Shown piece by piece: positions 1 to 64,000 of a stretch of 64,000 bases of DNA. The DNA is from Clostridia bacterium. GTDB taxonomy: Bacteria > Bacillota > Clostridia > Oscillospirales > CAG-272. The position numbers and the translations under genes were made by a program. The stretch spans positions 27,145 to 91,144 of the forward strand of contig JAFUQP010000019.1 in assembly GCA_017472305.1 (NCBI GenBank). Direction: 5' to 3'. Below the pieces are notes generated by a model. That model saw only the letters and a list, made by a program, of their open reading frames with translations. It ran no database searches and was not told the DNA's origin. Within the stretch, counting starts at the first letter, position 1. Each line of letters opens with the position of its first letter.

Positions 1-194
1 GCCTGTCTTGGTGCGGGCTTCTGCTCGGTCTTTTGCTCCGCGGTACCTGCCTCTTCGCAGCTGTCCTTTTCCACGCTGTCATTTTCGCCGAGCGACATTT
101 CGGGCTTCGTCTTTTCGTCGCTTGAGGCTGCTTTGCCATCAGCGCAGAGAGCCTCGTTTACCTTTTCGAGGTCAATACTCGGAGCGTCTGCCAT
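1..194 (-). CDS. Partial CDS, hydrophilic protein of unknown function
   Basis: An open frame begins with ATG at 194 and runs without a stop off the left edge of the window (64 codons seen). The start overlaps the TAA of the upstream ImmA/IrrE gene by one base (TAATG), so the two are translationally coupled, and an AAGAAGGAG-like purine run lies just upstream. The visible protein begins MADAPSIDLEKV and is rich in Glu, Lys, Ser and Ala, with no signal peptide or membrane segment. I do not recognise it. Coupling suggests it is a partner of the peptidase; that is inference. Confidence 0.6.
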   Translation of the reverse strand, partial: MADAPSIDLEKVNEALCADGKAASSDEKTKPEMSLGENDSVEKDSCEEAGTAEQKTEQKPAPRQ

Positions 195-799
195 TATGCC
201 TCCTTCTTATATCCAAGCATAATTCTCGACAGGACTGCGTCCTTCGTTACACCGAACAGCTGGGCTATATCGTCAAGGGAGTCGTTTCTCTTCAAGGCCG
301 TGCGGAAAACGTCGTCGGGCATCAGAACCATCAGCGCAAAGATATTTGCCGCCTGCTCGTCTACAAGCGTGGGGTCGGCATCAAGGTCGGCATCGGAAAT
401 GGACGTAAGGTCCATATCAATATGCGCGCTGAAAAGGTAGCCGTCACCCTCGTTCATATTTTCAAGAGCGAGGTGACCGAGCTCGTGGACAAGAGAGAAG
501 CGCTGCTTCTTCGGATTTTCCCTGCTGTTAAGGATAATCCTTGCAACAGTCTTATTCTGCTCCTCGGAAACGTACATAGCGGCTCCGTAGTTGTCAAATG
601 CACCGGTGTTACCGTCTACGTCCTTAAGCAGACCGAAATCAAGCTCAGTGAACTTCGCGTCTATGCCGGTCATATTCTCAACTATTTTCATTATGTCGGC
701 AGTAGGAACCAGCTCGCCGTACTTATAGCTAACCTGCTCGCTTACGTTTTTGGCAATTCTGCGAGCTTCGTCAAATTCACGTCGTTCCAACCAATGCAT
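194..799 (-). CDS. ImmA/IrrE-family zinc metallopeptidase
   Basis: A 201-residue protein with the zinc-peptidase motif HELGH near residue 105, followed by a downstream acidic segment (VDEQAANIFALMVLMP) that fits the third zinc ligand region of the ImmA/IrrE (DUF955) family. Known members cleave Xre-type repressors and control mobile elements or stress genes. Here no Xre repressor gene lies next to it; the only coupled partner is the partial acidic gene downstream. The start at 799 has a strong site (GGAGGTGAAAGGAG) directly before it, and a consensus promoter lies at 867-895. The target cannot be read from the sequence. Confidence 0.85.
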   Translation of the reverse strand: MHWLERREFDEARRIAKNVSEQVSYKYGELVPTADIMKIVENMTGIDAKFTELDFGLLKDVDGNTGAFDNYGAAMYVSEEQNKTVARIILNSRENPKKQRFSLVHELGHLALENMNEGDGYLFSAHIDMDLTSISDADLDADPTLVDEQAANIFALMVLMPDDVFRTALKRNDSLDDIAQLFGVTKDAVLSRIMLGYKKEA

Positions 800-866
800 C
801 TCCTTTCACCTCCGATTCATACTTCTTTTATAAGATAATGAATACGGATTACTTCTTTCCATACTC

Positions 867-895
867 ATTATAGCACAGTTTAGGCACGAATTCAA
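867..895 (-). promoter_or_regulatory. Sigma-A promoter for the ImmA/IrrE gene
   Basis: Read on the minus strand: TTGAAT at 895-890, a 17-bp spacer, TATAAT at 872-867. The distance to the ATG at 799 leaves a leader of about 60 nt. Confidence 0.75.
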
Positions 896-1220
896 CCTTT
901 TTAGTAAAAATTTAAAAAAACGGTAACTTTTTATTATATACAAGAAAATCTCCTTTTATTCGTTTCAGCAATGCCCGAGTATACGTCGAGCTATTGTCTG
1001 ACTTTATTGTTGACAAGCGGCTAAAGGTTAAACCCTTACTCAACACTGCCGCTTTAAACTACCCTAATATACGATATGAAAAAAGTATTTACTTTATCAT
1101 TTAAGGATAGTCGGTTATAGAATAAATCCGGATTAAAAAGAAGATTTTTTAGTAATAATTAACAAACGAAAGGGACTGTACCGAGTAAAAAGCGCGAAGT
1201 GAAGCGACCGAAAGAAGCTA
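896..1220. other. Gene-free AT-rich stretch
   Basis: An AT-rich spacer between the ImmA/IrrE promoter and the terminator of the next gene. Frames here are short and have no ribosome site. I see no RNA gene or strong structure in it. Confidence 0.5.
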
Positions 1221-1258
1221 CAAAAAGGCAAAAAGGAACCACCCCGAAGGGTGGTTCC
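1221..1258 (-). terminator. Intrinsic terminator of the His/Cys-repeat lipoprotein gene
   Basis: Perfect 10-bp stem (GGAACCACCC paired with GGGTGGTTCC, 1235-1258) with a 4-nt loop, followed on the minus strand by TTTTTGCCTTTTT. It lies 18 nt after the stop codon at 1277. Confidence 0.9.
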
Positions 1259-1276
1259 GGAAGGGTAGATATTAAA

Positions 1277-4054
1277 TTATACCTGTGTAATAGTAACAGT
1301 AAACTCTACCTCGATTGCATCTCCGGTGTTGTTAAGGAAGCCGAAGAAGCAACCGTTAGAATTAGCATCGTTGGTAATGTTATCGCCGGAAGCGATGGTG
1401 TTCTGGAACATAGGAGTTCCTGTCTGAAGCATAACGTCAGCGGTGAAGGTAACCTGAACGTTATAAGCGTCAGTCATTTCGGTTCCGGGCCATGCAACGT
1501 AGAACCAAGCTGCGGAGCCTGCCGCAACGTTAACGGTATAGGTACCTGCTTCGAGAGTGGTCTCGGGTGCAGCTGCACCATAAATATTCTCAGAACCAAC
1601 AACCTCGGTAGCATCTCCGTTGCCTGAATCACCCGAACCCGACGAGCTACCGGGAAGAGTAATAGTAAAGCTTATATTACCTGGATTTCCGCTATAAGTC
1701 GAAACCTTGAGATAGAAGGTCTGACCTGCGGTAACCGCTTTGGTTACGGTAGGCTGGAATCCCATATCGCAGAGATTAAAGCCGAAAGTACCGTAATCAT
1801 AACTCCAATCGCTAGTTTCGTCAAAGGCAACTACTACATCTCCGTCAACAGTAGCAACGTAGGTATAGTAAACGTAATCGCTTCCTACAATCGCTGTATA
1901 TGTTCCGCTCTCGGTGATAACGTAAGGATCGTCTACAGTTCCACTGCCGGAAAGAGCAGGAGAATCCGAAGAAGGAGCTTCTTCTACTACGATAGTAAAG
2001 CTATCATAAATCTCTGCATTTGCGACAGACGTAATTGTCACAACGTATGTACCTGCAACGGTAGCATTGAAGGTTGCGGCATCAGCATCAGAGAAATCGA
2101 TATATGCATATTCCTCGTTAAACTTACCTATTTCAATAGTTGTAGTACCAAAAGTAACGCTTGTAGCATCACCGTTAACTGTAGTAACAGTAAGAGTGTA
2201 TGCATTGTTTGCATAAATACTATTCGTTGTTATACCAAACACGAAATCAACTCCGGTGTATACGCTTTCGTCTCCGGTAAAATCAGTCCACACGCTATAA
2301 GGAACATTTTCGCCCCACAAAAGTGCGCTTTCACTTCCAAGAGTTTGAGCCTTCATAGAAGTAAGTTCGGGTGCAGTTACCGTAAAGTCAATTTCCTTCG
2401 CCTCTGTCAGTTCAGAAGAAATCACGAGAGTATAATCTCCGGTCGCGGTGCTAGTCAACGAAATGTAATCGCCGTTATGATAAACCCTAATCGGGCAATC
2501 CCAAGCATCAAGATCCATCTCCTCGCCGTCCTCATCAAGAACAACAAACTCAAAGATATTGTAAGCAGGATTTGCGGTTGCAGGAACGGTATTTGCGAAA
2601 TAAATCTTAGTTTCCTCGCCCTGAACAGCAGAGAAGGAGTCATCTATAACATTATTACCAATCTTAAGTGCATATTCAAGAAGAATATTTGCAACTGCGC
2701 CAAACTCGTCATAATTCCTATCGTCAGTATACTGCTTAACCTCGTAAACGTAGGTAGTCGATGCTACAGCATCGTCAGAAAGAGCAATGCTCTCAACTAT
2801 AGGATTATCTTCCTCGTCGAGTATCTGATTGTCGTTTTCATCAGTCTTATATGTAATTGTGAAGTTGGTTCCAATCACATCATAGTTTTCGTCAAACTGG
2901 TACTCACCATAAGCCTTTGACGTCATATTAAAGGTGTCGATAACATAATTCTCGTCAAGAGTAAACTCAACGGTAATACTGTAAAGATAATAGCCATAGC
3001 TCAAGAAGCTGAAGGAGTAAACGCCATCTTCACTTACAGACTGCTCAAAGCCATCATATTCATTAAGAATAGCGCGAGTATAGAGCTCGGTAAGCAAACC
3101 TATAATGCCGTAAGGAGAGTACTCCTCGCCATACTCTATAGCGATATACTCCTGTCCGAAATCGTATCCGCCAAACATTCCGGTAGAAACATCATAGGTC
3201 TCTCTCTCAAAAGCACCCACGCCCTCTTTTACGAGAGCAAGAATGGAATCCTCTCCGTAAAGAGAATATAAGTACTCTTTTTTGGTAGTATCATACTCTG
3301 TACCGATAACGCTTCCCCACTCGCTATATTCAGGATAGAATTCTTCAATCACCTCAATGATATGAAGAACCTCTCCAACCATAGCATAGTCGACGTTGAC
3401 GTTTTCTCCGGTATCACCGCTGCTAGTATTTGCGCTACCCACAATTGTACCATACTTAACAAGAGCATCCTTAAGAGCTCCTACCGCAATAGCCTTATCA
3501 ACAGTAGAAACGTCAACCGAAACTGCCTTGTCGCATACCTTACAGAAGCCGAGTGCATCAAGGTCGTGTGCTTCCTTGGTGGGCGCTACAGTGTGTCCGC
3601 AGTCAGCTGCGTGCCAGTGATGGGTTGCGTCGGTCTCCCACGCATCTGCGTAGGTGTGGGTGTGTCCTGCGTTGTATCCGCAGGTGTCGCAGGCACCGTC
3701 ATTGTTGGCATCTGCGTGTGCAGCGGAATCCTTGACTGCGATGGAGCAGCCGCAGGTTGCTGCGTGCCAGTGGTTGGTAGCATCGGACGTCCATGCGTCT
3801 GCTGCCTGATAGGTGTGGGTATGAGAGTAGTCATATCCACAAACGTCACAAAGCTTGTCATTGTTGACATCCTTGTGAGCTTCGGTGGCAACCTTCACGT
3901 CGGCACATGCTTCGTCCGTGCAGGTTATCCAGTGATTGGTCTCGTCTTTAGACCAATCGGTGCTGAAGGTGTGTTCATGTCCGCCAAGTCCGCAGGAAGC
4001 GAGCATAAGCGCTACGAGCGTAAACACCAAAACCAAAATTGAAAATCTTTTCAT
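1277..4054 (-). CDS. Large surface lipoprotein with three His/Cys-rich repeats
   Basis: 925 residues starting with a lipoprotein signal peptide (lipobox LASC, Cys21). Residues about 26-180 hold three repeats of about 50 residues with the pattern H-x-H-T-(F/Y)...W...D.T.HW....C...AH.D.N.DG.CD.CGY; the paired Cys and His suggest metal binding or disulphides, which is inference. The rest is Tyr-, Asp- and Ser-rich beta-sandwich-like sequence, with a segment near residues 690-790 (VDDPYVITESGTY) resembling bacterial pre-peptidase C-terminal (PPC-like) domains. The start has an AGGAGG site 10 nt upstream. DNA composition is clearly more AT-rich after the repeats. No catalytic motif is seen; likely an adhesin or binding protein on the cell surface. 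Confidence 0.75.
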   Translation of the reverse strand: MKRFSILVLVFTLVALMLASCGLGGHEHTFSTDWSKDETNHWITCTDEACADVKVATEAHKDVNNDKLCDVCGYDYSHTHTYQAADAWTSDATNHWHAATCGCSIAVKDSAAHADANNDGACDTCGYNAGHTHTYADAWETDATHHWHAADCGHTVAPTKEAHDLDALGFCKVCDKAVSVDVSTVDKAIAVGALKDALVKYGTIVGSANTSSGDTGENVNVDYAMVGEVLHIIEVIEEFYPEYSEWGSVIGTEYDTTKKEYLYSLYGEDSILALVKEGVGAFERETYDVSTGMFGGYDFGQEYIAIEYGEEYSPYGIIGLLTELYTRAILNEYDGFEQSVSEDGVYSFSFLSYGYYLYSITVEFTLDENYVIDTFNMTSKAYGEYQFDENYDVIGTNFTITYKTDENDNQILDEEDNPIVESIALSDDAVASTTYVYEVKQYTDDRNYDEFGAVANILLEYALKIGNNVIDDSFSAVQGEETKIYFANTVPATANPAYNIFEFVVLDEDGEEMDLDAWDCPIRVYHNGDYISLTSTATGDYTLVISSELTEAKEIDFTVTAPELTSMKAQTLGSESALLWGENVPYSVWTDFTGDESVYTGVDFVFGITTNSIYANNAYTLTVTTVNGDATSVTFGTTTIEIGKFNEEYAYIDFSDADAATFNATVAGTYVVTITSVANAEIYDSFTIVVEEAPSSDSPALSGSGTVDDPYVITESGTYTAIVGSDYVYYTYVATVDGDVVVAFDETSDWSYDYGTFGFNLCDMGFQPTVTKAVTAGQTFYLKVSTYSGNPGNISFTITLPGSSSGSGDSGNGDATEVVGSENIYGAAAPETTLEAGTYTVNVAAGSAAWFYVAWPGTEMTDAYNVQVTFTADVMLQTGTPMFQNTIASGDNITNDANSNGCFFGFLNNTGDAIEVEFTVTITQV

Positions 4055-4094
4055 TTTTGAAAATCCTCCTTATATATTTTTTGGTTTCGAACAA

Positions 4095-4193
4095 ATTAAT
4101 TAGGGGCGAAGTGGAAAATTAAATCCGCTTCGCGGGTGAAGTCTGAGCTTGTCAGAGAAGGTCGCTCTGCGATGAAGTCCGCTCTCGCGGGTT
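4095..4193. repeat. Short-hairpin array with TGAAGTC spacers
   Basis: Four short inverted repeats (CCGCTTCGCGG, TCTGAGCTTGTCAGA, TCGCTCTGCGA, CCGCTCTCGCGG) are separated by the near-constant spacer TGAAGTC or GAAGGTC. The array starts at the base next to the TAA of the upstream lipoprotein gene (4194). It may act as an mRNA 3' structure for the VWA operon; it has no long T-run. The design matches the arrays near 31886-32160 and 34856-34975, but the spacer sequence differs. Confidence 0.7.
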
Positions 4194-6170
4194 TTATCGG
4201 AAATACGCAACCTTCGCGTAGAAGCCGACTCCGAAGAGCCACTGGTCGGCGTGCTCTGAATAGATGCTCTTCTGCGATTCTATCCAGCCGTTGCCGTCCA
4301 TAAAGTAGCGCTGGGATTCCGAGAGCTTCTGAAGGAAGTCCTGAAGCTCGGCTGTGACCGCATAATTGCCGTCGGAGTTACAGAAGGCGGAATAGCCAAG
4401 CATCACGTTCGGCACCAGAATGCCGCCAACGTCGGTTGCGGGGATTTCTCCGCGCTCCGCCGCCTCAAAGAGCGCCATTGCCTCGTCGGGAAGATTTCGG
4501 CAATCGGCGTGACAGTTCTCGCAGGATTCACCGCAAACTCCGATACAGGTCGGTATATCGGTAGGCTCGTTGTAGGCGTTACGGCAGGGGCATCTTCTGT
4601 CACAGAAATACGCACCGGTCGTTGCCGTCGGGTTATTAAGACCTGGGTCTATAAGCAGTGCGGGAAGCCCTTGAATAAAGAGCTTATAGTTCTCGGTTCC
4701 GTTAGAAACGGTAAGCGCCTTGTTACCCGCCTCCTCGATAGAGGTCAAGGGAGTGTTTCCGCCCTCGCCAAGAAAACGCGTGGGGCTTGATATATTGGCG
4801 TAGAGGATAGGGCCATAGACTCCCGTAGTCTTGTCGTAGAGGTGGTAATATCCGTCGCCCTTGCCGTAGAAGAGTGAGCCGTCGCCGTCAAGTGCCAGAG
4901 CAAAGTAGGGTATTACGTCGCCCGAGAGATACTCCGTGACGACATTTTCACCGACGAGCTCGTAGGAATATACCGAATACTCGATATCCTGCCTTACGCT
5001 ACCCGGAATATAGTGGTCAACCGTTACCGTGCCGCGAGTCGAGCCGACTGCGTCGGGAGTGAAGGTTATATCGGTTTTCGCATTGTAGAAGTCCATAGAA
5101 TAGCTGCCCGAGAGCTTATCGGCGGGAGTCGCTCCCACACCGTCGCGAACGAGGGGCATACCGAGCGCGTCCCTCTCCCAGTAGGAATACATTGAGCCGT
5201 CAAAGACGGTTGCGGTGCCCTCTGCCCTCTCGGGATAATAGAAGCTGTATTCATCGGAATATCCGAGCTGGTGCCGAAGCTCCTCCTCGGGAATAATAAT
5301 TTCAGCCTCCTCGCGGTTGATAGGAAACTCACCGTCAAGCGTTATCGCAAAATAGACCTCGGCGGGATACTCCGCGTTCTTCTCTTCCGCCATAATACCG
5401 AAGGTAAAGCGCACCTGACCGCCCGTCGAAATCATCTCGTCGGCAATATCGACGTCAAGCTTGAAGTTCTTGGTATAGGTCGAGGCTGCCGCGCCGTCGT
5501 CGGCGACACTCTGAAGCTGCTTGAAGGCAAAGTTTGCGCCGTAGTAATTTGCCTTAGGGTTAACGGTGTTCTCGGTTGTATCAACCCAGCTGGTTATCGA
5601 ATACATACCGCTTCTTGTCGGGGCGAATTCGAAGAACACCTCATGCTTTGCGCTATCCAGCTCAACGCGGTAAAGTCCCGTGGACTTTATGGGAATACAG
5701 TTATAGAGCTGCGTCTTTTTATCCTTGTAGGACACGAGCTTCTTTAACTCAATCTCGATATTTCTGTTATCGTTGGTTGCGACGTAGGCGTTGGGGTCGT
5801 AGGCATAGCCCGTCGGTGCCGCCGAGAGGGTGACTTGATAGTCGCCGTCGAGCCCCTCTATGCTTGCCTTGCCGTCACTGCCGACAGTTGCCGTGTGGTA
5901 GGAAAAGCCGTCGTTCCATCTTGCCTCGATAGTCTCGGCAGGAATATAGGTCTGCCCTCCGTATACGAGGGTGACTGTGAAGGGGCTTTCCTCGCCCGAT
6001 GAGCCTGTGCCCGAGCCTGCGCCCGAGCTACCCGAGCCCTGCGAGCCTGAGCCTGTGCCCGAGCCCGACGGGTGGCCGCCTGTTGCGGGATTGTATTCTC
6101 CGCAGGACGAAAGCAGCGTCAGTATAAGAAGGAGAAGCGCCGTTATTCTGGTGAATTTTGTTTTTTTCAT
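4194..6170 (-). CDS. Lipoprotein at the end of the VWA operon, Cys-rich C-terminal part
   Basis: 658 residues. Lipoprotein signal with lipobox LSSC (Cys23), then a Gly/Ser linker to about residue 60, a SpaA/prealbumin-like beta-sandwich segment (about 65-145), and a long extracellular region. Near residues 530-570 there is a cluster of ten Cys in about 35 residues (CDRRCPC...CIGVCGESCENCHADC), unlike the rest of the protein. The ATG overlaps the TGA of the VWA gene upstream (ATGA), so it is coupled to that operon and probably works with it in the envelope. No catalytic motif is recognised. The Cys cluster could bind metal or form disulphides. Confidence 0.7.
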   Translation of the reverse strand: MKKTKFTRITALLLLILTLLSSCGEYNPATGGHPSGSGTGSGSQGSGSSGAGSGTGSSGEESPFTVTLVYGGQTYIPAETIEARWNDGFSYHTATVGSDGKASIEGLDGDYQVTLSAAPTGYAYDPNAYVATNDNRNIEIELKKLVSYKDKKTQLYNCIPIKSTGLYRVELDSAKHEVFFEFAPTRSGMYSITSWVDTTENTVNPKANYYGANFAFKQLQSVADDGAAASTYTKNFKLDVDIADEMISTGGQVRFTFGIMAEEKNAEYPAEVYFAITLDGEFPINREEAEIIIPEEELRHQLGYSDEYSFYYPERAEGTATVFDGSMYSYWERDALGMPLVRDGVGATPADKLSGSYSMDFYNAKTDITFTPDAVGSTRGTVTVDHYIPGSVRQDIEYSVYSYELVGENVVTEYLSGDVIPYFALALDGDGSLFYGKGDGYYHLYDKTTGVYGPILYANISSPTRFLGEGGNTPLTSIEEAGNKALTVSNGTENYKLFIQGLPALLIDPGLNNPTATTGAYFCDRRCPCRNAYNEPTDIPTCIGVCGESCENCHADCRNLPDEAMALFEAAERGEIPATDVGGILVPNVMLGYSAFCNSDGNYAVTAELQDFLQKLSESQRYFMDGNGWIESQKSIYSEHADQWLFGVGFYAKVAYFR

Positions 6171-8860
6171 TTTGCTCCTCCCTTTGCGCGTTTTTTACCG
6201 AAGAAGCTGACGATGTCGCTCCACTTAAGCTTCCTTATTATTATATCGACGATATATAGCACCGCCGAAAGAATCATAAGAGGTACGGTGAAGTACATCT
6301 CGTAGGTTGCGACCTCGCGCTCGTCGTTCTCGAGCGAGGGAAGCCGTCCCTCGTTTACCGTTCCGCGGTTTCTGATTGCCGCGTGAAGCTCCGAGGGGTC
6401 AAAGCTTGCGAAGCTGTCATACTCGGGTGAATAGGACACGTTATGCACAAGCTCCGAGGTATAAGACCTTTCTCCGTAGGAATATGTAATCTCGATTACG
6501 TACTTACCTATTCCGTCGGCTCTGTATCTGTGAGAATACTTCTCGGAGTCGAAGGTCAGAGTGTACTCCGACACAGCTCCTGTGGGTGAGGTGACCTTAA
6601 GAATCATAGTCGCCTTGGGGTTCAGAGTCGTCGGGATTATTTCAACGTAGGAATAGGTTCCGTCAAACTCGGTGGTTACAGTGTAGGGATAGGCTATTCT
6701 CTCGTCGGGGATATTCTCGGTCAAAACGTTGCCGAGGAATATATCTCCCGCACTGCCGACAAAGTCAGCAGTCCACTCGCCCGAGAGGCTGCTCATAAAG
6801 CTTGATACCCTGCCCTCTCCGTAATTCCAATAGGAATAGAGGGGAGCCTTTATAACCGTGTCGGCATTCTTCTCGTAATCTACCGAGAGGGGAGTTGTGG
6901 CGCTCGCCTTTGCCTTTGCGTATGCATAGCCGTAAATATCGGGAAGAGCCGCAACGCCCGATAGCACGGGGTCCTGTCTTTTGTCGATATTTATCGCGGT
7001 TTTGCCGAGAATAACAGACTCGGTGACGTCATCGGCAATCTCAGAGAACATAAGCTCCTCGAGTGCCTCCTCGCTGTCAAGGAAGTAATACTCACCGCCG
7101 CCTGCCGAGGCAATATCGCGAAGTGTTTCGGTACCCTCCTTCTCGGAGTTGTAGGGGTTTATAACCGAAGTCTTGACGTTCAGCCTTTCAAAGAGGTCGG
7201 TGGCAACGTCGGTCGGCTTATCGGATTCATAGGTGTAGGACATTCCGTCGCTTATCAGCATTATCTGCTTCTCTTCATAAGGAAGCGCCTCTATAAGCTC
7301 GCCCGCCTTGTCAAGAGCAGTACCGATAACCGTGCCCTGATAGGGACGAATGCCGTTTATAAGCCTCTTTACGTCCTCGCGGTTCTTTACTCTCGTTGGG
7401 GCTTGGAGCACGTTTATCTCGCCCCAGAAGTTAACTACCGTTACGTAGTCGTTATCCGAAAGAATGTCAAGCAGCCTGCACGCCGCCTGCTTTGCGATAA
7501 TCAGCCTCGATGCCTGGTCCATACTGAGTGAGGAGTCGATAACTATAGCGTAAAGCTTCGGGTCCTGGTCGCTGTTGCCGAAGCGCACGGGCAGCATATT
7601 TTCAAGCTGCTTGAGTACGTCCTCGGTCTTGTTCTGTATTTTAAGGTCGCCGACGGTAACGAGGCTCTTGCCGAACTTTGATACCGCGGTGTCAATCGCG
7701 CCTATGAAGGCTGTGTAGTTGTTTATCTCACGTACGTCGAGGCTCGATAGCATTATCTCGTCGTACTCAATAAGCTCCTCAACGCTCGAGGGAATAAGAA
7801 CGCCCGACTGCTCCTTGCCCTCGCTCGGAACGAAGGTGTAGCTCATCTTGCCCGCGCGGCGTCTGCCGACGTAGGCGTCAAGCACCGCCTCCTCGCCGTA
7901 TAGCGCCTTCGCGCGCTCGAGGTCATCTCTGTCGTCGGTTATGAGGAGCACACGCACCTCGCCCTCGACGCTCTGGGTGAAGCTGTAGGAATTGTTATGG
8001 CTCGAGAGGTCGCCCTCGGCAGCTATCTTAACCTCGTAGTCATATTCACCCGAGGTGTCGGTAGGTAAACTAAAGTTTACAATATTGAAGCCGTTAACAA
8101 GCTCTACCGCCTGATTGTCAAGAAGCTCGCCGTTTCTGTATATTGAGGCGATAGCCTCGGTTTCATAGCTTGCTCGGACGAGCACGTCGGCAGATGCCTC
8201 GTGATTTTTGTAGGTTGCGGGGGTGAAGCCCACGTCGGAAATCTGCACCTCGGAAACGTCTGCCGAGAGGTTATTGTCAACGTATATCGCGTCAACGTAT
8301 ATTCCCTCGGAGTAGAGTGCCTCTATAGAGGTGATAAGTCTGCCTCTGCCGTCGGTGTCGGTTTCCTTACCGTCGCTGATTATGATTATGCGCTTTATCG
8401 TGTCCTCGCTAAAGAGGGTTGCCGTGTAATCCAGCGCCGAGGAAAGGTCGGTCGCGCTATCGTCAATTCCCGAGTCCTTCACTGTGGAAAGCTCGCCGCC
8501 AAGCTCGGTAATAATCTTGAAGTCCTTACCGAAGGCAACGACACCGAGGCTCGAGTTGTTCGGCAGGTTTTCCTCAATCTCGGAAATATACCCGTCAACC
8601 TCGTCGAGGGTGCGGTTTGATGAATAGGAAACGTCGGCTACGACGTAAACCTCGGTTTTTGTGATAACGGTGGTCATTCTCATACCCGCAAGGGCAAGCG
8701 ATGCGAGCAGCACTATGAGAATATGCAGGACGAGCGATACCGTCGTCGCACGCGTTCTGTTCTCGTGTCTTATGGCGACAAGGTGGGGGACTGTCACCAG
8801 AAGAAGGAGAGGAATTATTACGAGAAGTAAGAGCGGATTATCGAAGCTGATATTTATCAT
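6167..8860 (-). CDS. Membrane protein with two von Willebrand factor A domains
   Basis: 897 residues from the chosen ATG at 8860 (a longer frame to 8905 lies inside the upstream gene and lacks a site; GGATGGTG precedes 8860). Two N-terminal membrane helices (about 9-25 and 41-60), then a VWA domain with MIDAS-type DVSYSS near residue 70, a middle region, and a second VWA domain with the cleaner MIDAS motif DSSLSM near residue 450, and a membrane helix near the C-terminus. It belongs with BatA/BatB-like proteins that sit in the membrane beside MoxR ATPases and DUF58 proteins. It overlaps both neighbours, giving tight coupling. Role inferred: metal-dependent protein-protein contact in an envelope complex. 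Confidence 0.8.
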   Translation of the reverse strand: MINISFDNPLLLLVIIPLLLLVTVPHLVAIRHENRTRATTVSLVLHILIVLLASLALAGMRMTTVITKTEVYVVADVSYSSNRTLDEVDGYISEIEENLPNNSSLGVVAFGKDFKIITELGGELSTVKDSGIDDSATDLSSALDYTATLFSEDTIKRIIIISDGKETDTDGRGRLITSIEALYSEGIYVDAIYVDNNLSADVSEVQISDVGFTPATYKNHEASADVLVRASYETEAIASIYRNGELLDNQAVELVNGFNIVNFSLPTDTSGEYDYEVKIAAEGDLSSHNNSYSFTQSVEGEVRVLLITDDRDDLERAKALYGEEAVLDAYVGRRRAGKMSYTFVPSEGKEQSGVLIPSSVEELIEYDEIMLSSLDVREINNYTAFIGAIDTAVSKFGKSLVTVGDLKIQNKTEDVLKQLENMLPVRFGNSDQDPKLYAIVIDSSLSMDQASRLIIAKQAACRLLDILSDNDYVTVVNFWGEINVLQAPTRVKNREDVKRLINGIRPYQGTVIGTALDKAGELIEALPYEEKQIMLISDGMSYTYESDKPTDVATDLFERLNVKTSVINPYNSEKEGTETLRDIASAGGGEYYFLDSEEALEELMFSEIADDVTESVILGKTAINIDKRQDPVLSGVAALPDIYGYAYAKAKASATTPLSVDYEKNADTVIKAPLYSYWNYGEGRVSSFMSSLSGEWTADFVGSAGDIFLGNVLTENIPDERIAYPYTVTTEFDGTYSYVEIIPTTLNPKATMILKVTSPTGAVSEYTLTFDSEKYSHRYRADGIGKYVIEITYSYGERSYTSELVHNVSYSPEYDSFASFDPSELHAAIRNRGTVNEGRLPSLENDEREVATYEMYFTVPLMILSAVLYIVDIIIRKLKWSDIVSFFGKKRAKGGAK

Positions 8861-10682
8861 AGCAGTACACCATCCAATCCGCCGTGAATAGAAGCGCAAG
8901 CGCAATAAAGAGCGCAGTCAGCGCATCGTATTTTCCGTCAAAGCCGCCGCCCCCCGGCTCGCCGACGAGCATAACCCCCTCACCCGTAGGTGCGGGAATA
9001 CATTCCGCATCGGTCATAGACGAATAAATATTAAATTGCCTCGGTGAGCCCGCGACCGTCACGGTCACGGTATATACGCCGACCTCGTCAAGCGCTACGG
9101 TGGCGCTCGCTGAATCGGTATTCAGGTAAGAGATAACGCCGCGCGGGCTCTCTACCCTTATGCTGTCGCAGTTGGCTACGACGTTTATTTCTGCCTCCTC
9201 ACCGCACTCGTACGAGGTCCTGTCTATCATCTCGGGGAAGGAATAATCCACGAGATTCGAGATAAGCGCCATATAGTCGTAGAGGAGAGGGAAATTCGAG
9301 TTATGAAGGTCGAATGCAAGCGTTACCTGTCGGTTGCCGCCCGAGTTCGAGCCTGCGAAAATTACGGGGTTGCCCTTATACGAGTAGAGCGTTGTAAAGC
9401 TGCGGTAATAGGCGCACTTTACGTATTTGGTTACGTGAATTTCATCTCCGCGAAGCTCAGAGAGAAGCGCCTTTGTGGCACTTGACGACGAGCCCGATTT
9501 CTCGAGAACTGCCGACGAGGAGAAGGAAACCTCTCCCTGAACGCTGAAGCCTGCGCCCTCGGTGCTTCCCTGGGGATTTACAAGCCAGATTGCGCCGTCG
9601 CGCGGCAGGCTCTCGGGCGTGCAGCTGTCGAACACGTACAGACCGTAGCCCGTCTGTCCCGAATACTCATCGGGAGAAAGCACGTCAATTTTCGCGCTGA
9701 TTGCCTCAGAGAGAGCCGATTCGATAAAGAAGGGACGCTCACTGACGATAAGCGTATTATAAGAGCTCTCGCTCCTTACGTCGTAAAGAAGGTATTCGTT
9801 GTCAAGAGCCAGTCCGTCCTCGCCGTCAAGCGCAACGCGAATAGAGGAAAAGCTGCCCGAGGAGCACTCTAGAACGAATGGGGTAAGCTCCCCTGCCGAG
9901 AGGCTGAGCACCTCTACAGCCGACTCGGAGTCCGAGCCGTCAAGATACATTCTGACGCTTACCGCTCTATCTTCGGTATGCGAAATAACGTTTCCGCTTA
10001 CCGTAAGCTTACCTGACGAGCGGTGATAGACAACGTCAAGAAGCGAGGTATTCTTCTCGCCTACGGCAACGTTCTCTACCCTGATGCCATTTGCGCCCGA
10101 ATAGTCGGTGTCGGTCAGAAGATATGTAAGGGCTCCGCGGTTCTCGTCAAAATAGCCCTGTGCCGTGCCGAGCGCATCGGTATAATCTGCCGTACGGTAG
10201 TCTGCCGAGAGGTCGGAGAGCAGAAGCAGCGCTCTATCCTTGTCGTCAAGCCTCTCGTATACCACGTTCGTGGTGTTACCAACCGAAATAAGCGAATAAA
10301 CGCTGCCGTCTGCCGATTCCCCGATAAGCTCGCCTATACGTCTCTTTGCGCGCTCGAAGCGGCTCTCGCCGTCCGACTCAAAGTGCATGCTTCCCGAGCC
10401 GTCGAGAACGAACACGTACTCGTTCGCCGAATCGGGAACCGTAATCACAGGGTGAGCTATAAGGAGAGATATCGCCGTAACGCACAGAAGCTGCAGAATA
10501 AGGCTTATCATTCCAGCGAGCATGCTCGGCCGCCTCTTTCTCTTGAGAAAGCGCTCGCTAAGACTCCAGAGATAGGTAGAAGAAACCGTCTGCTCGGTGT
10601 ATTTACTTTTGATAATATAAATGAATACCAGAATCGGAATTCCGATAAGTCCGAGTAATCCCAAAGGATATAAGAAGGTCAC
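8838..10682 (-). CDS. BatA-like membrane VWA protein
   Basis: 614 residues. The N-terminus (FLYPLGLLGLIGIPILVFIY) matches the aerotolerance-regulator N-terminal membrane domain of BatA proteins, with a second helix at about 57-80. The VWA domain carries the full MIDAS start DGSGSM near residue 94. A beta-rich region follows, and one helix closes the protein (about 590-606). The ATG at 10682 overlaps the TGA of the DUF58 gene (ATGA). Family knowledge: these proteins work with MoxR ATPases, but their substrate is rarely known. The reading is firm at family level. Confidence 0.85.
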   Translation of the reverse strand: MTFLYPLGLLGLIGIPILVFIYIIKSKYTEQTVSSTYLWSLSERFLKRKRRPSMLAGMISLILQLLCVTAISLLIAHPVITVPDSANEYVFVLDGSGSMHFESDGESRFERAKRRIGELIGESADGSVYSLISVGNTTNVVYERLDDKDRALLLLSDLSADYRTADYTDALGTAQGYFDENRGALTYLLTDTDYSGANGIRVENVAVGEKNTSLLDVVYHRSSGKLTVSGNVISHTEDRAVSVRMYLDGSDSESAVEVLSLSAGELTPFVLECSSGSFSSIRVALDGEDGLALDNEYLLYDVRSESSYNTLIVSERPFFIESALSEAISAKIDVLSPDEYSGQTGYGLYVFDSCTPESLPRDGAIWLVNPQGSTEGAGFSVQGEVSFSSSAVLEKSGSSSSATKALLSELRGDEIHVTKYVKCAYYRSFTTLYSYKGNPVIFAGSNSGGNRQVTLAFDLHNSNFPLLYDYMALISNLVDYSFPEMIDRTSYECGEEAEINVVANCDSIRVESPRGVISYLNTDSASATVALDEVGVYTVTVTVAGSPRQFNIYSSMTDAECIPAPTGEGVMLVGEPGGGGFDGKYDALTALFIALALLFTADWMVYCYDKYQLR

Positions 10683-11563
10683 TTCAATACCCCCACGTTT
10701 GCCATTTTTCCAAATAATACCTCGCCGAGTGTATCCTCGGCAGATGCGAGAATATAGCTGCCGCCGCGCGACTGCGCCGCACGGTTAATACGCTCGGTCG
10801 CATAGACGAGCGCCTCTTTGTATGCCTTCGCTACAGCGCGGTCTATATTCTTTCTGTAGCTCTTAGACTGCACCTCGGAGTCGAAGAAATGAACTCTGCC
10901 GCGAGAGAGAGGAAGAAGCTCCTCACGCGAAAGCACCTGAATACAGAATATATCGCGCTTCTTGTCGGCGAGAGTGTTTATTGCCGTTTCGTAATCGGCA
11001 TCGGTAAGAAAGTCGGAGATTATCACCGACATTCCGTCGCCGTATCCGACATTCGACGGAGCTATCGCGTCGCTGATAAGGCTCTCGCCGTCAAAGACTA
11101 TTCCCGAGAGCTTACCTATTTCGGAAAGATATGCTTCCTTTCCGACCATACCCGAGATTACAGGCTCAAGCCTTCCGCCCTTGATGGCATAGACCGATAC
11201 CTTATCCATCTCGCACACCGATATATACGCAAGAGCTGCGGCAATCCTCAGCGCCTGCACGTCCTTGCCAACGTCGCCGTAGGACATAGAGCGGCTCGCG
11301 TCTATGTATATTCTCGTGTGCATCTGCCTCTCGTCGAGGTAGAGCTTCAGGTAAAGCTTATCAAAGCGCGCGTAGGCGTTCCAGTCAATCTTGGTGACGT
11401 CGTCGCCGTCGGCATAGTCGCGGTAATCGGCAAACTCGGGAGAGGAGCCGAAGCTCTTACTCTTTCGGTTGCCGCCGAACATACCTGCAACGTTGTTTTT
11501 TATTACAGACTCGAGAAGCTCAAGCTCCGAGAGAAGCTCCTCGGTTATCTCAAATTTGCCCAT
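10679..11563 (-). CDS. DUF58 domain protein
   Basis: 294 residues, soluble. The DUF58 signature is clear (FADYRDYADGDDVTKIDWNAYAR, of which DYRDYADGDD and IDWNAYAR are the diagnostic parts), followed by a VWA-like fold with DASRSM near residue 110. The start codon shares a base with the stop of the MoxR gene (TAATG at 11565-11561), and its own stop overlaps the next gene. The MoxR-DUF58-VWA order is the classic arrangement of this envelope-associated chaperone-like system. Confidence 0.9.
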   Translation of the reverse strand: MGKFEITEELLSELELLESVIKNNVAGMFGGNRKSKSFGSSPEFADYRDYADGDDVTKIDWNAYARFDKLYLKLYLDERQMHTRIYIDASRSMSYGDVGKDVQALRIAAALAYISVCEMDKVSVYAIKGGRLEPVISGMVGKEAYLSEIGKLSGIVFDGESLISDAIAPSNVGYGDGMSVIISDFLTDADYETAINTLADKKRDIFCIQVLSREELLPLSRGRVHFFDSEVQSKSYRKNIDRAVAKAYKEALVYATERINRAAQSRGGSYILASAEDTLGEVLFGKMANVGVLK

Positions 11564-12570
11564 TACTTCTTCTTAGTCTCGGAAACTATCATATCAATTA
11601 CGTCGTCTACCGTGCGTCCGTCGTTTACAGCGGTGTAATTAAGCTTGATTCTATGACGGAGAACGGGACGGGCGAGAGCATCTATATCGGCGTAGGAAAC
11701 GTTGAAGGCGCCGTTCATAAGCGCACGCACCTTTGCCGCGGTAACTATTGCCTGTGCCGCACGGGGAGATGCTCCGTACTTAACGTACTTTTTGGTAGCC
11801 GCGGGAGAGGAGTCAAGCTCGGGGTGAGTGCCCGACACGAGTCTTACCGCGTAATCGAGAATTTCGTCGATAACGGGAACGCTGGAAGCAAGAGCGCGCA
11901 TCTCGAGAATCGTTTTGCCGTCAAGAACCGCAGAGGCGGTCTCCGCCATAGTAACCTGCGTCATCTTAACGATATCAACAAGCTCGCTTGCCGCGGGGAA
12001 TTTCATTATAAGCTTGAACATAAAGCGGTCCATCTGCGCCTCGGGAAGAGGATACGTACCGTCCTGCTCTATCGGGTTCTCGGTAGCGAGAACGAAGAAG
12101 GGCTCGTCTAAAACGTAGCTCTGATTCGCAACCGTCACCTTATGCTCCTGCATTACCTCAAGCATTGCAGACTGCGTCTTGGGGGTTGCGCGGTTAATCT
12201 CGTCGGCAAGGACAAGGCTCGAGAAAATCGGGCCCTTGCGGAATACGTTCACCATATTTCCCGAGGCGTCCTTCTTTACCACAACGGTACCGGTAACGTC
12301 CGAGGGCATAAGGTCGGGGGTAAACTGAATTCTCGAGAAGGGGAGCGAAAGCACTCTTCCGAGAGAGCGCACAAGACGTGTTTTACCAACTCCGGGAACG
12401 CCCTCAAGAAGCACGTTACCGCCTGCAATGATAGCGGTTATAACGTTGTCGATAATGTCGCTCTGACCTACCACGTCACGGGCAAGCTCAGCTCTTACTC
12501 TTGCTATCGCCTCGCCGAACTCCTTGACTCTTACGTTTTCCGAAGCCTTTGTGTTATTCTGTATATCCAT
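11563..12570 (-). CDS. MoxR-family AAA+ ATPase
   Basis: 335 residues from ATG 12570, chosen because GAGAGG lies 10 nt upstream; an upstream TTG at 12588 is possible. Walker A GVPGVGKT at residues 57-64, Walker B with LADEINRA, and the MoxR hallmark ATPKTQSAMLEVMQE. MoxR ATPases are thought to act as chaperones that mature or load partner complexes, here the DUF58 and VWA proteins encoded just downstream. The C-terminal lid region (ASPRAAQAIVTAAKVRA) is intact and the length is normal. Confidence 0.92.
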   Translation of the reverse strand: MDIQNNTKASENVRVKEFGEAIARVRAELARDVVGQSDIIDNVITAIIAGGNVLLEGVPGVGKTRLVRSLGRVLSLPFSRIQFTPDLMPSDVTGTVVVKKDASGNMVNVFRKGPIFSSLVLADEINRATPKTQSAMLEVMQEHKVTVANQSYVLDEPFFVLATENPIEQDGTYPLPEAQMDRFMFKLIMKFPAASELVDIVKMTQVTMAETASAVLDGKTILEMRALASSVPVIDEILDYAVRLVSGTHPELDSSPAATKKYVKYGASPRAAQAIVTAAKVRALMNGAFNVSYADIDALARPVLRHRIKLNYTAVNDGRTVDDVIDMIVSETKKK

Positions 12571-12594
12571 TTTCTCTGAACCTCTCAAATTCTC

Positions 12595-14025
12595 TTATTT
12601 ATCGCCGTTATAGAGCGCCGCAAAATACGCGCTTACGAGCTCCTCAAGCTCCTCGGGAACGTTGTCGTCCATAAAGTGCTCGGAAACCTTGGCAAAATAT
12701 CTGTCAATAACCTCACCGTAGGTGAGATACTCTCCGCTCTCGGGGTCGTATACGGTATCGTCACTTCCGTAAACCATATCGCCGCTTCCAAGACCGCCCG
12801 AGTTAAGCTCTTCGTCACTGTCCTCACCGTCATAGCCACCGTCAGAGCCGCCTGCGCCTGCATCCTTCGGGCGCTCGCTTGCCGGAAGCTCATCCTCGGT
12901 GATGCCGAATATCTGCAAAAGCCTTCTGACAACAGTGTTCCTGACGCCCTCGTTCGTGCTTTCGGCAAGAAGCGCCGTGCTTACAGTGTCCTTTGCGTGT
13001 CCTATTGCCACCTTCACAGCCTCGGTGAGCTCGGTCTCGGAGAAGGTAGCCTCGGAATCGGCTATAGCGTCAAGCTCATCGGCAAATGCAAGAAGCGCAA
13101 GATAAAGCGCGCCGTCGGTCCTCGCACCCGAGCCGGTGAGAGCCGAGCCTACCGATGAGGCAATAGCCGCCGCCTGCGAATATGCCACGTCACCCGAGAG
13201 TGCCTTTTCTATCGCATCAAGCTCCTCTCCGACGAGCGTGCCGCGAAGCGATGCAACCGCAGCACCGAGCCGAATTACGGCAGGATTTACGGTATTTCTC
13301 ATTTTTTCGCCTATGAGGTCGTATTCGTTGTGGTCGTTGATTTCCTTATTTACGGCGGTTACCGTGGAAATCACCGCGTTCTTCATTGCGCTGACCTTCT
13401 TTACCGACTTAAGCGTAAGAAGCAGCGACCGAAGCTCCTCTACAACCCCGGCCTTCGGGGACTCGTGAAGCGCAGATGCCTCAACCGTTTCAATAAGGTC
13501 GAGCAGCGCCTGCTCCTGCCAGGTGGAGAGGTTGAAATCGGGGTCGGTAACGGGGGGCTCGCCTCCGTCCTCGGTATGTACGGGAAGAAAAATTGCCACG
13601 AGTACAAGCGCCGCAGCAATTATCGGTGCTACGAGGTGGAGAAGAAGCCTCGGCGAAGCTCCCTTCGCTCTGACCGCCGCCCCAAGACGCTTGTCAGCGT
13701 CCTCTCGCTGAGCCTTATGTATTTCGCCGTCAGCACCGCTGAAGGCTATCATCGTACGGACTCTCTCGCCGAGCCCGAATTTTTCATCGTAATATTTGGC
13801 AAGGCGGCGCTCCGTCGGGAATCGCAGGACGGTATAGAAAGCAAACACCGCCAGAAGCACTCCGACAGAGGCGACCAGAATCCTGCCACCGTCAACCTCA
13901 CGGACGGTCAGCTTCTGTACTATGGCAACGAGCGAGCCGGTAACGGCTCCTGTGGAAAGCCCGAGAAGCAACGCCCCGAGAAGAACGAGCAAGCTACGCC
14001 TCGCCTTCAGTTTTTTAAACTGCAT
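12595..14025 (-). CDS. Membrane protein opening the MoxR/VWA operon
   Basis: 476 residues from ATG 14025 (AAAGGG 8 nt upstream; a GTG at 14055 would add 10 residues). Two N-terminal helices (about 12-40 and 50-70), a cationic cytoplasmic stretch, a third helix near residues 125-145, then a long helical extracellular region ending in an acidic Gly/Asp/Ser segment. The overall design recalls DUF4175-like proteins found in some MoxR operons, but I cannot assign a family firmly. Being first in the operon suggests a scaffold role; this is inference. Confidence 0.65.
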   Translation of the reverse strand: MQFKKLKARRSLLVLLGALLLGLSTGAVTGSLVAIVQKLTVREVDGGRILVASVGVLLAVFAFYTVLRFPTERRLAKYYDEKFGLGERVRTMIAFSGADGEIHKAQREDADKRLGAAVRAKGASPRLLLHLVAPIIAAALVLVAIFLPVHTEDGGEPPVTDPDFNLSTWQEQALLDLIETVEASALHESPKAGVVEELRSLLLTLKSVKKVSAMKNAVISTVTAVNKEINDHNEYDLIGEKMRNTVNPAVIRLGAAVASLRGTLVGEELDAIEKALSGDVAYSQAAAIASSVGSALTGSGARTDGALYLALLAFADELDAIADSEATFSETELTEAVKVAIGHAKDTVSTALLAESTNEGVRNTVVRRLLQIFGITEDELPASERPKDAGAGGSDGGYDGEDSDEELNSGGLGSGDMVYGSDDTVYDPESGEYLTYGEVIDRYFAKVSEHFMDDNVPEELEELVSAYFAALYNGDK

Positions 14026-14094
14026 TGAATAAGCCCTTTCAAAATAACCTATCACGAATTAAAATATTTAACGCGCTAGGTGTAATTCTTAATA

Positions 14095-14123
14095 ATTATA
14101 CTCCTATATTAATAAAAAGTCAA
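14095..14123 (-). promoter_or_regulatory. Sigma-A promoter of the MoxR/VWA operon
   Basis: On the minus strand TTGACT (14123-14118), 17-bp spacer, TATAAT (14100-14095), about 70 nt before the chosen start at 14025. No internal promoter was seen in the operon, and the genes overlap or nearly touch. Confidence 0.85.
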
Positions 14124-14582
14124 TACCAAACTATCATAATTTGTTAAATTTTGTATTCACAAGGGTATAATATGTCAATAAAAAAGCCGAGAATCGCTGA
14201 AAAAAGCAAGGGGGGCGCACAGAGTTAAAAACGGTTTGCTATAGCTGAAAATTCGTTCAATATTCCCCGTTCTTCTCACTGTTTTTTCATTCGATACTGA
14301 CAGCCGGTCAAACGGATTAAGGTCGTAAAAGTGCTGTTTTTGTAAATCAGAGTTGTCAAAATAGCGCGGTTTTTCTGTTATGTCACAACTGCGACGAAGC
14401 TTTCTATCCGTTCGCCATACAGGCTCCGTGCTTGCGGTTATCTGCTTACGCCCCGCCGATGTCGGAGATAAGCAAAATTCGTTCACGGCATCAACGGCAC
14501 CGTATATGTCAAATTTGTCAACAGAAGATATTTTAGGCAAAAGTAACAAATAAGACTTAATAATATTTTACATACCCAAATC
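14124..14582. other. Gene-free spacer between divergent operons
   Basis: AT-rich DNA between the minus-strand VWA operon and plus-strand operon A. The one longer frame (14175-14549, minus) has no ribosome site, and its product looks like translated noise. A TATAAT at 14166 has a TTGTTA 19 bp upstream, which is too poor to call. I see nothing else. Confidence 0.45.
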
Positions 14583-14611
14583 TTGACTTTCCTTTTTTGC
14601 GCGTGTATAAT
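14583..14611 (+). promoter_or_regulatory. Sigma-A promoter of operon A
   Basis: TTGACT at 14583-14588, a 17-bp spacer, TATAAT at 14606-14611. The leader to the ATG at 14757 is about 140 nt, long enough for regulation, but I see no known riboswitch in it. Confidence 0.85.
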
Positions 14612-14756
14612 ATATTTGCACATATATCAAATTCGTCTTATATATTTTTATTTCGGATTGTATTAAATTGATAATTGTGTCAAGGTTGATACAATCATTT
14701 ATAGTATTTGTTAAAAATTATACTTTCGTATTATTTCTATGGAAAGGAATAGTAAT

Positions 14757-17700
14757 ATGAAACGAAAATTCTCTTGGCTTATAACATTACTCATAGCGCT
14801 CTGTCTGACCCTTGCCTCGTGCCAGGTCGGAGATGGCGGTGACTCGGGCTCCGGAGGCAGTGGCTCGGGTGACTCCTCAGGAGATTCAGGCAACTCGGGC
14901 GGCGCGTCGGGTGATTCGGGCACATCGGGCTCGGGAAACTCAGGCTCCGACACAGCCACGGGGGACTACATATTCAAGTCGGGTAGCACGCTTAACATTG
15001 TATGCGCTTCATCGGGCGAGGCGGTAACGGCTCTCGCAGCCGAGCTCCGCGAGCTCGGCATTACGGTCAGCGTCGTCGGTACTGCTACATCTCCTGCCGA
15101 CCACGAGATTATAATAGGTCAGTCAAGCCGAGAGGGCTCCGCGGCAGCCTATCGCAGGCTCTCGAGAGTGGAGCTTTCGGACGACCTTCACGTCGGCTAC
15201 GTTATTTACTCCACGGGCACCTCGCTCGCCGTAGCCTACCACGAGGATAAATTCGACCTTGAGGCGGCAAAGAATACCGCTATCGCTTACATAAGAGAAA
15301 ATCTTCTCGGCAGCAGCACCCTCGCCCCCGGAAAGGGCACTGTTTGCTCGGAGCAAACCACCCCCATAGATTACCAGGCGGCAATTGACGAGCTTGAACG
15401 CGCCCAAAAATGGGTTTCCTTCGAGGAAAAAATAGAAAAAATCAGCCCCGATAACGCACCTGAAATCGTCGAGGCGGTCAAAAACTACTACGAATGGGTT
15501 TGCACCCCCGACGTAATCTCCTGGTTTGCAAACCTCTACGACCCCGCGATAGGCGGCTACTACTACTCGAACTCGGCACGCGACAACGTCGGCTATCTTC
15601 CCGATGCCGAAAGCACCTCTCAGGCGCTCGGTCTGTGGGAGAAGTTTGGCGTACCGAGCCCCTACTCCGAGATTCCCGAGTGGATGCGACTTCAAATGAT
15701 AGCCTTCCTTAAGGGACTGCAGGACCCTAAGACGGGTTATTTCTATCACCCGCAGTGGACAAAGGAGGAGGTTGACAGCCATCTCTCTCGCCGCGCCCGC
15801 GACCTTTCAAAATCCGTAAGCACGCTTCGCGCGCTCGGCTCTGCCCCGACCTACGACACACCCGAGGGTGACAAGGGCGACGGAATTCTCGCCGACGGCA
15901 CACCCGTCACAGGCGGTGAAGCCTCTGCCGTTTCGGCAAAGCTCACGTCAAGGCTCGGCTCCTCGGCATACGGCGCGGCATCGCGCGTGGTTGCGGTTGC
16001 CTCCAGCGTTGCAATTCCCTCTCATATGGTTGACGACGTAGCCTTCAAGGCATATCTTGCAGAATGCGAGGCGGCAAACGCCATTCCCGTAGGTCAGTCG
16101 GGACACCGCTCCTTCTACGCGATAGGAAACGAGATAGGCTCGCAGATTTCGCAGATAAAGAAGCGCGACGCCGACCTTAAGGCGGCAGGCGCTAACTACT
16201 CACTCGGCATGATACTCTACGAGTGGTATAACGAGCATCAGAACAAGGAAACAGGACTTTGGGACGAGGGTGTAAACTACGACGCGACAAACGCGCTCCT
16301 TAAGATATGCGGCACCTACACCGAGCTTGGCAAGCTCTTCCCCAACGCAGACCTTGCTATAAGCTCCTGCATCGAGATGCTCTCCTCCCCCGCCCCCGTA
16401 GAGGCTACGGTTTACGTTTACAACATCTGGATGGCTCTTGACAATATCTTCAAGAACCTCTCGTCAAGCTTTGCCCAGGGCGACCCGAAGAACGCGCAGC
16501 TTGTCGCGGATTCGCGCGCTAAGCTCTTTGAGTCTGCTCCCTCAACTATTGAAATATCGGCAAGAAAGCAGCTGACCTTCAAGAAGAACGACGGCTCCTT
16601 CTCATACATGCCTAATGAAACGGCAACGACCAGCCAGGGTATGAGAGTCGCCGTACCGAGAACGAACGAGGGCGACATCAACGCAACCACCATAGCCATG
16701 GGCGGTACTATAGGCAACTGCCTTGACGCGCTCGGGCTTTCGGGCGCTGCTCCGAGCTACTTCACAAGAGCCGATATGTACTACTACATTTACCTTCTCG
16801 AGGGACTCGGCCCCGTAATCAAGGACGAGTCGGAAACGGTAATAGACTATCTAACCTTTGACGACGACACAGTCGGCAACGCTCCCACGGGTTCGATTCT
16901 CTCCAAGGAAGAGGGCAAGACCGGACTCGGCACGCTCACCGTCGTTGAAGACAAATACGGTGAGACACAGGGCAACCTCGCGGCAGAGTTCACCACCGTC
17001 AGTAAGTCAAGCGACACCTTGAGGCTCAACTCGCAGTCGGGCTCTCTCACCGCGTCCTGCTTCGTTTTCGAGGCTGATATTAATATGGTAGAGAGCGACG
17101 AGGCGTACGTTATGCAGCTTCTTCTTCAGCCCCAGACCTATATGCTCGGTCTTAAGGTTTCGAACGGCAGAGTCGGACTGCTTGAGTCGTCCTCTGCAAC
17201 CTGGAAGTACGCAAAGGAGGTTGACCTCGGCGTATCGGCAGCCCTCGGCGAGTGGTTCAACGTAAGAGTTGAATACTACGTCGGTGACCGCGATTCGGTA
17301 AGAATTATGGTCTACTTCAACGGCGAGCTTATAGCAATCACCGACAACTACTACGACCCTAAGGGCGAGAAGCTCTCGGGATTAGGCACTCCATCGGAGT
17401 CCTTCGACTACGTATCGATTATCGGTATGAATGACTATAACTTCACGGTTCTTCTTGACAACCTTGCAGCTTACAAGACGAATGCGTCCTATAAGACGCC
17501 CCCGATAGACGAGCTGCCCTTCATTAATATAGACCCGCCCGAAAGAGGCGAGCTGGTTCACACCTTCGACAGCTCCGATTCTCTTGAAATAAATCAGAAT
17601 AACGCGCTAGAGAGCCCCGAGATTGCGACAAACCCCGAAACCTCGAGTAATTCCCTGAAGCTTGTCGGCACAGGCAAGGACAAGGTCAAAAACGAGGAGG

Positions 17701-19745
17701 GCAAGGACGTAGACCCCACGCCTTCAAGCGTCTTTATCCCGATTAACGTAAGAGGCCCCGGGGCAAGGACTATCGTCCTCGAGAGCGACGTAAAGATTGT
17801 AGCAGACAGCTCGGTTACGGCGCTTCGCATCTACATTCGAGAGAACAACACGGCAAGAAACGATATAGTCTGCTTTGACCTGAAGGTCGAGAAGGCGGCA
17901 GACGGCACCTTCATCAGAGTTCACGATGCTCCAAACGGCAGCCAGGCGGCGGCGTTCGAGGGAATAAGAGTCCCGATAGAGAACAGCTTCAGGCTTCGCC
18001 TCGAGTATTACGAGGAAGAGCTTACCACGCTTATCTACGTCAACGGCAAGCTCCTCGGTGCGAGCGGAACAATCTGCAACTATGCCGACAAGTATACGGC
18101 AGGACTGCTTGAAATCACGGGTGTGACAAAGCAGAACGGCTACGAAGCCTACCTCGATAACCTTATCTTCGAGCGCACGAAAGGCTCCTTCAAGACAGCA
18201 ACCGAACCGCCCCTTCCCGAGGTTAACCACGACTTCTCGAAGAACGACACAGGCATCACCCTCTCGGGCGGCGCAAAGCTCGAGCGCGAGATGGCAAAGC
18301 TTTCTAAAGAGGGCGCAGCTCTCTCGCTTAATTCCGAAACGAGAGGCGACGTTTACACCGCGACCTCGTTCAGAACCTTTATGAAGCTTGGCACAGGCAC
18401 GCTCGGCACCCACCGCTTCACCCTTCTCTCAGACACCGATGAGGCAATAACCTCTTTCGAGCTTGACAGAAGCAAGAAGGCACTCACCCTTCGCGAGTAT
18501 TACGCCGGCGGCATAGGAAGCGATATGTTCCATACCGACCTTACCGCAGGCGAGGGAGAATTGTCCTTCAATTACTACCACGACAGAAAAATCACTACGA
18601 TTTACCTTGACGGAGTGCTGATAGGCATCAACACTCTGACCTACTCCTACGAAAACCAGAGCCTCATTCCCACAAAGCTGAAAATTGAGCAGGTCGGTGG
18701 CTCGGGAGCCGTGTATTTCGACAACATAGTGCTTGAAAAGTCACTTATTGTTTACAAAAAGTCGAAGGTTGAAGGCGTTATCACCCCGAGTGAGAACGAT
18801 TGGGACTTCGAGAATTCCTACCGCGATATGCTCCCGCAGGGCGTTGTTACAGACCTCTCCTCGACGGGCGGTCAGTTTGACGTCAAGGGCGTAGAGATAG
18901 GTAAGGACGAGGACGGCAACCCGATATACAGTAAATTCGTTACTATGACCACAACGATAGGCGGTAACGATTATATCGAGTTCAATATGAAGGAGGCAAA
19001 TAAGCTTTCGGGCAAGGTTGTCAGTGTGTTCGAGGCTGATATGCTCTTCGACGGCAATCCTTCGTCAAGCACAACCACCGTTGAGCTTTACCTTAAGGAC
19101 GGTGCAAGCGGAAATTCCGCTTGGCGACTTCTCCTCCAGTTCAACGATGCCGAAAGCTCGGGCAAGAACAAGGGCAGGCTTCATATCAGCGACTGGATGA
19201 ACAGCAAGGGCACAATCGGCGCAGAATTTGCCGACGAAGGAACGCTCATAAAGCTCCGCATTGAATATGCAGAGGCCGAGGACGGCAGTATGTTCCTTAA
19301 CGTATTTATTAACGGAAAATACGTGGCAACAAGCACCAACCCCTATTCGCTGACCGCGGTTTACTCGCCCGAGAGTATAACTAAGGTACGCTTCTACGCT
19401 ACCAGCGCGGCAGTCGGAACTATCTTTCTTGACAACGTAAAGCTCTACCACGCAACCGAGCTAACCTCGACTGAAAACGAGGACGAGGGCGGCGAAGGCG
19501 GAAACACCGGTGAAGGCGGAAACACCGGCGAGGGCGGTAACACCGGCGAAGGCGGAAACACCGGCGAGGGTGGCAATACCGGCGAAAGCGGCAACACCGG
19601 CGAAGGCGGCACACCCGAGGAGCCTATAGTACCCGAGGAGCCTGTGCTTCCCGAGGGTGACGGAAGCTTCGACAATATCGGAGAAATCCCCGAGGAGCCC
19701 GACGACGCGCCTATATACGACGGCAGCGGCTGGACAAAGCCTTAA
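14757..19745 (+). CDS. Operon A giant surface lipoprotein with SNSARD and LamG-like domains
   Basis: 1662 residues from ATG 14757, preceded by GGAAAGGA. Lipobox LASC (Cys22), then a Gly/Ser/Asp linker to about residue 65. Residues about 70-165 resemble the small N-terminal alpha/beta domain of some glycosidases (HEIIIGQS...GYVIYS). Residues about 200-680 form the SNSARD domain: YYYSNSARDNVGY, FYHPQW, YVYNIW, TSQG, GDINATTI. Then come about four concanavalin/LamG-like beta domains, seven GEGGNT-type repeats, and a tail ending in YDGSGWTKP. No sortase motif, so it is held by its lipid. It shares its core with the gene after it and with both SNSARD genes of operon B. Carbohydrate binding or processing is plausible but unproven. 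Confidence 0.7.
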   Translation: MKRKFSWLITLLIALCLTLASCQVGDGGDSGSGGSGSGDSSGDSGNSGGASGDSGTSGSGNSGSDTATGDYIFKSGSTLNIVCASSGEAVTALAAELRELGITVSVVGTATSPADHEIIIGQSSREGSAAAYRRLSRVELSDDLHVGYVIYSTGTSLAVAYHEDKFDLEAAKNTAIAYIRENLLGSSTLAPGKGTVCSEQTTPIDYQAAIDELERAQKWVSFEEKIEKISPDNAPEIVEAVKNYYEWVCTPDVISWFANLYDPAIGGYYYSNSARDNVGYLPDAESTSQALGLWEKFGVPSPYSEIPEWMRLQMIAFLKGLQDPKTGYFYHPQWTKEEVDSHLSRRARDLSKSVSTLRALGSAPTYDTPEGDKGDGILADGTPVTGGEASAVSAKLTSRLGSSAYGAASRVVAVASSVAIPSHMVDDVAFKAYLAECEAANAIPVGQSGHRSFYAIGNEIGSQISQIKKRDADLKAAGANYSLGMILYEWYNEHQNKETGLWDEGVNYDATNALLKICGTYTELGKLFPNADLAISSCIEMLSSPAPVEATVYVYNIWMALDNIFKNLSSSFAQGDPKNAQLVADSRAKLFESAPSTIEISARKQLTFKKNDGSFSYMPNETATTSQGMRVAVPRTNEGDINATTIAMGGTIGNCLDALGLSGAAPSYFTRADMYYYIYLLEGLGPVIKDESETVIDYLTFDDDTVGNAPTGSILSKEEGKTGLGTLTVVEDKYGETQGNLAAEFTTVSKSSDTLRLNSQSGSLTASCFVFEADINMVESDEAYVMQLLLQPQTYMLGLKVSNGRVGLLESSSATWKYAKEVDLGVSAALGEWFNVRVEYYVGDRDSVRIMVYFNGELIAITDNYYDPKGEKLSGLGTPSESFDYVSIIGMNDYNFTVLLDNLAAYKTNASYKTPPIDELPFINIDPPERGELVHTFDSSDSLEINQNNALESPEIATNPETSSNSLKLVGTGKDKVKNEEGKDVDPTPSSVFIPINVRGPGARTIVLESDVKIVADSSVTALRIYIRENNTARNDIVCFDLKVEKAADGTFIRVHDAPNGSQAAAFEGIRVPIENSFRLRLEYYEEELTTLIYVNGKLLGASGTICNYADKYTAGLLEITGVTKQNGYEAYLDNLIFERTKGSFKTATEPPLPEVNHDFSKNDTGITLSGGAKLEREMAKLSKEGAALSLNSETRGDVYTATSFRTFMKLGTGTLGTHRFTLLSDTDEAITSFELDRSKKALTLREYYAGGIGSDMFHTDLTAGEGELSFNYYHDRKITTIYLDGVLIGINTLTYSYENQSLIPTKLKIEQVGGSGAVYFDNIVLEKSLIVYKKSKVEGVITPSENDWDFENSYRDMLPQGVVTDLSSTGGQFDVKGVEIGKDEDGNPIYSKFVTMTTTIGGNDYIEFNMKEANKLSGKVVSVFEADMLFDGNPSSSTTTVELYLKDGASGNSAWRLLLQFNDAESSGKNKGRLHISDWMNSKGTIGAEFADEGTLIKLRIEYAEAEDGSMFLNVFINGKYVATSTNPYSLTAVYSPESITKVRFYATSAAVGTIFLDNVKLYHATELTSTENEDEGGEGGNTGEGGNTGEGGNTGEGGNTGEGGNTGESGNTGEGGTPEEPIVPEEPVLPEGDGSFDNIGEIPEEPDDAPIYDGSGWTKP
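19491..19616 (+). repeat. In-frame tandem repeat, 18 bp x 7
   Basis: Seven units coding GEGGNT (one GESGNT, last GEGGTP) near the C-terminus of the operon A lipoprotein. Units differ mainly at third codon positions, so the repeat is kept at protein level. It probably forms a flexible stalk, here placed before the C-terminal tail. Confidence 0.85.
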
Positions 19746-19904
19746 CGGAAGCCACTTGGTGCTTTGGCACGCAAAAAGCCAATTGGCATAAGGCTAGTAC
19801 AGAACGCCCTGCCAAGTCTCACAAGTAAAAGAGGCTGTCCCGAATAAAGACTAAGGTCAGCCTCACAAAAATATTATTTTCCAAAACCCGAAAGGACAAA
19901 AACA

Positions 19905-21182
19905 ATGGACACGCGCGAAATGCAATGGGAAAGGCTCGCAAAGGAGGCGACACGCCTCGGCGGCGACGGAAACGCAATCGTAGATGCTTACAGGGAGCTA
20001 TACTCGGTACACAGCGAGAAAATCTGCTCCTGGCTCGGTGCGCTCTTTGAGCCCGAGATTGGTGGCTTCTACTACTCAAACTCCGCAAGGGATAACGAGT
20101 ACGTGGAGATTGGTGGCGAGAAGCATTACTTCCTTCCCGACATTGAGTCTACAAACCAGGCGACCAATATGCTGCTCAGCACGGGTATGCTAGAGAGCTG
20201 TATGGAGCTTCCCGAATGGATGCGAAAAAAGATTGTTAGCTTTACCTCTTCTCTCCTCTCCCCCGAGGACGGCTACATCTACCACCCGCAATGGGGCAAA
20301 AACATAAGGCTTTCAAGGCGCGGCAGGGACCTCAACTGGGCTATAGAGATGCAGGGCAAGTTCGATTTCAAGCTCCCCTACCCCACGGCAATTGAGAGGC
20401 TTCGCGAAAGCGGAGATAACCCCGACAAGAAGGCGGAAATAATGGAGAATATGCCCGAGCACCTTCACTCAAAGGAAGCCTTCCTCGAGTACCTCAACTC
20501 CCTCGATTGGGAGAACAAGGCATATCCCTCGGGCAACACCGTAACGGCACAGGGCACGCAGATTGTTGCGGCAGGGCTTGCCGACGTGGCGGTTGATTTC
20601 CTCAACTCGATACAGAGGCCCGAAAGCGGCAGCTGGGGCAAGTACGACGGCTACGAGGCTGTTAACGGCATACTCAAGATAACCGGCGTATACCAGCAGG
20701 CAAAGAGAGCAATTCCCAATGCACTTAACACGGCGATGACTGCTATGGACTGCCTCAACCTTGACGTTGAGTGCGAGGCTGTCGTCTGGCAGTATAACGC
20801 GTGGTACTCCATAAGAAATATAACCGATAACCTCAGACGTTTCGGCGGTGAGGCAGGAAAAAGACAGGCGGCAGAGATTGTCGCTGAGTGCTTAAGGCGC
20901 GCGCCCGAGGCTATTCGCTCCTCGGCAAAGAAGTGTCTGCCCTTCCTCTGCGAGGACGGTGCGTACTCCTACACCCCCGGCTTCTCGTCCTCGACCTCGC
21001 AGGCAGCGAGAGTTTCGCTCGGACTTAAGGAAGGCGACGTCAACGCGACTGTTATCAACTGCACGGGCATTATCCACAACTCACTGAAGGCGCTTGACCT
21101 TGAAGAAAGCTTCGTTCCCCTCTTCGGAAGAAGCGGCTACGAGAAGTTCCTCGCAGGCGTGGAAAGCGTCAGAAACAAGTGA
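19905..21182 (+). CDS. Operon A cytoplasmic SNSARD-domain protein
   Basis: 425 residues with no signal peptide or membrane helix, so probably cytoplasmic. It is the minimal SNSARD domain: GGFYYSNSARD at 53-63, YHPQWG and SRRGRDLNWA near 126-145, a NGILK segment near 250, WQYNAW near 290, AYSYTP...TSQA near 350, and GDVNAT near 380. The spacing of aromatic-rich helices suggests an alpha/alpha toroid as in terpene cyclases, LanC and several lyases, but no known catalytic set is seen. GAAAGG precedes the ATG. Encoding it between the exported paralogue and the small peptide suggests a maturation role inside the cell; this is inference. Confidence 0.7.
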   Translation: MDTREMQWERLAKEATRLGGDGNAIVDAYRELYSVHSEKICSWLGALFEPEIGGFYYSNSARDNEYVEIGGEKHYFLPDIESTNQATNMLLSTGMLESCMELPEWMRKKIVSFTSSLLSPEDGYIYHPQWGKNIRLSRRGRDLNWAIEMQGKFDFKLPYPTAIERLRESGDNPDKKAEIMENMPEHLHSKEAFLEYLNSLDWENKAYPSGNTVTAQGTQIVAAGLADVAVDFLNSIQRPESGSWGKYDGYEAVNGILKITGVYQQAKRAIPNALNTAMTAMDCLNLDVECEAVVWQYNAWYSIRNITDNLRRFGGEAGKRQAAEIVAECLRRAPEAIRSSAKKCLPFLCEDGAYSYTPGFSSSTSQAARVSLGLKEGDVNATVINCTGIIHNSLKALDLEESFVPLFGRSGYEKFLAGVESVRNK

Positions 21183-21251
21183 TTTTGTAAACTATACCTT
21201 ACATTAAGCGCACTTTTATTAACATAAACCTCAGAAAGAAAGGAGAACAGT

Positions 21252-21422
21252 ATGAGCGAAAAATCGAAAAGACTCCCCTACAGAGAGCCAAAGGTAACCC
21301 TCATTACAATTGACTCCCTCGACGTAATCAGAACCTCGCCCATTGGCGGCGGCGACGATGACACAGGCACTCTCGGCGGCTCAGGCGGCGGTGGCGGCTG
21401 GACTGGAAGCGGAGCTTATTAG
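21252..21422 (+). CDS. Operon A 56-aa peptide with DS-x-DVI-x-TSP core
   Basis: A small gene with an excellent site (AAAGGAG, 7 nt before ATG). Product: a basic start (MSEKSKRLPY), a middle VTLITIDSLDVIRTSP, then an Asp/Gly-rich tail ending GGWTGSGAY. No signal peptide, no Cys. A second copy in operon B (55311-55448) shares the core: V-x-L-x-x-x-DS-x-DVI-x-TSP. Conservation of core, place and spacing in two operons supports a real gene. It could be a precursor peptide, a signal, or a subunit. My recollection, unverified, is that short proteins with a DVI-x-TS core recur in gut Clostridia. Confidence 0.8.
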   Translation: MSEKSKRLPYREPKVTLITIDSLDVIRTSPIGGGDDDTGTLGGSGGGGGWTGSGAY

Positions 21423-21515
21423 ACAAAGCAAGCGGTTGCAAAGCAAGGAAAAGCTCTTGACAAAGCAGCCTCGCACCAAAAAGAAAAACTCATAATATTT
21501 GAAAGGAAAAGAAAA

Positions 21516-23078
21516 ATGAAACAGAGAAAAACCTCAAAGCTTATTATTCTCGCACTTTCTCTCGCGCTTCTTATCGGCTCGGCTGTCGGAATTGCAGTAA
21601 GCGCAAACGAAGCTACAGCCCCCACTATTCTTTCTAAAAACGTTGCGGCAGACGGCAACTTCTGCCTTATGTTCGCAGTTGACCCTGCAACCTGTGCAGG
21701 CGAGGACGTAACCCTTACGGTTTATAACACCAACCCCGAAGGCCTTGAAGGTGATGCTCTCGCAAGCGCTACCGTGCAGACCATCACAAAGCCTGTGACC
21801 GACACCCAGCCCGAGGACCTTGACGGCAATCCGGAAACCGCAAAAACCGACGTTCTCGTGTTCACCACCAAGGGCGTTGCCGCAAAGGACATCGCCGACG
21901 AGTGGTACATAACCGTTGAGTCGGGCGACCTTTCCACCACCGAAAAGTACAGTGTAAGAGAGTACGCCTTCGAGCGTCTTTACAAGGACCAGACCATTCT
22001 CGCGGCAGGCGGCACCTACGAGTACCGTCAGAAGCAGTTCTACCTCTCTATCCTCGCAGTAGGCTCTACCGCGCAGGACCTTCTCGTTAACGCAGAGCTT
22101 GAAGCAGGCGCTACTCCCGAAAGACTTGCAAACGAGTACTCCTACGCAGCAATCACGAAGGGCAGTTTCTCAGGCGACCTTACAGGCACCTACGGCTTCG
22201 TTGAAATCGGCGACAGCCTTACCCTCACCGAGGACGCAGGCTTCACCGACCCCTCTTGGAAGGTTTACACCTACGGCACAAATGGCGCGCTTGATACAGT
22301 TGAAACCGTAGCACTCGGCTCTACTATCGAAATCACAGGCAACACCGTCGTAGTTCCCGGCTGGGCAGAAGGCAAGACCCCCGGTAAGTACTTTGGCGAC
22401 CTCGGTGACGATGCTCTTGCATTTGACGGCTCGGAGTCTGTACCCAATGCAATTTCTCTTAATACGACAACCACGCCTAAAGACGGATACCACAAAATCA
22501 TTGCAGATACCGGCAGAGGAAACGTTCTTGTTGTAGGCAAAACCGATTACACTTGGGTATCCGGCGACGTAAACTCTCCCGCGTTAACAGCAACAATTGT
22601 CGACAAGGCTAACGAAAACGGAAATACGCTTGTTATCGAGATGGATATCAAGATTGACCTTACTTATACTAACTATAATTCTGCTAGCGAGTATTCATCC
22701 AGAACCACGGCAATGAATAGGCTAGACATATTTAATGGAAGCGGAACAAGCATTTCAAATTGGAATCACAATTGTGTAGAAACAAGTGGTACTCTTTCTG
22801 CAGATTCCCCTTTAGGTGGCGATATATGGAATATTAATGGTTCTGGGGAGTTCGAATACGGCAAATGGTATAATTTATGCATTGAAATATTAGAGAAAGA
22901 TACAACTTATAATAAAGTTACAATCTACATTGACGGAGAATATTTTACAAACTTCAATATAGGAGCATCAACGGGTTACGATATTTATACAGCAACCTCG
23001 TTCAAGTTCACTTGGCAGCCCAGAACTGTTGCAGAAACCCACATTGATAACCTCTTTGTTGGTATCGTTGAGAAATAA
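21516..23078 (+). CDS. Operon A secreted protein with C-terminal LamG-like domain
   Basis: 520 residues. Classical signal peptide (hydrophobic core LIILALSLALLIGSAVGIAV, cleavage likely after VSA near residue 31), no lipobox. Residues about 35-190 form a beta-rich domain shared with the operon B homologue (conserved MFAVD or MYAVD start, later AQ-x-LL). The last about 190 residues are LamG/concanavalin-like (TLVIEMDIKID, VTIYIDGEYF, ETHIDNLFVG). From about 22600 the DNA becomes much more AT-rich with different codon choice, as if the last domain has a separate origin. AAAGGAAAAG precedes the ATG. Likely a surface or matrix binding protein. Confidence 0.72.
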   Translation: MKQRKTSKLIILALSLALLIGSAVGIAVSANEATAPTILSKNVAADGNFCLMFAVDPATCAGEDVTLTVYNTNPEGLEGDALASATVQTITKPVTDTQPEDLDGNPETAKTDVLVFTTKGVAAKDIADEWYITVESGDLSTTEKYSVREYAFERLYKDQTILAAGGTYEYRQKQFYLSILAVGSTAQDLLVNAELEAGATPERLANEYSYAAITKGSFSGDLTGTYGFVEIGDSLTLTEDAGFTDPSWKVYTYGTNGALDTVETVALGSTIEITGNTVVVPGWAEGKTPGKYFGDLGDDALAFDGSESVPNAISLNTTTTPKDGYHKIIADTGRGNVLVVGKTDYTWVSGDVNSPALTATIVDKANENGNTLVIEMDIKIDLTYTNYNSASEYSSRTTAMNRLDIFNGSGTSISNWNHNCVETSGTLSADSPLGGDIWNINGSGEFEYGKWYNLCIEILEKDTTYNKVTIYIDGEYFTNFNIGASTGYDIYTATSFKFTWQPRTVAETHIDNLFVGIVEK

Positions 23079-23093
23079 TTTCAAACTTCAACC

Positions 23094-23125
23094 GAAACGG
23101 CGGCGATTGCCGCCGTTTCTATTTT
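23094..23125 (+). terminator. Intrinsic terminator of operon A
   Basis: Perfect 11-bp stem GAAACGGCGGC / GCCGCCGTTTC with loop GATT, followed by TATTTT, 15 nt after the stop of the secreted LamG protein. It closes the four-gene operon. Confidence 0.9.
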
Positions 23126-23215
23126 CCGAATAGGACATTTTTTGCTTAAATCGGCGTTTAGGAAATCTTGATTTTTATTTAATAAATAATACTTGTATTT
23201 ATTTCTAATAATCTC

Positions 23216-23244
23216 TTGACTTTTTCGGAGCGCGGATTTATAAT
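23216..23244 (+). promoter_or_regulatory. Sigma-A promoter for the PHP gene
   Basis: TTGACT (23216-23221), 17-bp spacer, TATAAT (23239-23244). The leader of about 120 nt holds a 7-bp hairpin (TCCGCCA / TGGCGGA near 23322-23344) shortly before the ribosome site; no known riboswitch is recognised. Confidence 0.85.
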
Positions 23245-23371
23245 TAAACCAAAGGGGTAAATCCCCACGTTTTCGGGTCAAAAAAGCCTCTCCAAAAATA
23301 TCCGAAACAGACAAATCATTTCCGCCAAAACCACGTGTGGCGGACAAAGGAAAGCTACGAGGAAAAACAGA

Positions 23372-24280
23372 ATGAAAGATTTCAAAGTATTTGCAAGCTG
23401 TCACAACCACTCCACCTATTCCGACGGAGAATACACGCCCGACACCCTTGCCAGAATAGCAAAAAATCTCGGACACGGGGGCATAATTCTCACCGACCAC
23501 GACACCGTTCAGGGCTATCCCTTTATGAAGGAGGCTTGCGACAAATACGGCCTTAAGACTATGATGGGTGCTGAGTTCACTACCTACCACACAATGCCCG
23601 ACGGCAGACGCCGCGGTATTCACCTTCTCGGCTTCGATTTCGACCCCGAGCACGAGGCGCTCCGTGACTTTATTCCCTATGCGGCAGGCATGCAGACCGA
23701 CCGCTCGAAGATACTCTTCCGGTTTGCGAAGGAAAGCGGCGAGATGCGCGAGGGAGTTGAGTGGGAGGACGTGCTTGCAGACCACCCCAACCATAATTAT
23801 TTCTGTAACAACGAGGTGTTCGCGTCCTTTATGAAGCGCGGCATTTACCGCTACGACGAGTACGACGATTTCGTAAAGAGATTCTTCTCCTACCGCGACG
23901 CAGAGCGCGAGCAGCGCGTACACGAGATTACGAAAAAGTCCTATAACGACATAGAAACTGCCGACGTTATCAAGAGAATTAAGGCAGCGGGCGGCGTACC
24001 TGTTATCGCTCACCCGCAGGGCTATGAAAAATATGCCGACGAGCTGCTTTCAATAGGTGCTATGGGCTTTGAAACAAGGCACTCTATGATTAACGAGGAG
24101 GCGCGCGAGTTCTTCACCAATTACTGCAACGAGCACAAGCTCTACAAGATGGGCGGCGCAGACCACGAAAACGTTCTCGGCGGACTTCTCGTCTTCGGCG
24201 ACGAGTGCTCCTCGCCCTACGAAACCTCGGGTATTGACGAAGAATGCTTTATGGAGATTTTCGAGAGAAAGCTCGGCTAA
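23372..24280 (+). CDS. PHP-domain phosphoesterase
   Basis: 302 residues, soluble. The PHP metal motifs are present: CHNHSTYSDG at 10-19 (H-x-H plus D), LTDHDT near 45-50, a central Glu (GAEFTTYH near 70), VIAHPQG near 210 and GGADHEN near 270. This arrangement fits the stand-alone TrpH/YciV-type nucleotidase or phosphoesterase branch rather than DNA polymerase III. Substrate unknown. GAGGA lies 8 nt before the ATG. It has its own promoter and terminator, so it is monocistronic and separate from operon A. Confidence 0.85.
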   Translation: MKDFKVFASCHNHSTYSDGEYTPDTLARIAKNLGHGGIILTDHDTVQGYPFMKEACDKYGLKTMMGAEFTTYHTMPDGRRRGIHLLGFDFDPEHEALRDFIPYAAGMQTDRSKILFRFAKESGEMREGVEWEDVLADHPNHNYFCNNEVFASFMKRGIYRYDEYDDFVKRFFSYRDAEREQRVHEITKKSYNDIETADVIKRIKAAGGVPVIAHPQGYEKYADELLSIGAMGFETRHSMINEEAREFFTNYCNEHKLYKMGGADHENVLGGLLVFGDECSSPYETSGIDEECFMEIFERKLG

Positions 24281-24334
24281 ACCAAGCACCGCATTTATCG
24301 AATAAATTCCCGATAGGATAAGTTCAGTACATAA

Positions 24335-24382
24335 AAAGAGCAAGAGTAAAAGGACGGAAAATCCTTCTATTCTTGCTCTTAT
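24335..24382. terminator. Bidirectional intrinsic terminator
   Basis: Long imperfect stem (AAGAGCAAGAG...AAGGA paired with TCCTT...TCTTGCTCTT) flanked by A and T runs, between the convergent PHP and DUF362 genes. The outer stem resembles that of the terminator at 46376-46422. Confidence 0.88.
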
Positions 24383-24458
24383 ATTTTTTAATTAAACTCT
24401 CCACGGCAAAGCCGCTTTGCTACTTCGATACAGAAATCTATTAACGCTATCGCCGTGC

Positions 24459-25652
24459 CTATCTTTTCTTCCTGTGGAACAGCGAGGCAAGGGCTGTTCT
24501 GTGAACCTTCATTGCGCTCTTGGGGCAGAACTCCTGACAGCAGAAGCAGCGAATACAGCTTTTTCTGTCGATAACCGCCTTTTTGTTCTTGATAACAATC
24601 GCCTTCGCGGGGCAGATATCGCGGCAAATTCCGCAGCCCACGCAGAGGCTTTTTTTAAGCACGGGTCGCGTTTTTAGTATCGCTCCCGCGATTTTTGAGA
24701 ACAGTCTTTTTATGGGGCTCTTACCGTCGCCCGCGAAGGCGAGCGAGCGGCGCTCGACAACTCTCTCAAAGTCGGAAAGGCACAGTCCGTCGGTGCTTCC
24801 GATAACCTCCAGCTCCTCGGGAGAGCCGGGTGTCATACCGCGAAGATACGCGGCATTGAGTATCGGCAGCTCCTCACGGGCAAAGCCGAGGATTTTCGAG
24901 GCGAGAAGGTCAAGATTATGCGGGTTGTGAGAGGCAAGAAGACAGCCAATCTGCCTCGGTGTGCCTGCCGTCGGGCCGTTACCTTCCATTCCGACAACAG
25001 CATCTGCTATCGAGAGTATTGGGTGGAAGTATTCGTCGAGGTCAACAATCATATCGGCAAAGTCCTCGTAGCGTGGGAAGCGGAAGTGATACTCGGGCTT
25101 GATAACCCCGGGGACCGTTCCGAACATATTCTTCGCGGCGCAGGACATTCCCATCATTCCGTGGCTCTTCAGCTTTGCAAAATTGATAATCAGGTCAGCA
25201 TTGTCGAGATATCCCGTGTAGGTGAAGCTATGCAGAACCTTTCCCTCGGGAAACTCTGCCTCGCGCTGCGAAAAGTCACTGTTAAGCCGAGCACCCACTC
25301 GCTCTACGGCGTGCATACCCGTGGCGTTATACACCCTGCCAACGAACACAGAGTTGTAAAGTCCCCCGGGGCTATCGCCGACCACAACCTCACATCCGCG
25401 CTCAATCAGCATCTCACACAGGGCGACGAGCAATGTTGGGTGTGTCGTTGCCGCCTCGTCGGGCTTCATAGCCGATACGAGATTTGCCTTGATTACAACG
25501 CGCGAGCCCTCGGAAATTTTCTCGAGTATCCCAAGCGGAGAGAGCAGCCTTTGGAGTGCCGCCTTTGCCGTCTTTTCGTCGTAGCTCTGATAGGATAATA
25601 CCGACACGGGGTCGGTTTTTTCATAGCATTTTGAATTAAACTCTTTTTTCAA
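24459..25652 (-). CDS. DUF362 protein with two [4Fe-4S] ferredoxin motifs
   Basis: About 397 residues from a TTG at 25652, chosen because AAGGCGG lies 8 nt upstream; an ATG at 25694 overlapping the previous stop (TGATG) is the alternative and has no ribosome site. DUF362 body (VVIKANLV, GDSPGG, INFAKLKSHGMMGMS, KNMFGTVPG), then C-terminal ferredoxin motifs CVGCGICRDICP and CIRCFCCQEFCP. Family members are cytoplasmic iron-sulphur proteins of unknown reaction, sometimes linked to electron transfer. It follows the DUF4097 gene with a short gap and is probably cotranscribed with it. Confidence 0.88.
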   Translation of the reverse strand: MKKEFNSKCYEKTDPVSVLSYQSYDEKTAKAALQRLLSPLGILEKISEGSRVVIKANLVSAMKPDEAATTHPTLLVALCEMLIERGCEVVVGDSPGGLYNSVFVGRVYNATGMHAVERVGARLNSDFSQREAEFPEGKVLHSFTYTGYLDNADLIINFAKLKSHGMMGMSCAAKNMFGTVPGVIKPEYHFRFPRYEDFADMIVDLDEYFHPILSIADAVVGMEGNGPTAGTPRQIGCLLASHNPHNLDLLASKILGFAREELPILNAAYLRGMTPGSPEELEVIGSTDGLCLSDFERVVERRSLAFAGDGKSPIKRLFSKIAGAILKTRPVLKKSLCVGCGICRDICPAKAIVIKNKKAVIDRKSCIRCFCCQEFCPKSAMKVHRTALASLFHRKKR

Positions 25653-25693
25653 GTTAATTTCCGCCTTTTTAAAAATGTAAACTAATATTGACA

Positions 25694-26578
25694 TCACCGA
25701 CGGGCGGTGATTTTTAAATCTCCCGACGTCGTTTCTATTTCAAACGAGGCCAGCCCGTCCCCCGCGATATATTCCTCGCCGACCTTCCTCGTTGAAATCT
25801 CACAATCAAGGTCGCCCGAGGTTGTATCGTATTCAAGCCTGAAGCCCGAGTCCTCGGGCAGTGACAGGTGAATGTTTCCCGATACGCTCTCGCACTCGAG
25901 ATTTTGCGGACAGCCGTCAAGCATCAAGGCGAGTGTTCCGCTCACGCTCTCCGAGAAGAGATTTTTCGTATTGCCAACAAGCGCCAGGTCGCCCGACACG
26001 CTCTCAAGCTCTACCTTGCTTGCCGTCCCGTCAAGCGCGATTGCGGTGTTTCCCGACACGGTTTTTAAATCAAGCGTACCCGAGAGGCTGACACCTATCT
26101 CTGCATTTCCCGATACCGTATCTATATAGAGGTTGTCTATTTTCTGCTCCTCTACCCTAATATTTGCCGACACGCTATTGATTTCAACTATATCAAGCTC
26201 AACCCCCTCGGGCACGGTAACAGTAAGTGTTTTCAGTGGGAAATTTAATGCACGGGTACCGCTTTTAGCACATTTTAGTCGCAGAGTATCGCCGTCAAGG
26301 TAGTAGTGAAGTCTATGCTTTTCGTCAAGTGTCGCAGCCGACTGCTCGCTAAACGTAATAGCGCTTACCTCTCCGCGGACAATCCTTATATCTCCGCAAA
26401 TCCAATCTATTTCAATACGGGAAGCCTCTCTCTCGAGCGCTCCGTCACCGACGGTGTATTTGTCGGCATTCTTATACTGAATTTTTTCAAAGGACCCAAG
26501 CGAAAACTTACAGGACGAAAGCCCGAGTGTAAGAATAGCAAGAAGAAGTAAGGATATTAATAATCTCACTTTTTTCAT
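25694..26578 (-). CDS. DUF4097-family lipoprotein
   Basis: 294 residues from ATG 26578 (GGAG 6 nt upstream). Lipobox LSSC near residue 23. The mature part is a beta-helix-like stack of repeats with SVSGN / TVSGN / TTSGD at regular steps of about 17-20 residues, typical of DUF4097. Such proteins are exported or membrane-linked and often sit near envelope stress or regulator genes; their task is not defined. The stop overlaps or abuts the DUF362 gene region, suggesting one transcript. Confidence 0.88.
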   Translation of the reverse strand: MKKVRLLISLLLLAILTLGLSSCKFSLGSFEKIQYKNADKYTVGDGALEREASRIEIDWICGDIRIVRGEVSAITFSEQSAATLDEKHRLHYYLDGDTLRLKCAKSGTRALNFPLKTLTVTVPEGVELDIVEINSVSANIRVEEQKIDNLYIDTVSGNAEIGVSLSGTLDLKTVSGNTAIALDGTASKVELESVSGDLALVGNTKNLFSESVSGTLALMLDGCPQNLECESVSGNIHLSLPEDSGFRLEYDTTSGDLDCEISTRKVGEEYIAGDGLASFEIETTSGDLKITARR

Positions 26579-26687
26579 ATTAAACTCCATTCCGTCGCCT
26601 AAAAGACGACCGCCCTTTTTACATTTATTATATAACAGCCGACTTTTCTTGTCAAGAAGATTATTCGGGGCAAATTTCTTACTGCTA

Positions 26688-26716
26688 TTGAAAAGCCGGG
26701 CATCTTGTGATAGAAT
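26688..26716 (+). promoter_or_regulatory. Sigma-A promoter for the first glycerophosphodiesterase gene
   Basis: TTGAAA (26688-26693), 17-bp spacer, TAGAAT (26711-26716), about 23 nt before the likely RNA start to ribosome-site region of ATG 26746. Confidence 0.75.
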
Positions 26717-26745
26717 ATATCTGTTAATAATTTTTGAGGTGTAAA

Positions 26746-27762
26746 ATGACTAAAGCAAAGAAAAGACTGATTTGTTTTGTCAGCGTAATTGTCGGCATAG
26801 CGCTCGTGTGGCTGATAATATTCCTGTGTCCAAGATATCAAAGCTACAAGAGTGAAAATCCCCTTATGCAAAGGGACGGCAAGCCCCTCGCCTTCGCGCA
26901 CAGAGGCGGCTCCGACGAGTTCCCCGAGAACACTCTCGAGGCATACTATAACGCGGTGAGCATATCTCCCGATATTGTCCTCGAAACCGACGTCAGGCTG
27001 ACAAAGGACGGAGTGCTTATCCTTCTTCACGACGGCACTCTCGACTCGACCTGCAACGTGCAGGGAAATATTGCCGACTGGAATTATACCGACCTCATCT
27101 CGCAGAGAATTGACTTTGGCTATGATAACGACACCGAGGACGGAATACTCGTCGGGGAGCTTGAAAAATTCACAGACGACTACGGTAACGGGAAGCGCCC
27201 GACCGACGTAAGATATCCCGAGGGAATTACGGCGCGCGACGAGGAGATTTTCCTCGTTACAACCTTCGAGGAGCTGCTTATAGCCTTCCCCGATAATTTT
27301 ATAAGCGTTGAAATCAAGGACGAGGAGCGCGGAATTGAAACCCTGCACGAGCTTATCCGTGTAATCAAGAAGCATGGTGCCGCCGAGCGCGTGCTGGTAG
27401 CCTCGTTTATCTCCGAGGTGACAAGAGAATGCAAGAGAATGGTTAAGCGCGGTGAGGCTCCCGAGAACCTTCTCTACACCGTGTCCTTCCCTTCCTCTAT
27501 AGTCTTTTGCGTGCTTGAGTTCTTCGGGCTTGACGCGCTCTATTTCACAAGCGGCGCGGCTATACACTTACCTATGGAGGAGTTCGGCTACAACCTCGCG
27601 ACCGAAAGAATCATTGCCGCCGCTCACAGGCATAATCTTGCTATTCACTACTGGACAATCGACGACCGCGAGGAGATGGAGCATCTTATTTCAGTCGGTG
27701 CTGACGGAATTATGTCAGACGAGCCGACAGAGCTTGTCGAGGTGCTAAACGAAAACAAATAA
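26746..27762 (+). CDS. Membrane-anchored glycerophosphodiester phosphodiesterase
   Basis: 338 residues from ATG 26746 (GAGGTG 4 nt upstream; the frame also has a TTG 12 nt earlier). One N-terminal membrane helix (about 8-28), then a GDPD TIM barrel: FAHRGG...PENT with the catalytic His-Arg, ETDVRLTKDG, LLHDGTLD, SVEIKDE, and C-terminal IHYWTIDD and GADGIMSDEP. These enzymes cleave glycerophosphodiesters to glycerol-3-phosphate and an alcohol. The anchor suggests activity at the outer face of the membrane on lipid or teichoic-acid products. A close paralogue is at 37769-38809. Confidence 0.92.
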   Translation: MTKAKKRLICFVSVIVGIALVWLIIFLCPRYQSYKSENPLMQRDGKPLAFAHRGGSDEFPENTLEAYYNAVSISPDIVLETDVRLTKDGVLILLHDGTLDSTCNVQGNIADWNYTDLISQRIDFGYDNDTEDGILVGELEKFTDDYGNGKRPTDVRYPEGITARDEEIFLVTTFEELLIAFPDNFISVEIKDEERGIETLHELIRVIKKHGAAERVLVASFISEVTRECKRMVKRGEAPENLLYTVSFPSSIVFCVLEFFGLDALYFTSGAAIHLPMEEFGYNLATERIIAAAHRHNLAIHYWTIDDREEMEHLISVGADGIMSDEPTELVEVLNENK

Positions 27763-27852
27763 CCAGAACCGCAGAAAGTATTTTTTCTAAAAATCACTCA
27801 AAATTCCGTGTTTTGAACACTATAGTTTACATTTTATGCAAAGGAGAGCAAA

Positions 27853-28593
27853 ATGAACAGATGCTGCTGCCCGATATGCAAGAGAGAATATGACAGTCCG
27901 AAAAAGGTATGCGCCTGCGGATTTGAGGGGGTCGAATGCCCGATATATGAGTGCTCGGAGCTTTCTCGGGATTACGAGTCAAGGCGGCTTTTCAACCTCT
28001 ACAAGTTCACAAAGCGAGTCGCGACGGGTGTTATTCCCTACGAGCCCTCGCCTCTTCAGACTTTGGAAATTGAGGACGGTGTTCTCACTATCGACGAGGC
28101 ACTCGAGAAGCGCGGGCTTGCGCTCGTTGACGAGCCGTTTCGGGATAACCGAAAAACCGTCGCGCGCGACGGTCTGCTCGCTCTTCGCACCGACGTTGAG
28201 GCGCTTATACTAAACTCCTACGGCGCAAACGCGATGTTTCTTGACGAGTCACACGTAAAGGCGCTGTTCTTCGGAAAGGATTTCCGAGAGCTTACCGACG
28301 GCTTCTTCTATCCCTTCTCTGCCGTTCGATATCTTTGGGTTGACGGTGACAATCCTGCCTTCACCTCGGATAACAACGTGATGTATAACAAGGACAAAAC
28401 TCTCCTTATCTCCTACGCAAGGCTCCGCCCCGAGGAAGAATTCCGCGTTCCTGCAACGGTGCGCTCGCTTTCGCGCGCCGCCTTTTACTACCCAAAGCAC
28501 CTTCGCCGCCTCTATCTCCCCCGCGGCATAAAAATCCCCGACGGCGCCCTCACCTTCTACGACGACCGCGCCCCCGAGATTATTTACTATTGA
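27853..28593 (+). CDS. Zinc-ribbon plus LRR_5-like protein of unknown function
   Basis: 246 residues. The N-terminus has CCCPIC and CACGFEGVEC, a probable zinc ribbon; the C-terminal half has BspA-type LRR_5-like segments (FRELTDGFFYPFSAVRYLWV, PATVRSLSRAAFYYPKHLRR). No signal peptide or membrane helix. AAAGGAGAG lies just before the ATG. Function unknown; LRR_5 folds bind proteins, so a cytoplasmic interaction role is a guess. Confidence 0.65.
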   Translation: MNRCCCPICKREYDSPKKVCACGFEGVECPIYECSELSRDYESRRLFNLYKFTKRVATGVIPYEPSPLQTLEIEDGVLTIDEALEKRGLALVDEPFRDNRKTVARDGLLALRTDVEALILNSYGANAMFLDESHVKALFFGKDFRELTDGFFYPFSAVRYLWVDGDNPAFTSDNNVMYNKDKTLLISYARLRPEEEFRVPATVRSLSRAAFYYPKHLRRLYLPRGIKIPDGALTFYDDRAPEIIYY

Positions 28594-28664
28594 TCTACGC
28601 AATCCACGCCGACAAAAGCTAAATGGCATAGGGCACGCCACTGCTCGAGCACCAAGCGCCCCTA

Positions 28665-28720
28665 CCCCTCACGCGTTTTATGTTCCGTTCAAGTTTGCTC
28701 GTATATGCATAGCGTGAGTG
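28665..28720. repeat. 56-bp dispersed repeat, copy 1
   Basis: Bounded by inverted ends CTCACGC...GCGTGAG, and almost identical to 29231-29286 (about three differences by eye). It is followed directly by a strong hairpin (28721-28753). Confidence 0.75.
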
Positions 28721-28753
28721 AAAATCCCGACGGTATCGAGCCGTCGGGATTTT
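28721..28753. terminator. Bidirectional intrinsic terminator
   Basis: Perfect 13-bp stem AAAATCCCGACGG / CCGTCGGGATTTT with a 7-nt loop. It may end the transcript of the zinc-ribbon/LRR gene 130 nt upstream. Confidence 0.8.
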
Positions 28754-29230
28754 GTACGGGAATTTGCTCCGTCTTGTAAAGCTTCCGACGCGGAAGCGAC
28801 TGAGCAATGCTTCGAACCTATGCGCCGTCGCGCTCTGCGCTAGGCGCTGCGTGAGATTCCTCGTACGAGCCACCAGAACGACAAAACACCACCCATTCGG
28901 GTGTCTGCACTTAATCTGTTTAACCTTCAGGTGCATTCCGCGGAGCGGAATATTGCCAGGCGAGGAGATGTTACTTGCAATCAGCAGAACAAGTGTAATA
29001 AGAAGAAATTATATCCCGAGCGGCAAACAAGTACGGGAATGCGGTGCGCGGGACAATTATCTGTGATAAACCCACTTTCCGCTTTGTTCATACTTTTCCG
29101 CGCTACCGCAATACCACCTTTTGGTGGTATACGCATACCGCAAAGCGGTATCTTGGCAAGCGAGCAGATAGATGCTATCATCATATGCCTCACCTAGCAA
29201 ATTTTACAAATTACATCGCGAGCGCCAATA
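28754..29230. other. Gene-free region with degenerate tRNA-like and hairpin repeats
   Basis: No believable gene. 28862-28880 (CGTACGAGCCACCAG) resembles the antisense or 3' end of the tRNA-Glu at 29352-29426. Two related hairpins with similar following sequence occur: ATTCCGCGGAGCGGAAT near 28930 and ATACCGCAAAGCGGTAT near 29137, each followed by TTGCCAGGCGAG or TTGGCAAGCGAG. These look like copies of a dispersed intergenic element. Confidence 0.5.
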
Positions 29231-29286
29231 CCTCTCACGCGTTTTATGTTCCATTCAAGCTTGCTCGTATATGCATAGCGTGAGTG
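29231..29286. repeat. 56-bp dispersed repeat, copy 2
   Basis: Second copy of the element at 28665-28720, ending GCGTGAGTG, located between a repeat-rich spacer and the terminator of tRNA-Glu. Confidence 0.75.
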
Positions 29287-29307
29287 GGTTCGAGGTTGTG
29301 CGAAGCA

Positions 29308-29351
29308 CAAAAAACAGACAGGCACTCCTTGTGGGTGCCTGCCTGTTTTTC
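29308..29351 (-). terminator. Intrinsic terminator of tRNA-Glu
   Basis: On the minus strand, CAGGCAGGCAC pairs with GTGCCTGTCTG and is followed by TTTTTT. It begins right after the encoded CCA end of the tRNA. Confidence 0.9.
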
Positions 29352-29426
29352 TGGTGACTCGTACGGGAATCGAACCCATGTTTTCAGCGTGAGAGGCTGA
29401 TGTCTTAACCGCTTGACCAACGAGCC
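29352..29426 (-). tRNA. tRNA-Glu (anticodon CTC)
   Basis: Cloverleaf seen by hand: acceptor GGCTCGT / ACGAGTC (one G-U), D arm with GGTCAAGCGGTTAAGAC, anticodon stem TCAGC / GCTGA with loop CTCTCAC (anticodon CTC), T arm with GGTTCGATTCC, and an encoded CCA. CTC reads GAG, a glutamate codon, and the D-arm sequence is typical of tRNA-Glu. Confidence 0.95.
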
Positions 29427-29577
29427 GTGTTTTGTTCGCCCGACTATTATACTATATTTCTTGCCGTTTGTCAAGTGGTTTTTCAAAAGTTTTTTCGATT
29501 TTTGTTTTTATTTTTCGAGGCGACGCTTTTAGGAGTATTTATTTCGCTTTTCGTCATTACTTTTTTCTTTAATTATG

Positions 29578-29606
29578 TTGATTTTAGACTATATAAATGA
29601 TAAAAT
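29578..29606 (+). promoter_or_regulatory. Sigma-A promoter for the AraC-family gene
   Basis: TTGATT (29578-29583), 17-bp spacer, TAAAAT (29601-29606), 30 nt before the ATG at 29637. Confidence 0.7.
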
Positions 29607-29636
29607 ATATTTAAATTATATGGCGAGGTGTAAATA

Positions 29637-30476
29637 ATGGACTTTACGCGCTTGAATCCCGTCGTGCGCTCGGCTTCGATTTACGAGAGGGTTTCGCGCA
29701 CTGACGAGTGCGTGGGATACGATTCAAGAATTATATATATGCTCTCGGGCGACCTGTCGGCAACCGTTGACGGCAAAAAGCTCGGCCATCTGTCCCCGGG
29801 GACTCTTCTTTACATTCCCGCGGGTGTTCCGTACAGCCTTAAGAGTAAGTATCTTCGCGCGGTTGCGGTAACCTTTGACACGACCGACACAGAGCCCCTG
29901 CCCGAGGACAAAATTCCTCCCGTCGCACGCCAGGACTACGAACCTTCACTCGCCCACACAGCCTCTATTCTCCCTCCCTTCGACAAGCCTATGCTTCTTA
30001 CCGAGCGCGAGGAGTTCAGAGAAAGCCTTACCGATATGGCGCACGCCTTTACGTCAAGAGAGGGCGCGTACCGCGCAGAGGCGTCTGCACGGCTGAAGCT
30101 GATACTGCTTTCGGTGGCGGAATCTTCTGACGAGGCGGCGCTGCCGAGGCGGCTCGTATCCTCGCTTGACTCATACATAAGAGAAAACGTTGGCGAGGAA
30201 ATTTCAAATACCGAAATCGGCGCGGTTTTCGGCTATCACCCCTTCTACGTGAGCAAGGTGCTTAAGGACAGGCGCGGCGTTACTCTCCGTCAGTACATCA
30301 TTGGCTACCGCCTAAAGTTGGCGTGCCGCGCGCTTGAGCTGACCGACAGGAGCGCTGCCGATATAGCCGCGGAGTGCGGCTTCACCGATGCCTCGTATTT
30401 CGCAAAGACCTTCAGGGCGGCATACGGGCTTTCCCCAAAGGAATACCGCAATAAATTCAAGGAAGATTTCATATAA
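29637..30476 (+). CDS. AraC-family transcriptional regulator
   Basis: 279 residues. N-terminal cupin-like sensor (GDLSATVDGKKLGHLSPGTL, LYIPAGVPYSL near 60-75), linker, and C-terminal double helix-turn-helix with the AraC signature (AADIAAECGFTDASYFAKTF...GLSPKEYR). Cupin-AraC regulators in gut Clostridia often sense sugars. No sugar operon adjoins it; rlmD follows after 30 nt. GAGGTG lies before the ATG. The ligand is unknown. Confidence 0.92.
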   Translation: MDFTRLNPVVRSASIYERVSRTDECVGYDSRIIYMLSGDLSATVDGKKLGHLSPGTLLYIPAGVPYSLKSKYLRAVAVTFDTTDTEPLPEDKIPPVARQDYEPSLAHTASILPPFDKPMLLTEREEFRESLTDMAHAFTSREGAYRAEASARLKLILLSVAESSDEAALPRRLVSSLDSYIRENVGEEISNTEIGAVFGYHPFYVSKVLKDRRGVTLRQYIIGYRLKLACRALELTDRSAADIAAECGFTDASYFAKTFRAAYGLSPKEYRNKFKEDFI

Positions 30477-30506
30477 AGTAAACTTTTGTTGTCGAAAGGT
30501 GACGCA

Positions 30507-31901
30507 ATGGCTTTAAAGAAAAACGAAACTGTAACTGTAATAATAGAGGGAATAACGAATCTCGGCTTCGGTGTCGGACACGTTGGGGGCGAGGTAATCT
30601 TCGTTTCGGATGCGGTCACCGGCGATATGGTTGAGGCGAAGGTCATAAAATCCACCCCGTCCTACGCCATTGGCAAGGTTACAGAGTACAAGGCTCGCTC
30701 GGCGGTCCGTACAGAGGACAGGTGCAAAAATTCCGCCTGCCATAGCTGCGCGTACAAGGCTATCGATTACTCCTACGAAAAGGAGCTGAAGAAAGAAACT
30801 GTCAGGCAGGCATTCAAAAAATGCGGGCTTGGCGACGTCAAGGTTCTTCCGCTTGTTGGCTCGCCCACCGAGCGAGGATACCGAAACAAGGCTCAGTACC
30901 CCGTAAGACGTACAAAGGACGGCGAATATATCATCGGCTTCTACGCTCCGAAGAGCCACAGAGTCACCGAGGCGGCGGGCTGTCCTCTTGCGCCGCTTGA
31001 ATTCGGTGAAATTCTTGAAACGGTCAGAGTTTTACTCAAAAAATACGAAATAACCGTCTATGACGAGGAGCGCCGCGAGGGGCTTCTCCGTCACATATAT
31101 CTGCGCCGCGGCGAGGTGTCGGGTGAAATTCTTCTCACATTCGTAATATGCGGAAGAACGCTTCCTCACAGCGAGGAAATCGTCAGGGCTCTCACCTCGC
31201 GATACCCCGAGATATGCGGAATTCTTCTGAACGTTAACGAGCGTGACACGAACGTAATTCTCGGTGACGAGTTTATCACTCTTTTCGGACGCGACTACAT
31301 TTTCGACACACTTGCAGGGGTAAAATTAAAGATTACCGCGCCCTCATTCTATCAGGTAAACAGAGGGGCTGCGGAGCTGCTCTACGCAAAGGCGCGCGAG
31401 CTTGCCGAGCCGAAGCCCGACGAGCTTATCCTCGACCTGTACTGCGGTGCAGGCTCTATCGGTCTGTCGATGGCGAAGGATGCAGACGAGATTATCGGAG
31501 TTGAAATTGTTCCGTCGGCGGTTGAGTGCGCGAAATTCAACGCGAAGGAGAACGGCATCAAAAACGCGAGCTTCTACGTTGGCGATGCGGCAAACACCGA
31601 GGGGCTTCTTGCCCGAGCCGAGGACGAACGCGGGGAGAAAATTCTGCCCGACACGGTAATACTCGACCCACCGAGAGGCGGCTGTGACGAGAAGCTTCTC
31701 GAGTACGTATCGCGCCTTTCACCGAAGAAAATCGTCTATATTTCCTGCAATCCTCAAACGCTCGCAAGAGATATCGTCGTGCTGAATAAATTCGGTTATT
31801 TTACCGATACAGTCGAGCCCTTTGACCTCTTCCCGCTTACGGGCCACGTCGAGTCGGTCGCGTGCTTAACGCAGCGACGCGACGTCGATATGCGCCGCTG
31901 A
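30507..31901 (+). CDS. rlmD: 23S rRNA (uracil-C5)-methyltransferase, RlmD-like
   Basis: 464 residues from ATG 30507, with GAAAGGTG 5 nt upstream (a TTG at 30486 is less likely). N-terminal TRAM domain, four-Cys iron-sulphur set (CKNSACHSC...CPLAP), SAM motif LDLYCGAGSIGLSMA, DPPRGGC, and the catalytic YISCNPQTLARD. This is the RumA/TrmA fold that methylates U1939 or U747 of 23S rRNA; which one cannot be told. The last residues (QRRDVDMRR) are encoded by the start of the hairpin array, so the array has replaced the natural end of the gene. Confidence 0.92.
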   Translation: MALKKNETVTVIIEGITNLGFGVGHVGGEVIFVSDAVTGDMVEAKVIKSTPSYAIGKVTEYKARSAVRTEDRCKNSACHSCAYKAIDYSYEKELKKETVRQAFKKCGLGDVKVLPLVGSPTERGYRNKAQYPVRRTKDGEYIIGFYAPKSHRVTEAAGCPLAPLEFGEILETVRVLLKKYEITVYDEERREGLLRHIYLRRGEVSGEILLTFVICGRTLPHSEEIVRALTSRYPEICGILLNVNERDTNVILGDEFITLFGRDYIFDTLAGVKLKITAPSFYQVNRGAAELLYAKARELAEPKPDELILDLYCGAGSIGLSMAKDADEIIGVEIVPSAVECAKFNAKENGIKNASFYVGDAANTEGLLARAEDERGEKILPDTVILDPPRGGCDEKLLEYVSRLSPKKIVYISCNPQTLARDIVVLNKFGYFTDTVEPFDLFPLTGHVESVACLTQRRDVDMRR

Positions 31902-32160
31902 CGCGACGCTCGATATGCCGCCTGCGGCGGCTCGATATATCCCATGCGGGGACTCGATATGTTTTGCCTTACGGCAAAACGAGATTGTGGGAACGCGCGG
32001 CAGCCGCATAGCGGCACTCGTTGCGCGCAGCGCAGCATATCGAATGTGAACGGAGTGAGCATATATCGATTGCTCGCATTGCGAGCAAATATCGAGTTGC
32101 GAAGCGACATATCGACACACCTAAGGTATTTGGTATCGAGTTGCGAAGCAACATATAGAC
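31886..32160. repeat. Short-hairpin array with TATCGA spacers
   Basis: About nine small inverted repeats: GCCGCCTGCGGCGGC, TCCCATGCGGGGA, GTTTTGCC/GGCAAAAC, GCCGCATAGCGGC, GCGCAGCGC, GTGAAC...GAGC, TTGCTCGCATTGCGAGCAA, GTTGCGAAGCGAC, GTTGCGAAGCAAC. Most are separated by CGATAT or ATATCGA. It begins inside the last codons of rlmD and ends 20 nt before the four-helix bundle gene. It is not CRISPR: the hairpins, not the spacers, vary. Likely transcribed as a chain of stem-loops. Confidence 0.85.
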
Positions 32161-32183
32161 AAAAATAAAAGGAGCTTTCTCTA

Positions 32184-32534
32184 ATGACCGACAATAAGAA
32201 CAAACTGCGAGAAGATGCAATTGAGTTTGCAATCCAATTATCTGACTTGTGCGATGAGATTAAAGGTTGCTCGGTTTACATCAATCAAATTGTCCGTTCT
32301 TCTTCGTCTATTGGAGCGAATATTCACGAAGCAAAGTACGCTCAAAGTAAAGCGGATTTTATAAACAAGCTTGAAATTTCCTTGAAAGAGTGCTCGGAAA
32401 CAGAATATTGGCTTGAACTGATTTTCAAAAAAGGAAAAATGGGCGAGAGTACATATAAGGATTTACGAAACAAATGCGGCTCGATACGGCGCAGACTTAT
32501 CTCATCCATCACCACCGCAAAAGAAAACGGATAA
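32184..32534 (+). CDS. Four-helix bundle protein (S23 / bAvd-like, TIGR02436 type)
   Basis: 116 residues, soluble and all helical, with the family hallmarks INQIVRSSSSIGANIHEA and KLEISLKECSETEYWL. Known relatives are encoded in 23S rRNA intervening sequences or act as the Avd partner of diversity-generating reverse transcriptases; many are solitary, as here, with no reverse transcriptase or variable repeat in sight. AGGAG lies about 10 nt before the ATG, directly after the hairpin array. Its DNA is more AT-rich than rlmD. An RNA-binding role for the array is plausible but not shown. Confidence 0.88.
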   Translation: MTDNKNKLREDAIEFAIQLSDLCDEIKGCSVYINQIVRSSSSIGANIHEAKYAQSKADFINKLEISLKECSETEYWLELIFKKGKMGESTYKDLRNKCGSIRRRLISSITTAKENG

Positions 32535-32617
32535 GGACAAAAGCAAGTTTTGAGTAAGACTCAAACGTTCATTTAAAAGCAGTACGATATAATATATCTG
32601 AGAAAAAGGAGAACAAA

Positions 32618-33244
32618 ATGAATCATTGGAACGGTAAACTATGGTATGCTTACGGCACTTCGATGACAAGTATTAAGCAAGGAGAATACGTCCCGATTGT
32701 TGAAAAGCTTTCGGGTATGACCGTTGTAAATCTCGGTATTCCCGGCGGATGTCTGACACCTGACGGTTACGGTAAGGGCAACAACAAGCGTGCTGTGATG
32801 AATATGGATGACGGAAAGGAAAATGCGGACCTTATCACACTTGAGGTTTTACCGAACGAGGGAGCATTGATAGGAAACATCTATGACACGGACGATAAAT
32901 CCTTCTGCGGTTGCTTTAACCAATGTTTAAGGTACTTGCAGGAAAACACCAAGGCACAGATAGTTGTTATTATTATGATCGGTGGGAACGACAAGACACC
33001 CGAAACGGTAGTTGAAGGTAGAAAAATAACCCCGTTTGAATTTGCAGAAACAATAGATCGCGTGGCGAAGTTAAACGGCGTTCCCGTCATAAACGTTTTC
33101 TGCGAAGCAGGCTTTGGCTACGCCCGCGTGAAATCGAGAGAATACCAGCTGGATAACATACATCTGAACAAGCTCGGTGGAAAAAATATGGGCAACTTTG
33201 TCTGGAGCAAATTAAAGGATATTCCTTTGTGGGAAACAGAATAA
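32618..33244 (+). CDS. SGNH/GDSL-type hydrolase
   Basis: 208 residues, no signal peptide. Block I is YGTSMT (Ser nucleophile within GTS rather than GDS), block III is MIGGNDKTP, block V is DNIHLN (Asp-x-x-His). It is probably a small esterase or deacetylase of the cytoplasm. AAAGGAG lies before the ATG, and a TATAAT occurs at 32588-32593 with no good -35. A small inverted repeat (TTTGAGT / ACTCAAA near 32550-32566) lies upstream. Lower GC than the genes before 31901. Confidence 0.75.
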   Translation: MNHWNGKLWYAYGTSMTSIKQGEYVPIVEKLSGMTVVNLGIPGGCLTPDGYGKGNNKRAVMNMDDGKENADLITLEVLPNEGALIGNIYDTDDKSFCGCFNQCLRYLQENTKAQIVVIIMIGGNDKTPETVVEGRKITPFEFAETIDRVAKLNGVPVINVFCEAGFGYARVKSREYQLDNIHLNKLGGKNMGNFVWSKLKDIPLWETE

Positions 33245-33313
33245 ATACACTTTTTGACCTTATGACCCGTGTTGAAAACGTCGTTTGTCTTACAAGAAAG
33301 GAGCTTTTATAGT

Positions 33314-33709
33314 ATGCCGCTTGACAGTACGGATATATTTGTTATTGGTATAGGAATTATAGGTGCTTTCGTTATAATCTTTTTGGTCTTTGCTTTAAAA
33401 GCCAAGCCGTCCAAGAAAGAAATGATGGCCGAAGAGGACGAAAGACTTAATGCCGAGGGCGAGATTTTTGAAACACACGCCGAGGTTGTTGATATGGCGT
33501 GCGACACAGTGTCGGTTGGTTACCAGTCGTACAAGCAGCCTAGAGCAGAAAAGCATTTTTTCGTAAAATTCCGTGACGATGACGGTCAGATTTATGACAT
33601 TCAGGTGAGCGAGGAATACTATTTTGCGTTTGAAGCGGGCCAGAGGGGTACACTTACGCTCCTCGACGGCCAAATCGACAGCTTTGTGCTGGACGAAGAA
33701 AACCCGTAG
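33314..33709 (+). CDS. Small membrane protein, DUF2500-like
   Basis: 131 residues from ATG 33314 (AAAGGAG upstream). One N-terminal membrane helix (about 9-31), then a charged linker and a small beta domain (EVVDMACDTVSVG..., FVKFRDDDGQIYDIQVSEEYY, QRGTLTLLDGQ) that fits the DUF2500 layout: membrane anchor plus OB-like fold. Function of that family is not known. It lies in the low-GC patch. Confidence 0.6.
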   Translation: MPLDSTDIFVIGIGIIGAFVIIFLVFALKAKPSKKEMMAEEDERLNAEGEIFETHAEVVDMACDTVSVGYQSYKQPRAEKHFFVKFRDDDGQIYDIQVSEEYYFAFEAGQRGTLTLLDGQIDSFVLDEENP

Positions 33710-33754
33710 GTTCGCTTTAGTGCAGTAAGGTATAACGTACTAAACGGAGATAAT

Positions 33755-34126
33755 ATGGATATTGAGATTGAGAGGCAGTTTGTAAAAAGGTATATTGACA
33801 AGGATTATCAAGAGCGTTTATTATATGAATTTGGCTCACCGAAAAAGAGGGTCAACGCTCTTTCGCGCTTTTCTCATAACGCCGAAGCAATTCTGAAAAA
33901 GAGTGTAAGAAAGAACGTACTTACAAGCCCTGACGGCTTTCAGGAAAAGGACCAAACGGTCTATATAATTTCGTGGGGCGAAAATGACGGAGTGACTATG
34001 CCTCTTTCTGACGCTTTACGATATTTAGACAATTCGTATAGCTCGGTAATACTCGTTGGAAGTGATTTTTCGCTGCTCAAAGAAGAGGCAGAAACGGGAT
34101 ATAATAAAATTTTTTATTTGAAATAG
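33755..34126 (+). CDS. Hypothetical protein, 123 aa
   Basis: A soluble acidic-basic protein starting MDIEIERQFVKRYI, with a C-terminal alpha/beta segment (YIISWGENDGVTMPLSDALRYLD, SSVILVGSDFSLL). The N-terminal half is helical and resembles the recurring pattern of small proteins found in toxin-immunity neighbourhoods, but I do not recognise the family. ACGGAGATAAT precedes the ATG. AT-rich. No partner is apparent. Confidence 0.6.
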   Translation: MDIEIERQFVKRYIDKDYQERLLYEFGSPKKRVNALSRFSHNAEAILKKSVRKNVLTSPDGFQEKDQTVYIISWGENDGVTMPLSDALRYLDNSYSSVILVGSDFSLLKEEAETGYNKIFYLK

Positions 34127-34189
34127 ATTGTACCTTTTGCCAAAGCACCCCTCTCTCTCCGAAAACATTTTTACAAAGAGGACTCTCTT

Positions 34190-34855
34190 ATGAAGCTTTT
34201 ACTTAATGCGCTGATAAAATACGTAATGGGAATATTGCTCGTTTGTACAATGCTCTTTTTGCCCGCGTGGACGCTTTTCTATCCCGGGGCGTGGCTGTTT
34301 ATCTGCCTCTTGTTTGTGCCTATGCTCGCTGTGGGTGCCGTGCTGTTTATAAAAGCACCGTCACTCTTGGAAAAGCGCCTCAATAACAAGGAAAAGGAGA
34401 AGGCACAGCGAGGTGTCGTTGCCCTGTCGGGGCTTATGTTCCCTGTTGGGTTCGTTACCTCGGCGCTCGACTTCCGCTTCGGGTGGTCAAGCGTTCCTCT
34501 ATGGTGCGTTGCGGTTGCTTCAGTGCTGTTCCTTATAGGCTACGGAATGTATGCCGAGGTTATGCGTGAGAACGCGTATCTCTCTAGAACGGTTGAGGTA
34601 CAGGAAAACCAAAGAGTTATCAAGACGGGACTCTACGGTATAGTCCGTCACCCTATGTATCTTGCAACGCTGCTGATGTTTTTGCCAATGCCTCTCATTC
34701 TCGGCTCGCTTTGGGGTGTTATTCCGTTTCTCATTTACCCCGTCATAATCGTTTTCAGAATTATAAACGAGGAAAAGGTTCTCACTGAGGGGCTCGAGGG
34801 CTATGCCGAATACAAGGCAGAGGTTAAATACAGACTGATACCGTTTATCTGGTAG
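34190..34855 (+). CDS. Isoprenylcysteine carboxyl methyltransferase-family membrane protein
   Basis: 221 residues with about five membrane helices and the ICMT/PEMT C-terminal signature GLYGIVRHPMYLA...NEEKVL...Y.EYK.EVKYRLIPFIW, which binds S-adenosylmethionine in this family. Bacterial members methylate lipids or unknown small molecules. AGAGGA precedes the ATG. The hairpin cluster at 34856 starts directly after its TAG. Confidence 0.82.
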   Translation: MKLLLNALIKYVMGILLVCTMLFLPAWTLFYPGAWLFICLLFVPMLAVGAVLFIKAPSLLEKRLNNKEKEKAQRGVVALSGLMFPVGFVTSALDFRFGWSSVPLWCVAVASVLFLIGYGMYAEVMRENAYLSRTVEVQENQRVIKTGLYGIVRHPMYLATLLMFLPMPLILGSLWGVIPFLIYPVIIVFRIINEEKVLTEGLEGYAEYKAEVKYRLIPFIW

Positions 34856-34975
34856 CGAGCAGCGCTTGCGACTGTAGTCTGTCGCGGCGCATAGCTAATC
34901 AGCGCAGCGCTTGTCGGTAGCCTGTTTCAGGACGTTCCGAGCGAAGCTCATCTCGAAAAGCAAAATCATACTACC
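34856..34975. repeat. Hairpin-rich intergenic cluster
   Basis: Begins at the base after the TAG of the methyltransferase gene. Contains AGCGC-A-GCGCT, GAGC-GAA-GCTC and related G+C stems separated by TGTAGTC-like stretches. The design resembles the arrays at 4095 and 31886, but is less regular. Confidence 0.5.
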
Positions 34976-34986
34976 GAGGCAAAATA

Positions 34987-35757
34987 ATGAAAAGCTACAT
35001 TTTTACAGTTGACGATAATATAAGATTTCTTGCGGAGTGCGCGCGGGGAGAATACCCGAGCATTTTTTCGCACCCGTATATGCAGATGTATAAAAGACTA
35101 CACGGGAGGTACGGCGTTAAGGTGCAGCTCAACCTCTTTTACGAGTGCGAGGGCTTTGACCTCTCTTATATGCCCGAGAGCTTTAAGGCAGAGCTTCTTG
35201 AAGCCTCGGATTGGCTCAAAATGTCCTTTCATTCAAAGCTCGAGAACGTAAAGCCGTACGAGCAGTCAGACTACTCCGAGGTATACGGCGACACTGCGAG
35301 AGTACATAGTGAGATAAAGAGATTTGCGGGCGAGCCTTCACTTGCAAAAACCACCACAGTCCATTATTGCAGAACGACAGAGGAAGGGCGGCGCGCGCTT
35401 TACGACCTCGGGGTCAGGGGGCTTCTCGGGCTCTTTGGTACAGAGGAAAATCCGCGTAGCTCCTACTCTCTCCCCGAGGCTCTCGCAGAGAGGGCACGGC
35501 GCGGCGAGATTGTTGAGTGCGACGGCACAAAATACGCGTCAATCGACCTTATCCTCAACACCCTTGATATAGAAAAAATCCCGACAGCACTCGCGAGCCT
35601 TAAAGCCAGGGAGTGTGTCAGGATTATGATACACGAGCAATATTTTTACCCCGATTATCCGCGCTATCAGCCAAACTTCGAAGAAAAGCTCGAGCTTGCC
35701 TTCGGTCTTCTTTCGGAGTGGGGTTACACCAGTGTGTTGTTTGAAGAGGTGCTTTAG
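34987..35757 (+). CDS. Polysaccharide-deacetylase-like protein
   Basis: 256 residues, soluble. TVDDNIRFL near the start stands where NodB-type proteins carry the metal-binding Asp pair; KMSFHSK near 80 matches the histidine motif position, and IMIHEQYFYPDY near 215 the late catalytic His. Thus it looks like a distant carbohydrate esterase 4 (NodB) fold. The catalytic set is not complete by eye, so substrate and activity are uncertain. The gene is convergent with the serine hydrolase gene, with only 24 bp between. Confidence 0.65.
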   Translation: MKSYIFTVDDNIRFLAECARGEYPSIFSHPYMQMYKRLHGRYGVKVQLNLFYECEGFDLSYMPESFKAELLEASDWLKMSFHSKLENVKPYEQSDYSEVYGDTARVHSEIKRFAGEPSLAKTTTVHYCRTTEEGRRALYDLGVRGLLGLFGTEENPRSSYSLPEALAERARRGEIVECDGTKYASIDLILNTLDIEKIPTALASLKARECVRIMIHEQYFYPDYPRYQPNFEEKLELAFGLLSEWGYTSVLFEEVL

Positions 35758-35781
35758 TAAATAATAGTTTACAAAATAGGG

Positions 35782-36924
35782 CTACTGACCGAATTTCTTT
35801 GCGTTCTCTTCGCCCCTCTTGCTTGCCACGTGGCAAATTACGCCGTCGGGCTTGTAGCCTAGCAGCTTCTGCACGAGGAATATTATCCTCGTTTTCATAG
35901 CGGCTACGGGACTGCGCAGCACGTGCTGTGCGAAGTAAAGGGTTATGCCGTTCTTCGCGTCGATTGTCATATCAGCGCCTGCCGCACCGCCCCAACCGAA
36001 TATACCCGTGCTCTTGCCCGGGCGCGCGCATTTTACACCGAGGCCGTAGCCGTAATCGGTTATCCAGTTGTCGCCTCGCCTGTGCTCAATTCTGTCGGTA
36101 GTCATAAGCTTAAGCGTTTCGGGCTTCAGAAGTTCTCCCTTGCGGAGCGCCTCGATAAATTTCATACAGTCGTCGACGCTCGACACGCAGCCCGCGCCCC
36201 CGCTCTCATACTCACTGCCGAAATTATAGAAAATAATATCCTTAGATATTCTCTCCCTAACACCGTTTTCGTTAAAGCGGTACTGCGCCGCGACGGTTTC
36301 GTGGTCCCACTCGGCAGGATAGAAGGTCGAGTCGGTCATACCGCAGGGCAGGAATATATTTTTGCGCACGAACTCACCGAATCTCTCGCCCGAGATGACC
36401 TCAACGAATGCAGCAAGCACGTCGTGGCAAAAGCTGTAGTGCCACATCTCGCCCGGCTCAAAGAGCAAGGGGCGGCGGGCAATATATCTTGCAAAATCGC
36501 GCGTTTTGCACACCCCACCCGTCTCGCGGCGAAAATCGACAAGCTCAGGCGCGTCGTGCTCGTAGTCGAAGCCCGCCGTCATTGTAAAGAGGTGCTCTAT
36601 CAGTATCGGACGGGTGGCGGCTCTTACTCCGTCGCCATCGCGGACCTTCATCTCGGAGAACTCCGGCATATAGTCGGAAAGCTTATCCTCGAGTCGGAAC
36701 AGTCCCCTCTCCCAGAGCATCATAGCGGCAGTAGCGGTCATAACCTTCGAGCAGGAATAGAGATTGTATCTCTCCTTACCGTTCATTGGTATTTTATTCT
36801 CATAATCAGAATATCCCCTGAAGCGGCGGTACACGCACTCGCCCTTATGGAACACAGCTAGGTCGTAACCGGGAGTTCCTCTCTCAAGAAAGCTATCAAG
36901 AAAATCATTAAGCTCAGAAAACAT
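35782..36924 (-). CDS. Serine hydrolase of the beta-lactamase / class C family
   Basis: 380 residues. S-x-x-K motif SCSK near 57-60 and a Tyr motif WHYSFCHD near 160 (Tyr-x-Phe in place of Tyr-x-Asn); the C-terminal GWGGAAGADM fills the place of the third motif. No signal peptide, so probably an intracellular esterase or peptidase rather than a true beta-lactamase. A consensus promoter lies at 36963-36991. Confidence 0.88.
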   Translation of the reverse strand: MFSELNDFLDSFLERGTPGYDLAVFHKGECVYRRFRGYSDYENKIPMNGKERYNLYSCSKVMTATAAMMLWERGLFRLEDKLSDYMPEFSEMKVRDGDGVRAATRPILIEHLFTMTAGFDYEHDAPELVDFRRETGGVCKTRDFARYIARRPLLFEPGEMWHYSFCHDVLAAFVEVISGERFGEFVRKNIFLPCGMTDSTFYPAEWDHETVAAQYRFNENGVRERISKDIIFYNFGSEYESGGAGCVSSVDDCMKFIEALRKGELLKPETLKLMTTDRIEHRRGDNWITDYGYGLGVKCARPGKSTGIFGWGGAAGADMTIDAKNGITLYFAQHVLRSPVAAMKTRIIFLVQKLLGYKPDGVICHVASKRGEENAKKFGQ

Positions 36925-36962
36925 TTTTCACCTCAAATATATTTCAAAACGTTTTTCAAATA

Positions 36963-36991
36963 ATTTTAACACAGTTAATTAGTCCTGTCAA
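36963..36991 (-). promoter_or_regulatory. Sigma-A promoter for the serine hydrolase gene
   Basis: On the minus strand TTGACA (36991-36986), 17-bp spacer, TAAAAT (36968-36963), about 40 nt before the ATG at 36924. Confidence 0.8.
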
Positions 36992-37034
36992 GGCTTTTTA
37001 TAAATTCATCACACACAAAACAAAGGAGAAAAAG

Positions 37035-37679
37035 ATGAAAAGAATTCTACTTATTGGCGACTCTATTAGAATGGGCTACGATAAATACGTAAAGGAGGCG
37101 CTCTCGGGCGTAGCCGAGGTGTACTACCCGAAGAACGAAAACTGCATGTACGCGGAGAACGTTCTGCGATTTGCTCACGAATGGGTACAGAAAACAGGCT
37201 CTTCTGAGCTTGACCTCATACACTGGAACGCAGGGCTCTGGGACGTGCTTGAGCTGTTTGAGGACGGGCCGCTGACCTCGCTCGACTACTACGGCGAGGC
37301 TATAGCGAGAATTCACAAAAGACTGAGGCTCATTTGTCCAAAGGCAAAGCTCGTCTTTGCCACCTCGACGGCGGTGATTGAGCGCAGCTCCTCAAAGGAC
37401 TTTGCACGTCATAACGCAACTATAAGAAAATACAACGAGCGCGCCCTTGAGGCTCTTTCGGGCACCGACGAGATTATAAACGACCTCTATCCCTTGAGCG
37501 AAAATCTCCCTCGCGAATATCACTCCGACTGGGTGCACTTCTACACCGACAAGGGCACAGAGGCTATCGGCGGCAGGGTGCTGTCGGTTATCTGCCGCGA
37601 GCTCGGAATTGAGGCGGGCGAGGTAAATCTCGACTCCTTCGAGCCCGAGAAATACTCCAAGGACACTATCGGATTCTAA
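37035..37679 (+). CDS. SGNH/GDSL-family hydrolase
   Basis: 214 residues with GDSIRMGY at 8-15 (Ser nucleophile), the Asn block HWNAGLWD near 75, and the Asp-x-x-His block DWVHFY near 175. No signal peptide. Such proteins are esterases or lipases, often carbohydrate deacetylases in gut bacteria. AAAGGAG lies 8 nt before the ATG. The GDPD gene follows after about 90 nt in the same direction. Confidence 0.9.
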   Translation: MKRILLIGDSIRMGYDKYVKEALSGVAEVYYPKNENCMYAENVLRFAHEWVQKTGSSELDLIHWNAGLWDVLELFEDGPLTSLDYYGEAIARIHKRLRLICPKAKLVFATSTAVIERSSSKDFARHNATIRKYNERALEALSGTDEIINDLYPLSENLPREYHSDWVHFYTDKGTEAIGGRVLSVICRELGIEAGEVNLDSFEPEKYSKDTIGF

Positions 37680-37768
37680 GCACAATCGTCAATACGGCTT
37701 ACCGCTCGGTAATACTACAAACCCACCTGCCGAAAAACGGTCGGTCAAAATAAAAAAGGAGTAAAACT

Positions 37769-38809
37769 ATGAAAATCAAATTCAAGAAAAACGGCTCTCT
37801 CAAGGTAAAGCGCGGCTCGGCACTTCGCGTGCTCGCGGCGGTGCTTGTCACCGTTGCCGTATTCCTCCTCGCGGTAAATCTGATTCCGCCAAAGAAAAAT
37901 ATTGAGAGCAACCCCTTCGTTGTCGGAGAGGGCAAGCTTCCTATGATTGCCGCGCACAGAGGCGGCGGTGAGAACAACCCCGAGAACACAATGCTCGCCT
38001 TCCGCGAGGCGGTAAAGATGGGCGTTGACATAATTGAAAGCGACCTGTATCTCACAAAGGACGGCGCACTCGTATACAACCACGACTCATATATTGACGA
38101 AACCTCAAACGCAAACGGCGACCTCACACTCGACGAGGTAGAGGAGCTATGCAAGGACAAGACGAAGCGCCACTACATAAAGGATATGACACTTGCCGAG
38201 CTTGAGAGCTACAACTTCGGCTACTACTTTGAGGACGAGTCGGGCGAGAGAATATACAAGAATGCGACCGATATCGCCGAGCTGGGACTTCAGATTGCGA
38301 CGGTTGACAAGCTCTTTGAGGAGTTCTACGAAACTAACCCCGACCTACTCTTTATAGTTGAAATCAAGGACGAGGGCGAGCGCGGCTACGAGGCGTGCAG
38401 AATTTTGAACGATACTCTTAACGAGTACCCCGCCTACCGCGACAGAATAGTCGTCGGCACCTTCCACGACGAAATAGAAACCGAGCTTAAGACGAAGTAC
38501 CCGAGCCTTATGCGCGGCGCTCCGACCGGAACGGCTGCGAAGTTTATCGTTACCCAGCTTCTCGGTGTGAACCTCTTTGACAACGGTGACTTTGCCTGCT
38601 TGCAGATACCGACAAGCTACGACGTAGGAATAGAGCTTTCGCTCGACAGAGCAACCTTTATCCGTCGCGCGCACAGACGTAATATTGCCGTTCAGTACTG
38701 GACAATAAACGACGAGGACGAAATGCGTAGACTTATTGAGCTTGGCTGCGACTGCATTATGACCGATAACCCGAAGCTCCTTTCCGAGGTGCTGAAGGAT
38801 TACGAATAA
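37769..38809 (+). CDS. Membrane-anchored glycerophosphodiester phosphodiesterase, second copy
   Basis: 346 residues. One N-terminal membrane helix (about 20-36) after a basic start, then GDPD motifs IAAHRGG...NPENT, IIESDLYLTKDG, YNHDSYID, IVEIKDE, VQYWTINDED, DCIMTDNP. It is the paralogue of 26746-27762 (same layout, HRGG and YWTI blocks). Activity: hydrolysis of glycerophosphodiesters at the membrane. AAAGGAG before the ATG. The next gene begins 13 nt later, implying cotranscription. Confidence 0.92.
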   Translation: MKIKFKKNGSLKVKRGSALRVLAAVLVTVAVFLLAVNLIPPKKNIESNPFVVGEGKLPMIAAHRGGGENNPENTMLAFREAVKMGVDIIESDLYLTKDGALVYNHDSYIDETSNANGDLTLDEVEELCKDKTKRHYIKDMTLAELESYNFGYYFEDESGERIYKNATDIAELGLQIATVDKLFEEFYETNPDLLFIVEIKDEGERGYEACRILNDTLNEYPAYRDRIVVGTFHDEIETELKTKYPSLMRGAPTGTAAKFIVTQLLGVNLFDNGDFACLQIPTSYDVGIELSLDRATFIRRAHRRNIAVQYWTINDEDEMRRLIELGCDCIMTDNPKLLSEVLKDYE

Positions 38810-38822
38810 GAGAGGACTTAAT

Positions 38823-41012
38823 ATGTTATTCTACACGGTTATCTCTATAATTATCTGTCTTATACTTACTTATATAGCGTTTCATATAACATACAATCTT
38901 TCAAAAAGAAATAAAGCAGAGCGCCTTGACTATATTCGCTCTTACAAAAGCGGCAAGTTTTTACAGGTATTCGCAGCGGCAATTCCTCTATATTCCGTAG
39001 CATACTTCTACAGCGGTGACAATATTGCCGACGCTATCTTCAACGGAATTGCCAAGACCACAATGATTGTCACGCTCCGCTTTGACTTCGGTCCTCTGCG
39101 TGAGCTTATGAACAGCTCTGTAGCCTTCACCGTCGCGGTTTACTACACCTTCACGCTTATCGTCGTAAGTGCCGTATTATTAAGTATATCGCTGTTCTAC
39201 ATCTGGGCGTTTGAGAAAATCAAGAACAGAGCCTGGAACAGAGAAAAGGGCAATAAGCTCCTCGTTGTCGGAGATACGGGGGACTGCGAGAGCATCTACA
39301 AGTCGGAAAAGAAAATGCCCGCGCTCCTGCTTACGCGTCCTATGAAATCCGACGCAAAGGAAAGGCTATTTGCAAAGGGCATAGCCTACAGGCAGACCAA
39401 GGATTATTCAGACTCTGTAGCCGCTTTTGTTGACGGCGTGACAAAGGGAGAGGGCGGCAAGCTCGTTATTATCGTCAACACAGGCGAGGACGAGGAAAAC
39501 ATCAGGTGCGCCTATGCGCTATACACCCGACTTAAGGATATTATAGACTCCTCAGAGGATAAGGAAGCTACCGTAAAGCTTATTTACTCGGGGCTTTCGG
39601 TGTACGTATTCGGTAACCCGAAGTACGAAACGGTTTATACCGAAATCGAGGACAAATCCTTCGGTTCTATCATTTATGTAAACAAATATAGACAAATTGC
39701 TATGAATTTCATAGACGAGTATCCGCTAACCCGCTTTATGAATGAAAAGCAGATAGACTACAGAACCTCTCTTATCCGCGACGGAGTGGACGTGAACGTT
39801 GCGCTTATAGGATTTGGCAAGACGAATATGCAGATATTCCTCTCCTCGGTGGCAAACAACGTCTTTCTTAAGAGCTGTGCGGGCAAGCCCGAGATAAAGA
39901 AGGTCAAATATTACGTTTACGACAAGATTAACGCAAAGAACAACAAGAACCTCAATCACAACTACTCAAGATACGAAAACGAGTTCTCACGCGACAAGAA
40001 CCCCGAGGATTACCTTCCTCTTCCCGAGGTCCCCGCAGAGGTAGAGTCGCACGTCCTTGACGTAAACAATCCCGAGTTCTACAATCACCTTCGCTACATT
40101 GCCACACGCGGCAAGCACGACGCGACCTTCTTCGTCATTGCCTTCGGCACAGACCTTGAGAACATTGACCTCGCTCACAAGCTTATTGAAAAGAAGGAAG
40201 AGTGGGGTGTCGAATGCCTCAATCTCTTTGTCAAGGTAAGAAGTGGACTTGACCGCTTTGATATCTTCGAGCGTGACGACTGCCACGTTATCGGCGACGA
40301 GAAAAAAATCGCATACAATACCTCTGCAATATTCAAGCCCGCCGCTGAGGAGATGGCGAGAATGCGCAACCGCGCATATTCTCTCGAGTATGCTATCGCC
40401 TCGGGAAGAGAGCTTACAAACGGCGAGGCCGACAGAATTTTCCGCGAGGCGGACTTCTCCTGGAGCACGAAAAAGACGCAGATTGAACGCGAGTCGAACA
40501 CCTACGGCACGCTCTCGCTTCGCTCAAAGCTCAACCTCATGGGGCTTGACTGTGTGAAGGCAGACGCAGACGGCGAGGCTCTCACCGAGAGCGAGTATCT
40601 TAAGATTTACGCAGGAGATGAGTCGCTCCCCACTGTCACGGACGCGCTTGCAGACGGCAAGAAAATAATTGATTATCCTCTTGACTTCCCGCCCTTCGGT
40701 GAGAGTCTTCGCACGGCAATGGCTATTCACGAGCATTACCGCTGGAACTCTTATATGATAAGCAAGGGCACAATCCCCGCAAAGAAGCGGGAAATTCTCT
40801 CCGACGTAAAAAGCAACGGCAAAAGCTACAAGCTTCGCCGTCACGGAAATCTCACGACCTTCGAGGGACTCGTTGAGTTCAGAAAAATGATAGCCGAAAG
40901 AGATGGCATAAGCGAGCACGCGGCAGACGTCATAAGGTACGACTATCAGCTTCTTGACGACGCGTACTGGCTTCTTACGAAATCGGGCTACAAGATTATC
41001 AGGCGCAAATAA
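38823..41012 (+). CDS. Membrane protein with Rossmann/TrkA-like domains and RyR-like C-terminus
   Basis: 729 residues. N-terminal helices at about 3-23, 44-62 and 103-130. Two nucleotide-binding-like segments follow: KLLVVGDTGDC near 145 and VNVALIGFGKTNM near 330, resembling RCK/TrkA NAD folds. The C-terminal about 110 residues (AMAIHEHYRWNSYM, HGNLTTFEGLVEFRKM, DYQLLDDAYWLLTKSGY) resemble prokaryotic RyR-type domains, which are known from proteins proposed in nucleotide-signal conflict systems. Coupled to the GDPD gene (13-nt gap). Exact function unknown; potassium transport is unlikely because no pore domain is evident. Confidence 0.6.
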   Translation: MLFYTVISIIICLILTYIAFHITYNLSKRNKAERLDYIRSYKSGKFLQVFAAAIPLYSVAYFYSGDNIADAIFNGIAKTTMIVTLRFDFGPLRELMNSSVAFTVAVYYTFTLIVVSAVLLSISLFYIWAFEKIKNRAWNREKGNKLLVVGDTGDCESIYKSEKKMPALLLTRPMKSDAKERLFAKGIAYRQTKDYSDSVAAFVDGVTKGEGGKLVIIVNTGEDEENIRCAYALYTRLKDIIDSSEDKEATVKLIYSGLSVYVFGNPKYETVYTEIEDKSFGSIIYVNKYRQIAMNFIDEYPLTRFMNEKQIDYRTSLIRDGVDVNVALIGFGKTNMQIFLSSVANNVFLKSCAGKPEIKKVKYYVYDKINAKNNKNLNHNYSRYENEFSRDKNPEDYLPLPEVPAEVESHVLDVNNPEFYNHLRYIATRGKHDATFFVIAFGTDLENIDLAHKLIEKKEEWGVECLNLFVKVRSGLDRFDIFERDDCHVIGDEKKIAYNTSAIFKPAAEEMARMRNRAYSLEYAIASGRELTNGEADRIFREADFSWSTKKTQIERESNTYGTLSLRSKLNLMGLDCVKADADGEALTESEYLKIYAGDESLPTVTDALADGKKIIDYPLDFPPFGESLRTAMAIHEHYRWNSYMISKGTIPAKKREILSDVKSNGKSYKLRRHGNLTTFEGLVEFRKMIAERDGISEHAADVIRYDYQLLDDAYWLLTKSGYKIIRRK

Positions 41013-41057
41013 AAAATTATTTTAAATAATATATTTTAAGTTTTTTCCCGATTTGTA

Positions 41058-41086
41058 TTTACAAATTTAATAAAATAAGTTATAAT
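41058..41086 (+). promoter_or_regulatory. Sigma-A promoter for the GH88 gene
   Basis: TTTACA (41058-41063), 17-bp spacer, TATAAT (41081-41086). RNA would start near 41093, leaving a leader of about 100 nt and ruling out the longer frame that begins at 41101. Confidence 0.8.
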
Positions 41087-41193
41087 GGTAAAGAAGAACG
41101 GTGAGGCTTGCCTTCATTCTTACACGGGAAAAGGCAAGACAAATAAACTCTCCTCACCGAAAAGACAGACAAAACGAAAGGTTGATACCCGCT

Positions 41194-42384
41194 ATGGTAA
41201 CACAGAAAATCACACTGAACAACCCCGAGCGCTTTGAGGCTCCTCATGAAATTCCGAGAGAAAAGATTGAGAAGGCAGCTAAGGCGGCAACAGATAAGCT
41301 TAAGGCTATGGCAGAGGCTCACGGCTACGGCTTCCCGAGAACCTCCTCAAAGGATTATAAGTACAACAGACTCGAGAACGATAACTGGGAGTGCGGTATG
41401 TATACCGGCTGCTTCTGGCTTGCATACGAGCTTACGGGTGACAAGTTCTTCCGCGAGGTTGCAGAGAGCCAGCTTGCAAGCTACAAGAGGCGTATCGACG
41501 AGAAAATCGGTATGGACGACCACGACGTAGGCTTCGTGTTCACCCCCTCCTGCGTTGCGGCATACAAGATTACCGGCAACGAAACCGCGAAGGCATACGC
41601 GCTTGAGGCGGTTGATTACTATTTCGGTACCAGCTATTCGCATAAGGGTAAGTTCATTATCCGCTCTCATAGAAGCAGAGGAAACACCGGCGGCTGCCGT
41701 ACTATGATGGATTCGCTTATGAATGCGCCCCTTCTCTTCTGGTCGGGCAAGGTTACCGGCAACGAGGAGTACTTCAAGGCGGCTCACGACCATACGCTGA
41801 CCACCGTTAAGTATCTTCTCCGCGACGACGCGTCGACCTTCCACCACTATATGTTCGAGCCCGGTCCTGAAACTCCCGTAAGAGGTCTTACCCTTCAGGG
41901 CAATTCCGATGACTCCTGCTGGTCAAGAGGTCACTCCTGGGGCATTTACGGTCTGCCTATCGCCTACTCCTACACAGGCGACGAGGTTCTGCGCGAGGCG
42001 CATAGAAACATAACGCTCTTTATGCTCAACCACCTCCCCGAGGATATGATTCCCTATTGGGACTACGACTTCGTAGACGGCGACGAGCCCCGCGACAGCT
42101 CTGCGGGCGCAATCTCGGTTTGCGGTCTTAACGAAATGTGTAAGATGCTCCCCGATGACTCTGCCGACAAGGCACTCTACACCTCCGCGGCAAACCAGAT
42201 GCTCGAGGCAATTATAGACAATTGCACAGGTGACATCGGCGTAGACTACGAGGGACTCATTTGCCACGTTACTCACGCAAAGCCCCAGAAACAGGGCATT
42301 GACGAGTGCGCGGTTTACGGTGATTACTTCTATCTTGAGGCACTTCTCCGCTATCTCAATCCCGAGTGGAAGAAGTACTGGTAA
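41194..42384 (+). CDS. Glycoside hydrolase family 88 unsaturated glucuronyl hydrolase
   Basis: 396 residues from ATG 41194. GH88 signatures: WECGMYTGCFWLAYE, the catalytic Asp region MDDHDVGFVF, CRTMMDSLMN, and SCWSRGHSWGIYGL, all in the usual order of the (alpha/alpha)6 barrel. No signal peptide, so it acts in the cytoplasm on imported unsaturated disaccharides made by polysaccharide lyases. No lyase or transporter lies beside it here. Full length. Confidence 0.93.
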   Translation: MVTQKITLNNPERFEAPHEIPREKIEKAAKAATDKLKAMAEAHGYGFPRTSSKDYKYNRLENDNWECGMYTGCFWLAYELTGDKFFREVAESQLASYKRRIDEKIGMDDHDVGFVFTPSCVAAYKITGNETAKAYALEAVDYYFGTSYSHKGKFIIRSHRSRGNTGGCRTMMDSLMNAPLLFWSGKVTGNEEYFKAAHDHTLTTVKYLLRDDASTFHHYMFEPGPETPVRGLTLQGNSDDSCWSRGHSWGIYGLPIAYSYTGDEVLREAHRNITLFMLNHLPEDMIPYWDYDFVDGDEPRDSSAGAISVCGLNEMCKMLPDDSADKALYTSAANQMLEAIIDNCTGDIGVDYEGLICHVTHAKPQKQGIDECAVYGDYFYLEALLRYLNPEWKKYW

Positions 42385-42401
42385 TATCTGCTTTGGCTTT
42401 T

Positions 42402-42441
42402 CTACCGAATCTGCACCTGCGGATTCGGTAGGCTTATTATT
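42402..42441 (+). terminator. Probable terminator of the GH88 gene
   Basis: Perfect 10-bp stem CTACCGAATC / GATTCGGTAG with a 10-nt loop, followed by a weak T-rich tail (GCTTATTATT). Confidence 0.6.
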
Positions 42442-42543
42442 CGGTGGGATTAATATTTATTTCATTGCACCGCGGTAACCGAAATCAGAGAGCAAGGCAT
42501 AGCTTTGCCAAAGGTTACACAGAGGGTGCTACAGGGGAATTAA

Positions 42544-43578
42544 ATGAAAAATAAGGACAAACTCAAAATACTTATTATTCTCGGCATAGAATTCATAGCT
42601 ATCTCGCTGGTACTCGTTATGATATTCTTCGCGGGAAAGAAAACGCACACCGTAACCTTTGACTTGAACGGCGGAATTCTCCTCTCTGGAGAGGTAGAGC
42701 AGCGCATCACCCAGGGACACAACGCCACTCCCCCGAGCGTAACGAAGGAAGGTCACTATCTGCGTGGCTGGAGCGGCTCCTACAGAGAGGTTACCCACGA
42801 CGTTACGATTAAGGCAATCTGGGAGTACGAAACCTCACCGGGTATAGTCTATTCCACGTCCGCCGAGGGAGTTGACGCAAACTATTGCGAGATTATCGGC
42901 TCATACCCGGGTATTTCGGGCGACGTTTACGTCGGCGCGTATCACAACGAGAAGATAGTTTTCGGAATTGCGGACGGCGCGTTTAGAGACTGCAACCGCA
43001 TCACCGCTATATATATGCTTGACGGAATTCTCGATATCGGCAACCGTGCCTTCGAGGGCTGCACCGAAATGACGGCAATAAGCCTTCCCTCTACCGCCAT
43101 AACTCTCGGCGCGTATGCCCTTGCGGGCTGCGATAAGCTAGAGGAGCTCGTGCTTCCCGATGACCTTGAATATATAGGCGACTACGCCTTCAAGGGGCTG
43201 AAAAGCATTACCGAAATAATAATTCCCGAGGGTGTTAAGGTAATTCCCGCGGGAGCATTCGAGGGCTGCGAGTCGCTTACAAAGGTCACACTTCCCGAGG
43301 GACTTGAAAAAATCGAGGCAGGCGCATTCAGAGGCTGCACGGCTCTCACCGAAATTCATATTCCCGAGAGCGTTTCCGATATAGGCTACTCTGCCTTCAC
43401 AACCCCCGAAATCAAGATTACAACACCTATAAAGGAAACCGAGCGTCCCGCGGGCTGGACTCTGGGCTTCTGCCCGACCGATGCAGAATTCGTTTGGGAG
43501 TTCATTCCCGAGCCCGAGCCCGCACCCGAGCCTGAGGAGCCCGACGGCTCCGGAATCCAGGGTGGATTCTGGCAGTAA
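42544..43578 (+). CDS. Membrane-anchored BspA-type LRR protein
   Basis: 344 residues. Uncleaved N-terminal anchor (about 9-29), then an InlB/Listeria-Bacteroides repeat (VTFDLNGG...YLRGWSG...IKAIW, about 35-95), then LRR_5 units of about 23 residues (IADGAFRDC, IGNRAFEGC, IGDYAFKGL, IPAGAFEGC, IEAGAFRGC), and a Pro/Glu tail ending DGSGIQGGFWQ. A surface interaction protein; ligand unknown. The Trp-containing Gly-rich tail resembles that of the operon A lipoprotein. Confidence 0.88.
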   Translation: MKNKDKLKILIILGIEFIAISLVLVMIFFAGKKTHTVTFDLNGGILLSGEVEQRITQGHNATPPSVTKEGHYLRGWSGSYREVTHDVTIKAIWEYETSPGIVYSTSAEGVDANYCEIIGSYPGISGDVYVGAYHNEKIVFGIADGAFRDCNRITAIYMLDGILDIGNRAFEGCTEMTAISLPSTAITLGAYALAGCDKLEELVLPDDLEYIGDYAFKGLKSITEIIIPEGVKVIPAGAFEGCESLTKVTLPEGLEKIEAGAFRGCTALTEIHIPESVSDIGYSAFTTPEIKITTPIKETERPAGWTLGFCPTDAEFVWEFIPEPEPAPEPEEPDGSGIQGGFWQ

Positions 43579-43695
43579 TTTCAATAGCTTCAATGCCCGA
43601 CGGCAGAGTGTGAAAAGGTGCTATCAGATGCACTGCGGCGTTTTTTACAATGCTGCTTCATACCTCTCTTCAGCCCTCGGGCGAAAGGACAAAAT

Positions 43696-44544
43696 ATGCA
43701 TATGATACAAATGGTGGGACTGGTAACTCTGTTTTACTTTGTCACACTCGTTCTTATATGCCTCTATCGGGACAAGCTGTCACCGAAGATAGGCAACTTC
43801 ATATTCATAGCCGCCGACGTTGTTTTCTTCTTTTTGTGGACTTATGCCTACTATCTTATCGGTTGGCTTGACAGTGGCTTCATAACACTCGACAACATCT
43901 CTCCCCTGATGTTCACGGTTATGCCCTTGACCTACATAGTCAAGGACAGAATAAAGGATGCCGCATTCTCTGCGATAGCCTTTCTCAATGCGGGAATGTT
44001 CGTTGCTATGCTGTTCTCACCCGAATTTGCATATCTGTTCAGCTACCGCGACGAGGCAAGCTTCGTCTATACCTGCGAGGCTCTCTGCCACGCCACCTGC
44101 TCACTCTTCGGTATCTATCTGATACTTACAAGGCAGGTAAAGATTACCTTCAAGAACTGGCTGCGCTCTATCGTATTTATGCTGTCGGTCATTACCTTCG
44201 GCGTTATTCTCAACGTAGTATTCCACCGCTCCTACTTCGGTATGGACCCCTATAACGGCGCGTCGATTTATATGTTCGACCTGTTCGGCTCATTCCCCGC
44301 AACTCTGTGCGCGTATTATTTCGGAGTTGTTGCCGTTCTGACGATAGGACTTGAGGTCGGCTACCTTCTCGACAAGTGGACGCACAGAAAGGACTATGCC
44401 GACACCCTGCTTCTTGCAGATAAGGATTTTCCCGACGAAGAATCGGCACCGGCTAAAGAATCCGATATGAACACAGACGCCTCCAGAGCGGAAGCCAAGA
44501 TATCGACGGTACCCGACAGCAGTGCAGACGGCACAAAAAGCTAA
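43696..44544 (+). CDS. Polytopic membrane protein, YwaF/TMEM164-like
   Basis: 282 residues from ATG 43696 (GAAAGGAC 6 nt upstream; an earlier in-frame ATG at 43618 lacks support). About seven membrane helices, including FFFLWTYAYYLIGWL and LFGSFPATLCAYYFGVVAVL, and an acidic Ser/Ala tail. The PYNGASIYMFDLFG segment before helix six suggests the YwaF/TMEM164 group, of unknown activity. A 43-bp tandem repeat starts right after its stop. Confidence 0.6.
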   Translation: MHMIQMVGLVTLFYFVTLVLICLYRDKLSPKIGNFIFIAADVVFFFLWTYAYYLIGWLDSGFITLDNISPLMFTVMPLTYIVKDRIKDAAFSAIAFLNAGMFVAMLFSPEFAYLFSYRDEASFVYTCEALCHATCSLFGIYLILTRQVKITFKNWLRSIVFMLSVITFGVILNVVFHRSYFGMDPYNGASIYMFDLFGSFPATLCAYYFGVVAVLTIGLEVGYLLDKWTHRKDYADTLLLADKDFPDEESAPAKESDMNTDASRAEAKISTVPDSSADGTKS

Positions 44545-44553
44545 CAAAAATCT

Positions 44554-44735
44554 CGCCCCACAGCACTCGCGTTTTTCGAAGTGTTTTTGATAGGCTCGCC
44601 CCACGGCACTCGCGTTTTTCGAAGTGTTTTTGATAGGCTCGACCCACATCACTCGCATTTTTCGAAATGTTTTGATAGGCTTGCCCCACAGCGCTTGTAT
44701 TTTGTAAGGTATCTCTGACAAAATCGCCCCACATA
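44554..44735. repeat. 43-bp tandem repeat, about four copies
   Basis: Units start CGCCCCACAGCACTCGCG and include TTTTTCGAAGTGTTTTTGATAGGC. Starts at 44554, 44597, 44640, 44682 and a fifth partial at 44725 (steps of 43, 43, 42, 43). The last copies are more diverged. The period is not a multiple of three, and minus-strand frames across it change phase, so it is not coding. Confidence 0.88.
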
Positions 44736-44794
44736 AAGAGCAGTCAAGCGATTTATCAGTATAAATTTCCCACTTAAGCTAAAGAGGTGTTTAA

Positions 44795-45493
44795 ATGTTT
44801 TTCGGAAAAATGAAGGCGGTAACATTCAGCTATGACGACGGTGTTACACAGGACTTAAGAGTTATCGAGATGTTCAATCGCTACGGACTGAAGGGAACCT
44901 TCAACCTGAATTCCGGCGGATTTGGCACAAGAGAGTCAAGGGACATCGAGGGCACTCTTGTATACCGCGACAAGGTTTTCGCTCACGACGTAAAGAGAAT
45001 ATACGAGGGGCACGAGATAGCCTCTCACACGGTAAATCACCCCGACCTCACACGCCTTTCTGAAGAGGATATCGTTTATCAGATAGAAGAGGACAGAAAA
45101 AGGCTATCGGATTTGTGCGGATATGAAATCCTCGGTCTTGCCTATCCTTGCGGATACGTTGACGACAGAGTGGTTAACATAATCAAGACACGCACGGGAA
45201 TAAGATACGCGCGAACGGTTAACGTGACCGCCGATTTCAAGCCCAACAGAGACCTCTACAGACTGAATTTCTCGACGAGGAACTTCGGTGAGGGGCTGTT
45301 TGAGCTTGTCGAGAGATTTATTGAATCGAAGCCGCAGGAGCCGGAAATTCTCTCGATATGGGGACACGCCTACGAGTTTGACTGGCATAGGGACTGGCAC
45401 GTCTTTGAGGAGCTTTGCAGGCTGCTATCGGGACACGACGACATTTTTTACGGAACAAACCGAGAGGTATTTCTCGGCGAGAAATTCGGCTAG
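44795..45493 (+). CDS. Polysaccharide deacetylase (NodB / CE4 family)
   Basis: 232 residues, no signal peptide. Clear CE4 motifs: VTFSYDDGV (Asp-Asp), EIASHTVNHPDL (His-x-x-x-His metal ligands), AYPCGYVDD (Arg replaced in motif 3), and ILSIWGHAYEFD near the end with the catalytic His. Likely a cytoplasmic deacetylase of a small sugar or a cell-wall precursor. AGAGGTG precedes the ATG. Confidence 0.9.
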   Translation: MFFGKMKAVTFSYDDGVTQDLRVIEMFNRYGLKGTFNLNSGGFGTRESRDIEGTLVYRDKVFAHDVKRIYEGHEIASHTVNHPDLTRLSEEDIVYQIEEDRKRLSDLCGYEILGLAYPCGYVDDRVVNIIKTRTGIRYARTVNVTADFKPNRDLYRLNFSTRNFGEGLFELVERFIESKPQEPEILSIWGHAYEFDWHRDWHVFEELCRLLSGHDDIFYGTNREVFLGEKFG

Positions 45494-45595
45494 CTTGACA
45501 CAAGGGCGGATATAACCCGCCTTTGCTATAGCCTGCCGTGTTTATTTAAATACTCAAGCAAAAGATACAGAAACCCCACGCGAAAGGAACAAATA

Positions 45596-46360
45596 ATGAC
45601 CGAAGCCATACTTGACTTTTTGAAAAATCTCCCCGAGGAGCTTATTGTATTTCTGATATCTATACTCCCAATCATAGAGCTTCGCGGAGCAGTACCGATT
45701 GGCGCTATCTTCGGGCTTCCCTTTTATACAAATTACGCGCTGTCTGTGCTCGGAAATATATTGCCGATACCCTTTATCCTGTTATTTATCCCCAAGATAC
45801 TCGACTTTCTTGCGAGATTCAAGATTTTCCGTCCTATGGTCGAGTGGTTAAGAAAGAAAGCAAACAAGCATAGCTCAAAGGTGCTCGGAGATGAAGCGCG
45901 CCCCTCTACAGAAAGCATTGAAGCTTCAGCCGCGGCAGATTCAACCGCAGAAGCTATAGACGCAACCGCAGAGGCACAGGCTGTAACCGAAAAAGCACAA
46001 GCCGTAACCGCAGAGGCAGTCGATGCAGTTGCCGAGGCAGTCGAAACAAGTGTAGAAGCGGTTGACACAGTCGGAGAAGAGAGTGAGACTACTGCCGATA
46101 CGGTGGAAGCAAGCACTCCTTCTGCGCCTCGCACAAAGCAAAAACGCAAAATGTCAAAGGCAATCTTCATAGCACTCCTTCTCTTCGTAGCTCTCCCCGC
46201 GCCCGGCACGGGCGGCTGGACGGGTGCGCTCATAGCGTCGCTTTTCGACCTTCCGAAGAAGTGGTCCTTCCTCTCAATTTTCCTCGGAGTTTTGCTCTGC
46301 GGAGTAATTATGTGCCTTGCCTCTTACGGCGTTCTCGGCTTCCTTTCGTTCCTTCTATAA
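45596..46360 (+). CDS. Small multidrug export-family membrane protein with long polar insert
   Basis: 254 residues. N-half IELRGAVPIGAIFGLPF and C-half PAPGTGGWTGALIASLF are the diagnostic parts of the COG2426 family. Between them lies an unusual insert of about 85 residues (about 100-182) made of Ala, Glu, Thr and Val (AEAIDATAEAQAVTEKAQAV and similar), which family members normally lack or hold as a short loop. It is likely an exposed loop or coiled coil. Transport activity is only inferred from the name. GAAAGGAAC before the ATG. Confidence 0.82.
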   Translation: MTEAILDFLKNLPEELIVFLISILPIIELRGAVPIGAIFGLPFYTNYALSVLGNILPIPFILLFIPKILDFLARFKIFRPMVEWLRKKANKHSSKVLGDEARPSTESIEASAAADSTAEAIDATAEAQAVTEKAQAVTAEAVDAVAEAVETSVEAVDTVGEESETTADTVEASTPSAPRTKQKRKMSKAIFIALLLFVALPAPGTGGWTGALIASLFDLPKKWSFLSIFLGVLLCGVIMCLASYGVLGFLSFLL

Positions 46361-46375
46361 TAAACTTTTAACAAA

Positions 46376-46422
46376 AACAAATAGCAAGAGCAGGGTTTTT
46401 TCTCCTGTTCTTGCTATTTTTG
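46376..46422. terminator. Bidirectional intrinsic terminator
   Basis: Stem AAATAGCAAGAGCAGG / CCTGTTCTTGCTATTT with a T-rich loop and flanking A and T runs, between convergent genes. Its outer stem matches that of the terminator at 24335. Confidence 0.9.
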
Positions 46423-46439
46423 TTAATTATAGTTTACAT

Positions 46440-46925
46440 TTATTTGAGCTTTTCTCTATCAACAAGTGTCAAAGGCACGACGAAGCCCTCGGGGCTTGCG
46501 CTTGCGATATCGCAGGCTACAACCTTGCTTCGGTATATAAAGAGGCTGGCGTAAACCTCACCCTCAGCGTCGTAATTCGTTACCTTGTAGGTGTATCGCG
46601 TTACCCGCTTTTTCGCATATTTTGAAAGGTCGAGCCCCTGTTTCTTCTGCAGCTCGTTATATCCGGCGATAACCCGGTCAAAGTCCTCGGGCATAGTAAA
46701 GGCGCACTCCTCGGGCACCTCCTCGATTTCAAGCCCGAAGCTTTTGATAAACGCAACCCTGTCCTCGTTGGTTTTCATACCGCTATAGTCAACGAGCGTA
46801 GCATCTGCCGCCGCCATAACGCTTTCACCGCCCCCGAGAAATACAGCCAGCCCTATTAACAAAAGCGTCAGAGCCATAAAGCCGAACAGCTTTACCGTTG
46901 ACGCGCGCACCGAACACACAAACAT
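46440..46925 (-). CDS. DUF4830-family membrane-anchored protein
   Basis: 161 residues from ATG 46925 (GAGGGGAG upstream; the longer frame to 47036 runs through a terminator hairpin). One N-terminal membrane helix (about 12-30), then a small extracellular domain with the DUF4830 pattern: NEDRVAFIKSFGLEIEE, YNELQKKQGLDLSKYA, KRVTRYTYKVTNYD. Function unknown; common in Clostridia. It stands alone. Confidence 0.85.
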   Translation of the reverse strand: MFVCSVRASTVKLFGFMALTLLLIGLAVFLGGGESVMAAADATLVDYSGMKTNEDRVAFIKSFGLEIEEVPEECAFTMPEDFDRVIAGYNELQKKQGLDLSKYAKKRVTRYTYKVTNYDAEGEVYASLFIYRSKVVACDIASASPEGFVVPLTLVDREKLK

Positions 46926-47011
46926 AATTTTCTCCCCTCTGCCGCTACCGCGGCCAATACGGTTTTTGCTTCTGTTCGAATATATTCGGGAGTGGAAGGG
47001 ATTATTCCAAA

Positions 47012-47047
47012 AAAAAATAAAAAGGCGAGCCGTCAAGCGGCTCGCCT
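47012..47047 (-). terminator. Terminator of the 32-aa peptide gene
   Basis: Stem AGGCGAGCCG / CGGCTCGCCT (47023-47047), followed on the minus strand by TTTATTTTTTTT. Confidence 0.9.
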
Positions 47048-47081
47048 CGCATTGCTTACCTATAAAAGGGACGTGACAACC

Positions 47082-47180
47082 TTAGTGATTGCAGCAGCAG
47101 CAGAACACGATTATGATTGCGAGAATAATAATCCAGGTGCAGTTGTCGTCAAAGATGTGGCATAAGCAATTGTTGTTCAT
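47082..47180 (-). CDS. 32-aa Cys-rich membrane peptide
   Basis: A tiny gene with a strong site (GGAGG, 7 nt before ATG) and its own terminator. Product: MNNNCLCHIFDDNC, then a hydrophobic helix WIIILAIIIVF, then CCCCNH. The layout (polar Cys start, one helix, poly-Cys end) recurs in small proteins of Clostridia, some linked to sporulation, but the role is unknown. An inverted repeat GAGCAT-TCGAT-ATGCTC (47205-47221) lies in the leader. Confidence 0.78.
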   Translation of the reverse strand: MNNNCLCHIFDDNCTWIIILAIIIVFCCCCNH

Positions 47181-47388
47181 TATGTTTCCTCCGGATTTTT
47201 CTTTCGAGCATTCGATATGCTCAATATCATATTATGCCGAAGGATAATTTTGGTGCTTTATTTTGTATGATAATACAAAAAAGAAAAAAACTAAACGTGC
47301 GATTTTTGCGTAGGACAAAGAAAAATCCGACGTTAATATACGAATATTAACAAGGATTTTCTCTGCAGTAATACACAAAAATCGCCGT

Positions 47389-49506
47389 TTAGTCGAATTT
47401 AAAGACCGCTGTTTCTCCGTCAAGCGCCAACCTTCCCGAGAAACGCTTGCCATTCTTCGATATAAAACCGTCAAGAGGCGCAGTTGAGCCTGTTTCAAGC
47501 AGGCGCTTTACCTCAAGTATCGGTACGTCACGGCGGCAAATGTTAATGCCAACACGGAACTTGCAGCCCGCATCAAAGCCCACGCAGCCATAGCTGTATT
47601 TGCCTCTGACAACTTCTCTGCCGCAAATCGGGCACTTGCCTACTATGTCACCGTATTTTCCTGTGTCAACGCCCTCGACAGCCTTCACGTCTGCGCCGCC
47701 GCGCTTAAAGACCTCGGAAATCTCCGCCTCGGCAAGCCTTACACTGTCCGATACGCTCATTTCTCCGCGGTAAACCTTCTTTAACGCCTTGCCAAGCTCG
47801 CTCGTCTTGTATTTGTCCATACTGATTGAGAGCCTGCCAAGCGACTCAATAAAGTGCTCGCCACCCGGAAGAATGGTGTATACGTCCTTCTTAAGCTCAA
47901 TATAGCCGCTCTTCTTCGCGTTGTCAATAATTCCCGAGCGAGTAGCCTCGGTGCCAAGCTCGAGTCCCTCGAAGATTGCGCGGTAGTCCTCCGCATCGTC
48001 AACCTCGCCCGACTCCTCAAGCTCCTTCGCCTTCGCCTTGTCGTCCTTGAAGGGGTTCTTCAAGTAGTTGTTGAGGGTAGTTATAGTGTAGTGCTTCGGG
48101 GGTGTCGTCTGCTTCTCTGTCGGAGCAAAGGCGATATTCACCTCGTCGCCTACCGCAAGACGGGGAAGAATTTTATCCTTCTTTGTATAATCGTCGTACT
48201 TCGTCCAGCCTCGCTCGAGAATAACCGTTCCCTTAAGCGAGAACTCCTCAAGCTCTCCGACCTTTATCTTGATTTCGCTCTTCTCGGCAACGCACTCCTC
48301 GGCGCAGAATACCGCAACGAAGCGGCGGAACACCGTGGAATAGACCTTCGACTCCTCTGCCGAGAGCTTCTCCTTCGGCGGAATCTTGTAGGTCGGGGTA
48401 AGCGCCGAGTGTGCCTCTATCTTCGAGTCATCGAAGATGTGCTTCGAGTCCTTGAAGCGCACGGGATAGCCGAGCTTCGATATGTTTGAAATAATCGAGC
48501 GCATCTTGTCCTTCTCTGCGGTTGCAAGATACTCGGAGTTAGTTCTCGGGTAGGTAAGGTAGCCTTCCTCGTAGAGCTTCTGTATAATCTTAAGGCTGTC
48601 GGTCATCGACATCTTGTATTTCTCACCGAGAACGTTCTGCAAGGTAGAGAGAGAATAGAGCTTACCCGGGAAAATATTGTCCTTCTTACTCTCGACAGAG
48701 GTAACGACAGCGCCCGTCGAATTATATAGCTCGGCAGTGGCGGTTGCCTTGTCAAGCTCGTCTTTTGTAAACTTTTCTTTACTTGTAAGCTCAACCTTCT
48801 CGCCTCTCGTTTCGGCGGAGCTTGAATTCACGTAATATTTCTCGGGCTTGAAATTCCTGATTTCAAGGTCGCGGTCATATATCGCGCGAACTATCGGCGC
48901 AATTACTCGGCCTACGCGCAAGAGCTTTCCCGTCTTTATCGTCGCATAGCGCGTAAGGTTCACGCCGTAGAGCCAGTCAATGTAGGTGCGGGCATAGCCC
49001 TCGCCCGCAAGGTTGTCGTATTCGTTCTCGTCCTTCATTTCAAGGAGCGCCTTTTTAACCGTTTCGGGAGTCTGGTCGGGTAGCCAGAGTCTCTTCTGGC
49101 TCTTCTCGGTTTTCAATGCATTCCCGACGCACAGTCTTACAATAATCTCGCCCTCGCGGTCGGCGTCCCCCGCGTTTACAATAGTGTCAACGTCATCTCT
49201 GTTGCAAAGATATTCTATAGTCGAGAACTGCTTTTTGACACCCGAGTCCACCTTCTTCTTGTCGGCGGTGCGACGAAGCTCGAACTTGAATTCCTTCGGG
49301 AAGCATGGCAGATTATCAAGCGTCCAGCGCGTGTCGGTGCTGCCGGTGTACGCCTCTATATCAGCAAGGGAGAACAGGTGTCCGAATGCCCAGCTGACAA
49401 TATAATTCTTTCCTATATAATAGCCGTCCTTCTTATCAAACTTCTCATCTATGCCTGCAATAATATTCCTTGCAAGGCTCGGCTTCTCAGCTATGATAAG
49501 TACCAC
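47389..49506 (-). CDS. topB: DNA topoisomerase III (TopB-like)
   Basis: 705 residues. Toprim domain (LIIAEKPSLA, NAGDADREGE), active-site Tyr in YLTYPRTNSEYL near 315-326, and a C-terminal zinc ribbon CPICG...C...C followed by the Toprim-linked FISKNGKRFSGRLAL segment. It relaxes and decatenates DNA as a single-strand-cutting type IA enzyme. One oddity: the segment usually written VGRVQTP reads VGRVIAP. Chromosomal or element-borne origin cannot be decided. The downstream AT-rich palindrome (GTTAATAT / ATATTAAC, 47332-47351) may end transcription. Confidence 0.92.
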   Translation of the reverse strand: MVLIIAEKPSLARNIIAGIDEKFDKKDGYYIGKNYIVSWAFGHLFSLADIEAYTGSTDTRWTLDNLPCFPKEFKFELRRTADKKKVDSGVKKQFSTIEYLCNRDDVDTIVNAGDADREGEIIVRLCVGNALKTEKSQKRLWLPDQTPETVKKALLEMKDENEYDNLAGEGYARTYIDWLYGVNLTRYATIKTGKLLRVGRVIAPIVRAIYDRDLEIRNFKPEKYYVNSSSAETRGEKVELTSKEKFTKDELDKATATAELYNSTGAVVTSVESKKDNIFPGKLYSLSTLQNVLGEKYKMSMTDSLKIIQKLYEEGYLTYPRTNSEYLATAEKDKMRSIISNISKLGYPVRFKDSKHIFDDSKIEAHSALTPTYKIPPKEKLSAEESKVYSTVFRRFVAVFCAEECVAEKSEIKIKVGELEEFSLKGTVILERGWTKYDDYTKKDKILPRLAVGDEVNIAFAPTEKQTTPPKHYTITTLNNYLKNPFKDDKAKAKELEESGEVDDAEDYRAIFEGLELGTEATRSGIIDNAKKSGYIELKKDVYTILPGGEHFIESLGRLSISMDKYKTSELGKALKKVYRGEMSVSDSVRLAEAEISEVFKRGGADVKAVEGVDTGKYGDIVGKCPICGREVVRGKYSYGCVGFDAGCKFRVGINICRRDVPILEVKRLLETGSTAPLDGFISKNGKRFSGRLALDGETAVFKFD

Positions 49507-49587
49507 ACCGCACTCCCCCTTTCCGTGTTTTTGACAGTTTCAAGCGATTAATTGCCGTATGCCGCTTTGACTTCAGTAAAACAGCAC

Positions 49588-49616
49588 ATTATATATTTTA
49601 ACATAGATTTATGCAA
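49588..49616 (-). promoter_or_regulatory. Sigma-A promoter of the topoisomerase gene
   Basis: On the minus strand TTGCAT (49616-49611), 17-bp spacer, TATAAT (49593-49588), about 80 nt before the ATG. Confidence 0.7.
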
Positions 49617-49769
49617 ATTTCCATATCTTTTTCAAATTTCATAATTATTTTGGTTTTTTCCTCTCTGCCTCTTTCTTTTTTTACTGTTTTATGGTAAAAT
49701 AAGTGTAGAGCCGTATTGCGGCAGGGCGTATTTTTCGACCCCGTTACGGCCGGATTTGGGAGTGAGATT

Positions 49770-50426
49770 ATGGATATTAAGGAAATACTGAACAGATGCG
49801 ACCACACCCTGCTTTTGCAGACGGCAACAAAGAAGGAAATACTTTCGGTGGTGGACGACGGAATAAAATATTCGACCGCATCGGTATGTATTCCGCCCTG
49901 CTACGTTAAGGCGGCGGCAGAATACTCGGGCGGCAGAGTTCCTGTTTGCACGGTTATAGGCTTTCCGAACGGAAATTCGACTGCCGAATCGAAGGTCTAC
50001 GAGGCAAAATGTGCCGTAGAGGACGGTGCGGACGAGATTGATATGGTTATTAATATAGGTATGCTCCGCGCGGGAGAGTATGATTACGTTCTCGACGAAA
50101 TTAACCGCATCAAGGCTGCCGTTGGCGATAAAATTGTCAAGGTTATCGTTGAATGCTCACTTCTTACAGAGGACGAGAAGAGGAAAATCTGCGAGATTGT
50201 ACTCGCCTCCGATGCCGACTACATCAAGACCTCGACAGGCTTTGCGGGCGGCGGCGCTACAAGAGAGGACGTAAGCCTCTTTGCCTCTATTATGAAGGGC
50301 AGAAAGAAAATCAAGGCGGCAGGCGGTATTTCTTCGCTTGCAGATGCGGAGGATTTTATCTCGCTCGGCGCAGACAGGCTTGGAACAAGCAGAATTGTGA
50401 AGCTTATAAAGAAGGAAGAAAAATAA
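49770..50426 (+). CDS. deoC: Deoxyribose-phosphate aldolase
   Basis: 218 residues from ATG 49770 (GGGAGTGAG upstream). DeoC motifs: CDHTLLLQTATKKE, VIGFPNG, EIDMVINIG, VIVECSLL, and the Schiff-base Lys in YIKTSTGF with the second Lys in IKAAGGI. Cleaves 2-deoxyribose-5-phosphate to glyceraldehyde-3-phosphate and acetaldehyde. First gene of the salvage operon; the next start follows after 1 nt. Confidence 0.95.
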   Translation: MDIKEILNRCDHTLLLQTATKKEILSVVDDGIKYSTASVCIPPCYVKAAAEYSGGRVPVCTVIGFPNGNSTAESKVYEAKCAVEDGADEIDMVINIGMLRAGEYDYVLDEINRIKAAVGDKIVKVIVECSLLTEDEKRKICEIVLASDADYIKTSTGFAGGGATREDVSLFASIMKGRKKIKAAGGISSLADAEDFISLGADRLGTSRIVKLIKKEEK

Positions 50427-50427
50427 T

Positions 50428-51153
50428 ATGAATAAGGAAAAATATTACACACCGCACATAAAAGCAACTCCCGACGATTTCGCTAAAACCGTGCTTATGC
50501 CCGGTGACCCCCTGAGGGCAAAATTCATTGCGGAGAATTACCTCGAGTCGGCACAGCTCGTAAACAACGTGCGTGGCATTGGCGGCTACACGGGACTCTA
50601 CCGCGGCGAGCGCGTTTCGGTTATGGCGAGCGGAATGGGAATGCCCTCTATGGGAATTTACTCCTACGAGCTGTTCAAGTTCTTCGGCGTTGAGAATATA
50701 ATCCGCGTTGGAAGCGCAGGAGGGCTTTCCGAGAGTGTGAAAATCCGCGATATTCTCTTTGGAATGGGCGCCTCCTACGTCGGCGGATATGCAGGTCAGT
50801 ACGGGCTTGAGGGAACCTTCTCGCCTATTGCGAGCTACGAGCTGCTAAAGACCGCTGTTGAGGAAGCAGAAAAACTCGGCGTAAGATACTCGGTTGGAAG
50901 CCTTCTGTCCTCCGACGTATTCTACAACGACAACCCCGACGCAAGGCTCGGCTGGACGAAGATTGGCGTGCTCGGCGTTGAGATGGAGGCGGCGGCGCTC
51001 TATATGAACGCGGCAAGGCTCGGCAAGCGCGCTCTCGCCATTTGCACCGTGTCAGACCACCTTATTACAGGAGAGTCGCTTGATGCCGATTTAAGGCAGA
51101 CAAGCTTTACGGAGATGATGGAAATCGCGCTCAATACCGCGATTAGGCTATAA
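50428..51153 (+). CDS. deoD: Purine-nucleoside phosphorylase, DeoD type
   Basis: 241 residues, matching the hexameric DeoD family: PGDPLRAKFIAE, GMGMPSMGIYSYEL, IRVGSAGGL, GVEMEAAALY, CTVSDHLITGE. Phosphorolysis of purine (deoxy)nucleosides to base plus (deoxy)ribose-1-phosphate, which DeoB then converts for DeoC. The ribosome site lies in the end of deoC (AAGGAAG). Confidence 0.96.
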   Translation: MNKEKYYTPHIKATPDDFAKTVLMPGDPLRAKFIAENYLESAQLVNNVRGIGGYTGLYRGERVSVMASGMGMPSMGIYSYELFKFFGVENIIRVGSAGGLSESVKIRDILFGMGASYVGGYAGQYGLEGTFSPIASYELLKTAVEEAEKLGVRYSVGSLLSSDVFYNDNPDARLGWTKIGVLGVEMEAAALYMNAARLGKRALAICTVSDHLITGESLDADLRQTSFTEMMEIALNTAIRL

Positions 51154-51186
51154 AAGTCAACAACACTTTACATTACAGGTACATTT

Positions 51187-52320
51187 ATGAGCAATTACAA
51201 GAGAGTGTTTCTCATTGTGCTTGACTCACTCGGCATAGGCTATCAGCCCGACGCGCACCGATACGGCGACGAGGGCGCTAACACGCTTGAGCGGATTTCG
51301 CACTCTGAGAAGCTTGAAATACCGAATTTAATATCGCTCGGACTAGGGCTTGTTGACGGGGTCGGCTATCTTCCGAAAACCGATGCTCCGAAGGCTTCAT
51401 ACGCGAGGCTTCGCGAGGTAAGCTGTGGCAAGGACACGACGGTCGGACACTTTGAGCTTATGGGCATAGTATCGGAAAAGCCCTTCCCCACCTACCCGAG
51501 CGGCTTTCCGAAGTCTATTATTTCAAGGTTTTCCGAGCTGACGGGGCGAGGCGTCCTCTGCAACAAGCCCTACTCGGGAACAGAGGTTATCCGCGACTAC
51601 GGAGCTGAGCATATAAAGACGGGAAAGCTTATCGTCTATACCTCCGCAGACAGTGTCTTTCAGATTGCGGCGCACGAGGATATAGTTCCTCCCGAGGAGC
51701 TATACCGCTACTGTGAGATTGCGCGTGAGCTGCTCGTCGGCGAGCACGGAGTAGGCAGGGTTATCGCGCGTCCGTTTGTCGGCAGGGCGGGAGAATTTAC
51801 TCGCACGGCAAACCGCCGCGACTTCTCGATTAAGCCCCCGACAGAAAGTGCGCTCGACCGCATAAAGGGCGCGGGACTTGACGTTATTGCCGTAGGCAAG
51901 ATAAACGATATCTTTGCAGGGCAAGGCATTACCGAGTCAATTACAACTCACTCGAACGCTGAGGGAATTGCCGTCACGCGCGAGCTTCTTTCGCGTGATT
52001 TCTCGGGGCTTGCGTTTATCAACCTCGTCGATTTCGATATGCTCTACGGTCACAGGCAGGACGTAGACGGCTATGCTGCGGCACTCTCGGAGTTTGACAG
52101 AGCGCTCGGCGAGTTTCTGCCTATGCTAAGGGACGATGACGTTCTGATTATCACCGCCGACCACGGCTGCGACCCGGGCGATAAGAGCACAGACCACACA
52201 CGCGAGTACGTGCCGCTTCTGTTAGTTGCGCCCGGCATTGAGCCTCGAAGCTACGGCACGCGCATAGGCTTCTTTGAGGTCGGTGACGCAATATTAAGGA
52301 TACTCGGGGTAAAGGAATGA
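51187..52320 (+). CDS. deoB: Phosphopentomutase
   Basis: 377 residues, alkaline-phosphatase-type fold: VLDSLGIG...DEGANTL, CGKDTTVGHFELMG, and the late metal motifs DFDMLYGH and ITADHGCDPG...TDHTRE. Converts (deoxy)ribose-1-phosphate to the 5-phosphate between DeoD and DeoC. The uridine kinase start overlaps its stop. Confidence 0.96.
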   Translation: MSNYKRVFLIVLDSLGIGYQPDAHRYGDEGANTLERISHSEKLEIPNLISLGLGLVDGVGYLPKTDAPKASYARLREVSCGKDTTVGHFELMGIVSEKPFPTYPSGFPKSIISRFSELTGRGVLCNKPYSGTEVIRDYGAEHIKTGKLIVYTSADSVFQIAAHEDIVPPEELYRYCEIARELLVGEHGVGRVIARPFVGRAGEFTRTANRRDFSIKPPTESALDRIKGAGLDVIAVGKINDIFAGQGITESITTHSNAEGIAVTRELLSRDFSGLAFINLVDFDMLYGHRQDVDGYAAALSEFDRALGEFLPMLRDDDVLIITADHGCDPGDKSTDHTREYVPLLLVAPGIEPRSYGTRIGFFEVGDAILRILGVKE

Positions 52321-52940
52321 TGCGACCAACACTTATTGGAATTTCAGGCGGTACGGGTAGCGGAAAGACCACCCTTGCAAGGAAGCTTGCCGAGCATTTC
52401 GGAGAGTCTATTGCGCTTATCCGCCAGGACGATTATTACAGAAACCGCACCGCTATGCCGCGAGTCGGCGACGAGATAAACTACGACCACCCCGACTCAT
52501 TCGATATGCCGCTGCTATTCTCTCATATTGCGGCGCTTCGCTCGGGGCAGGCTGTCGAGGCACCGATATACGAGTACAAAACTCACACCCGTAGTGAAAA
52601 AACACGGCTTATACACCCTGCCCCCGTCATACTTGTCGAGGGAATTCTGCTATTTGAGTCAGAGGAGCTCTCAAGGCTCTTTGATATGAAAATCTTTGTT
52701 GATACCGACCCCGACGTAAGGCTTCTCCGCCGTATCAGACGGGATATGGAGAGCCGTGGAAGAACGCTTGACTCTGTTATCAAGCAATACCTCACAACCG
52801 TCAAGCCGATGCACGAGGCGTTCGTCGAGCCCTCGAAAAAGCGCGCCGACGTAATAGTCCCCGAGGGCGGCGAAAACGCGGTGGCAACCGCTATGATTAT
52901 CGACAGAATAGGACACCTTATTTCCGCAAGGCAGGGATAA
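52317..52940 (+). CDS. udk: Uridine kinase
   Basis: 207 residues. P-loop GGTGSGKTT near 10-18, DDYYRN, NYDHPDSFD, and EGILLF are classical uridine-cytidine kinase motifs. Two adjacent ATGs (52317 and 52320); the second has the better spacing from GGTAAAGGA. Phosphorylates uridine and cytidine, adding a pyrimidine arm to the deo operon. Confidence 0.93.
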   Translation: MMRPTLIGISGGTGSGKTTLARKLAEHFGESIALIRQDDYYRNRTAMPRVGDEINYDHPDSFDMPLLFSHIAALRSGQAVEAPIYEYKTHTRSEKTRLIHPAPVILVEGILLFESEELSRLFDMKIFVDTDPDVRLLRRIRRDMESRGRTLDSVIKQYLTTVKPMHEAFVEPSKKRADVIVPEGGENAVATAMIIDRIGHLISARQG

Positions 52941-53023
52941 CGCTCGCTACACGACCGCAAGCCCCTGCGAGCTTTTCATACCTCTGAAAATTTTTCAAAA
53001 AGCGAAAAGAAAGGAAAGAAAAA

Positions 53024-53632
53024 ATGAAAAAATTCTTTGAGGAATTCAAAAAGTTTATTACAAGAGGAAACGTCGTCGATATGGCAGTCGGTGTTATCGT
53101 CGGTAGCTCGTTCACGGCGATTGTAAACGGTATGTCAAACTACATACTGAAGCCGATAATCAACTGGCTTATTGCCCTTATCTTCGGCAAGAACTCCTTC
53201 GCAGAGATACACACCTTCCTTATTAAGGTCACAGACGACACAGGCGCTATCGACCTTACGCAGTCGATTTACATTGACTGGGGCGCGTTCATTAACGCGG
53301 TGCTCAACTTCTTAATAGTTGCCTTTGTACTCTTTACGATAGTCAAGATTATCAACCGCTTCCGCGAGGAGCGCAAGGAGTTTGCAGAGAGCATTATGCG
53401 CGGAAGGCTTACAAGAGCCGAGAGGCGCGAGCTTCGCAAGGCCGGCATAAATCGCAGGGACAAGGAAGCTGTCAAGGTGTACTTTGAGGAAAAGAAGCGC
53501 ATAGCAGACGAGGCGGCAAAAAAGGCAGAAGAAGAGGCAGCCGAGAAGGCAAGGCTCGAGCGCGAGGCAAATCCCACGACCGAGGACCTTCTTAAAATGA
53601 TACTCGAACAAATCAAAGCTAACAAGGCTTAA
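53024..53632 (+). CDS. mscL: Large-conductance mechanosensitive channel MscL with long tail
   Basis: 202 residues. MscL start (FKKFITRGNVVDMAVGVIVGSSF...) and second helix FINAVLNFLIVAFVLFTIVK are typical. The C-terminal part (about 120-202) is a Lys/Glu/Ala-rich extended helix, making it about 60 residues longer than most MscL. Probably cotranscribed with the salvage genes (83-nt gap) and ended by the terminator at 53734. Releases solutes on osmotic downshock. Confidence 0.93.
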   Translation: MKKFFEEFKKFITRGNVVDMAVGVIVGSSFTAIVNGMSNYILKPIINWLIALIFGKNSFAEIHTFLIKVTDDTGAIDLTQSIYIDWGAFINAVLNFLIVAFVLFTIVKIINRFREERKEFAESIMRGRLTRAERRELRKAGINRRDKEAVKVYFEEKKRIADEAAKKAEEEAAEKARLEREANPTTEDLLKMILEQIKANKA

Positions 53633-53733
53633 CGTCCGAGGCTATCAGTGGAGAAGAAGCCTTAATCTAAAAGCAACAACGAGCCATCACTTCCAAAAGC
53701 AAAAAGCGAAACACAGCTTCCAAAAATAGCAAA

Positions 53734-53768
53734 GAAAAAGGGCTGAACCGAGGTTCAGCCCTTTAAAT
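53734..53768. terminator. Bidirectional terminator between mscL and operon B
   Basis: AAAGGGCTGAAC / GTTCAGCCCTTT with loop CGAG, flanked by A and T runs; serves both converging transcripts. Confidence 0.9.
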
Positions 53769-53782
53769 TATTCAGTCGGAAA

Positions 53783-55213
53783 TTACTCGAAGTGAACGTA
53801 TACGTTGTCCATATAGAGAACGTCTTTATATGTTGCATTATCGGTTACGTACTGAACTCTGCACATATAGTCACCCGTCGTTTCACCATAAAATGTTCCG
53901 GAGTGCATTCCGCTCGAAGCACCTGCTGTATACTGAAGATTTCCATTAACATAGAACTTGAGTTCGTTTGTATCAAGATCAATTTCTGCTCTTATATTAT
54001 ACCAAAGATGCTTATTGAAGGTTACTCCTGCGAAATCAAGAGTGTCCTCGTCAATGTTTTTGTAGACTAACTGAACGACTCTGGGGGTACCCGATGTTCT
54101 TCCACCATCAAAAATAACCTTAAAGCGTGTTCCGTAGGTGCTTTCCGTGCTGTTTACTGTATCAAACTTAACATCAAACTCAACTACAGCCTTGGTCTTG
54201 TCACCGTTCTTTTCATTAGCAAGTTCTTTCCAATGAAGCTCGTATAAGCTTCCCGCAGTGTTATCAACAGCAAGAGCTCCGTCAGAAATTGTTCCGCTTC
54301 CCCAATTATCATTGTACGCGGTACCTGTTGTCGAGCAGTCAAATCTCTGACCTTCCTTGGTGGCGTCGTTGTAGTAAATGCCGTTTCCGCGGTAGTCGGT
54401 AGGCATTACAGACGCGTCAACGGGAGTAAATATGAGGTTTCCGTTTACGGGAATTGTATCGGTAAGCGAGTAAATCATCGGTGCGCCGGACTGAACCGCA
54501 AAGTCATCGTCAACGTACACACCTACTACCGACCAGCCGACGATATTTTCGTCAGAACCCGTGTAAGCAACCTGAATTTCCGTGCCGCGCTTAACCGTTC
54601 CTGCGGTGAAGCCCATATAGTTACCGTCGGTTGCGGTAACGTAGCAGTAATCGTCGGGCGACTCTCCTGTCGCGTAGTTAAGCACCTGCTGTGCGTACTC
54701 GCCGGTGTAGTAGAGGTGGCTGTAGAACGCCTTCATAGCAGCGGTGTTCTCGGAGTCATACTTGAACTGTCTTTCGTATATGTACTCAAGGGCGCTGTAT
54801 TTATCAACTGCGCTTTCTGCCGCAACGCTTCCGTCAGCATTGAAGATAACTGCCTGTGCGAAGATAACCATAGTCATATGCTTCAGGGGAATTTCGGGGG
54901 AATAGAACACCTTCGCGCCGAGAACCGCCTCGTCGGTGCTTATTTCATAATCCGTGACCGTGTACTCGGTAACGCCCTCGGCTCCGGGATAGCCGTCATA
55001 AATACGCATTGCAACGTACTGTCCGTCGGTAAGCTCGGAATTATCAACCGCATACATTATCGAAAGCTCGCCACCGTAATAAAGGTTTCTGCCGACGATT
55101 CCAACCGTCTGACCGTCGCCCTCTGCTCCTGCAATAAAGCCTACAGCACCGCCCACAAGAAGCAGGCACGCGATAAGAAATGCAATAAGGCTTGTTTTTC
55201 TGTTGTTTTTCAT
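53783..55213 (-). CDS. Operon B secreted protein with C-terminal LamG-like domain
   Basis: 476 residues. Signal peptide (SLIAFLIACLLLVGGAVGFIAGA), no lipobox. N-terminal domain homologous to the operon A protein (GGELSIMYAVD; KYSALEYIYERQ; AQQVLNY), a short linker domain (YMGFTAGTVKRGTEI), then a LamG-like end (AVVEFDVKFDTV, NELKFYVNGNL, DNVYVHFE). As in operon A, the LamG part (53783-54330) is more AT-rich than the rest of the gene. Last gene of operon B. Confidence 0.72.
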   Translation of the reverse strand: MKNNRKTSLIAFLIACLLLVGGAVGFIAGAEGDGQTVGIVGRNLYYGGELSIMYAVDNSELTDGQYVAMRIYDGYPGAEGVTEYTVTDYEISTDEAVLGAKVFYSPEIPLKHMTMVIFAQAVIFNADGSVAAESAVDKYSALEYIYERQFKYDSENTAAMKAFYSHLYYTGEYAQQVLNYATGESPDDYCYVTATDGNYMGFTAGTVKRGTEIQVAYTGSDENIVGWSVVGVYVDDDFAVQSGAPMIYSLTDTIPVNGNLIFTPVDASVMPTDYRGNGIYYNDATKEGQRFDCSTTGTAYNDNWGSGTISDGALAVDNTAGSLYELHWKELANEKNGDKTKAVVEFDVKFDTVNSTESTYGTRFKVIFDGGRTSGTPRVVQLVYKNIDEDTLDFAGVTFNKHLWYNIRAEIDLDTNELKFYVNGNLQYTAGASSGMHSGTFYGETTGDYMCRVQYVTDNATYKDVLYMDNVYVHFE

Positions 55214-55310
55214 TTTTCATTCCTCTTCAAATGTGTTTTCGGGCACATGCCCGTGGGATTGCTTTGTGCTATTTGATTAAGTCAAGCTATAAAGTCCTTT
55301 TCCAAGCAGA

Positions 55311-55448
55311 TTAAACTCTCGGTACCCATGTGCTTGGTGAATGGTTGTTTCCGTCGCCAAATTCTGCGTCCACCGGGGAGGTAGCTATTACGTCAGTACT
55401 GTCAAAGGCAACGAGCACTAGATTTGCGGGATTGTATTTTTCCTTCAC
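55311..55448 (-). CDS. Operon B 45-aa peptide with DS-x-DVI-x-TSP core
   Basis: Start GTG at 55448 with a perfect AAAGGAGG site 7 nt upstream. Product: basic start VKEKYNPANL, core VLVAFDSTDVIATSP, acidic middle, tail DGNNHSPSTWVPRV. No signal peptide or Cys. Homologue of the operon A peptide (21252-21422): same place between the cytoplasmic SNSARD gene and the secreted LamG gene, with similar gaps (52 and 97 nt versus 69 and 93). Function unknown. Confidence 0.78.
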   Translation of the reverse strand: MKEKYNPANLVLVAFDSTDVIATSPVDAEFGDGNNHSPSTWVPRV

Positions 55449-55500
55449 CGCTGTCCCTCCTTTCCCAAAATATAAAGTATTATTTACAAAATTGCCTTAA

Positions 55501-57516
55501 TTAATCCTGTTTGACAAGCATAGGGCCGTCAACAAACGCGGCATATATATTATCGAGAGAAACGAACGCTCCGTCAAAGCCCGCCGAGAGAGAAAGATTT
55601 ACGTTCTTTTTATCAGACGACGACGCCGTATCAAGGTTGATAAGCGTTGCAAAGAGCTTGCCGTCTATATAGAGCTTAATCTCCTTTTCAAGGCTGACGT
55701 AGTAGTACTCAAGGCGAAGCTTATAGTTCTTGTTCTGTTCAAGATACGCGCCGCTTACGGGTGTACCGTCCTTGTCGGCAAAGTATATCTCCCCTGCCTC
55801 GCCCGCGTAAAGCCTGACGTCCTTGCGCTCGTCGCCGCTTATCATTCTGATAGTTAAGAAGTTGCCCGAGCGTCCCGAAAGACCGCCTGCAAGGAAATCG
55901 CACTCAAAGACCTGATAGCCGTTGTCGTGCCTTCTCGAATTAACTATCTCAAAGCGGATATTCTCGTCGCAGTCTGCGGTGTTTTGTCTGTCAAACTGCT
56001 TTCTGAATACAACCCTGCCGCCCTTGTCCAGCTCGACTGTCGCGTTGGCTATTCTGTTGATATCCGGCCATACGGCAATCAGCGGCTTCGGCTCACCGTT
56101 TCTATAGGTGAAGAGGTCGCCGATATGCCTTTGCTTTTTCGTTATGGGCTTCGCGTTGGCTATCAGCTTTAAGAAATACTCTCCGTCAAGCGGTGAGTAG
56201 GGCTTGATAAAGGGAATTCCTATAGCCGCGCAGAGCGAGCCCGGGATACCCATAGTCGAAATGGTCGTTGCGTTTACGTCGCTCTCGGCAATGCTCACGC
56301 AGCCTACGGGAGCTCCCTGAGAGCTGTTACAGGGCGCAACCTTGAAGTAGGAGAAGCCGCCGTCAGCTCGCTTGTGCGTTGAGAGCTTATCTATCGTCGC
56401 CCGTATCATAAGCGTAATATCGGGCGCGATTATTTTTCTGATTTCGGCACTCTCCTCGGGGTTGAACGCACGGAGCATATCGCCGATTGTTCTCCAGGTA
56501 TTGAATATTGAGCAAACGTGCGTATCTGCGTTGGCATCGTAGAGCCTTGCTACCGATACGACGCTTCTTACCGCGGCGTGCGCGTTGGGAAGCGGCACCT
56601 TCGCCTTAACGTAGGACATCGACACCTTCATAAGTCCGTTCATATTGCGGTAGGCGTTGTCGCTCTTTTCCCACAACCCGGTTTCGGGGTCCTGAATTCC
56701 GCTAAGAAAGTCTATAAGCGTTTCAATGTATCCGCCCTTAGCAGGACGACTTACGTCATAGTCGGCTTCCCTTCTGCCCGCACACTCCTTGAGCCACATC
56801 TTCCTGTCGGCATTCATAATCTGCGAGAACTGCGACTCAATCTCGTTGCCCGCCAGATACGAGTTATGGGGAATATCGAGATTTACAAGGAATTTCTTGA
56901 AATTATCAATACTTCTGAGAAATGGTGGAAGCGACTGTGACGAACCCTTTGCAGAGTCCTTCTTCATAGAGGACAGAGGCGCGCCGAGCGAGCCCTTAAC
57001 TCCCGAGGGTGTATCGTAAAGAGGCTTAACCTCAAAGTTTGAGAGAAGATAGGTTGCCCAGTTAAGGTCCCTTCCGCGTCGGGAGTTGGTAATGCCCTTT
57101 CCCCACTGCGGATGGTAGAAGAAGCCGTCCTCGGGATTTTGCATTCCGTTAACGAACTCAACTATTTTCGCCTTGGTTTCTGCCGAAAGCGCGTTTGCAT
57201 AATTCTTGATATTCGGCTTGTCGGGATTCTTATATCCGTCCATAGCACCCGACCAGGATATGTTGTCGAGCACCTGAAGGGTTGACTCGAGGTCGGGGAA
57301 ATATCCCGCTGTATCGCGGGCGGAATTTGAGAAGTAGAAGCCACCCATATCCTTGTCCCAGAGGTTAGCCATCCATACGTATATGCCCTCGTCGTATAGC
57401 TTATAGAGGTCACGTAACGCGTCTGTGGCTTCCTTGCCAATAACCTCCTCAGCACGCGCGAATCCCGCCTCGCGCTGAGCTTCTCTTTCCTGTTTTCTTG
57501 CTTCTAAACTATCCAT
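55501..57516 (-). CDS. Operon B cytoplasmic SNSARD protein with LamG-like end
   Basis: 671 residues with no signal peptide. SNSARD core: GGFYFSNSARD at 58-68, FFYHPQWG, SRRGRDLNWA, NGLMK, CSIFNTW, GGFSYF, SDVNATTI. Unlike the operon A homologue it carries an added beta domain at the C-terminus (about 480-671), of the LamG type found in the lipoproteins. No clear ribosome site before the ATG, 33 nt after the lipoprotein stop, so it may depend on coupling. Role inferred as for the operon A homologue. Confidence 0.7.
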   Translation of the reverse strand: MDSLEARKQEREAQREAGFARAEEVIGKEATDALRDLYKLYDEGIYVWMANLWDKDMGGFYFSNSARDTAGYFPDLESTLQVLDNISWSGAMDGYKNPDKPNIKNYANALSAETKAKIVEFVNGMQNPEDGFFYHPQWGKGITNSRRGRDLNWATYLLSNFEVKPLYDTPSGVKGSLGAPLSSMKKDSAKGSSQSLPPFLRSIDNFKKFLVNLDIPHNSYLAGNEIESQFSQIMNADRKMWLKECAGRREADYDVSRPAKGGYIETLIDFLSGIQDPETGLWEKSDNAYRNMNGLMKVSMSYVKAKVPLPNAHAAVRSVVSVARLYDANADTHVCSIFNTWRTIGDMLRAFNPEESAEIRKIIAPDITLMIRATIDKLSTHKRADGGFSYFKVAPCNSSQGAPVGCVSIAESDVNATTISTMGIPGSLCAAIGIPFIKPYSPLDGEYFLKLIANAKPITKKQRHIGDLFTYRNGEPKPLIAVWPDINRIANATVELDKGGRVVFRKQFDRQNTADCDENIRFEIVNSRRHDNGYQVFECDFLAGGLSGRSGNFLTIRMISGDERKDVRLYAGEAGEIYFADKDGTPVSGAYLEQNKNYKLRLEYYYVSLEKEIKLYIDGKLFATLINLDTASSSDKKNVNLSLSAGFDGAFVSLDNIYAAFVDGPMLVKQD

Positions 57517-57549
57517 AATGCTTGAAAATGTAATGTTTGGTTTTCAAAA

Positions 57550-60500
57550 TCAGCCGATTATCACCCAGCCGTCGGCAATATGGTTTCCGTCGTCCTGGCT
57601 GCTATCCGGGCTAACGAATCCCGGCTCAAAGGGTGCTGACGTATCCTCGGTGGGAGTATCATCTCCGCCGCCTCCGCCGCCCGTCGGCGGGTCGGTGTTA
57701 TCTCCACTGTCCTCGCCGCCTGTCGGTGGGTCGGTGTTATCTCCGCTGCCTTCGCCGCCCGTCGGTGGGTCTGTGTTATCTCCGCTGCCCTCGCCGCCTG
57801 TCGGTGGGTCGGTGTTATCTCCGCTGCCCTCGCCGCCCGTCGGTGGCTCTGTGCTTCCGCTCTCGTCCTTCGGATAGAGAGGAACGCTCTCGGCAAAGGC
57901 GTATTCTATCGAGTCGTAACCGCAGAACACGTCGTCGATAAGCATATACACGCCCTCAAAGTTCTTATGAAGGTATACGAAAGCGCGCTTGTTGCTTGTA
58001 GTAATGCTGCCCTGCACAAGACCCGTAAGCTCGGTCACAAAGCTGTTGTTTATAAAGAGCTTAACCGGTGCGTTATCTTCCTCGTAATAATACTCAATGC
58101 GGATTTTGTAGGTTCTGTTTTCCTTAAGATACGGAGTACCTGCTATGGCTATGCCGTTCTCGTCGATAAAGTATATCTGTCCGTCAGAGGTCGCAGACAT
58201 ACCGATAAGAACCTTTTTCATACCGCCGTAGAGCATAAACTTACCGAAGCTTCCCGTCGTGCCGCCGAGGCCGCCGACCTCGAGGTCAAGCTCGAATATC
58301 TGGCAGGGATTTTCCGCGGGAACGTGGCTTGAGGCATATCCGAGGGTGAAGTACTCCTCGGAGTCGTCGGGGTGAACCGTATCACCTATCGCCTTCTTCT
58401 TTGTGAACTTCAGCCTTGAATTTTCCTTTTCAATAGTCGCGTCTGCTATCTTGTTGTCAGGCCATATCTGAATAGCGGGCACCTCGCTGTCGATATCGTA
58501 GTAATCGTAGATATTACCCGTCGATACCTGAGAGTTGTAGTAGCCCTTCTGTGGGTCGTATATGCCCTTCACCACGTCAGACTCCTCTTTATATTCACGC
58601 TGAATATAACCCATAAACAGGTTATCAATCTTGACGTACGCGCCGTCATAGCCCTGGTGCATATAGAGGAAGCCTCTCGTATGTCCCGACTGATTTACAA
58701 TCTCAAGACCCGTAAGCGAAACCGCATATTCGTTGTTTACGAAGAGCTTGACGACTCCGCCGTCAACGTTGTAGTGGAACTCAAAGCGGAGCTTGTAGAA
58801 TTTGTCGCAGTCGAGGTATGGCGTTGATTTATAGGCTCTGCCTGCCGAGTTTACGAAGCAAATCTTGCCTGCGGAATTAACCTTCAGATTTATAGCAACA
58901 CGAAGTCCGCCGCCGTCTATTCTGATTCTCGAGAAGCTGCCCTTCTTGCCTTCAAGTCCACCCGCGAGGAAGTCAAGCTCGAGGCACTGCACGCCGCTCA
59001 TATTCTTCGGGGGCTTACTCGTGCAGGGAACCGAAATATATTCCTCACTGTCGGCAGGGTGAACCTCGTCGCCCACCGCCTGCGCCTTCGTGAACACGAG
59101 CACACCGTCCTCGAGCGCTACGGTCGCGTCGGGCTTCTTATTTTCGGGCCAGATGTTTATCGGGGGAAGCTCCGAGGAGTCCTCAAAGCTATATCTGTTA
59201 CCCTCGAGATACGATGCGAAGAAGTCGCCCTCGGGAAGCTCGGGTATATCATCCTTAAGCGCTACGCCGAGGTTTGAAATAACGTCAACGAATCTGTCGC
59301 CGTCGGCGGGTATGTAGGGATATATAAAGCTCTCTCCCATGGCCGTGAATATCGCCGCGGATAGTCCAAGGCTTGCAATGCCCGCTGCGTTTACGTCACT
59401 CTCGGGCGTGAGAGCACAAGCTACGTCAGCACTCTGCGCCGTATTGCACGGTGTACTCTCGAAATACGAAAATCCGCCGCCCGGCTGATAGTGAATTGCA
59501 ATCTTCTCCACGGTTGCTGCGAGCATCTCGGGAGCGTGCTCAAGAAGCATTTCCTGCACCTTGTCCTTGGTCTCGGAATCAATAACCTCATAGAGATGTC
59601 CAAAGCTCTGCCAAGGATTGTATATCGAGCAAACGTGAGTATCGTGCTCGTCGTCCCTGTACTTTGTAACAGTAATAACGCTCTCGGCTGCCTCAAGTGC
59701 ATAGTCAAACTTAATACCGAACTTCTTATAGCAGCTCGTCGTTTTCATAAGACCGTTGACACCCTCGTAGGTAAGTCCGTCGTCCTCACCGTCCTTATCC
59801 TGACCCGGGCCTACCACCTGCCAGAAGCCGGTTTCGGGATTGATAAGCGAGTTCAGATAGTCACGGAACACCTCGATATATCCGCCTCTAGCAGGAGATT
59901 TTACACTGTATTGCTCCGCCTTTGCACCGGGGTTCTGCGATAACCAAAGCTTTTTGTCGAGCTCTATAATCTGCGGTGCCTGCGACTCTACCGCGTTTCC
60001 TGCGGTGTAGGAGTCATTCGGGAAGTCGAGCGACTTAAGATATTCAAGGAATGCCTCGGGACTCTTAAGGTAAGGCTTTGTTGCGGTCAGAACAACCTTT
60101 GACACGGCAAGAGCTGTGCCTCTTTTTGACACGGGAGTGGCGAGCCCTTCCCTTGAGCCCTTATAGCCGTTTTGAGTATCGTAATAGGGCTGAACGCCAA
60201 TCTCGCTTAGCATCATAGTAGCCCAGTTAAGGTCTCTGCCCTGTCTGCTTACGGTTATGTCGGTTCCCCACTGTGGGTGATAGAAGAAGCCGTCGTTCGG
60301 GCTCTGCATATTAAGTATGAAGCTTGCGAGAGCATCGCCAAGCTCGCCCTGCATAAAGACGCCATACGCCTTCTTGCCCGAGGGAATGTCGTAGTGCGAG
60401 AACGCGCCTGACCAGGATATGCTGTCGAGCACCTGATAGGTAGACTCGAGGTCGGGATAGTAGCCTATAGTATCTCTTGCAGAGTTTGAGAAATAGAAGC

Positions 60501-61293
60501 CGCCTATATCGGGGGCGTAGAGGTTAGCCATCCAGAGATACCAGTCGCTGCCGAACATTCTGTACAGGGCGCGCAGTCCGTCTGCAAGCTCAACTCCAAC
60601 CTTCTCCTCTAGCGCCTTGAACTTTACCTCTCTGTATTCGTTACGGATAGCCTCAATTCTCGTGTCTATACCGTAGGACTGTGAAGCGAGAATTCCACGC
60701 ATTACCGGAAGCTCTTCCTTCGCGCCGTACATTGAGAAGAACTCCGTCATAGCGTCGTCGTAGGCAAGAGCCGAGGAATACGCTATAGCAATGCTCGACG
60801 AATTCGCATAGATTACGTAGCCTGCGGTGTCACTGTTGTCAACGATTTCCTCAAGCTTACGGTACGCTGCCCTCGAGGCGGGGCGGTTCGGGTGATTGCC
60901 TATTATAATTTCCTTCTTGTCGCCCTTGTTTTCGGGGTCGCTGTATACGGGATACTTTCCGGTTATCTCATAGATGCGGCTGAACACCTCGTTTACGTCC
61001 CACTCGTAGCCTGAATCGTTCGAGCGGAGCAACGAAATCTCTGCACCCTCAAACCAGAAAAGCTCTCCTTCGGGCTCAGCGCTGTCCGAGCCGTCCTGAG
61101 TGCCGTCGCCCGTGCTATCGCCGCCGGAGCCTGCCTGTGAATTGTCGGAGCCGTTGCCGCTATTACCACCGTCTGAGGTGTCGGAATCGCCCGAGCCACC
61201 CGAGCCGATACTGCAGGAGACGAGCGTCAAAAGGCAAATCAATAATATCAAAATCGTTCTTGTTAAATTACCTAACATTCTTTTCCCTTCCAT
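57550..61293 (-). CDS. Operon B surface lipoprotein with SNSARD and LamG-like domains
   Basis: 1247 residues from ATG 61293 (GGAGGAG 2-4 nt upstream; ATG 61278 is an alternative with GAAGGG before it). Lipobox LVSC, Gly/Ser/Asp linker, an N-terminal domain with EIIIGNHP...GYVIYA as in operon A, SNSARD core (GGFYFSNSARDTIGY, YHPQWG, SRQGRDLNWA, NGLMK, CSIYNPW, GGFSYF, SDVNAA), two LamG-like domains (KLFVNNEYAVSLTG, KLFINNSFVTELTG), five PPTGGEGSGDNT-type repeats, tail DGNHIADGWVIIG. Same plan as the operon A lipoprotein, with fewer LamG units. Confidence 0.72.
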   Translation of the reverse strand: MEGKRMLGNLTRTILILLICLLTLVSCSIGSGGSGDSDTSDGGNSGNGSDNSQAGSGGDSTGDGTQDGSDSAEPEGELFWFEGAEISLLRSNDSGYEWDVNEVFSRIYEITGKYPVYSDPENKGDKKEIIIGNHPNRPASRAAYRKLEEIVDNSDTAGYVIYANSSSIAIAYSSALAYDDAMTEFFSMYGAKEELPVMRGILASQSYGIDTRIEAIRNEYREVKFKALEEKVGVELADGLRALYRMFGSDWYLWMANLYAPDIGGFYFSNSARDTIGYYPDLESTYQVLDSISWSGAFSHYDIPSGKKAYGVFMQGELGDALASFILNMQSPNDGFFYHPQWGTDITVSRQGRDLNWATMMLSEIGVQPYYDTQNGYKGSREGLATPVSKRGTALAVSKVVLTATKPYLKSPEAFLEYLKSLDFPNDSYTAGNAVESQAPQIIELDKKLWLSQNPGAKAEQYSVKSPARGGYIEVFRDYLNSLINPETGFWQVVGPGQDKDGEDDGLTYEGVNGLMKTTSCYKKFGIKFDYALEAAESVITVTKYRDDEHDTHVCSIYNPWQSFGHLYEVIDSETKDKVQEMLLEHAPEMLAATVEKIAIHYQPGGGFSYFESTPCNTAQSADVACALTPESDVNAAGIASLGLSAAIFTAMGESFIYPYIPADGDRFVDVISNLGVALKDDIPELPEGDFFASYLEGNRYSFEDSSELPPINIWPENKKPDATVALEDGVLVFTKAQAVGDEVHPADSEEYISVPCTSKPPKNMSGVQCLELDFLAGGLEGKKGSFSRIRIDGGGLRVAINLKVNSAGKICFVNSAGRAYKSTPYLDCDKFYKLRFEFHYNVDGGVVKLFVNNEYAVSLTGLEIVNQSGHTRGFLYMHQGYDGAYVKIDNLFMGYIQREYKEESDVVKGIYDPQKGYYNSQVSTGNIYDYYDIDSEVPAIQIWPDNKIADATIEKENSRLKFTKKKAIGDTVHPDDSEEYFTLGYASSHVPAENPCQIFELDLEVGGLGGTTGSFGKFMLYGGMKKVLIGMSATSDGQIYFIDENGIAIAGTPYLKENRTYKIRIEYYYEEDNAPVKLFINNSFVTELTGLVQGSITTSNKRAFVYLHKNFEGVYMLIDDVFCGYDSIEYAFAESVPLYPKDESGSTEPPTGGEGSGDNTDPPTGGEGSGDNTDPPTGGEGSGDNTDPPTGGEDSGDNTDPPTGGGGGGDDTPTEDTSAPFEPGFVSPDSSQDDGNHIADGWVIIG
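57655..57849 (-). repeat. In-frame tandem repeat, 39 bp x 5
   Basis: Five 13-residue units, DPPTGGEGSGDNT or variants, before the C-terminal tail of the operon B lipoprotein. It is the positional counterpart of the GEGGNT repeat in operon A but unrelated in unit length, so each stalk has expanded on its own. Confidence 0.88.
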
Positions 61294-61354
61294 AGCTCCT
61301 CCTTTATTTCTCACGCCGATAATGAAAACGGCTGCATTTTCTTTCGTCAATATT

Positions 61355-61383
61355 ATGATATCATTATATCGGGGGCAATTCAA
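61355..61383 (-). promoter_or_regulatory. Probable sigma-A promoter of operon B
   Basis: On the minus strand TTGAAT (61383-61378), 17-bp spacer, TATCAT (61360-61355), about 60 nt before the start. A palindrome ATGATATCAT overlaps the -10, a possible operator. Confidence 0.55.
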
Positions 61384-61507
61384 CCGCATTTTGGTGGATT
61401 TTTTGATATTTTTTGTAGGCTCATTAGGTAAAAATGCACCGCTTCGAAAAGCCTGACTGTCAAGGTGCACAATTTTTCAACCGTCAACTATACAAACCGC
61501 ATAAAAC

Positions 61508-61560
61508 AAAAAAATCAGGCCTTCCTACCGTCATCGGGTAAGATAAGTCTGATTTTTTTC
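61508..61560. terminator. Bidirectional terminator-like hairpin
   Basis: AAAAAATCAG pairs with CTGATTTTTT around an inner stem (TACC / GGGTA). Lies between operon B and the SGNH gene; both point left, so on the minus strand it would end the SGNH transcript. Confidence 0.75.
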
Positions 61561-61712
61561 TGTTTGCAGATTATATGCAATCAGGGCAATTCTATGCAAA
61601 GAAAGACCTCATTCTATAGCAAAAAAGTGCCCGTAAAAGGAGAGCCGTCTAAAAGCTGTGGCACAAACCACGGTGTTATCCTTGACGGAGAGCACGCATT
61701 AAGTGCGCGGCT

Positions 61713-62762
61713 TTATTTTTCAAGCATTTTGCGAAGCGTCGGCGCTATAGCCCTCGCCATATAGTAGAAGCCCTCGTCTGTCGGGTGAGTGTCGTCCACC
61801 GAGTACTCGTTTCCTATCTCAGAGAAGAACTCCGAGCCGTAGAGGATATAGACGTTCTTATCCCCTCTTGCCACTGCCGCATCGTAGGTTTCCTTGATTA
61901 TATCCCGACGAACGCTCCAGCGCTCGTTCATTGTATAGCGCGGACAGGTGAGAATAAGTATCGGCAGGTCGGGATTTTTCTCCCTTACTATATTAAAGAA
62001 GCGCGAGTGAGTTTCGCGAAGGTACTCGGGAGTCGGTGCGTTGTGGTCGTAGTCAAGAACGAACGCCGACATATTGAGGCTCGCTATGTAGTTTGCCATA
62101 TTGACCTCACCCTTGCAAAGTCCGCCGTAGCCGAGGCTGTGGAAATTCATATCGAGCATTCTTGACAGACGCGCGGGATAGGTCAGTCCGGGACGTGAGG
62201 AGCAGGCTCCGTGAGTTATCGAGGAGCCGTAGAATACAACGGGAGTTTCGACGGTGTAGTCTGGAGCTGACTTAAGAGATGCGTTCTTATCGATGCCGAC
62301 ATACATATTCTTAACGTTGCAGTAGAGTGGGAAATTAATCTCAATCAGATGCTCGCCGTCTTGGCGCATAGCCGCAAGAGAGGAAATCCTGTCCTCAGCC
62401 TCTCCGACAAAGTTACGGTAGCTTGTTACAAATTCGCCGTCGGCATATATATCCATACCGCAGGTGCCTATTTTGCTCATTCCTACGAAGGTATAAAGCC
62501 CGTCGAGCTCTACGCTTACCGCAACGTAGGGGCTATCGGTAACGAAACGCACCCTGCCGCCTGCGGTGGTGTGATACTCCGCGCCTATTCCCTCGCTGAC
62601 GCTCTCTGCCACAGTCTTCGGGATTCTGGCATAATATTCTCCCTCGCGCCATACTCCGTAAATCCTGAAGGGCTCGTCGTCGATATTGTAAAATACTATT
62701 CCCTCTCGGTCGGGTGCAGGACCGCCGAGCATATTTCTATCGTAAACTTTCAGTTGTGCCAT
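61713..62762 (-). CDS. SGNH-hydrolase esterase with N-terminal jelly-roll domain
   Basis: 349 residues, no signal peptide. N-terminal beta domain (about 1-165), then an SGNH domain with GSSITHG near 180 (Ser nucleophile), a Gly block GYGGLCKG, and DDTHPTDEGF near 330 (Asp-x-x-His). The two-domain plan matches carbohydrate esterase 2/3-like acetyl-xylan or sialate esterases. Substrate is likely an acetylated sugar. Consensus promoter at 62842-62870. Confidence 0.88.
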   Translation of the reverse strand: MAQLKVYDRNMLGGPAPDREGIVFYNIDDEPFRIYGVWREGEYYARIPKTVAESVSEGIGAEYHTTAGGRVRFVTDSPYVAVSVELDGLYTFVGMSKIGTCGMDIYADGEFVTSYRNFVGEAEDRISSLAAMRQDGEHLIEINFPLYCNVKNMYVGIDKNASLKSAPDYTVETPVVFYGSSITHGACSSRPGLTYPARLSRMLDMNFHSLGYGGLCKGEVNMANYIASLNMSAFVLDYDHNAPTPEYLRETHSRFFNIVREKNPDLPILILTCPRYTMNERWSVRRDIIKETYDAAVARGDKNVYILYGSEFFSEIGNEYSVDDTHPTDEGFYYMARAIAPTLRKMLEK

Positions 62763-62841
62763 TGCTTCTTCCTTTCGTTTATCGGATAATGCTGTCTGAA
62801 GCCTAAATCAAGCTCAGTACGACATCATACTATGATAATTT

Positions 62842-62870
62842 ATTATAGCTCTACAGGGCGAAAAAGTCAA
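62842..62870 (-). promoter_or_regulatory. Sigma-A promoter of the SGNH esterase gene
   Basis: On the minus strand TTGACT (62870-62865), 17-bp spacer, TATAAT (62847-62842), divergent from the rsmG promoter 33 bp away. Confidence 0.88.
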
Positions 62871-62903
62871 CCTTTATTTATATTAAAATAGCTCCTCACT
62901 CGA

Positions 62904-62932
62904 TTGACAAACGCGAAAAAAGAATGTATAAT
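62904..62932 (+). promoter_or_regulatory. Consensus sigma-A promoter of rsmG
   Basis: TTGACA (62904-62909), 17-bp spacer, TATAAT (62927-62932): a perfect match to the consensus. Confidence 0.95.
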
Positions 62933-63002
62933 ATTAATATTGAAAAGCGCCGCTATACCGAAAGCGCTACGCAAAAAACACAGAAACCGAACGGAGCATA
63001 TT

Positions 63003-63749
63003 ATGCCGATAACGATTAACGAGAAGACATTCAAATCAAGGCTGACAAAGGTTTTTTCAGAGAACTCGCTTTCCTCGCTTCTCTCACAGGAGCGCTGCGA
63101 TAAGCTCCTTTTTTTGACAAGGAGAATGCTCGAGGAGAATGAAAAATACAACCTCACAGCGATAACCGACCCGGACAGGATTATTCTGGCGCATTACGCG
63201 GATTGCGCCACTCTCGCGGGTAGGCTGAAGCGCGGTGCGACGGTTGCCGACATCGGCTGTGGTGCGGGCTTCCCGACTCTGCCGCTTGCTATCCTTCGCG
63301 ACGACCTCAGAATTCTTGCTATCGACTCGACCGAGAAGCGTATAAATTACGTTAAACAGACGGCAGAGCTGCTCGGGCTTTCAAACGTTACGGCTGTCGC
63401 AATGCGTGCCGAGGACGGTGGAAAAAATCCCGAGTACCGCGAACGCTTCGACTACGCAACCGCCCGTGCCGTTGCCGAGCTTCGTGTGCTTGCGGAGCTG
63501 ACGCTCCCATACGTGCGGATAGGCGGTCAGCTTATCGCTATGAAGGGCGAAAACGCTGAGTTTGAGCTTTCGGCGGCTCGCCGCGCTATAGCTACCCTCG
63601 GCGGAAGGAACACCACGGTCGAAGAAATCAAGCTGACCGACGGTGAGGGAGAGCCACTCTCGCACCCTCTTATCATAGTTGACAAGAAGGAAAAGACGCC
63701 CGCAAATTATCCCCGTCCCTACGCTCAGATATCGAAAAAGCCTCTGTAA
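63003..63749 (+). CDS. rsmG: 16S rRNA (guanine527-N7)-methyltransferase
   Basis: 248 residues from ATG 63003 (CGGAG 6 nt upstream; the longer frame starts inside the promoter). RsmG/GidB motifs: NEKYNLTAITDPD, VADIGCGAGFPTLPLAI, AIDSTEKR, ATARAVAELRVLAEL, KGENAEFEL. Methylates G527 of 16S rRNA with S-adenosylmethionine. In other Clostridia it sits by the chromosome-partition genes; the neighbourhood here is different. Confidence 0.95.
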   Translation: MPITINEKTFKSRLTKVFSENSLSSLLSQERCDKLLFLTRRMLEENEKYNLTAITDPDRIILAHYADCATLAGRLKRGATVADIGCGAGFPTLPLAILRDDLRILAIDSTEKRINYVKQTAELLGLSNVTAVAMRAEDGGKNPEYRERFDYATARAVAELRVLAELTLPYVRIGGQLIAMKGENAEFELSAARRAIATLGGRNTTVEEIKLTDGEGEPLSHPLIIVDKKEKTPANYPRPYAQISKKPL

Positions 63750-64000
63750 ACTCAGTCGAGCCGAAGGCTAAAAGCCAAATATGGAGCGAATTTATGAACT
63801 AAAAAGTCTTTGGTCGGGCAAGTATACTTTCCCAGCACAATAAATTACATTTTGCCCGATTAGCCAATACCAACCTAAATCGAACCCGCCTAAAGTGCCG
63901 AAAATCCGCGCTATTTCTCGAAAGCTCACTTGCAAAGTCCGCACTTGGCTTCGCTCCCTTTCAAAAAATATCATCAAATTTTCAGCACTTTAGGTAAGAA
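63750..64000. other. Gene-free right edge
   Basis: No convincing gene. The minus frame at 63792-63977 has no ribosome site. The stretch holds the inverted-repeat element at 63889-63994. Confidence 0.45.
63889..63994. repeat. Inverted-repeat-bounded element, 106 bp
   Basis: Terminal 17-bp inverted repeats CCTAAAGTGC(C/T)GAAAAT at 63889-63905 and 63978-63994, one mismatch. No coding content. Could be a miniature transposable element or a large stem-loop. Confidence 0.6.

Follow-up and report, generated by a model that had tools for sequence, protein, structure and literature searches.

The window, a 64,000-nucleotide stretch of contig JAFUQP010000019.1 from a Clostridia bacterium, holds two operons with the same gene order on opposite strands, each encoding a SNSARD lipoprotein, a SNSARD protein without export signal, a short peptide and a secreted protein. 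The sequence-only reading of this DNA had described both, and their coordinates are confirmed: the four genes of operon A all lie on the plus strand and the four of operon B all on the minus strand. The host is a gut bacterium related to ruminant strains. Gene calling used a longest-ORF script, which leaves start positions approximate; the scan for promoters and terminators covered operon A.

Operon A
14583..14611, plus strand: promoter-like site 5' of the operon (TTGACT-17-TATAAT), by match to the consensus only
14757..19745, plus strand: SNSARD lipoprotein, with a lipobox (LASC) recognized by sequence, a SNSARD domain, further repeats and an acidic linker
Residues 222-687 of the longer ORF 14739-19745: SNSARD domain of this lipoprotein
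19713..19742, plus strand: C-terminal tail of the lipoprotein, IYDGSGWTKP, of the type seen in the peptide tail (own peptide rank 6 of 25 as a match)
19905..21182, plus strand: cytoplasmic SNSARD protein, 425 aa, without export signal
21252..21422, plus strand: LPP-like precursor peptide, 56 aa, C-terminal tail ...GGGGGWTGSGAY
21336-21338, plus strand: codon of the conserved Ser29 of the peptide
21516..23078, plus strand: secreted protein, 520 aa, of a family of its own
23094..23119, plus strand: terminator-like hairpin 3' of the operon

Operon B
57550..61293, minus strand: SNSARD lipoprotein, lipobox LVSC, C-terminal tail ...NHIADGWVIIG (own peptide rank 1 of 25)
55501..57516, minus strand: cytoplasmic SNSARD protein, 671 aa; residues 24-452 form the SNSARD domain, with an additional C-terminal region
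55311..55448, minus strand: LPP-like precursor peptide, 45 aa, conserved Ser at residue 24, tail ...GDGNNHSPSTWVPRV
53783..55213, minus strand: secreted protein, 476 aa

The gaps flanking the peptide, earlier described as similar, are exactly 69/93 nt in operon A and 52/97 nt in operon B. Identity between the two operons is 32% in the SNSARD domain of the lipoprotein, 33% in the cytoplasmic protein, 31% in the peptide and 21% in the secreted protein. The copies are clearly diverged, as had been claimed, and at these identities of 21-33% operons A and B are therefore old copies.

SNSARD operons in the genome and its relatives

The sequence-only reading took the two operons for a two-copy duplication. 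Counting the window and further stretches of the genome, we instead find 43 SNSARD proteins in 20 clusters, 18 of which have all four parts. Conservation of gene order, also claimed, holds in a narrower form: the exact order lipoprotein, cytoplasmic protein, peptide and secreted protein occurs in only 7 of these 18 operons (2 more have one extra gene inserted), and the fixed element is the peptide gene directly upstream of the secreted gene, in 17 of 18, with a GH4 gene between them in locus L049. Mantel comparisons over the 18 operons show a correlation between the two SNSARD parts (r 0.53, p 0.0016); that of the secreted protein with the lipoprotein is weak at most (r 0.20, p 0.052), and the peptide follows no other part. 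Because such tracking is limited to the two SNSARD parts, the module did not arise by plain copying of the whole unit.

Among relatives, 18 of the 30 short SNSARD genes that have 8 kb of sequence on both sides lie near a peptide gene, a secreted gene and a long SNSARD gene, whereas the remaining 12 have neither the peptide nor the secreted gene; these two are thus present or absent as a pair. In a wider set of 65 unique complete short SNSARD proteins, 31 are accompanied by the peptide, 34 by the secreted gene and 28 by all three partners. The linkage of the operon parts, which had been proposed as fixed, is real, yet not universal.

None of the four protein types has a significant match in Pfam or NCBIfam, the best being DUF5550 (E 0.021, below its cut-off), and SNSARD, which also gives no significant match in PDB, is hereby defined as a protein family without a significant Pfam or NCBIfam match. 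An alpha/alpha-toroid is a candidate for its fold; against known toroid families and structures the sole match was complement C4A, at a non-significant E of 0.87. Repeated DG-aromatic motifs in SNSARD fit the toroid idea. Two distant matches were considered as clues to function, and neither settles it: genome G356 has a lone SNSARD protein adjoining a DcuC-type transporter, and G346 has a weak match (E 4e-16, spanning 145 profile positions) within the C-terminal portion of a hexapeptide acetyltransferase protein.

The secreted proteins constitute a separate family, of which phmmer recovered 16 of 18, those of L043 and L051 being assigned only by position and a similar N-terminus. They had been called LamG-like, a description that profile searches do not support: Pfam, searched up to E 10, gives no LamG-type match, and PDB gives no significant one. 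The earlier reading had itself offered an alternative, in which the operon encodes a machine for binding glycans that includes an internal accessory peptide but involves no maturation of it. AraC-type regulators, found with one query in the stretch surrounding at least 8 of the 18 operons, speak for such a machine, as do the GH92, GH4 and DUF4838 genes that adjoin three of them. However, none of the eight proteins encoded in the window has a known carbohydrate-binding domain by Pfam, the secreted family has no PDB match, and the RiPP-type leader of the peptide, its link to a PqqD cassette and the match between peptide and lipoprotein tails would all be left unexplained. We regard this alternative as improbable in that form.

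A family of putative precursor peptides

A profile search gave 104 peptides of one family, which is common across the order, in 40 of 197 genomes, with 22 matches in the window's genome and 32 in genome G430. Tyr10, Asp24 and Ser29 (numbering of peptide A) are invariant in the 17 aligned peptides of the window's genome. The motif pattern, which demands D/E and V/I before the Ser, fits 96 of the 104, and at least one of the 8 outside it (L064) has a Y/F-to-S distance of 18. This distance, for which the pattern admits only 19-21, is 19 in 87 of 92 unique stretches; the third residue after Y/F is P in 50 of the 92 and A in 29. Pfam and NCBIfam scans of 30 peptides returned chance-level matches only, and a literature search found no mention of SNSARD, DVITTSG, DIITTSG, DVIATSG or DVVTTSG.

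A large exported gene adjoins 38 of 47 peptides, a count in which export was called by a simple hydrophobicity rule, contig-cut neighbours were scored as exported and near-identical peptides of one genome were included. In two genomes of different families, Cys-bearing members adjoin radical SAM/SPASM proteins (L159, L219).

An LPP-type cassette and its link to the peptides

A stand-alone PqqD match is present in 34 of 39 peptide genomes and absent from 5, against a presence in 36 of 157 genomes without the peptide (Fisher 1.3e-13, within the order); this comparison leaves out matches in open frames of at least 400 aa and the window's own genome, and is uncorrected for the kinship of genomes. 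Peptide and PqqD lie within 3.3 kb of each other at ten places, in nine genera and eight families, where 0.37 would be expected given 2-Mb genomes and even spacing. All ten of these places have an HprK-like kinase; 8 have a signal-peptidase-like protease, 5 a nucleotidyltransferase and 4 an ABC exporter (L170, L214, L215, L220). By its composition this gene set corresponds to the published cassette for linear polyphosphorylated peptides, or LPP (PMC13381572).

The window's genome has one LPP-type cassette, outside the operons and unlinked to any of its peptides. It comprises an HprK-like kinase, matched weakly and below cut-off by ScmC and HprK-related models; PqqD (PF05402, E 3.3e-14, above cut-off); a nucleotidyltransferase (PF14907, E 3e-41); and the following protease, with no ABC exporter (MsbA-like) seen adjoining.

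L176:8098-8568: signal-peptidase-like protease, 156 aa (TIGR02228, E 1e-4, below its cut-off)

Two further PqqD matches in this genome fall below cut-off; the SNSARD genes of L056 lie 2 kb away from one of these. Among complete ORFs matching at E up to 1e-10, the protease residues Ser28, His67 and Asp82 are kept in 38 of 38 homologues, as are the kinase P-loop residues G113, G115, K116 and T118 together with His95 and Asp137 in 38 of 38. In LppS, which cuts the LPP leader with the help of LppB, the catalytic residues are S29/H68/D93 (PMC13381572); we assume that Asp82 here is the equivalent of D93. The arrangement suggests that one maturation cassette serves some 20 scattered precursors. The sequence-only reading, which proposed peptide maturation with surface display, pointed in the right direction, with the difference that the maturation machinery would lie outside the operon, in this separate cassette.

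The peptide might instead stay unmodified and serve the surface operon in an accessory or regulatory role (as a chaperone or sensor, for example), the PqqD cassette serving other substrates. The unlinked cassette of the window's genome speaks for this, as does the fact that no peptide lies within 3.3 kb of PqqD in 29 of the 39 peptide genomes, and adjacency to large exported genes would suit an accessory role. The ten tight PqqD linkages and the co-occurrence across genomes argue against it, however, as do the radical SAM/SPASM neighbours of the Cys-bearing relatives and a YxxP leader with a conserved Ser at nearly the distance found in LPP (PMC13381572). On balance we consider an unmodified peptide unlikely.

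Far less credible is that the peptides are lasso peptides. Their YxxPxL leader and the T-S near the core start do resemble lasso precursors, and PqqD, kinase and nucleotidyltransferase are common to paeninodin-type clusters (PMC10368454, PMC7533575, PMC13381572). Nevertheless, the B2 leader peptidase (PF13471) has no match in 16 of 17 genomes, the window's included, and no macrolactam cyclase (PF00733, Asn-synthase) match lies near the cassette in the 17, which together largely rule out this identity. Only G043 among them has the cassette and a PF00733 match on one contig, 305 kb apart, and five same-genus genomes give only partial PF00733 matches of 38-56 residues.

A peptide tail recurring on the lipoprotein

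Operon by operon, the C-terminus of the peptide recurs at the C-terminus of the SNSARD lipoprotein. The sequence-only reading had missed this repetition. We compared 44 pairs, derived from 50 unique peptides after removal of 5 that lacked a complete lipoprotein and of the truncated copy at L136; two L045 peptides share one lipoprotein, and some pairs come from orthologous operons. Lipoproteins with Trp among their ten final residues were classed as tailed, as was, by a hand-added pattern, that of L054 (tail end YYDEK); 25 of the 44 pairs fall in this class. The mean match score of these 25 is 40.3, against 24.2 (sd 1.4) in permutations (p 5e-5), and in 13 of them the best match of the lipoprotein is its own peptide; the 17 operons of the window's genome alone give a permutation p of 5e-5. 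Both controls were null, the stretch preceding the tail giving no signal, and in the 19 untailed lipoproteins no match is seen over 20 or 30 residues, with a slight excess over 12 (p 0.014). Beyond SNSARD operons, tails are shared at L221 (9 of the last 10 residues) and L217. Of 42 peptides outside these operons, 2 clearly match a neighbour, with a mean above permutation (p 8.5e-4). As a rule for the whole peptide family, tail matching is unsupported, given 2 clear cases in 42.

Could the match be a functionless by-product of DNA copying, by gene conversion between neighbouring genes? Of 153 shared tail residues, 83 have identical codons (0.54), somewhat over the 0.42 expected from codon usage alone, and a handful of pairs appear recent (L054, 8 of 9 codons; L063, 6 of 7). 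Most shared residues have nevertheless changed synonymously, near the chance level, and from these two proportions the tail match is therefore mostly old and kept at the protein level. The confinement of the match to the tail and its recurrence in other families at L221 and L217 also count against gene conversion, which we hold to be quite improbable as the explanation.

Proposed explanation

We consider it reasonably probable that operons A and B and about 16 others encode surface complexes that include an LPP-like RiPP matured by the remote cassette, the core of which acts where the lipoprotein tail acts. The target of these complexes is probably glycan-related. Homology, gene linkage, co-occurrence, conserved catalytic residues and tail matching are shown directly; for the modification, cleavage site, export and function of the peptide we infer the following sequence. 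Each operon would supply the two SNSARD proteins, one a lipoprotein and one cytoplasmic, together with a secreted companion and an LPP-like RiPP precursor. PqqD from the single remote cassette would bind the YxxP leader of the precursor, the HprK-like kinase would phosphorylate the conserved Ser in D[VI][IV]x[TA]S, and the signal-peptidase-like protease would cut immediately ahead of xTS to release the leader. The product, perhaps decorated by the nucleotidyltransferase, would then be exported. Outside the cell the core would act at the same place as the lipoprotein tail, which in many operons is its matched copy, so that the free and tethered forms of one sequence would meet the same partner. 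Counting against the proposal are the remoteness of the cassette in the window's genome, with no exporter adjoining it and two further PqqD matches below cut-off; the 29 peptide genomes in which no peptide is near PqqD and the 5 that give no stand-alone PqqD match; the unconserved HQ and FET residues of the LPP consensus and the usual Y-to-S distance of 19; the 19 untailed lipoproteins; the mere 2 clear matches among 42 peptides elsewhere; and the 12 SNSARD genes of relatives that lack the peptide.

More tentatively, and with considerable doubt, we raise the possibility of a new surface-assembly system in which a recognition sequence is made twice, as a free phosphorylated RiPP and as a lipoprotein tail, the two docking to one common partner, or else binding one another, to give an operon-specific complex. 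If true, up to about 18 parallel surface complexes per cell might share one maturation cassette.

Comparison with known systems

Carbohydrate operons of the PUL-like kind combine a lipoprotein, a secreted protein, an AraC regulator and glycosidase neighbours. Such features recur in part of the SNSARD operons; unlike PUL-like operons, the window's proteins have no known carbohydrate-binding domain. The proteins adjoining the two Cys-bearing peptides resemble those of radical SAM/SPASM RiPP systems (TIGR04463, PapB relatives), at scores far below the model cut-offs.

In phosphorylated lasso peptides, BsfK phosphorylates Ser3 of the core, and the paeninodin/Bsf type has a PqqD-type RRE, a nucleotidyltransferase, a YxxPxL leader and an HprK-like kinase with His, P-loop and Asp, all as found here (PMC10368454, PMC7533575). 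The present system differs from that type in having neither B2 peptidase nor macrolactam cyclase.

The closest likeness is to LPP (Popov et al. 2026), for which it is reported that LppK phosphorylates Ser3 of the core, that the precursor motif is YxxPxVLxHQxIxFETxxS with a Y-to-S distance of 18, and that clusters have no cyclase and 1-3 precursors each, were studied in Bacilli and often accompany capsule loci (PMC13381572). Shared features are the HprK-like kinase, the discrete PqqD-type RRE, the NTP transferase, the lack of a cyclase and an archaeal-type signal-peptidase-like protease with Ser/His; a partial likeness lies in the ABC exporter, present in some clusters only, and in the precursor, with its YxxP leader and a Ser at nearly equal distance (PMC13381572). 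The claim that no described system has this make-up is partly overturned, because the peptide can be placed with this RiPP family, described in 2026.

Against the same published account, the peptides here usually have a Y-to-S distance of 19 rather than 18; their leaders do not conserve HQ and FET of the LPP consensus; they are far more numerous than 1-3 per cluster in the window's genome and in G430; and in the window's genome they all lie away from the cassette, peptides mostly adjoining genes of large exported proteins (PMC13381572). In many SNSARD operons, moreover, the core is matched to a lipoprotein tail. What is new is the spread of LPP-like precursors over many surface operons and the recurrence of the peptide C-terminus at the lipoprotein C-terminus. 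The role of LPP was stated as unknown in the 2026 description (PMC13381572); LPP-like precursors that are each linked to the gene of a large surface protein give a first handle on their purpose, and turn that open role into a direct question, namely which partner can bind the core in its free form as well as the tail of the lipoprotein.

SNSARD operons in the window, its genome and relatives

Operons A (plus strand) and B (minus strand) each encode an exported SNSARD lipoprotein (the long form of this family), a cytoplasmic SNSARD protein (the short form), a short peptide and a secreted protein; the window sequence bears out what a sequence-only reading had described for their gene order, strands and gaps. 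The two-copy duplication proposed in the same reading did not hold up, as A and B form no pair in a genome with 20 SNSARD clusters. Part for part, A and B share only 21-33% identity, and a scan covering A placed a promoter-like site 5' of that operon and a terminator-like hairpin 3' of it.

With the cytoplasmic SNSARD protein as query, the window's genome (86% complete; 42 contigs totalling 2.03 Mb) gave 66 matching stretches. Taken together with the window, 19 of the 20 regions chosen for retrieval contain 43 SNSARD proteins, grouped in 20 clusters. According to gene maps 18 of the 20 are complete, with lipoprotein, cytoplasmic protein, peptide and secreted protein, and phmmer confirmed the secreted family in 16 of these 18; the map of one cluster, L055, shows neither a peptide nor a secreted protein, and a single exported SNSARD protein stands alone at L057. 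The peptide is encoded immediately 5' of the secreted gene in 17 of the 18 complete clusters, and the positions of the remaining operon genes differ among them. A search with one query located AraC-type regulators in the DNA fetched around 8 of the 18 operons. At L045:13898-17872 the peptide and secreted-gene pair occurs in tandem copy within one SNSARD operon, the peptide cores being near-identical and ending in TELGSSGNDPSAWL.

Genes beside SNSARD loci of the window's genome
Beside L050: GH92 gene
Beside L049: GH4 gene
Beside L046: DUF4838 gene

A profile built from 20 cytoplasmic SNSARD proteins matched 9 of 59 relatives at 1e-10, all of one genus, and 4 of 394 genomes of the order at 1e-5, one of the four by a partial weak match only (both counts include the window's genome). 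Across 69 loci from the best 80 of 101 confirmed matches, the relatives named are Clostridia or Oscillospiraceae assembled from metagenomes, and the hosts, where given, are deer, goat, sheep or yak. Among 30 unique complete short SNSARD proteins in relatives with 8 kb on either side, 18 are accompanied on the same strand by all three partners (peptide, secreted gene, long SNSARD gene), and the remaining 12 lack both the peptide and the secreted gene, so that these two constitute a fixed pair. SNSARD proteins also exist without this pair, as in genome G002, where several consecutive SNSARD genes (L150) form a peptide-free, tail-free version of the family; no peptide or secreted-family gene was detected there. 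This looser partner link bears on SNSARD, and the kinship of the peptide with the linear polyphosphorylated peptides (LPP) is not affected. Genome G356, which belongs to a different genus within the same taxonomic family, has a single 387-aa SNSARD protein adjoining a DcuC-type transporter (L134:5703-6866); this protein may be nearest to the ancestral function. The C-terminal part of a hexapeptide acetyltransferase (L133:8064-9638, G346) matches the SNSARD profile weakly.

Correspondence between lipoprotein tails and peptides

In many SNSARD operons the final residues of the lipoprotein echo those of the peptide.

Tail matches
L056: GGGYHAGAWS/GGGYHGGAWS
L106: GGNMDGSSWDEN/GGDMDGTSWDEN
L117: GGWTNQKDW/GGWTNSNVW
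L221 (outside SNSARD operons): AEGDNGTGWG/DEGDNGTGWG, exported protein with long linker

Such a tail is present in 25 of 44 lipoprotein-peptide pairs, and these score 40.3 on average versus 24.2 (sd 1.4) when permuted (n=25; p 5e-5, the smallest value obtainable with 20,000 permutations). The operon's own peptide is the best fit for 13 of the 25 tailed lipoproteins and ranks 2 to 20 for the others; at 20 residues it ranks 6th of 25 for operon A and 1st for operon B. No signal arose in control comparisons of the leader, or of the lipoprotein segment lying between 80 and 40 residues before the C-terminus, with the tail. For the 19 untailed pairs there was no match over 20 or 30 residues, and over 12 the scores were slightly raised (p 0.014). 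Codon identity at shared tail residues is 0.54 versus 0.42 expected, which argues that the match is mostly old and maintained at the protein level. For 42 peptides from outside SNSARD operons the effect is smaller (mean 14.6 versus 12.5, p 8.5e-4), with two clear matches in other families, L221 and L217.

The peptide family

The first peptide profile, built from 17 own peptides of the window's genome, has 22 matches there, 19 within 18 SNSARD operons and three elsewhere, and matches 40 of 197 genomes of the order (32 of 111 genera). A broader profile matches 44 of 69 genomes of the genus, with a maximum of 32 per genome (G430); no SNSARD protein was seen in 20 stretches from six of the peptide-bearing genomes of the genus. 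In these and further fetched stretches, 38 of 47 peptides lie at most 300 nt from a gene of 380 aa or more on the same strand that is either exported or cut by a contig end, following it in 32 cases and preceding it in 6; as background, complete exported genes of at least 380 aa number 57 of 353. The pattern Y/F...[DE][VI]xxxS, which permits Y/F-to-S distances of 19-21, fits 96 of 104 peptides. Of 92 unique stretches, 87 have a distance of 19; the conserved Ser is preceded by T in 66 and by A in 15.

Cys-bearing members (DIICTSGCG, DVICTSGCG) directly adjoin radical SAM/SPASM proteins (L159:9336-10883, L219:4873-6429), a further reason to regard the family as RiPP precursors; this type of leader may have a second route of maturation.

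The family is expanded in G430 and G028 of the same genus (L194-L200, L202-L205), mostly 3' of very large secreted proteins and often, judged by eye from protein ends, adjoining AraC-type regulators. Their cores are near-identical (SPGTETTPKEDNDGIWDFDLG and close variants), opposite to the diverse cores of the window's genome. A second peptide ORF at L136:13748-14445 (G012), its leader unchanged and its C-terminus different after DVITTS, is apparently a broken or shuffled copy.

A putative maturation cassette encoded in trans

An HprK-like kinase, PqqD and a signal-peptidase-like protease were found 3' of two peptides (L169, L170). When PqqD (PF05402) was searched in the same 197 genomes as the peptide, a stand-alone PqqD was present in 34 of 39 peptide genomes versus 36 of the 157 others (Fisher 1.3e-13). 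Ten peptide-PqqD pairs lay within 3.3 kb, versus 0.37 expected. In the gene maps of these ten places, all ten have the kinase, eight the protease, five a nucleotidyltransferase and four an ABC exporter. PqqD matches 60 of 69 genomes of the genus, some matches falling in long frames of a different sort. A single cassette is present in the window's genome, at L176; two additional PqqD matches there are under the cut-off.

Cassette of the window's genome
L176:8793-9551, minus strand: kinase
L176:8552-8809, minus strand: PqqD
L176:8098-8568, minus strand: protease
L176:6910-8094, minus strand: nucleotidyltransferase (NTP_transf_5)

These four genes also occur, with their order unchanged, in four related SNSARD genomes (L223-L226). 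Sixty inspected stretches, many of which end at contig ends or were chosen for weaker PqqD matches, hold the kinase in 39, protease in 38, PqqD in 35, ABC genes in 22 and nucleotidyltransferase in 16, with kinase, PqqD and protease jointly in 20. Catalytic positions are invariant in 38/38 complete proteases and 38/38 complete kinases. Lasso peptidase B2 was not found in 16 of 17 genomes searched, and Asn-synthase matches near the cassette were absent from 17 genomes.

Proteins with putative export signals and a short acidic tail (for example DKDGWITKWY, DEGWSGIY, ENELPDDDLN), some with a long disordered linker, lie near cassettes or peptides (L159:11268-12038, L168:9576-10121, L169:5732-6166, L238:7544-8599, L241:10606-11715, L253:7355-7801); like the SNSARD lipoproteins, they may serve as anchored carriers of a tail.

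Proposed mechanism and closest known systems

In the reading that we favour, the operons would build surface complexes, the peptide would be matured in trans as an LPP-like RiPP, and peptide core and lipoprotein tail would target one common partner. Gene linkage, motifs and tail match were observed directly, and the chemistry, export and function are inferred.

Judged by its genes, this set is the LPP cassette described in PMC13381572. As described there, LppK puts several phosphates on core Ser3, and LppS (S29, H68, D93) cleaves off the leader, assisted by the RRE LppB. The LPP precursor consensus is YxxPxVLxHQxIxFETxxS. Asp82 of the protease seen here would correspond to D93. If the conserved Ser is the counterpart of LPP Ser3, the leader would be cut off after DVI, leaving a core that starts at xTS. 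PMC10368454 describes a phosphorylated lasso precursor, BsfA, whose kinase likewise acts on Ser3 and whose leader motif, YxxPxL, is common to BsfA and this peptide family.
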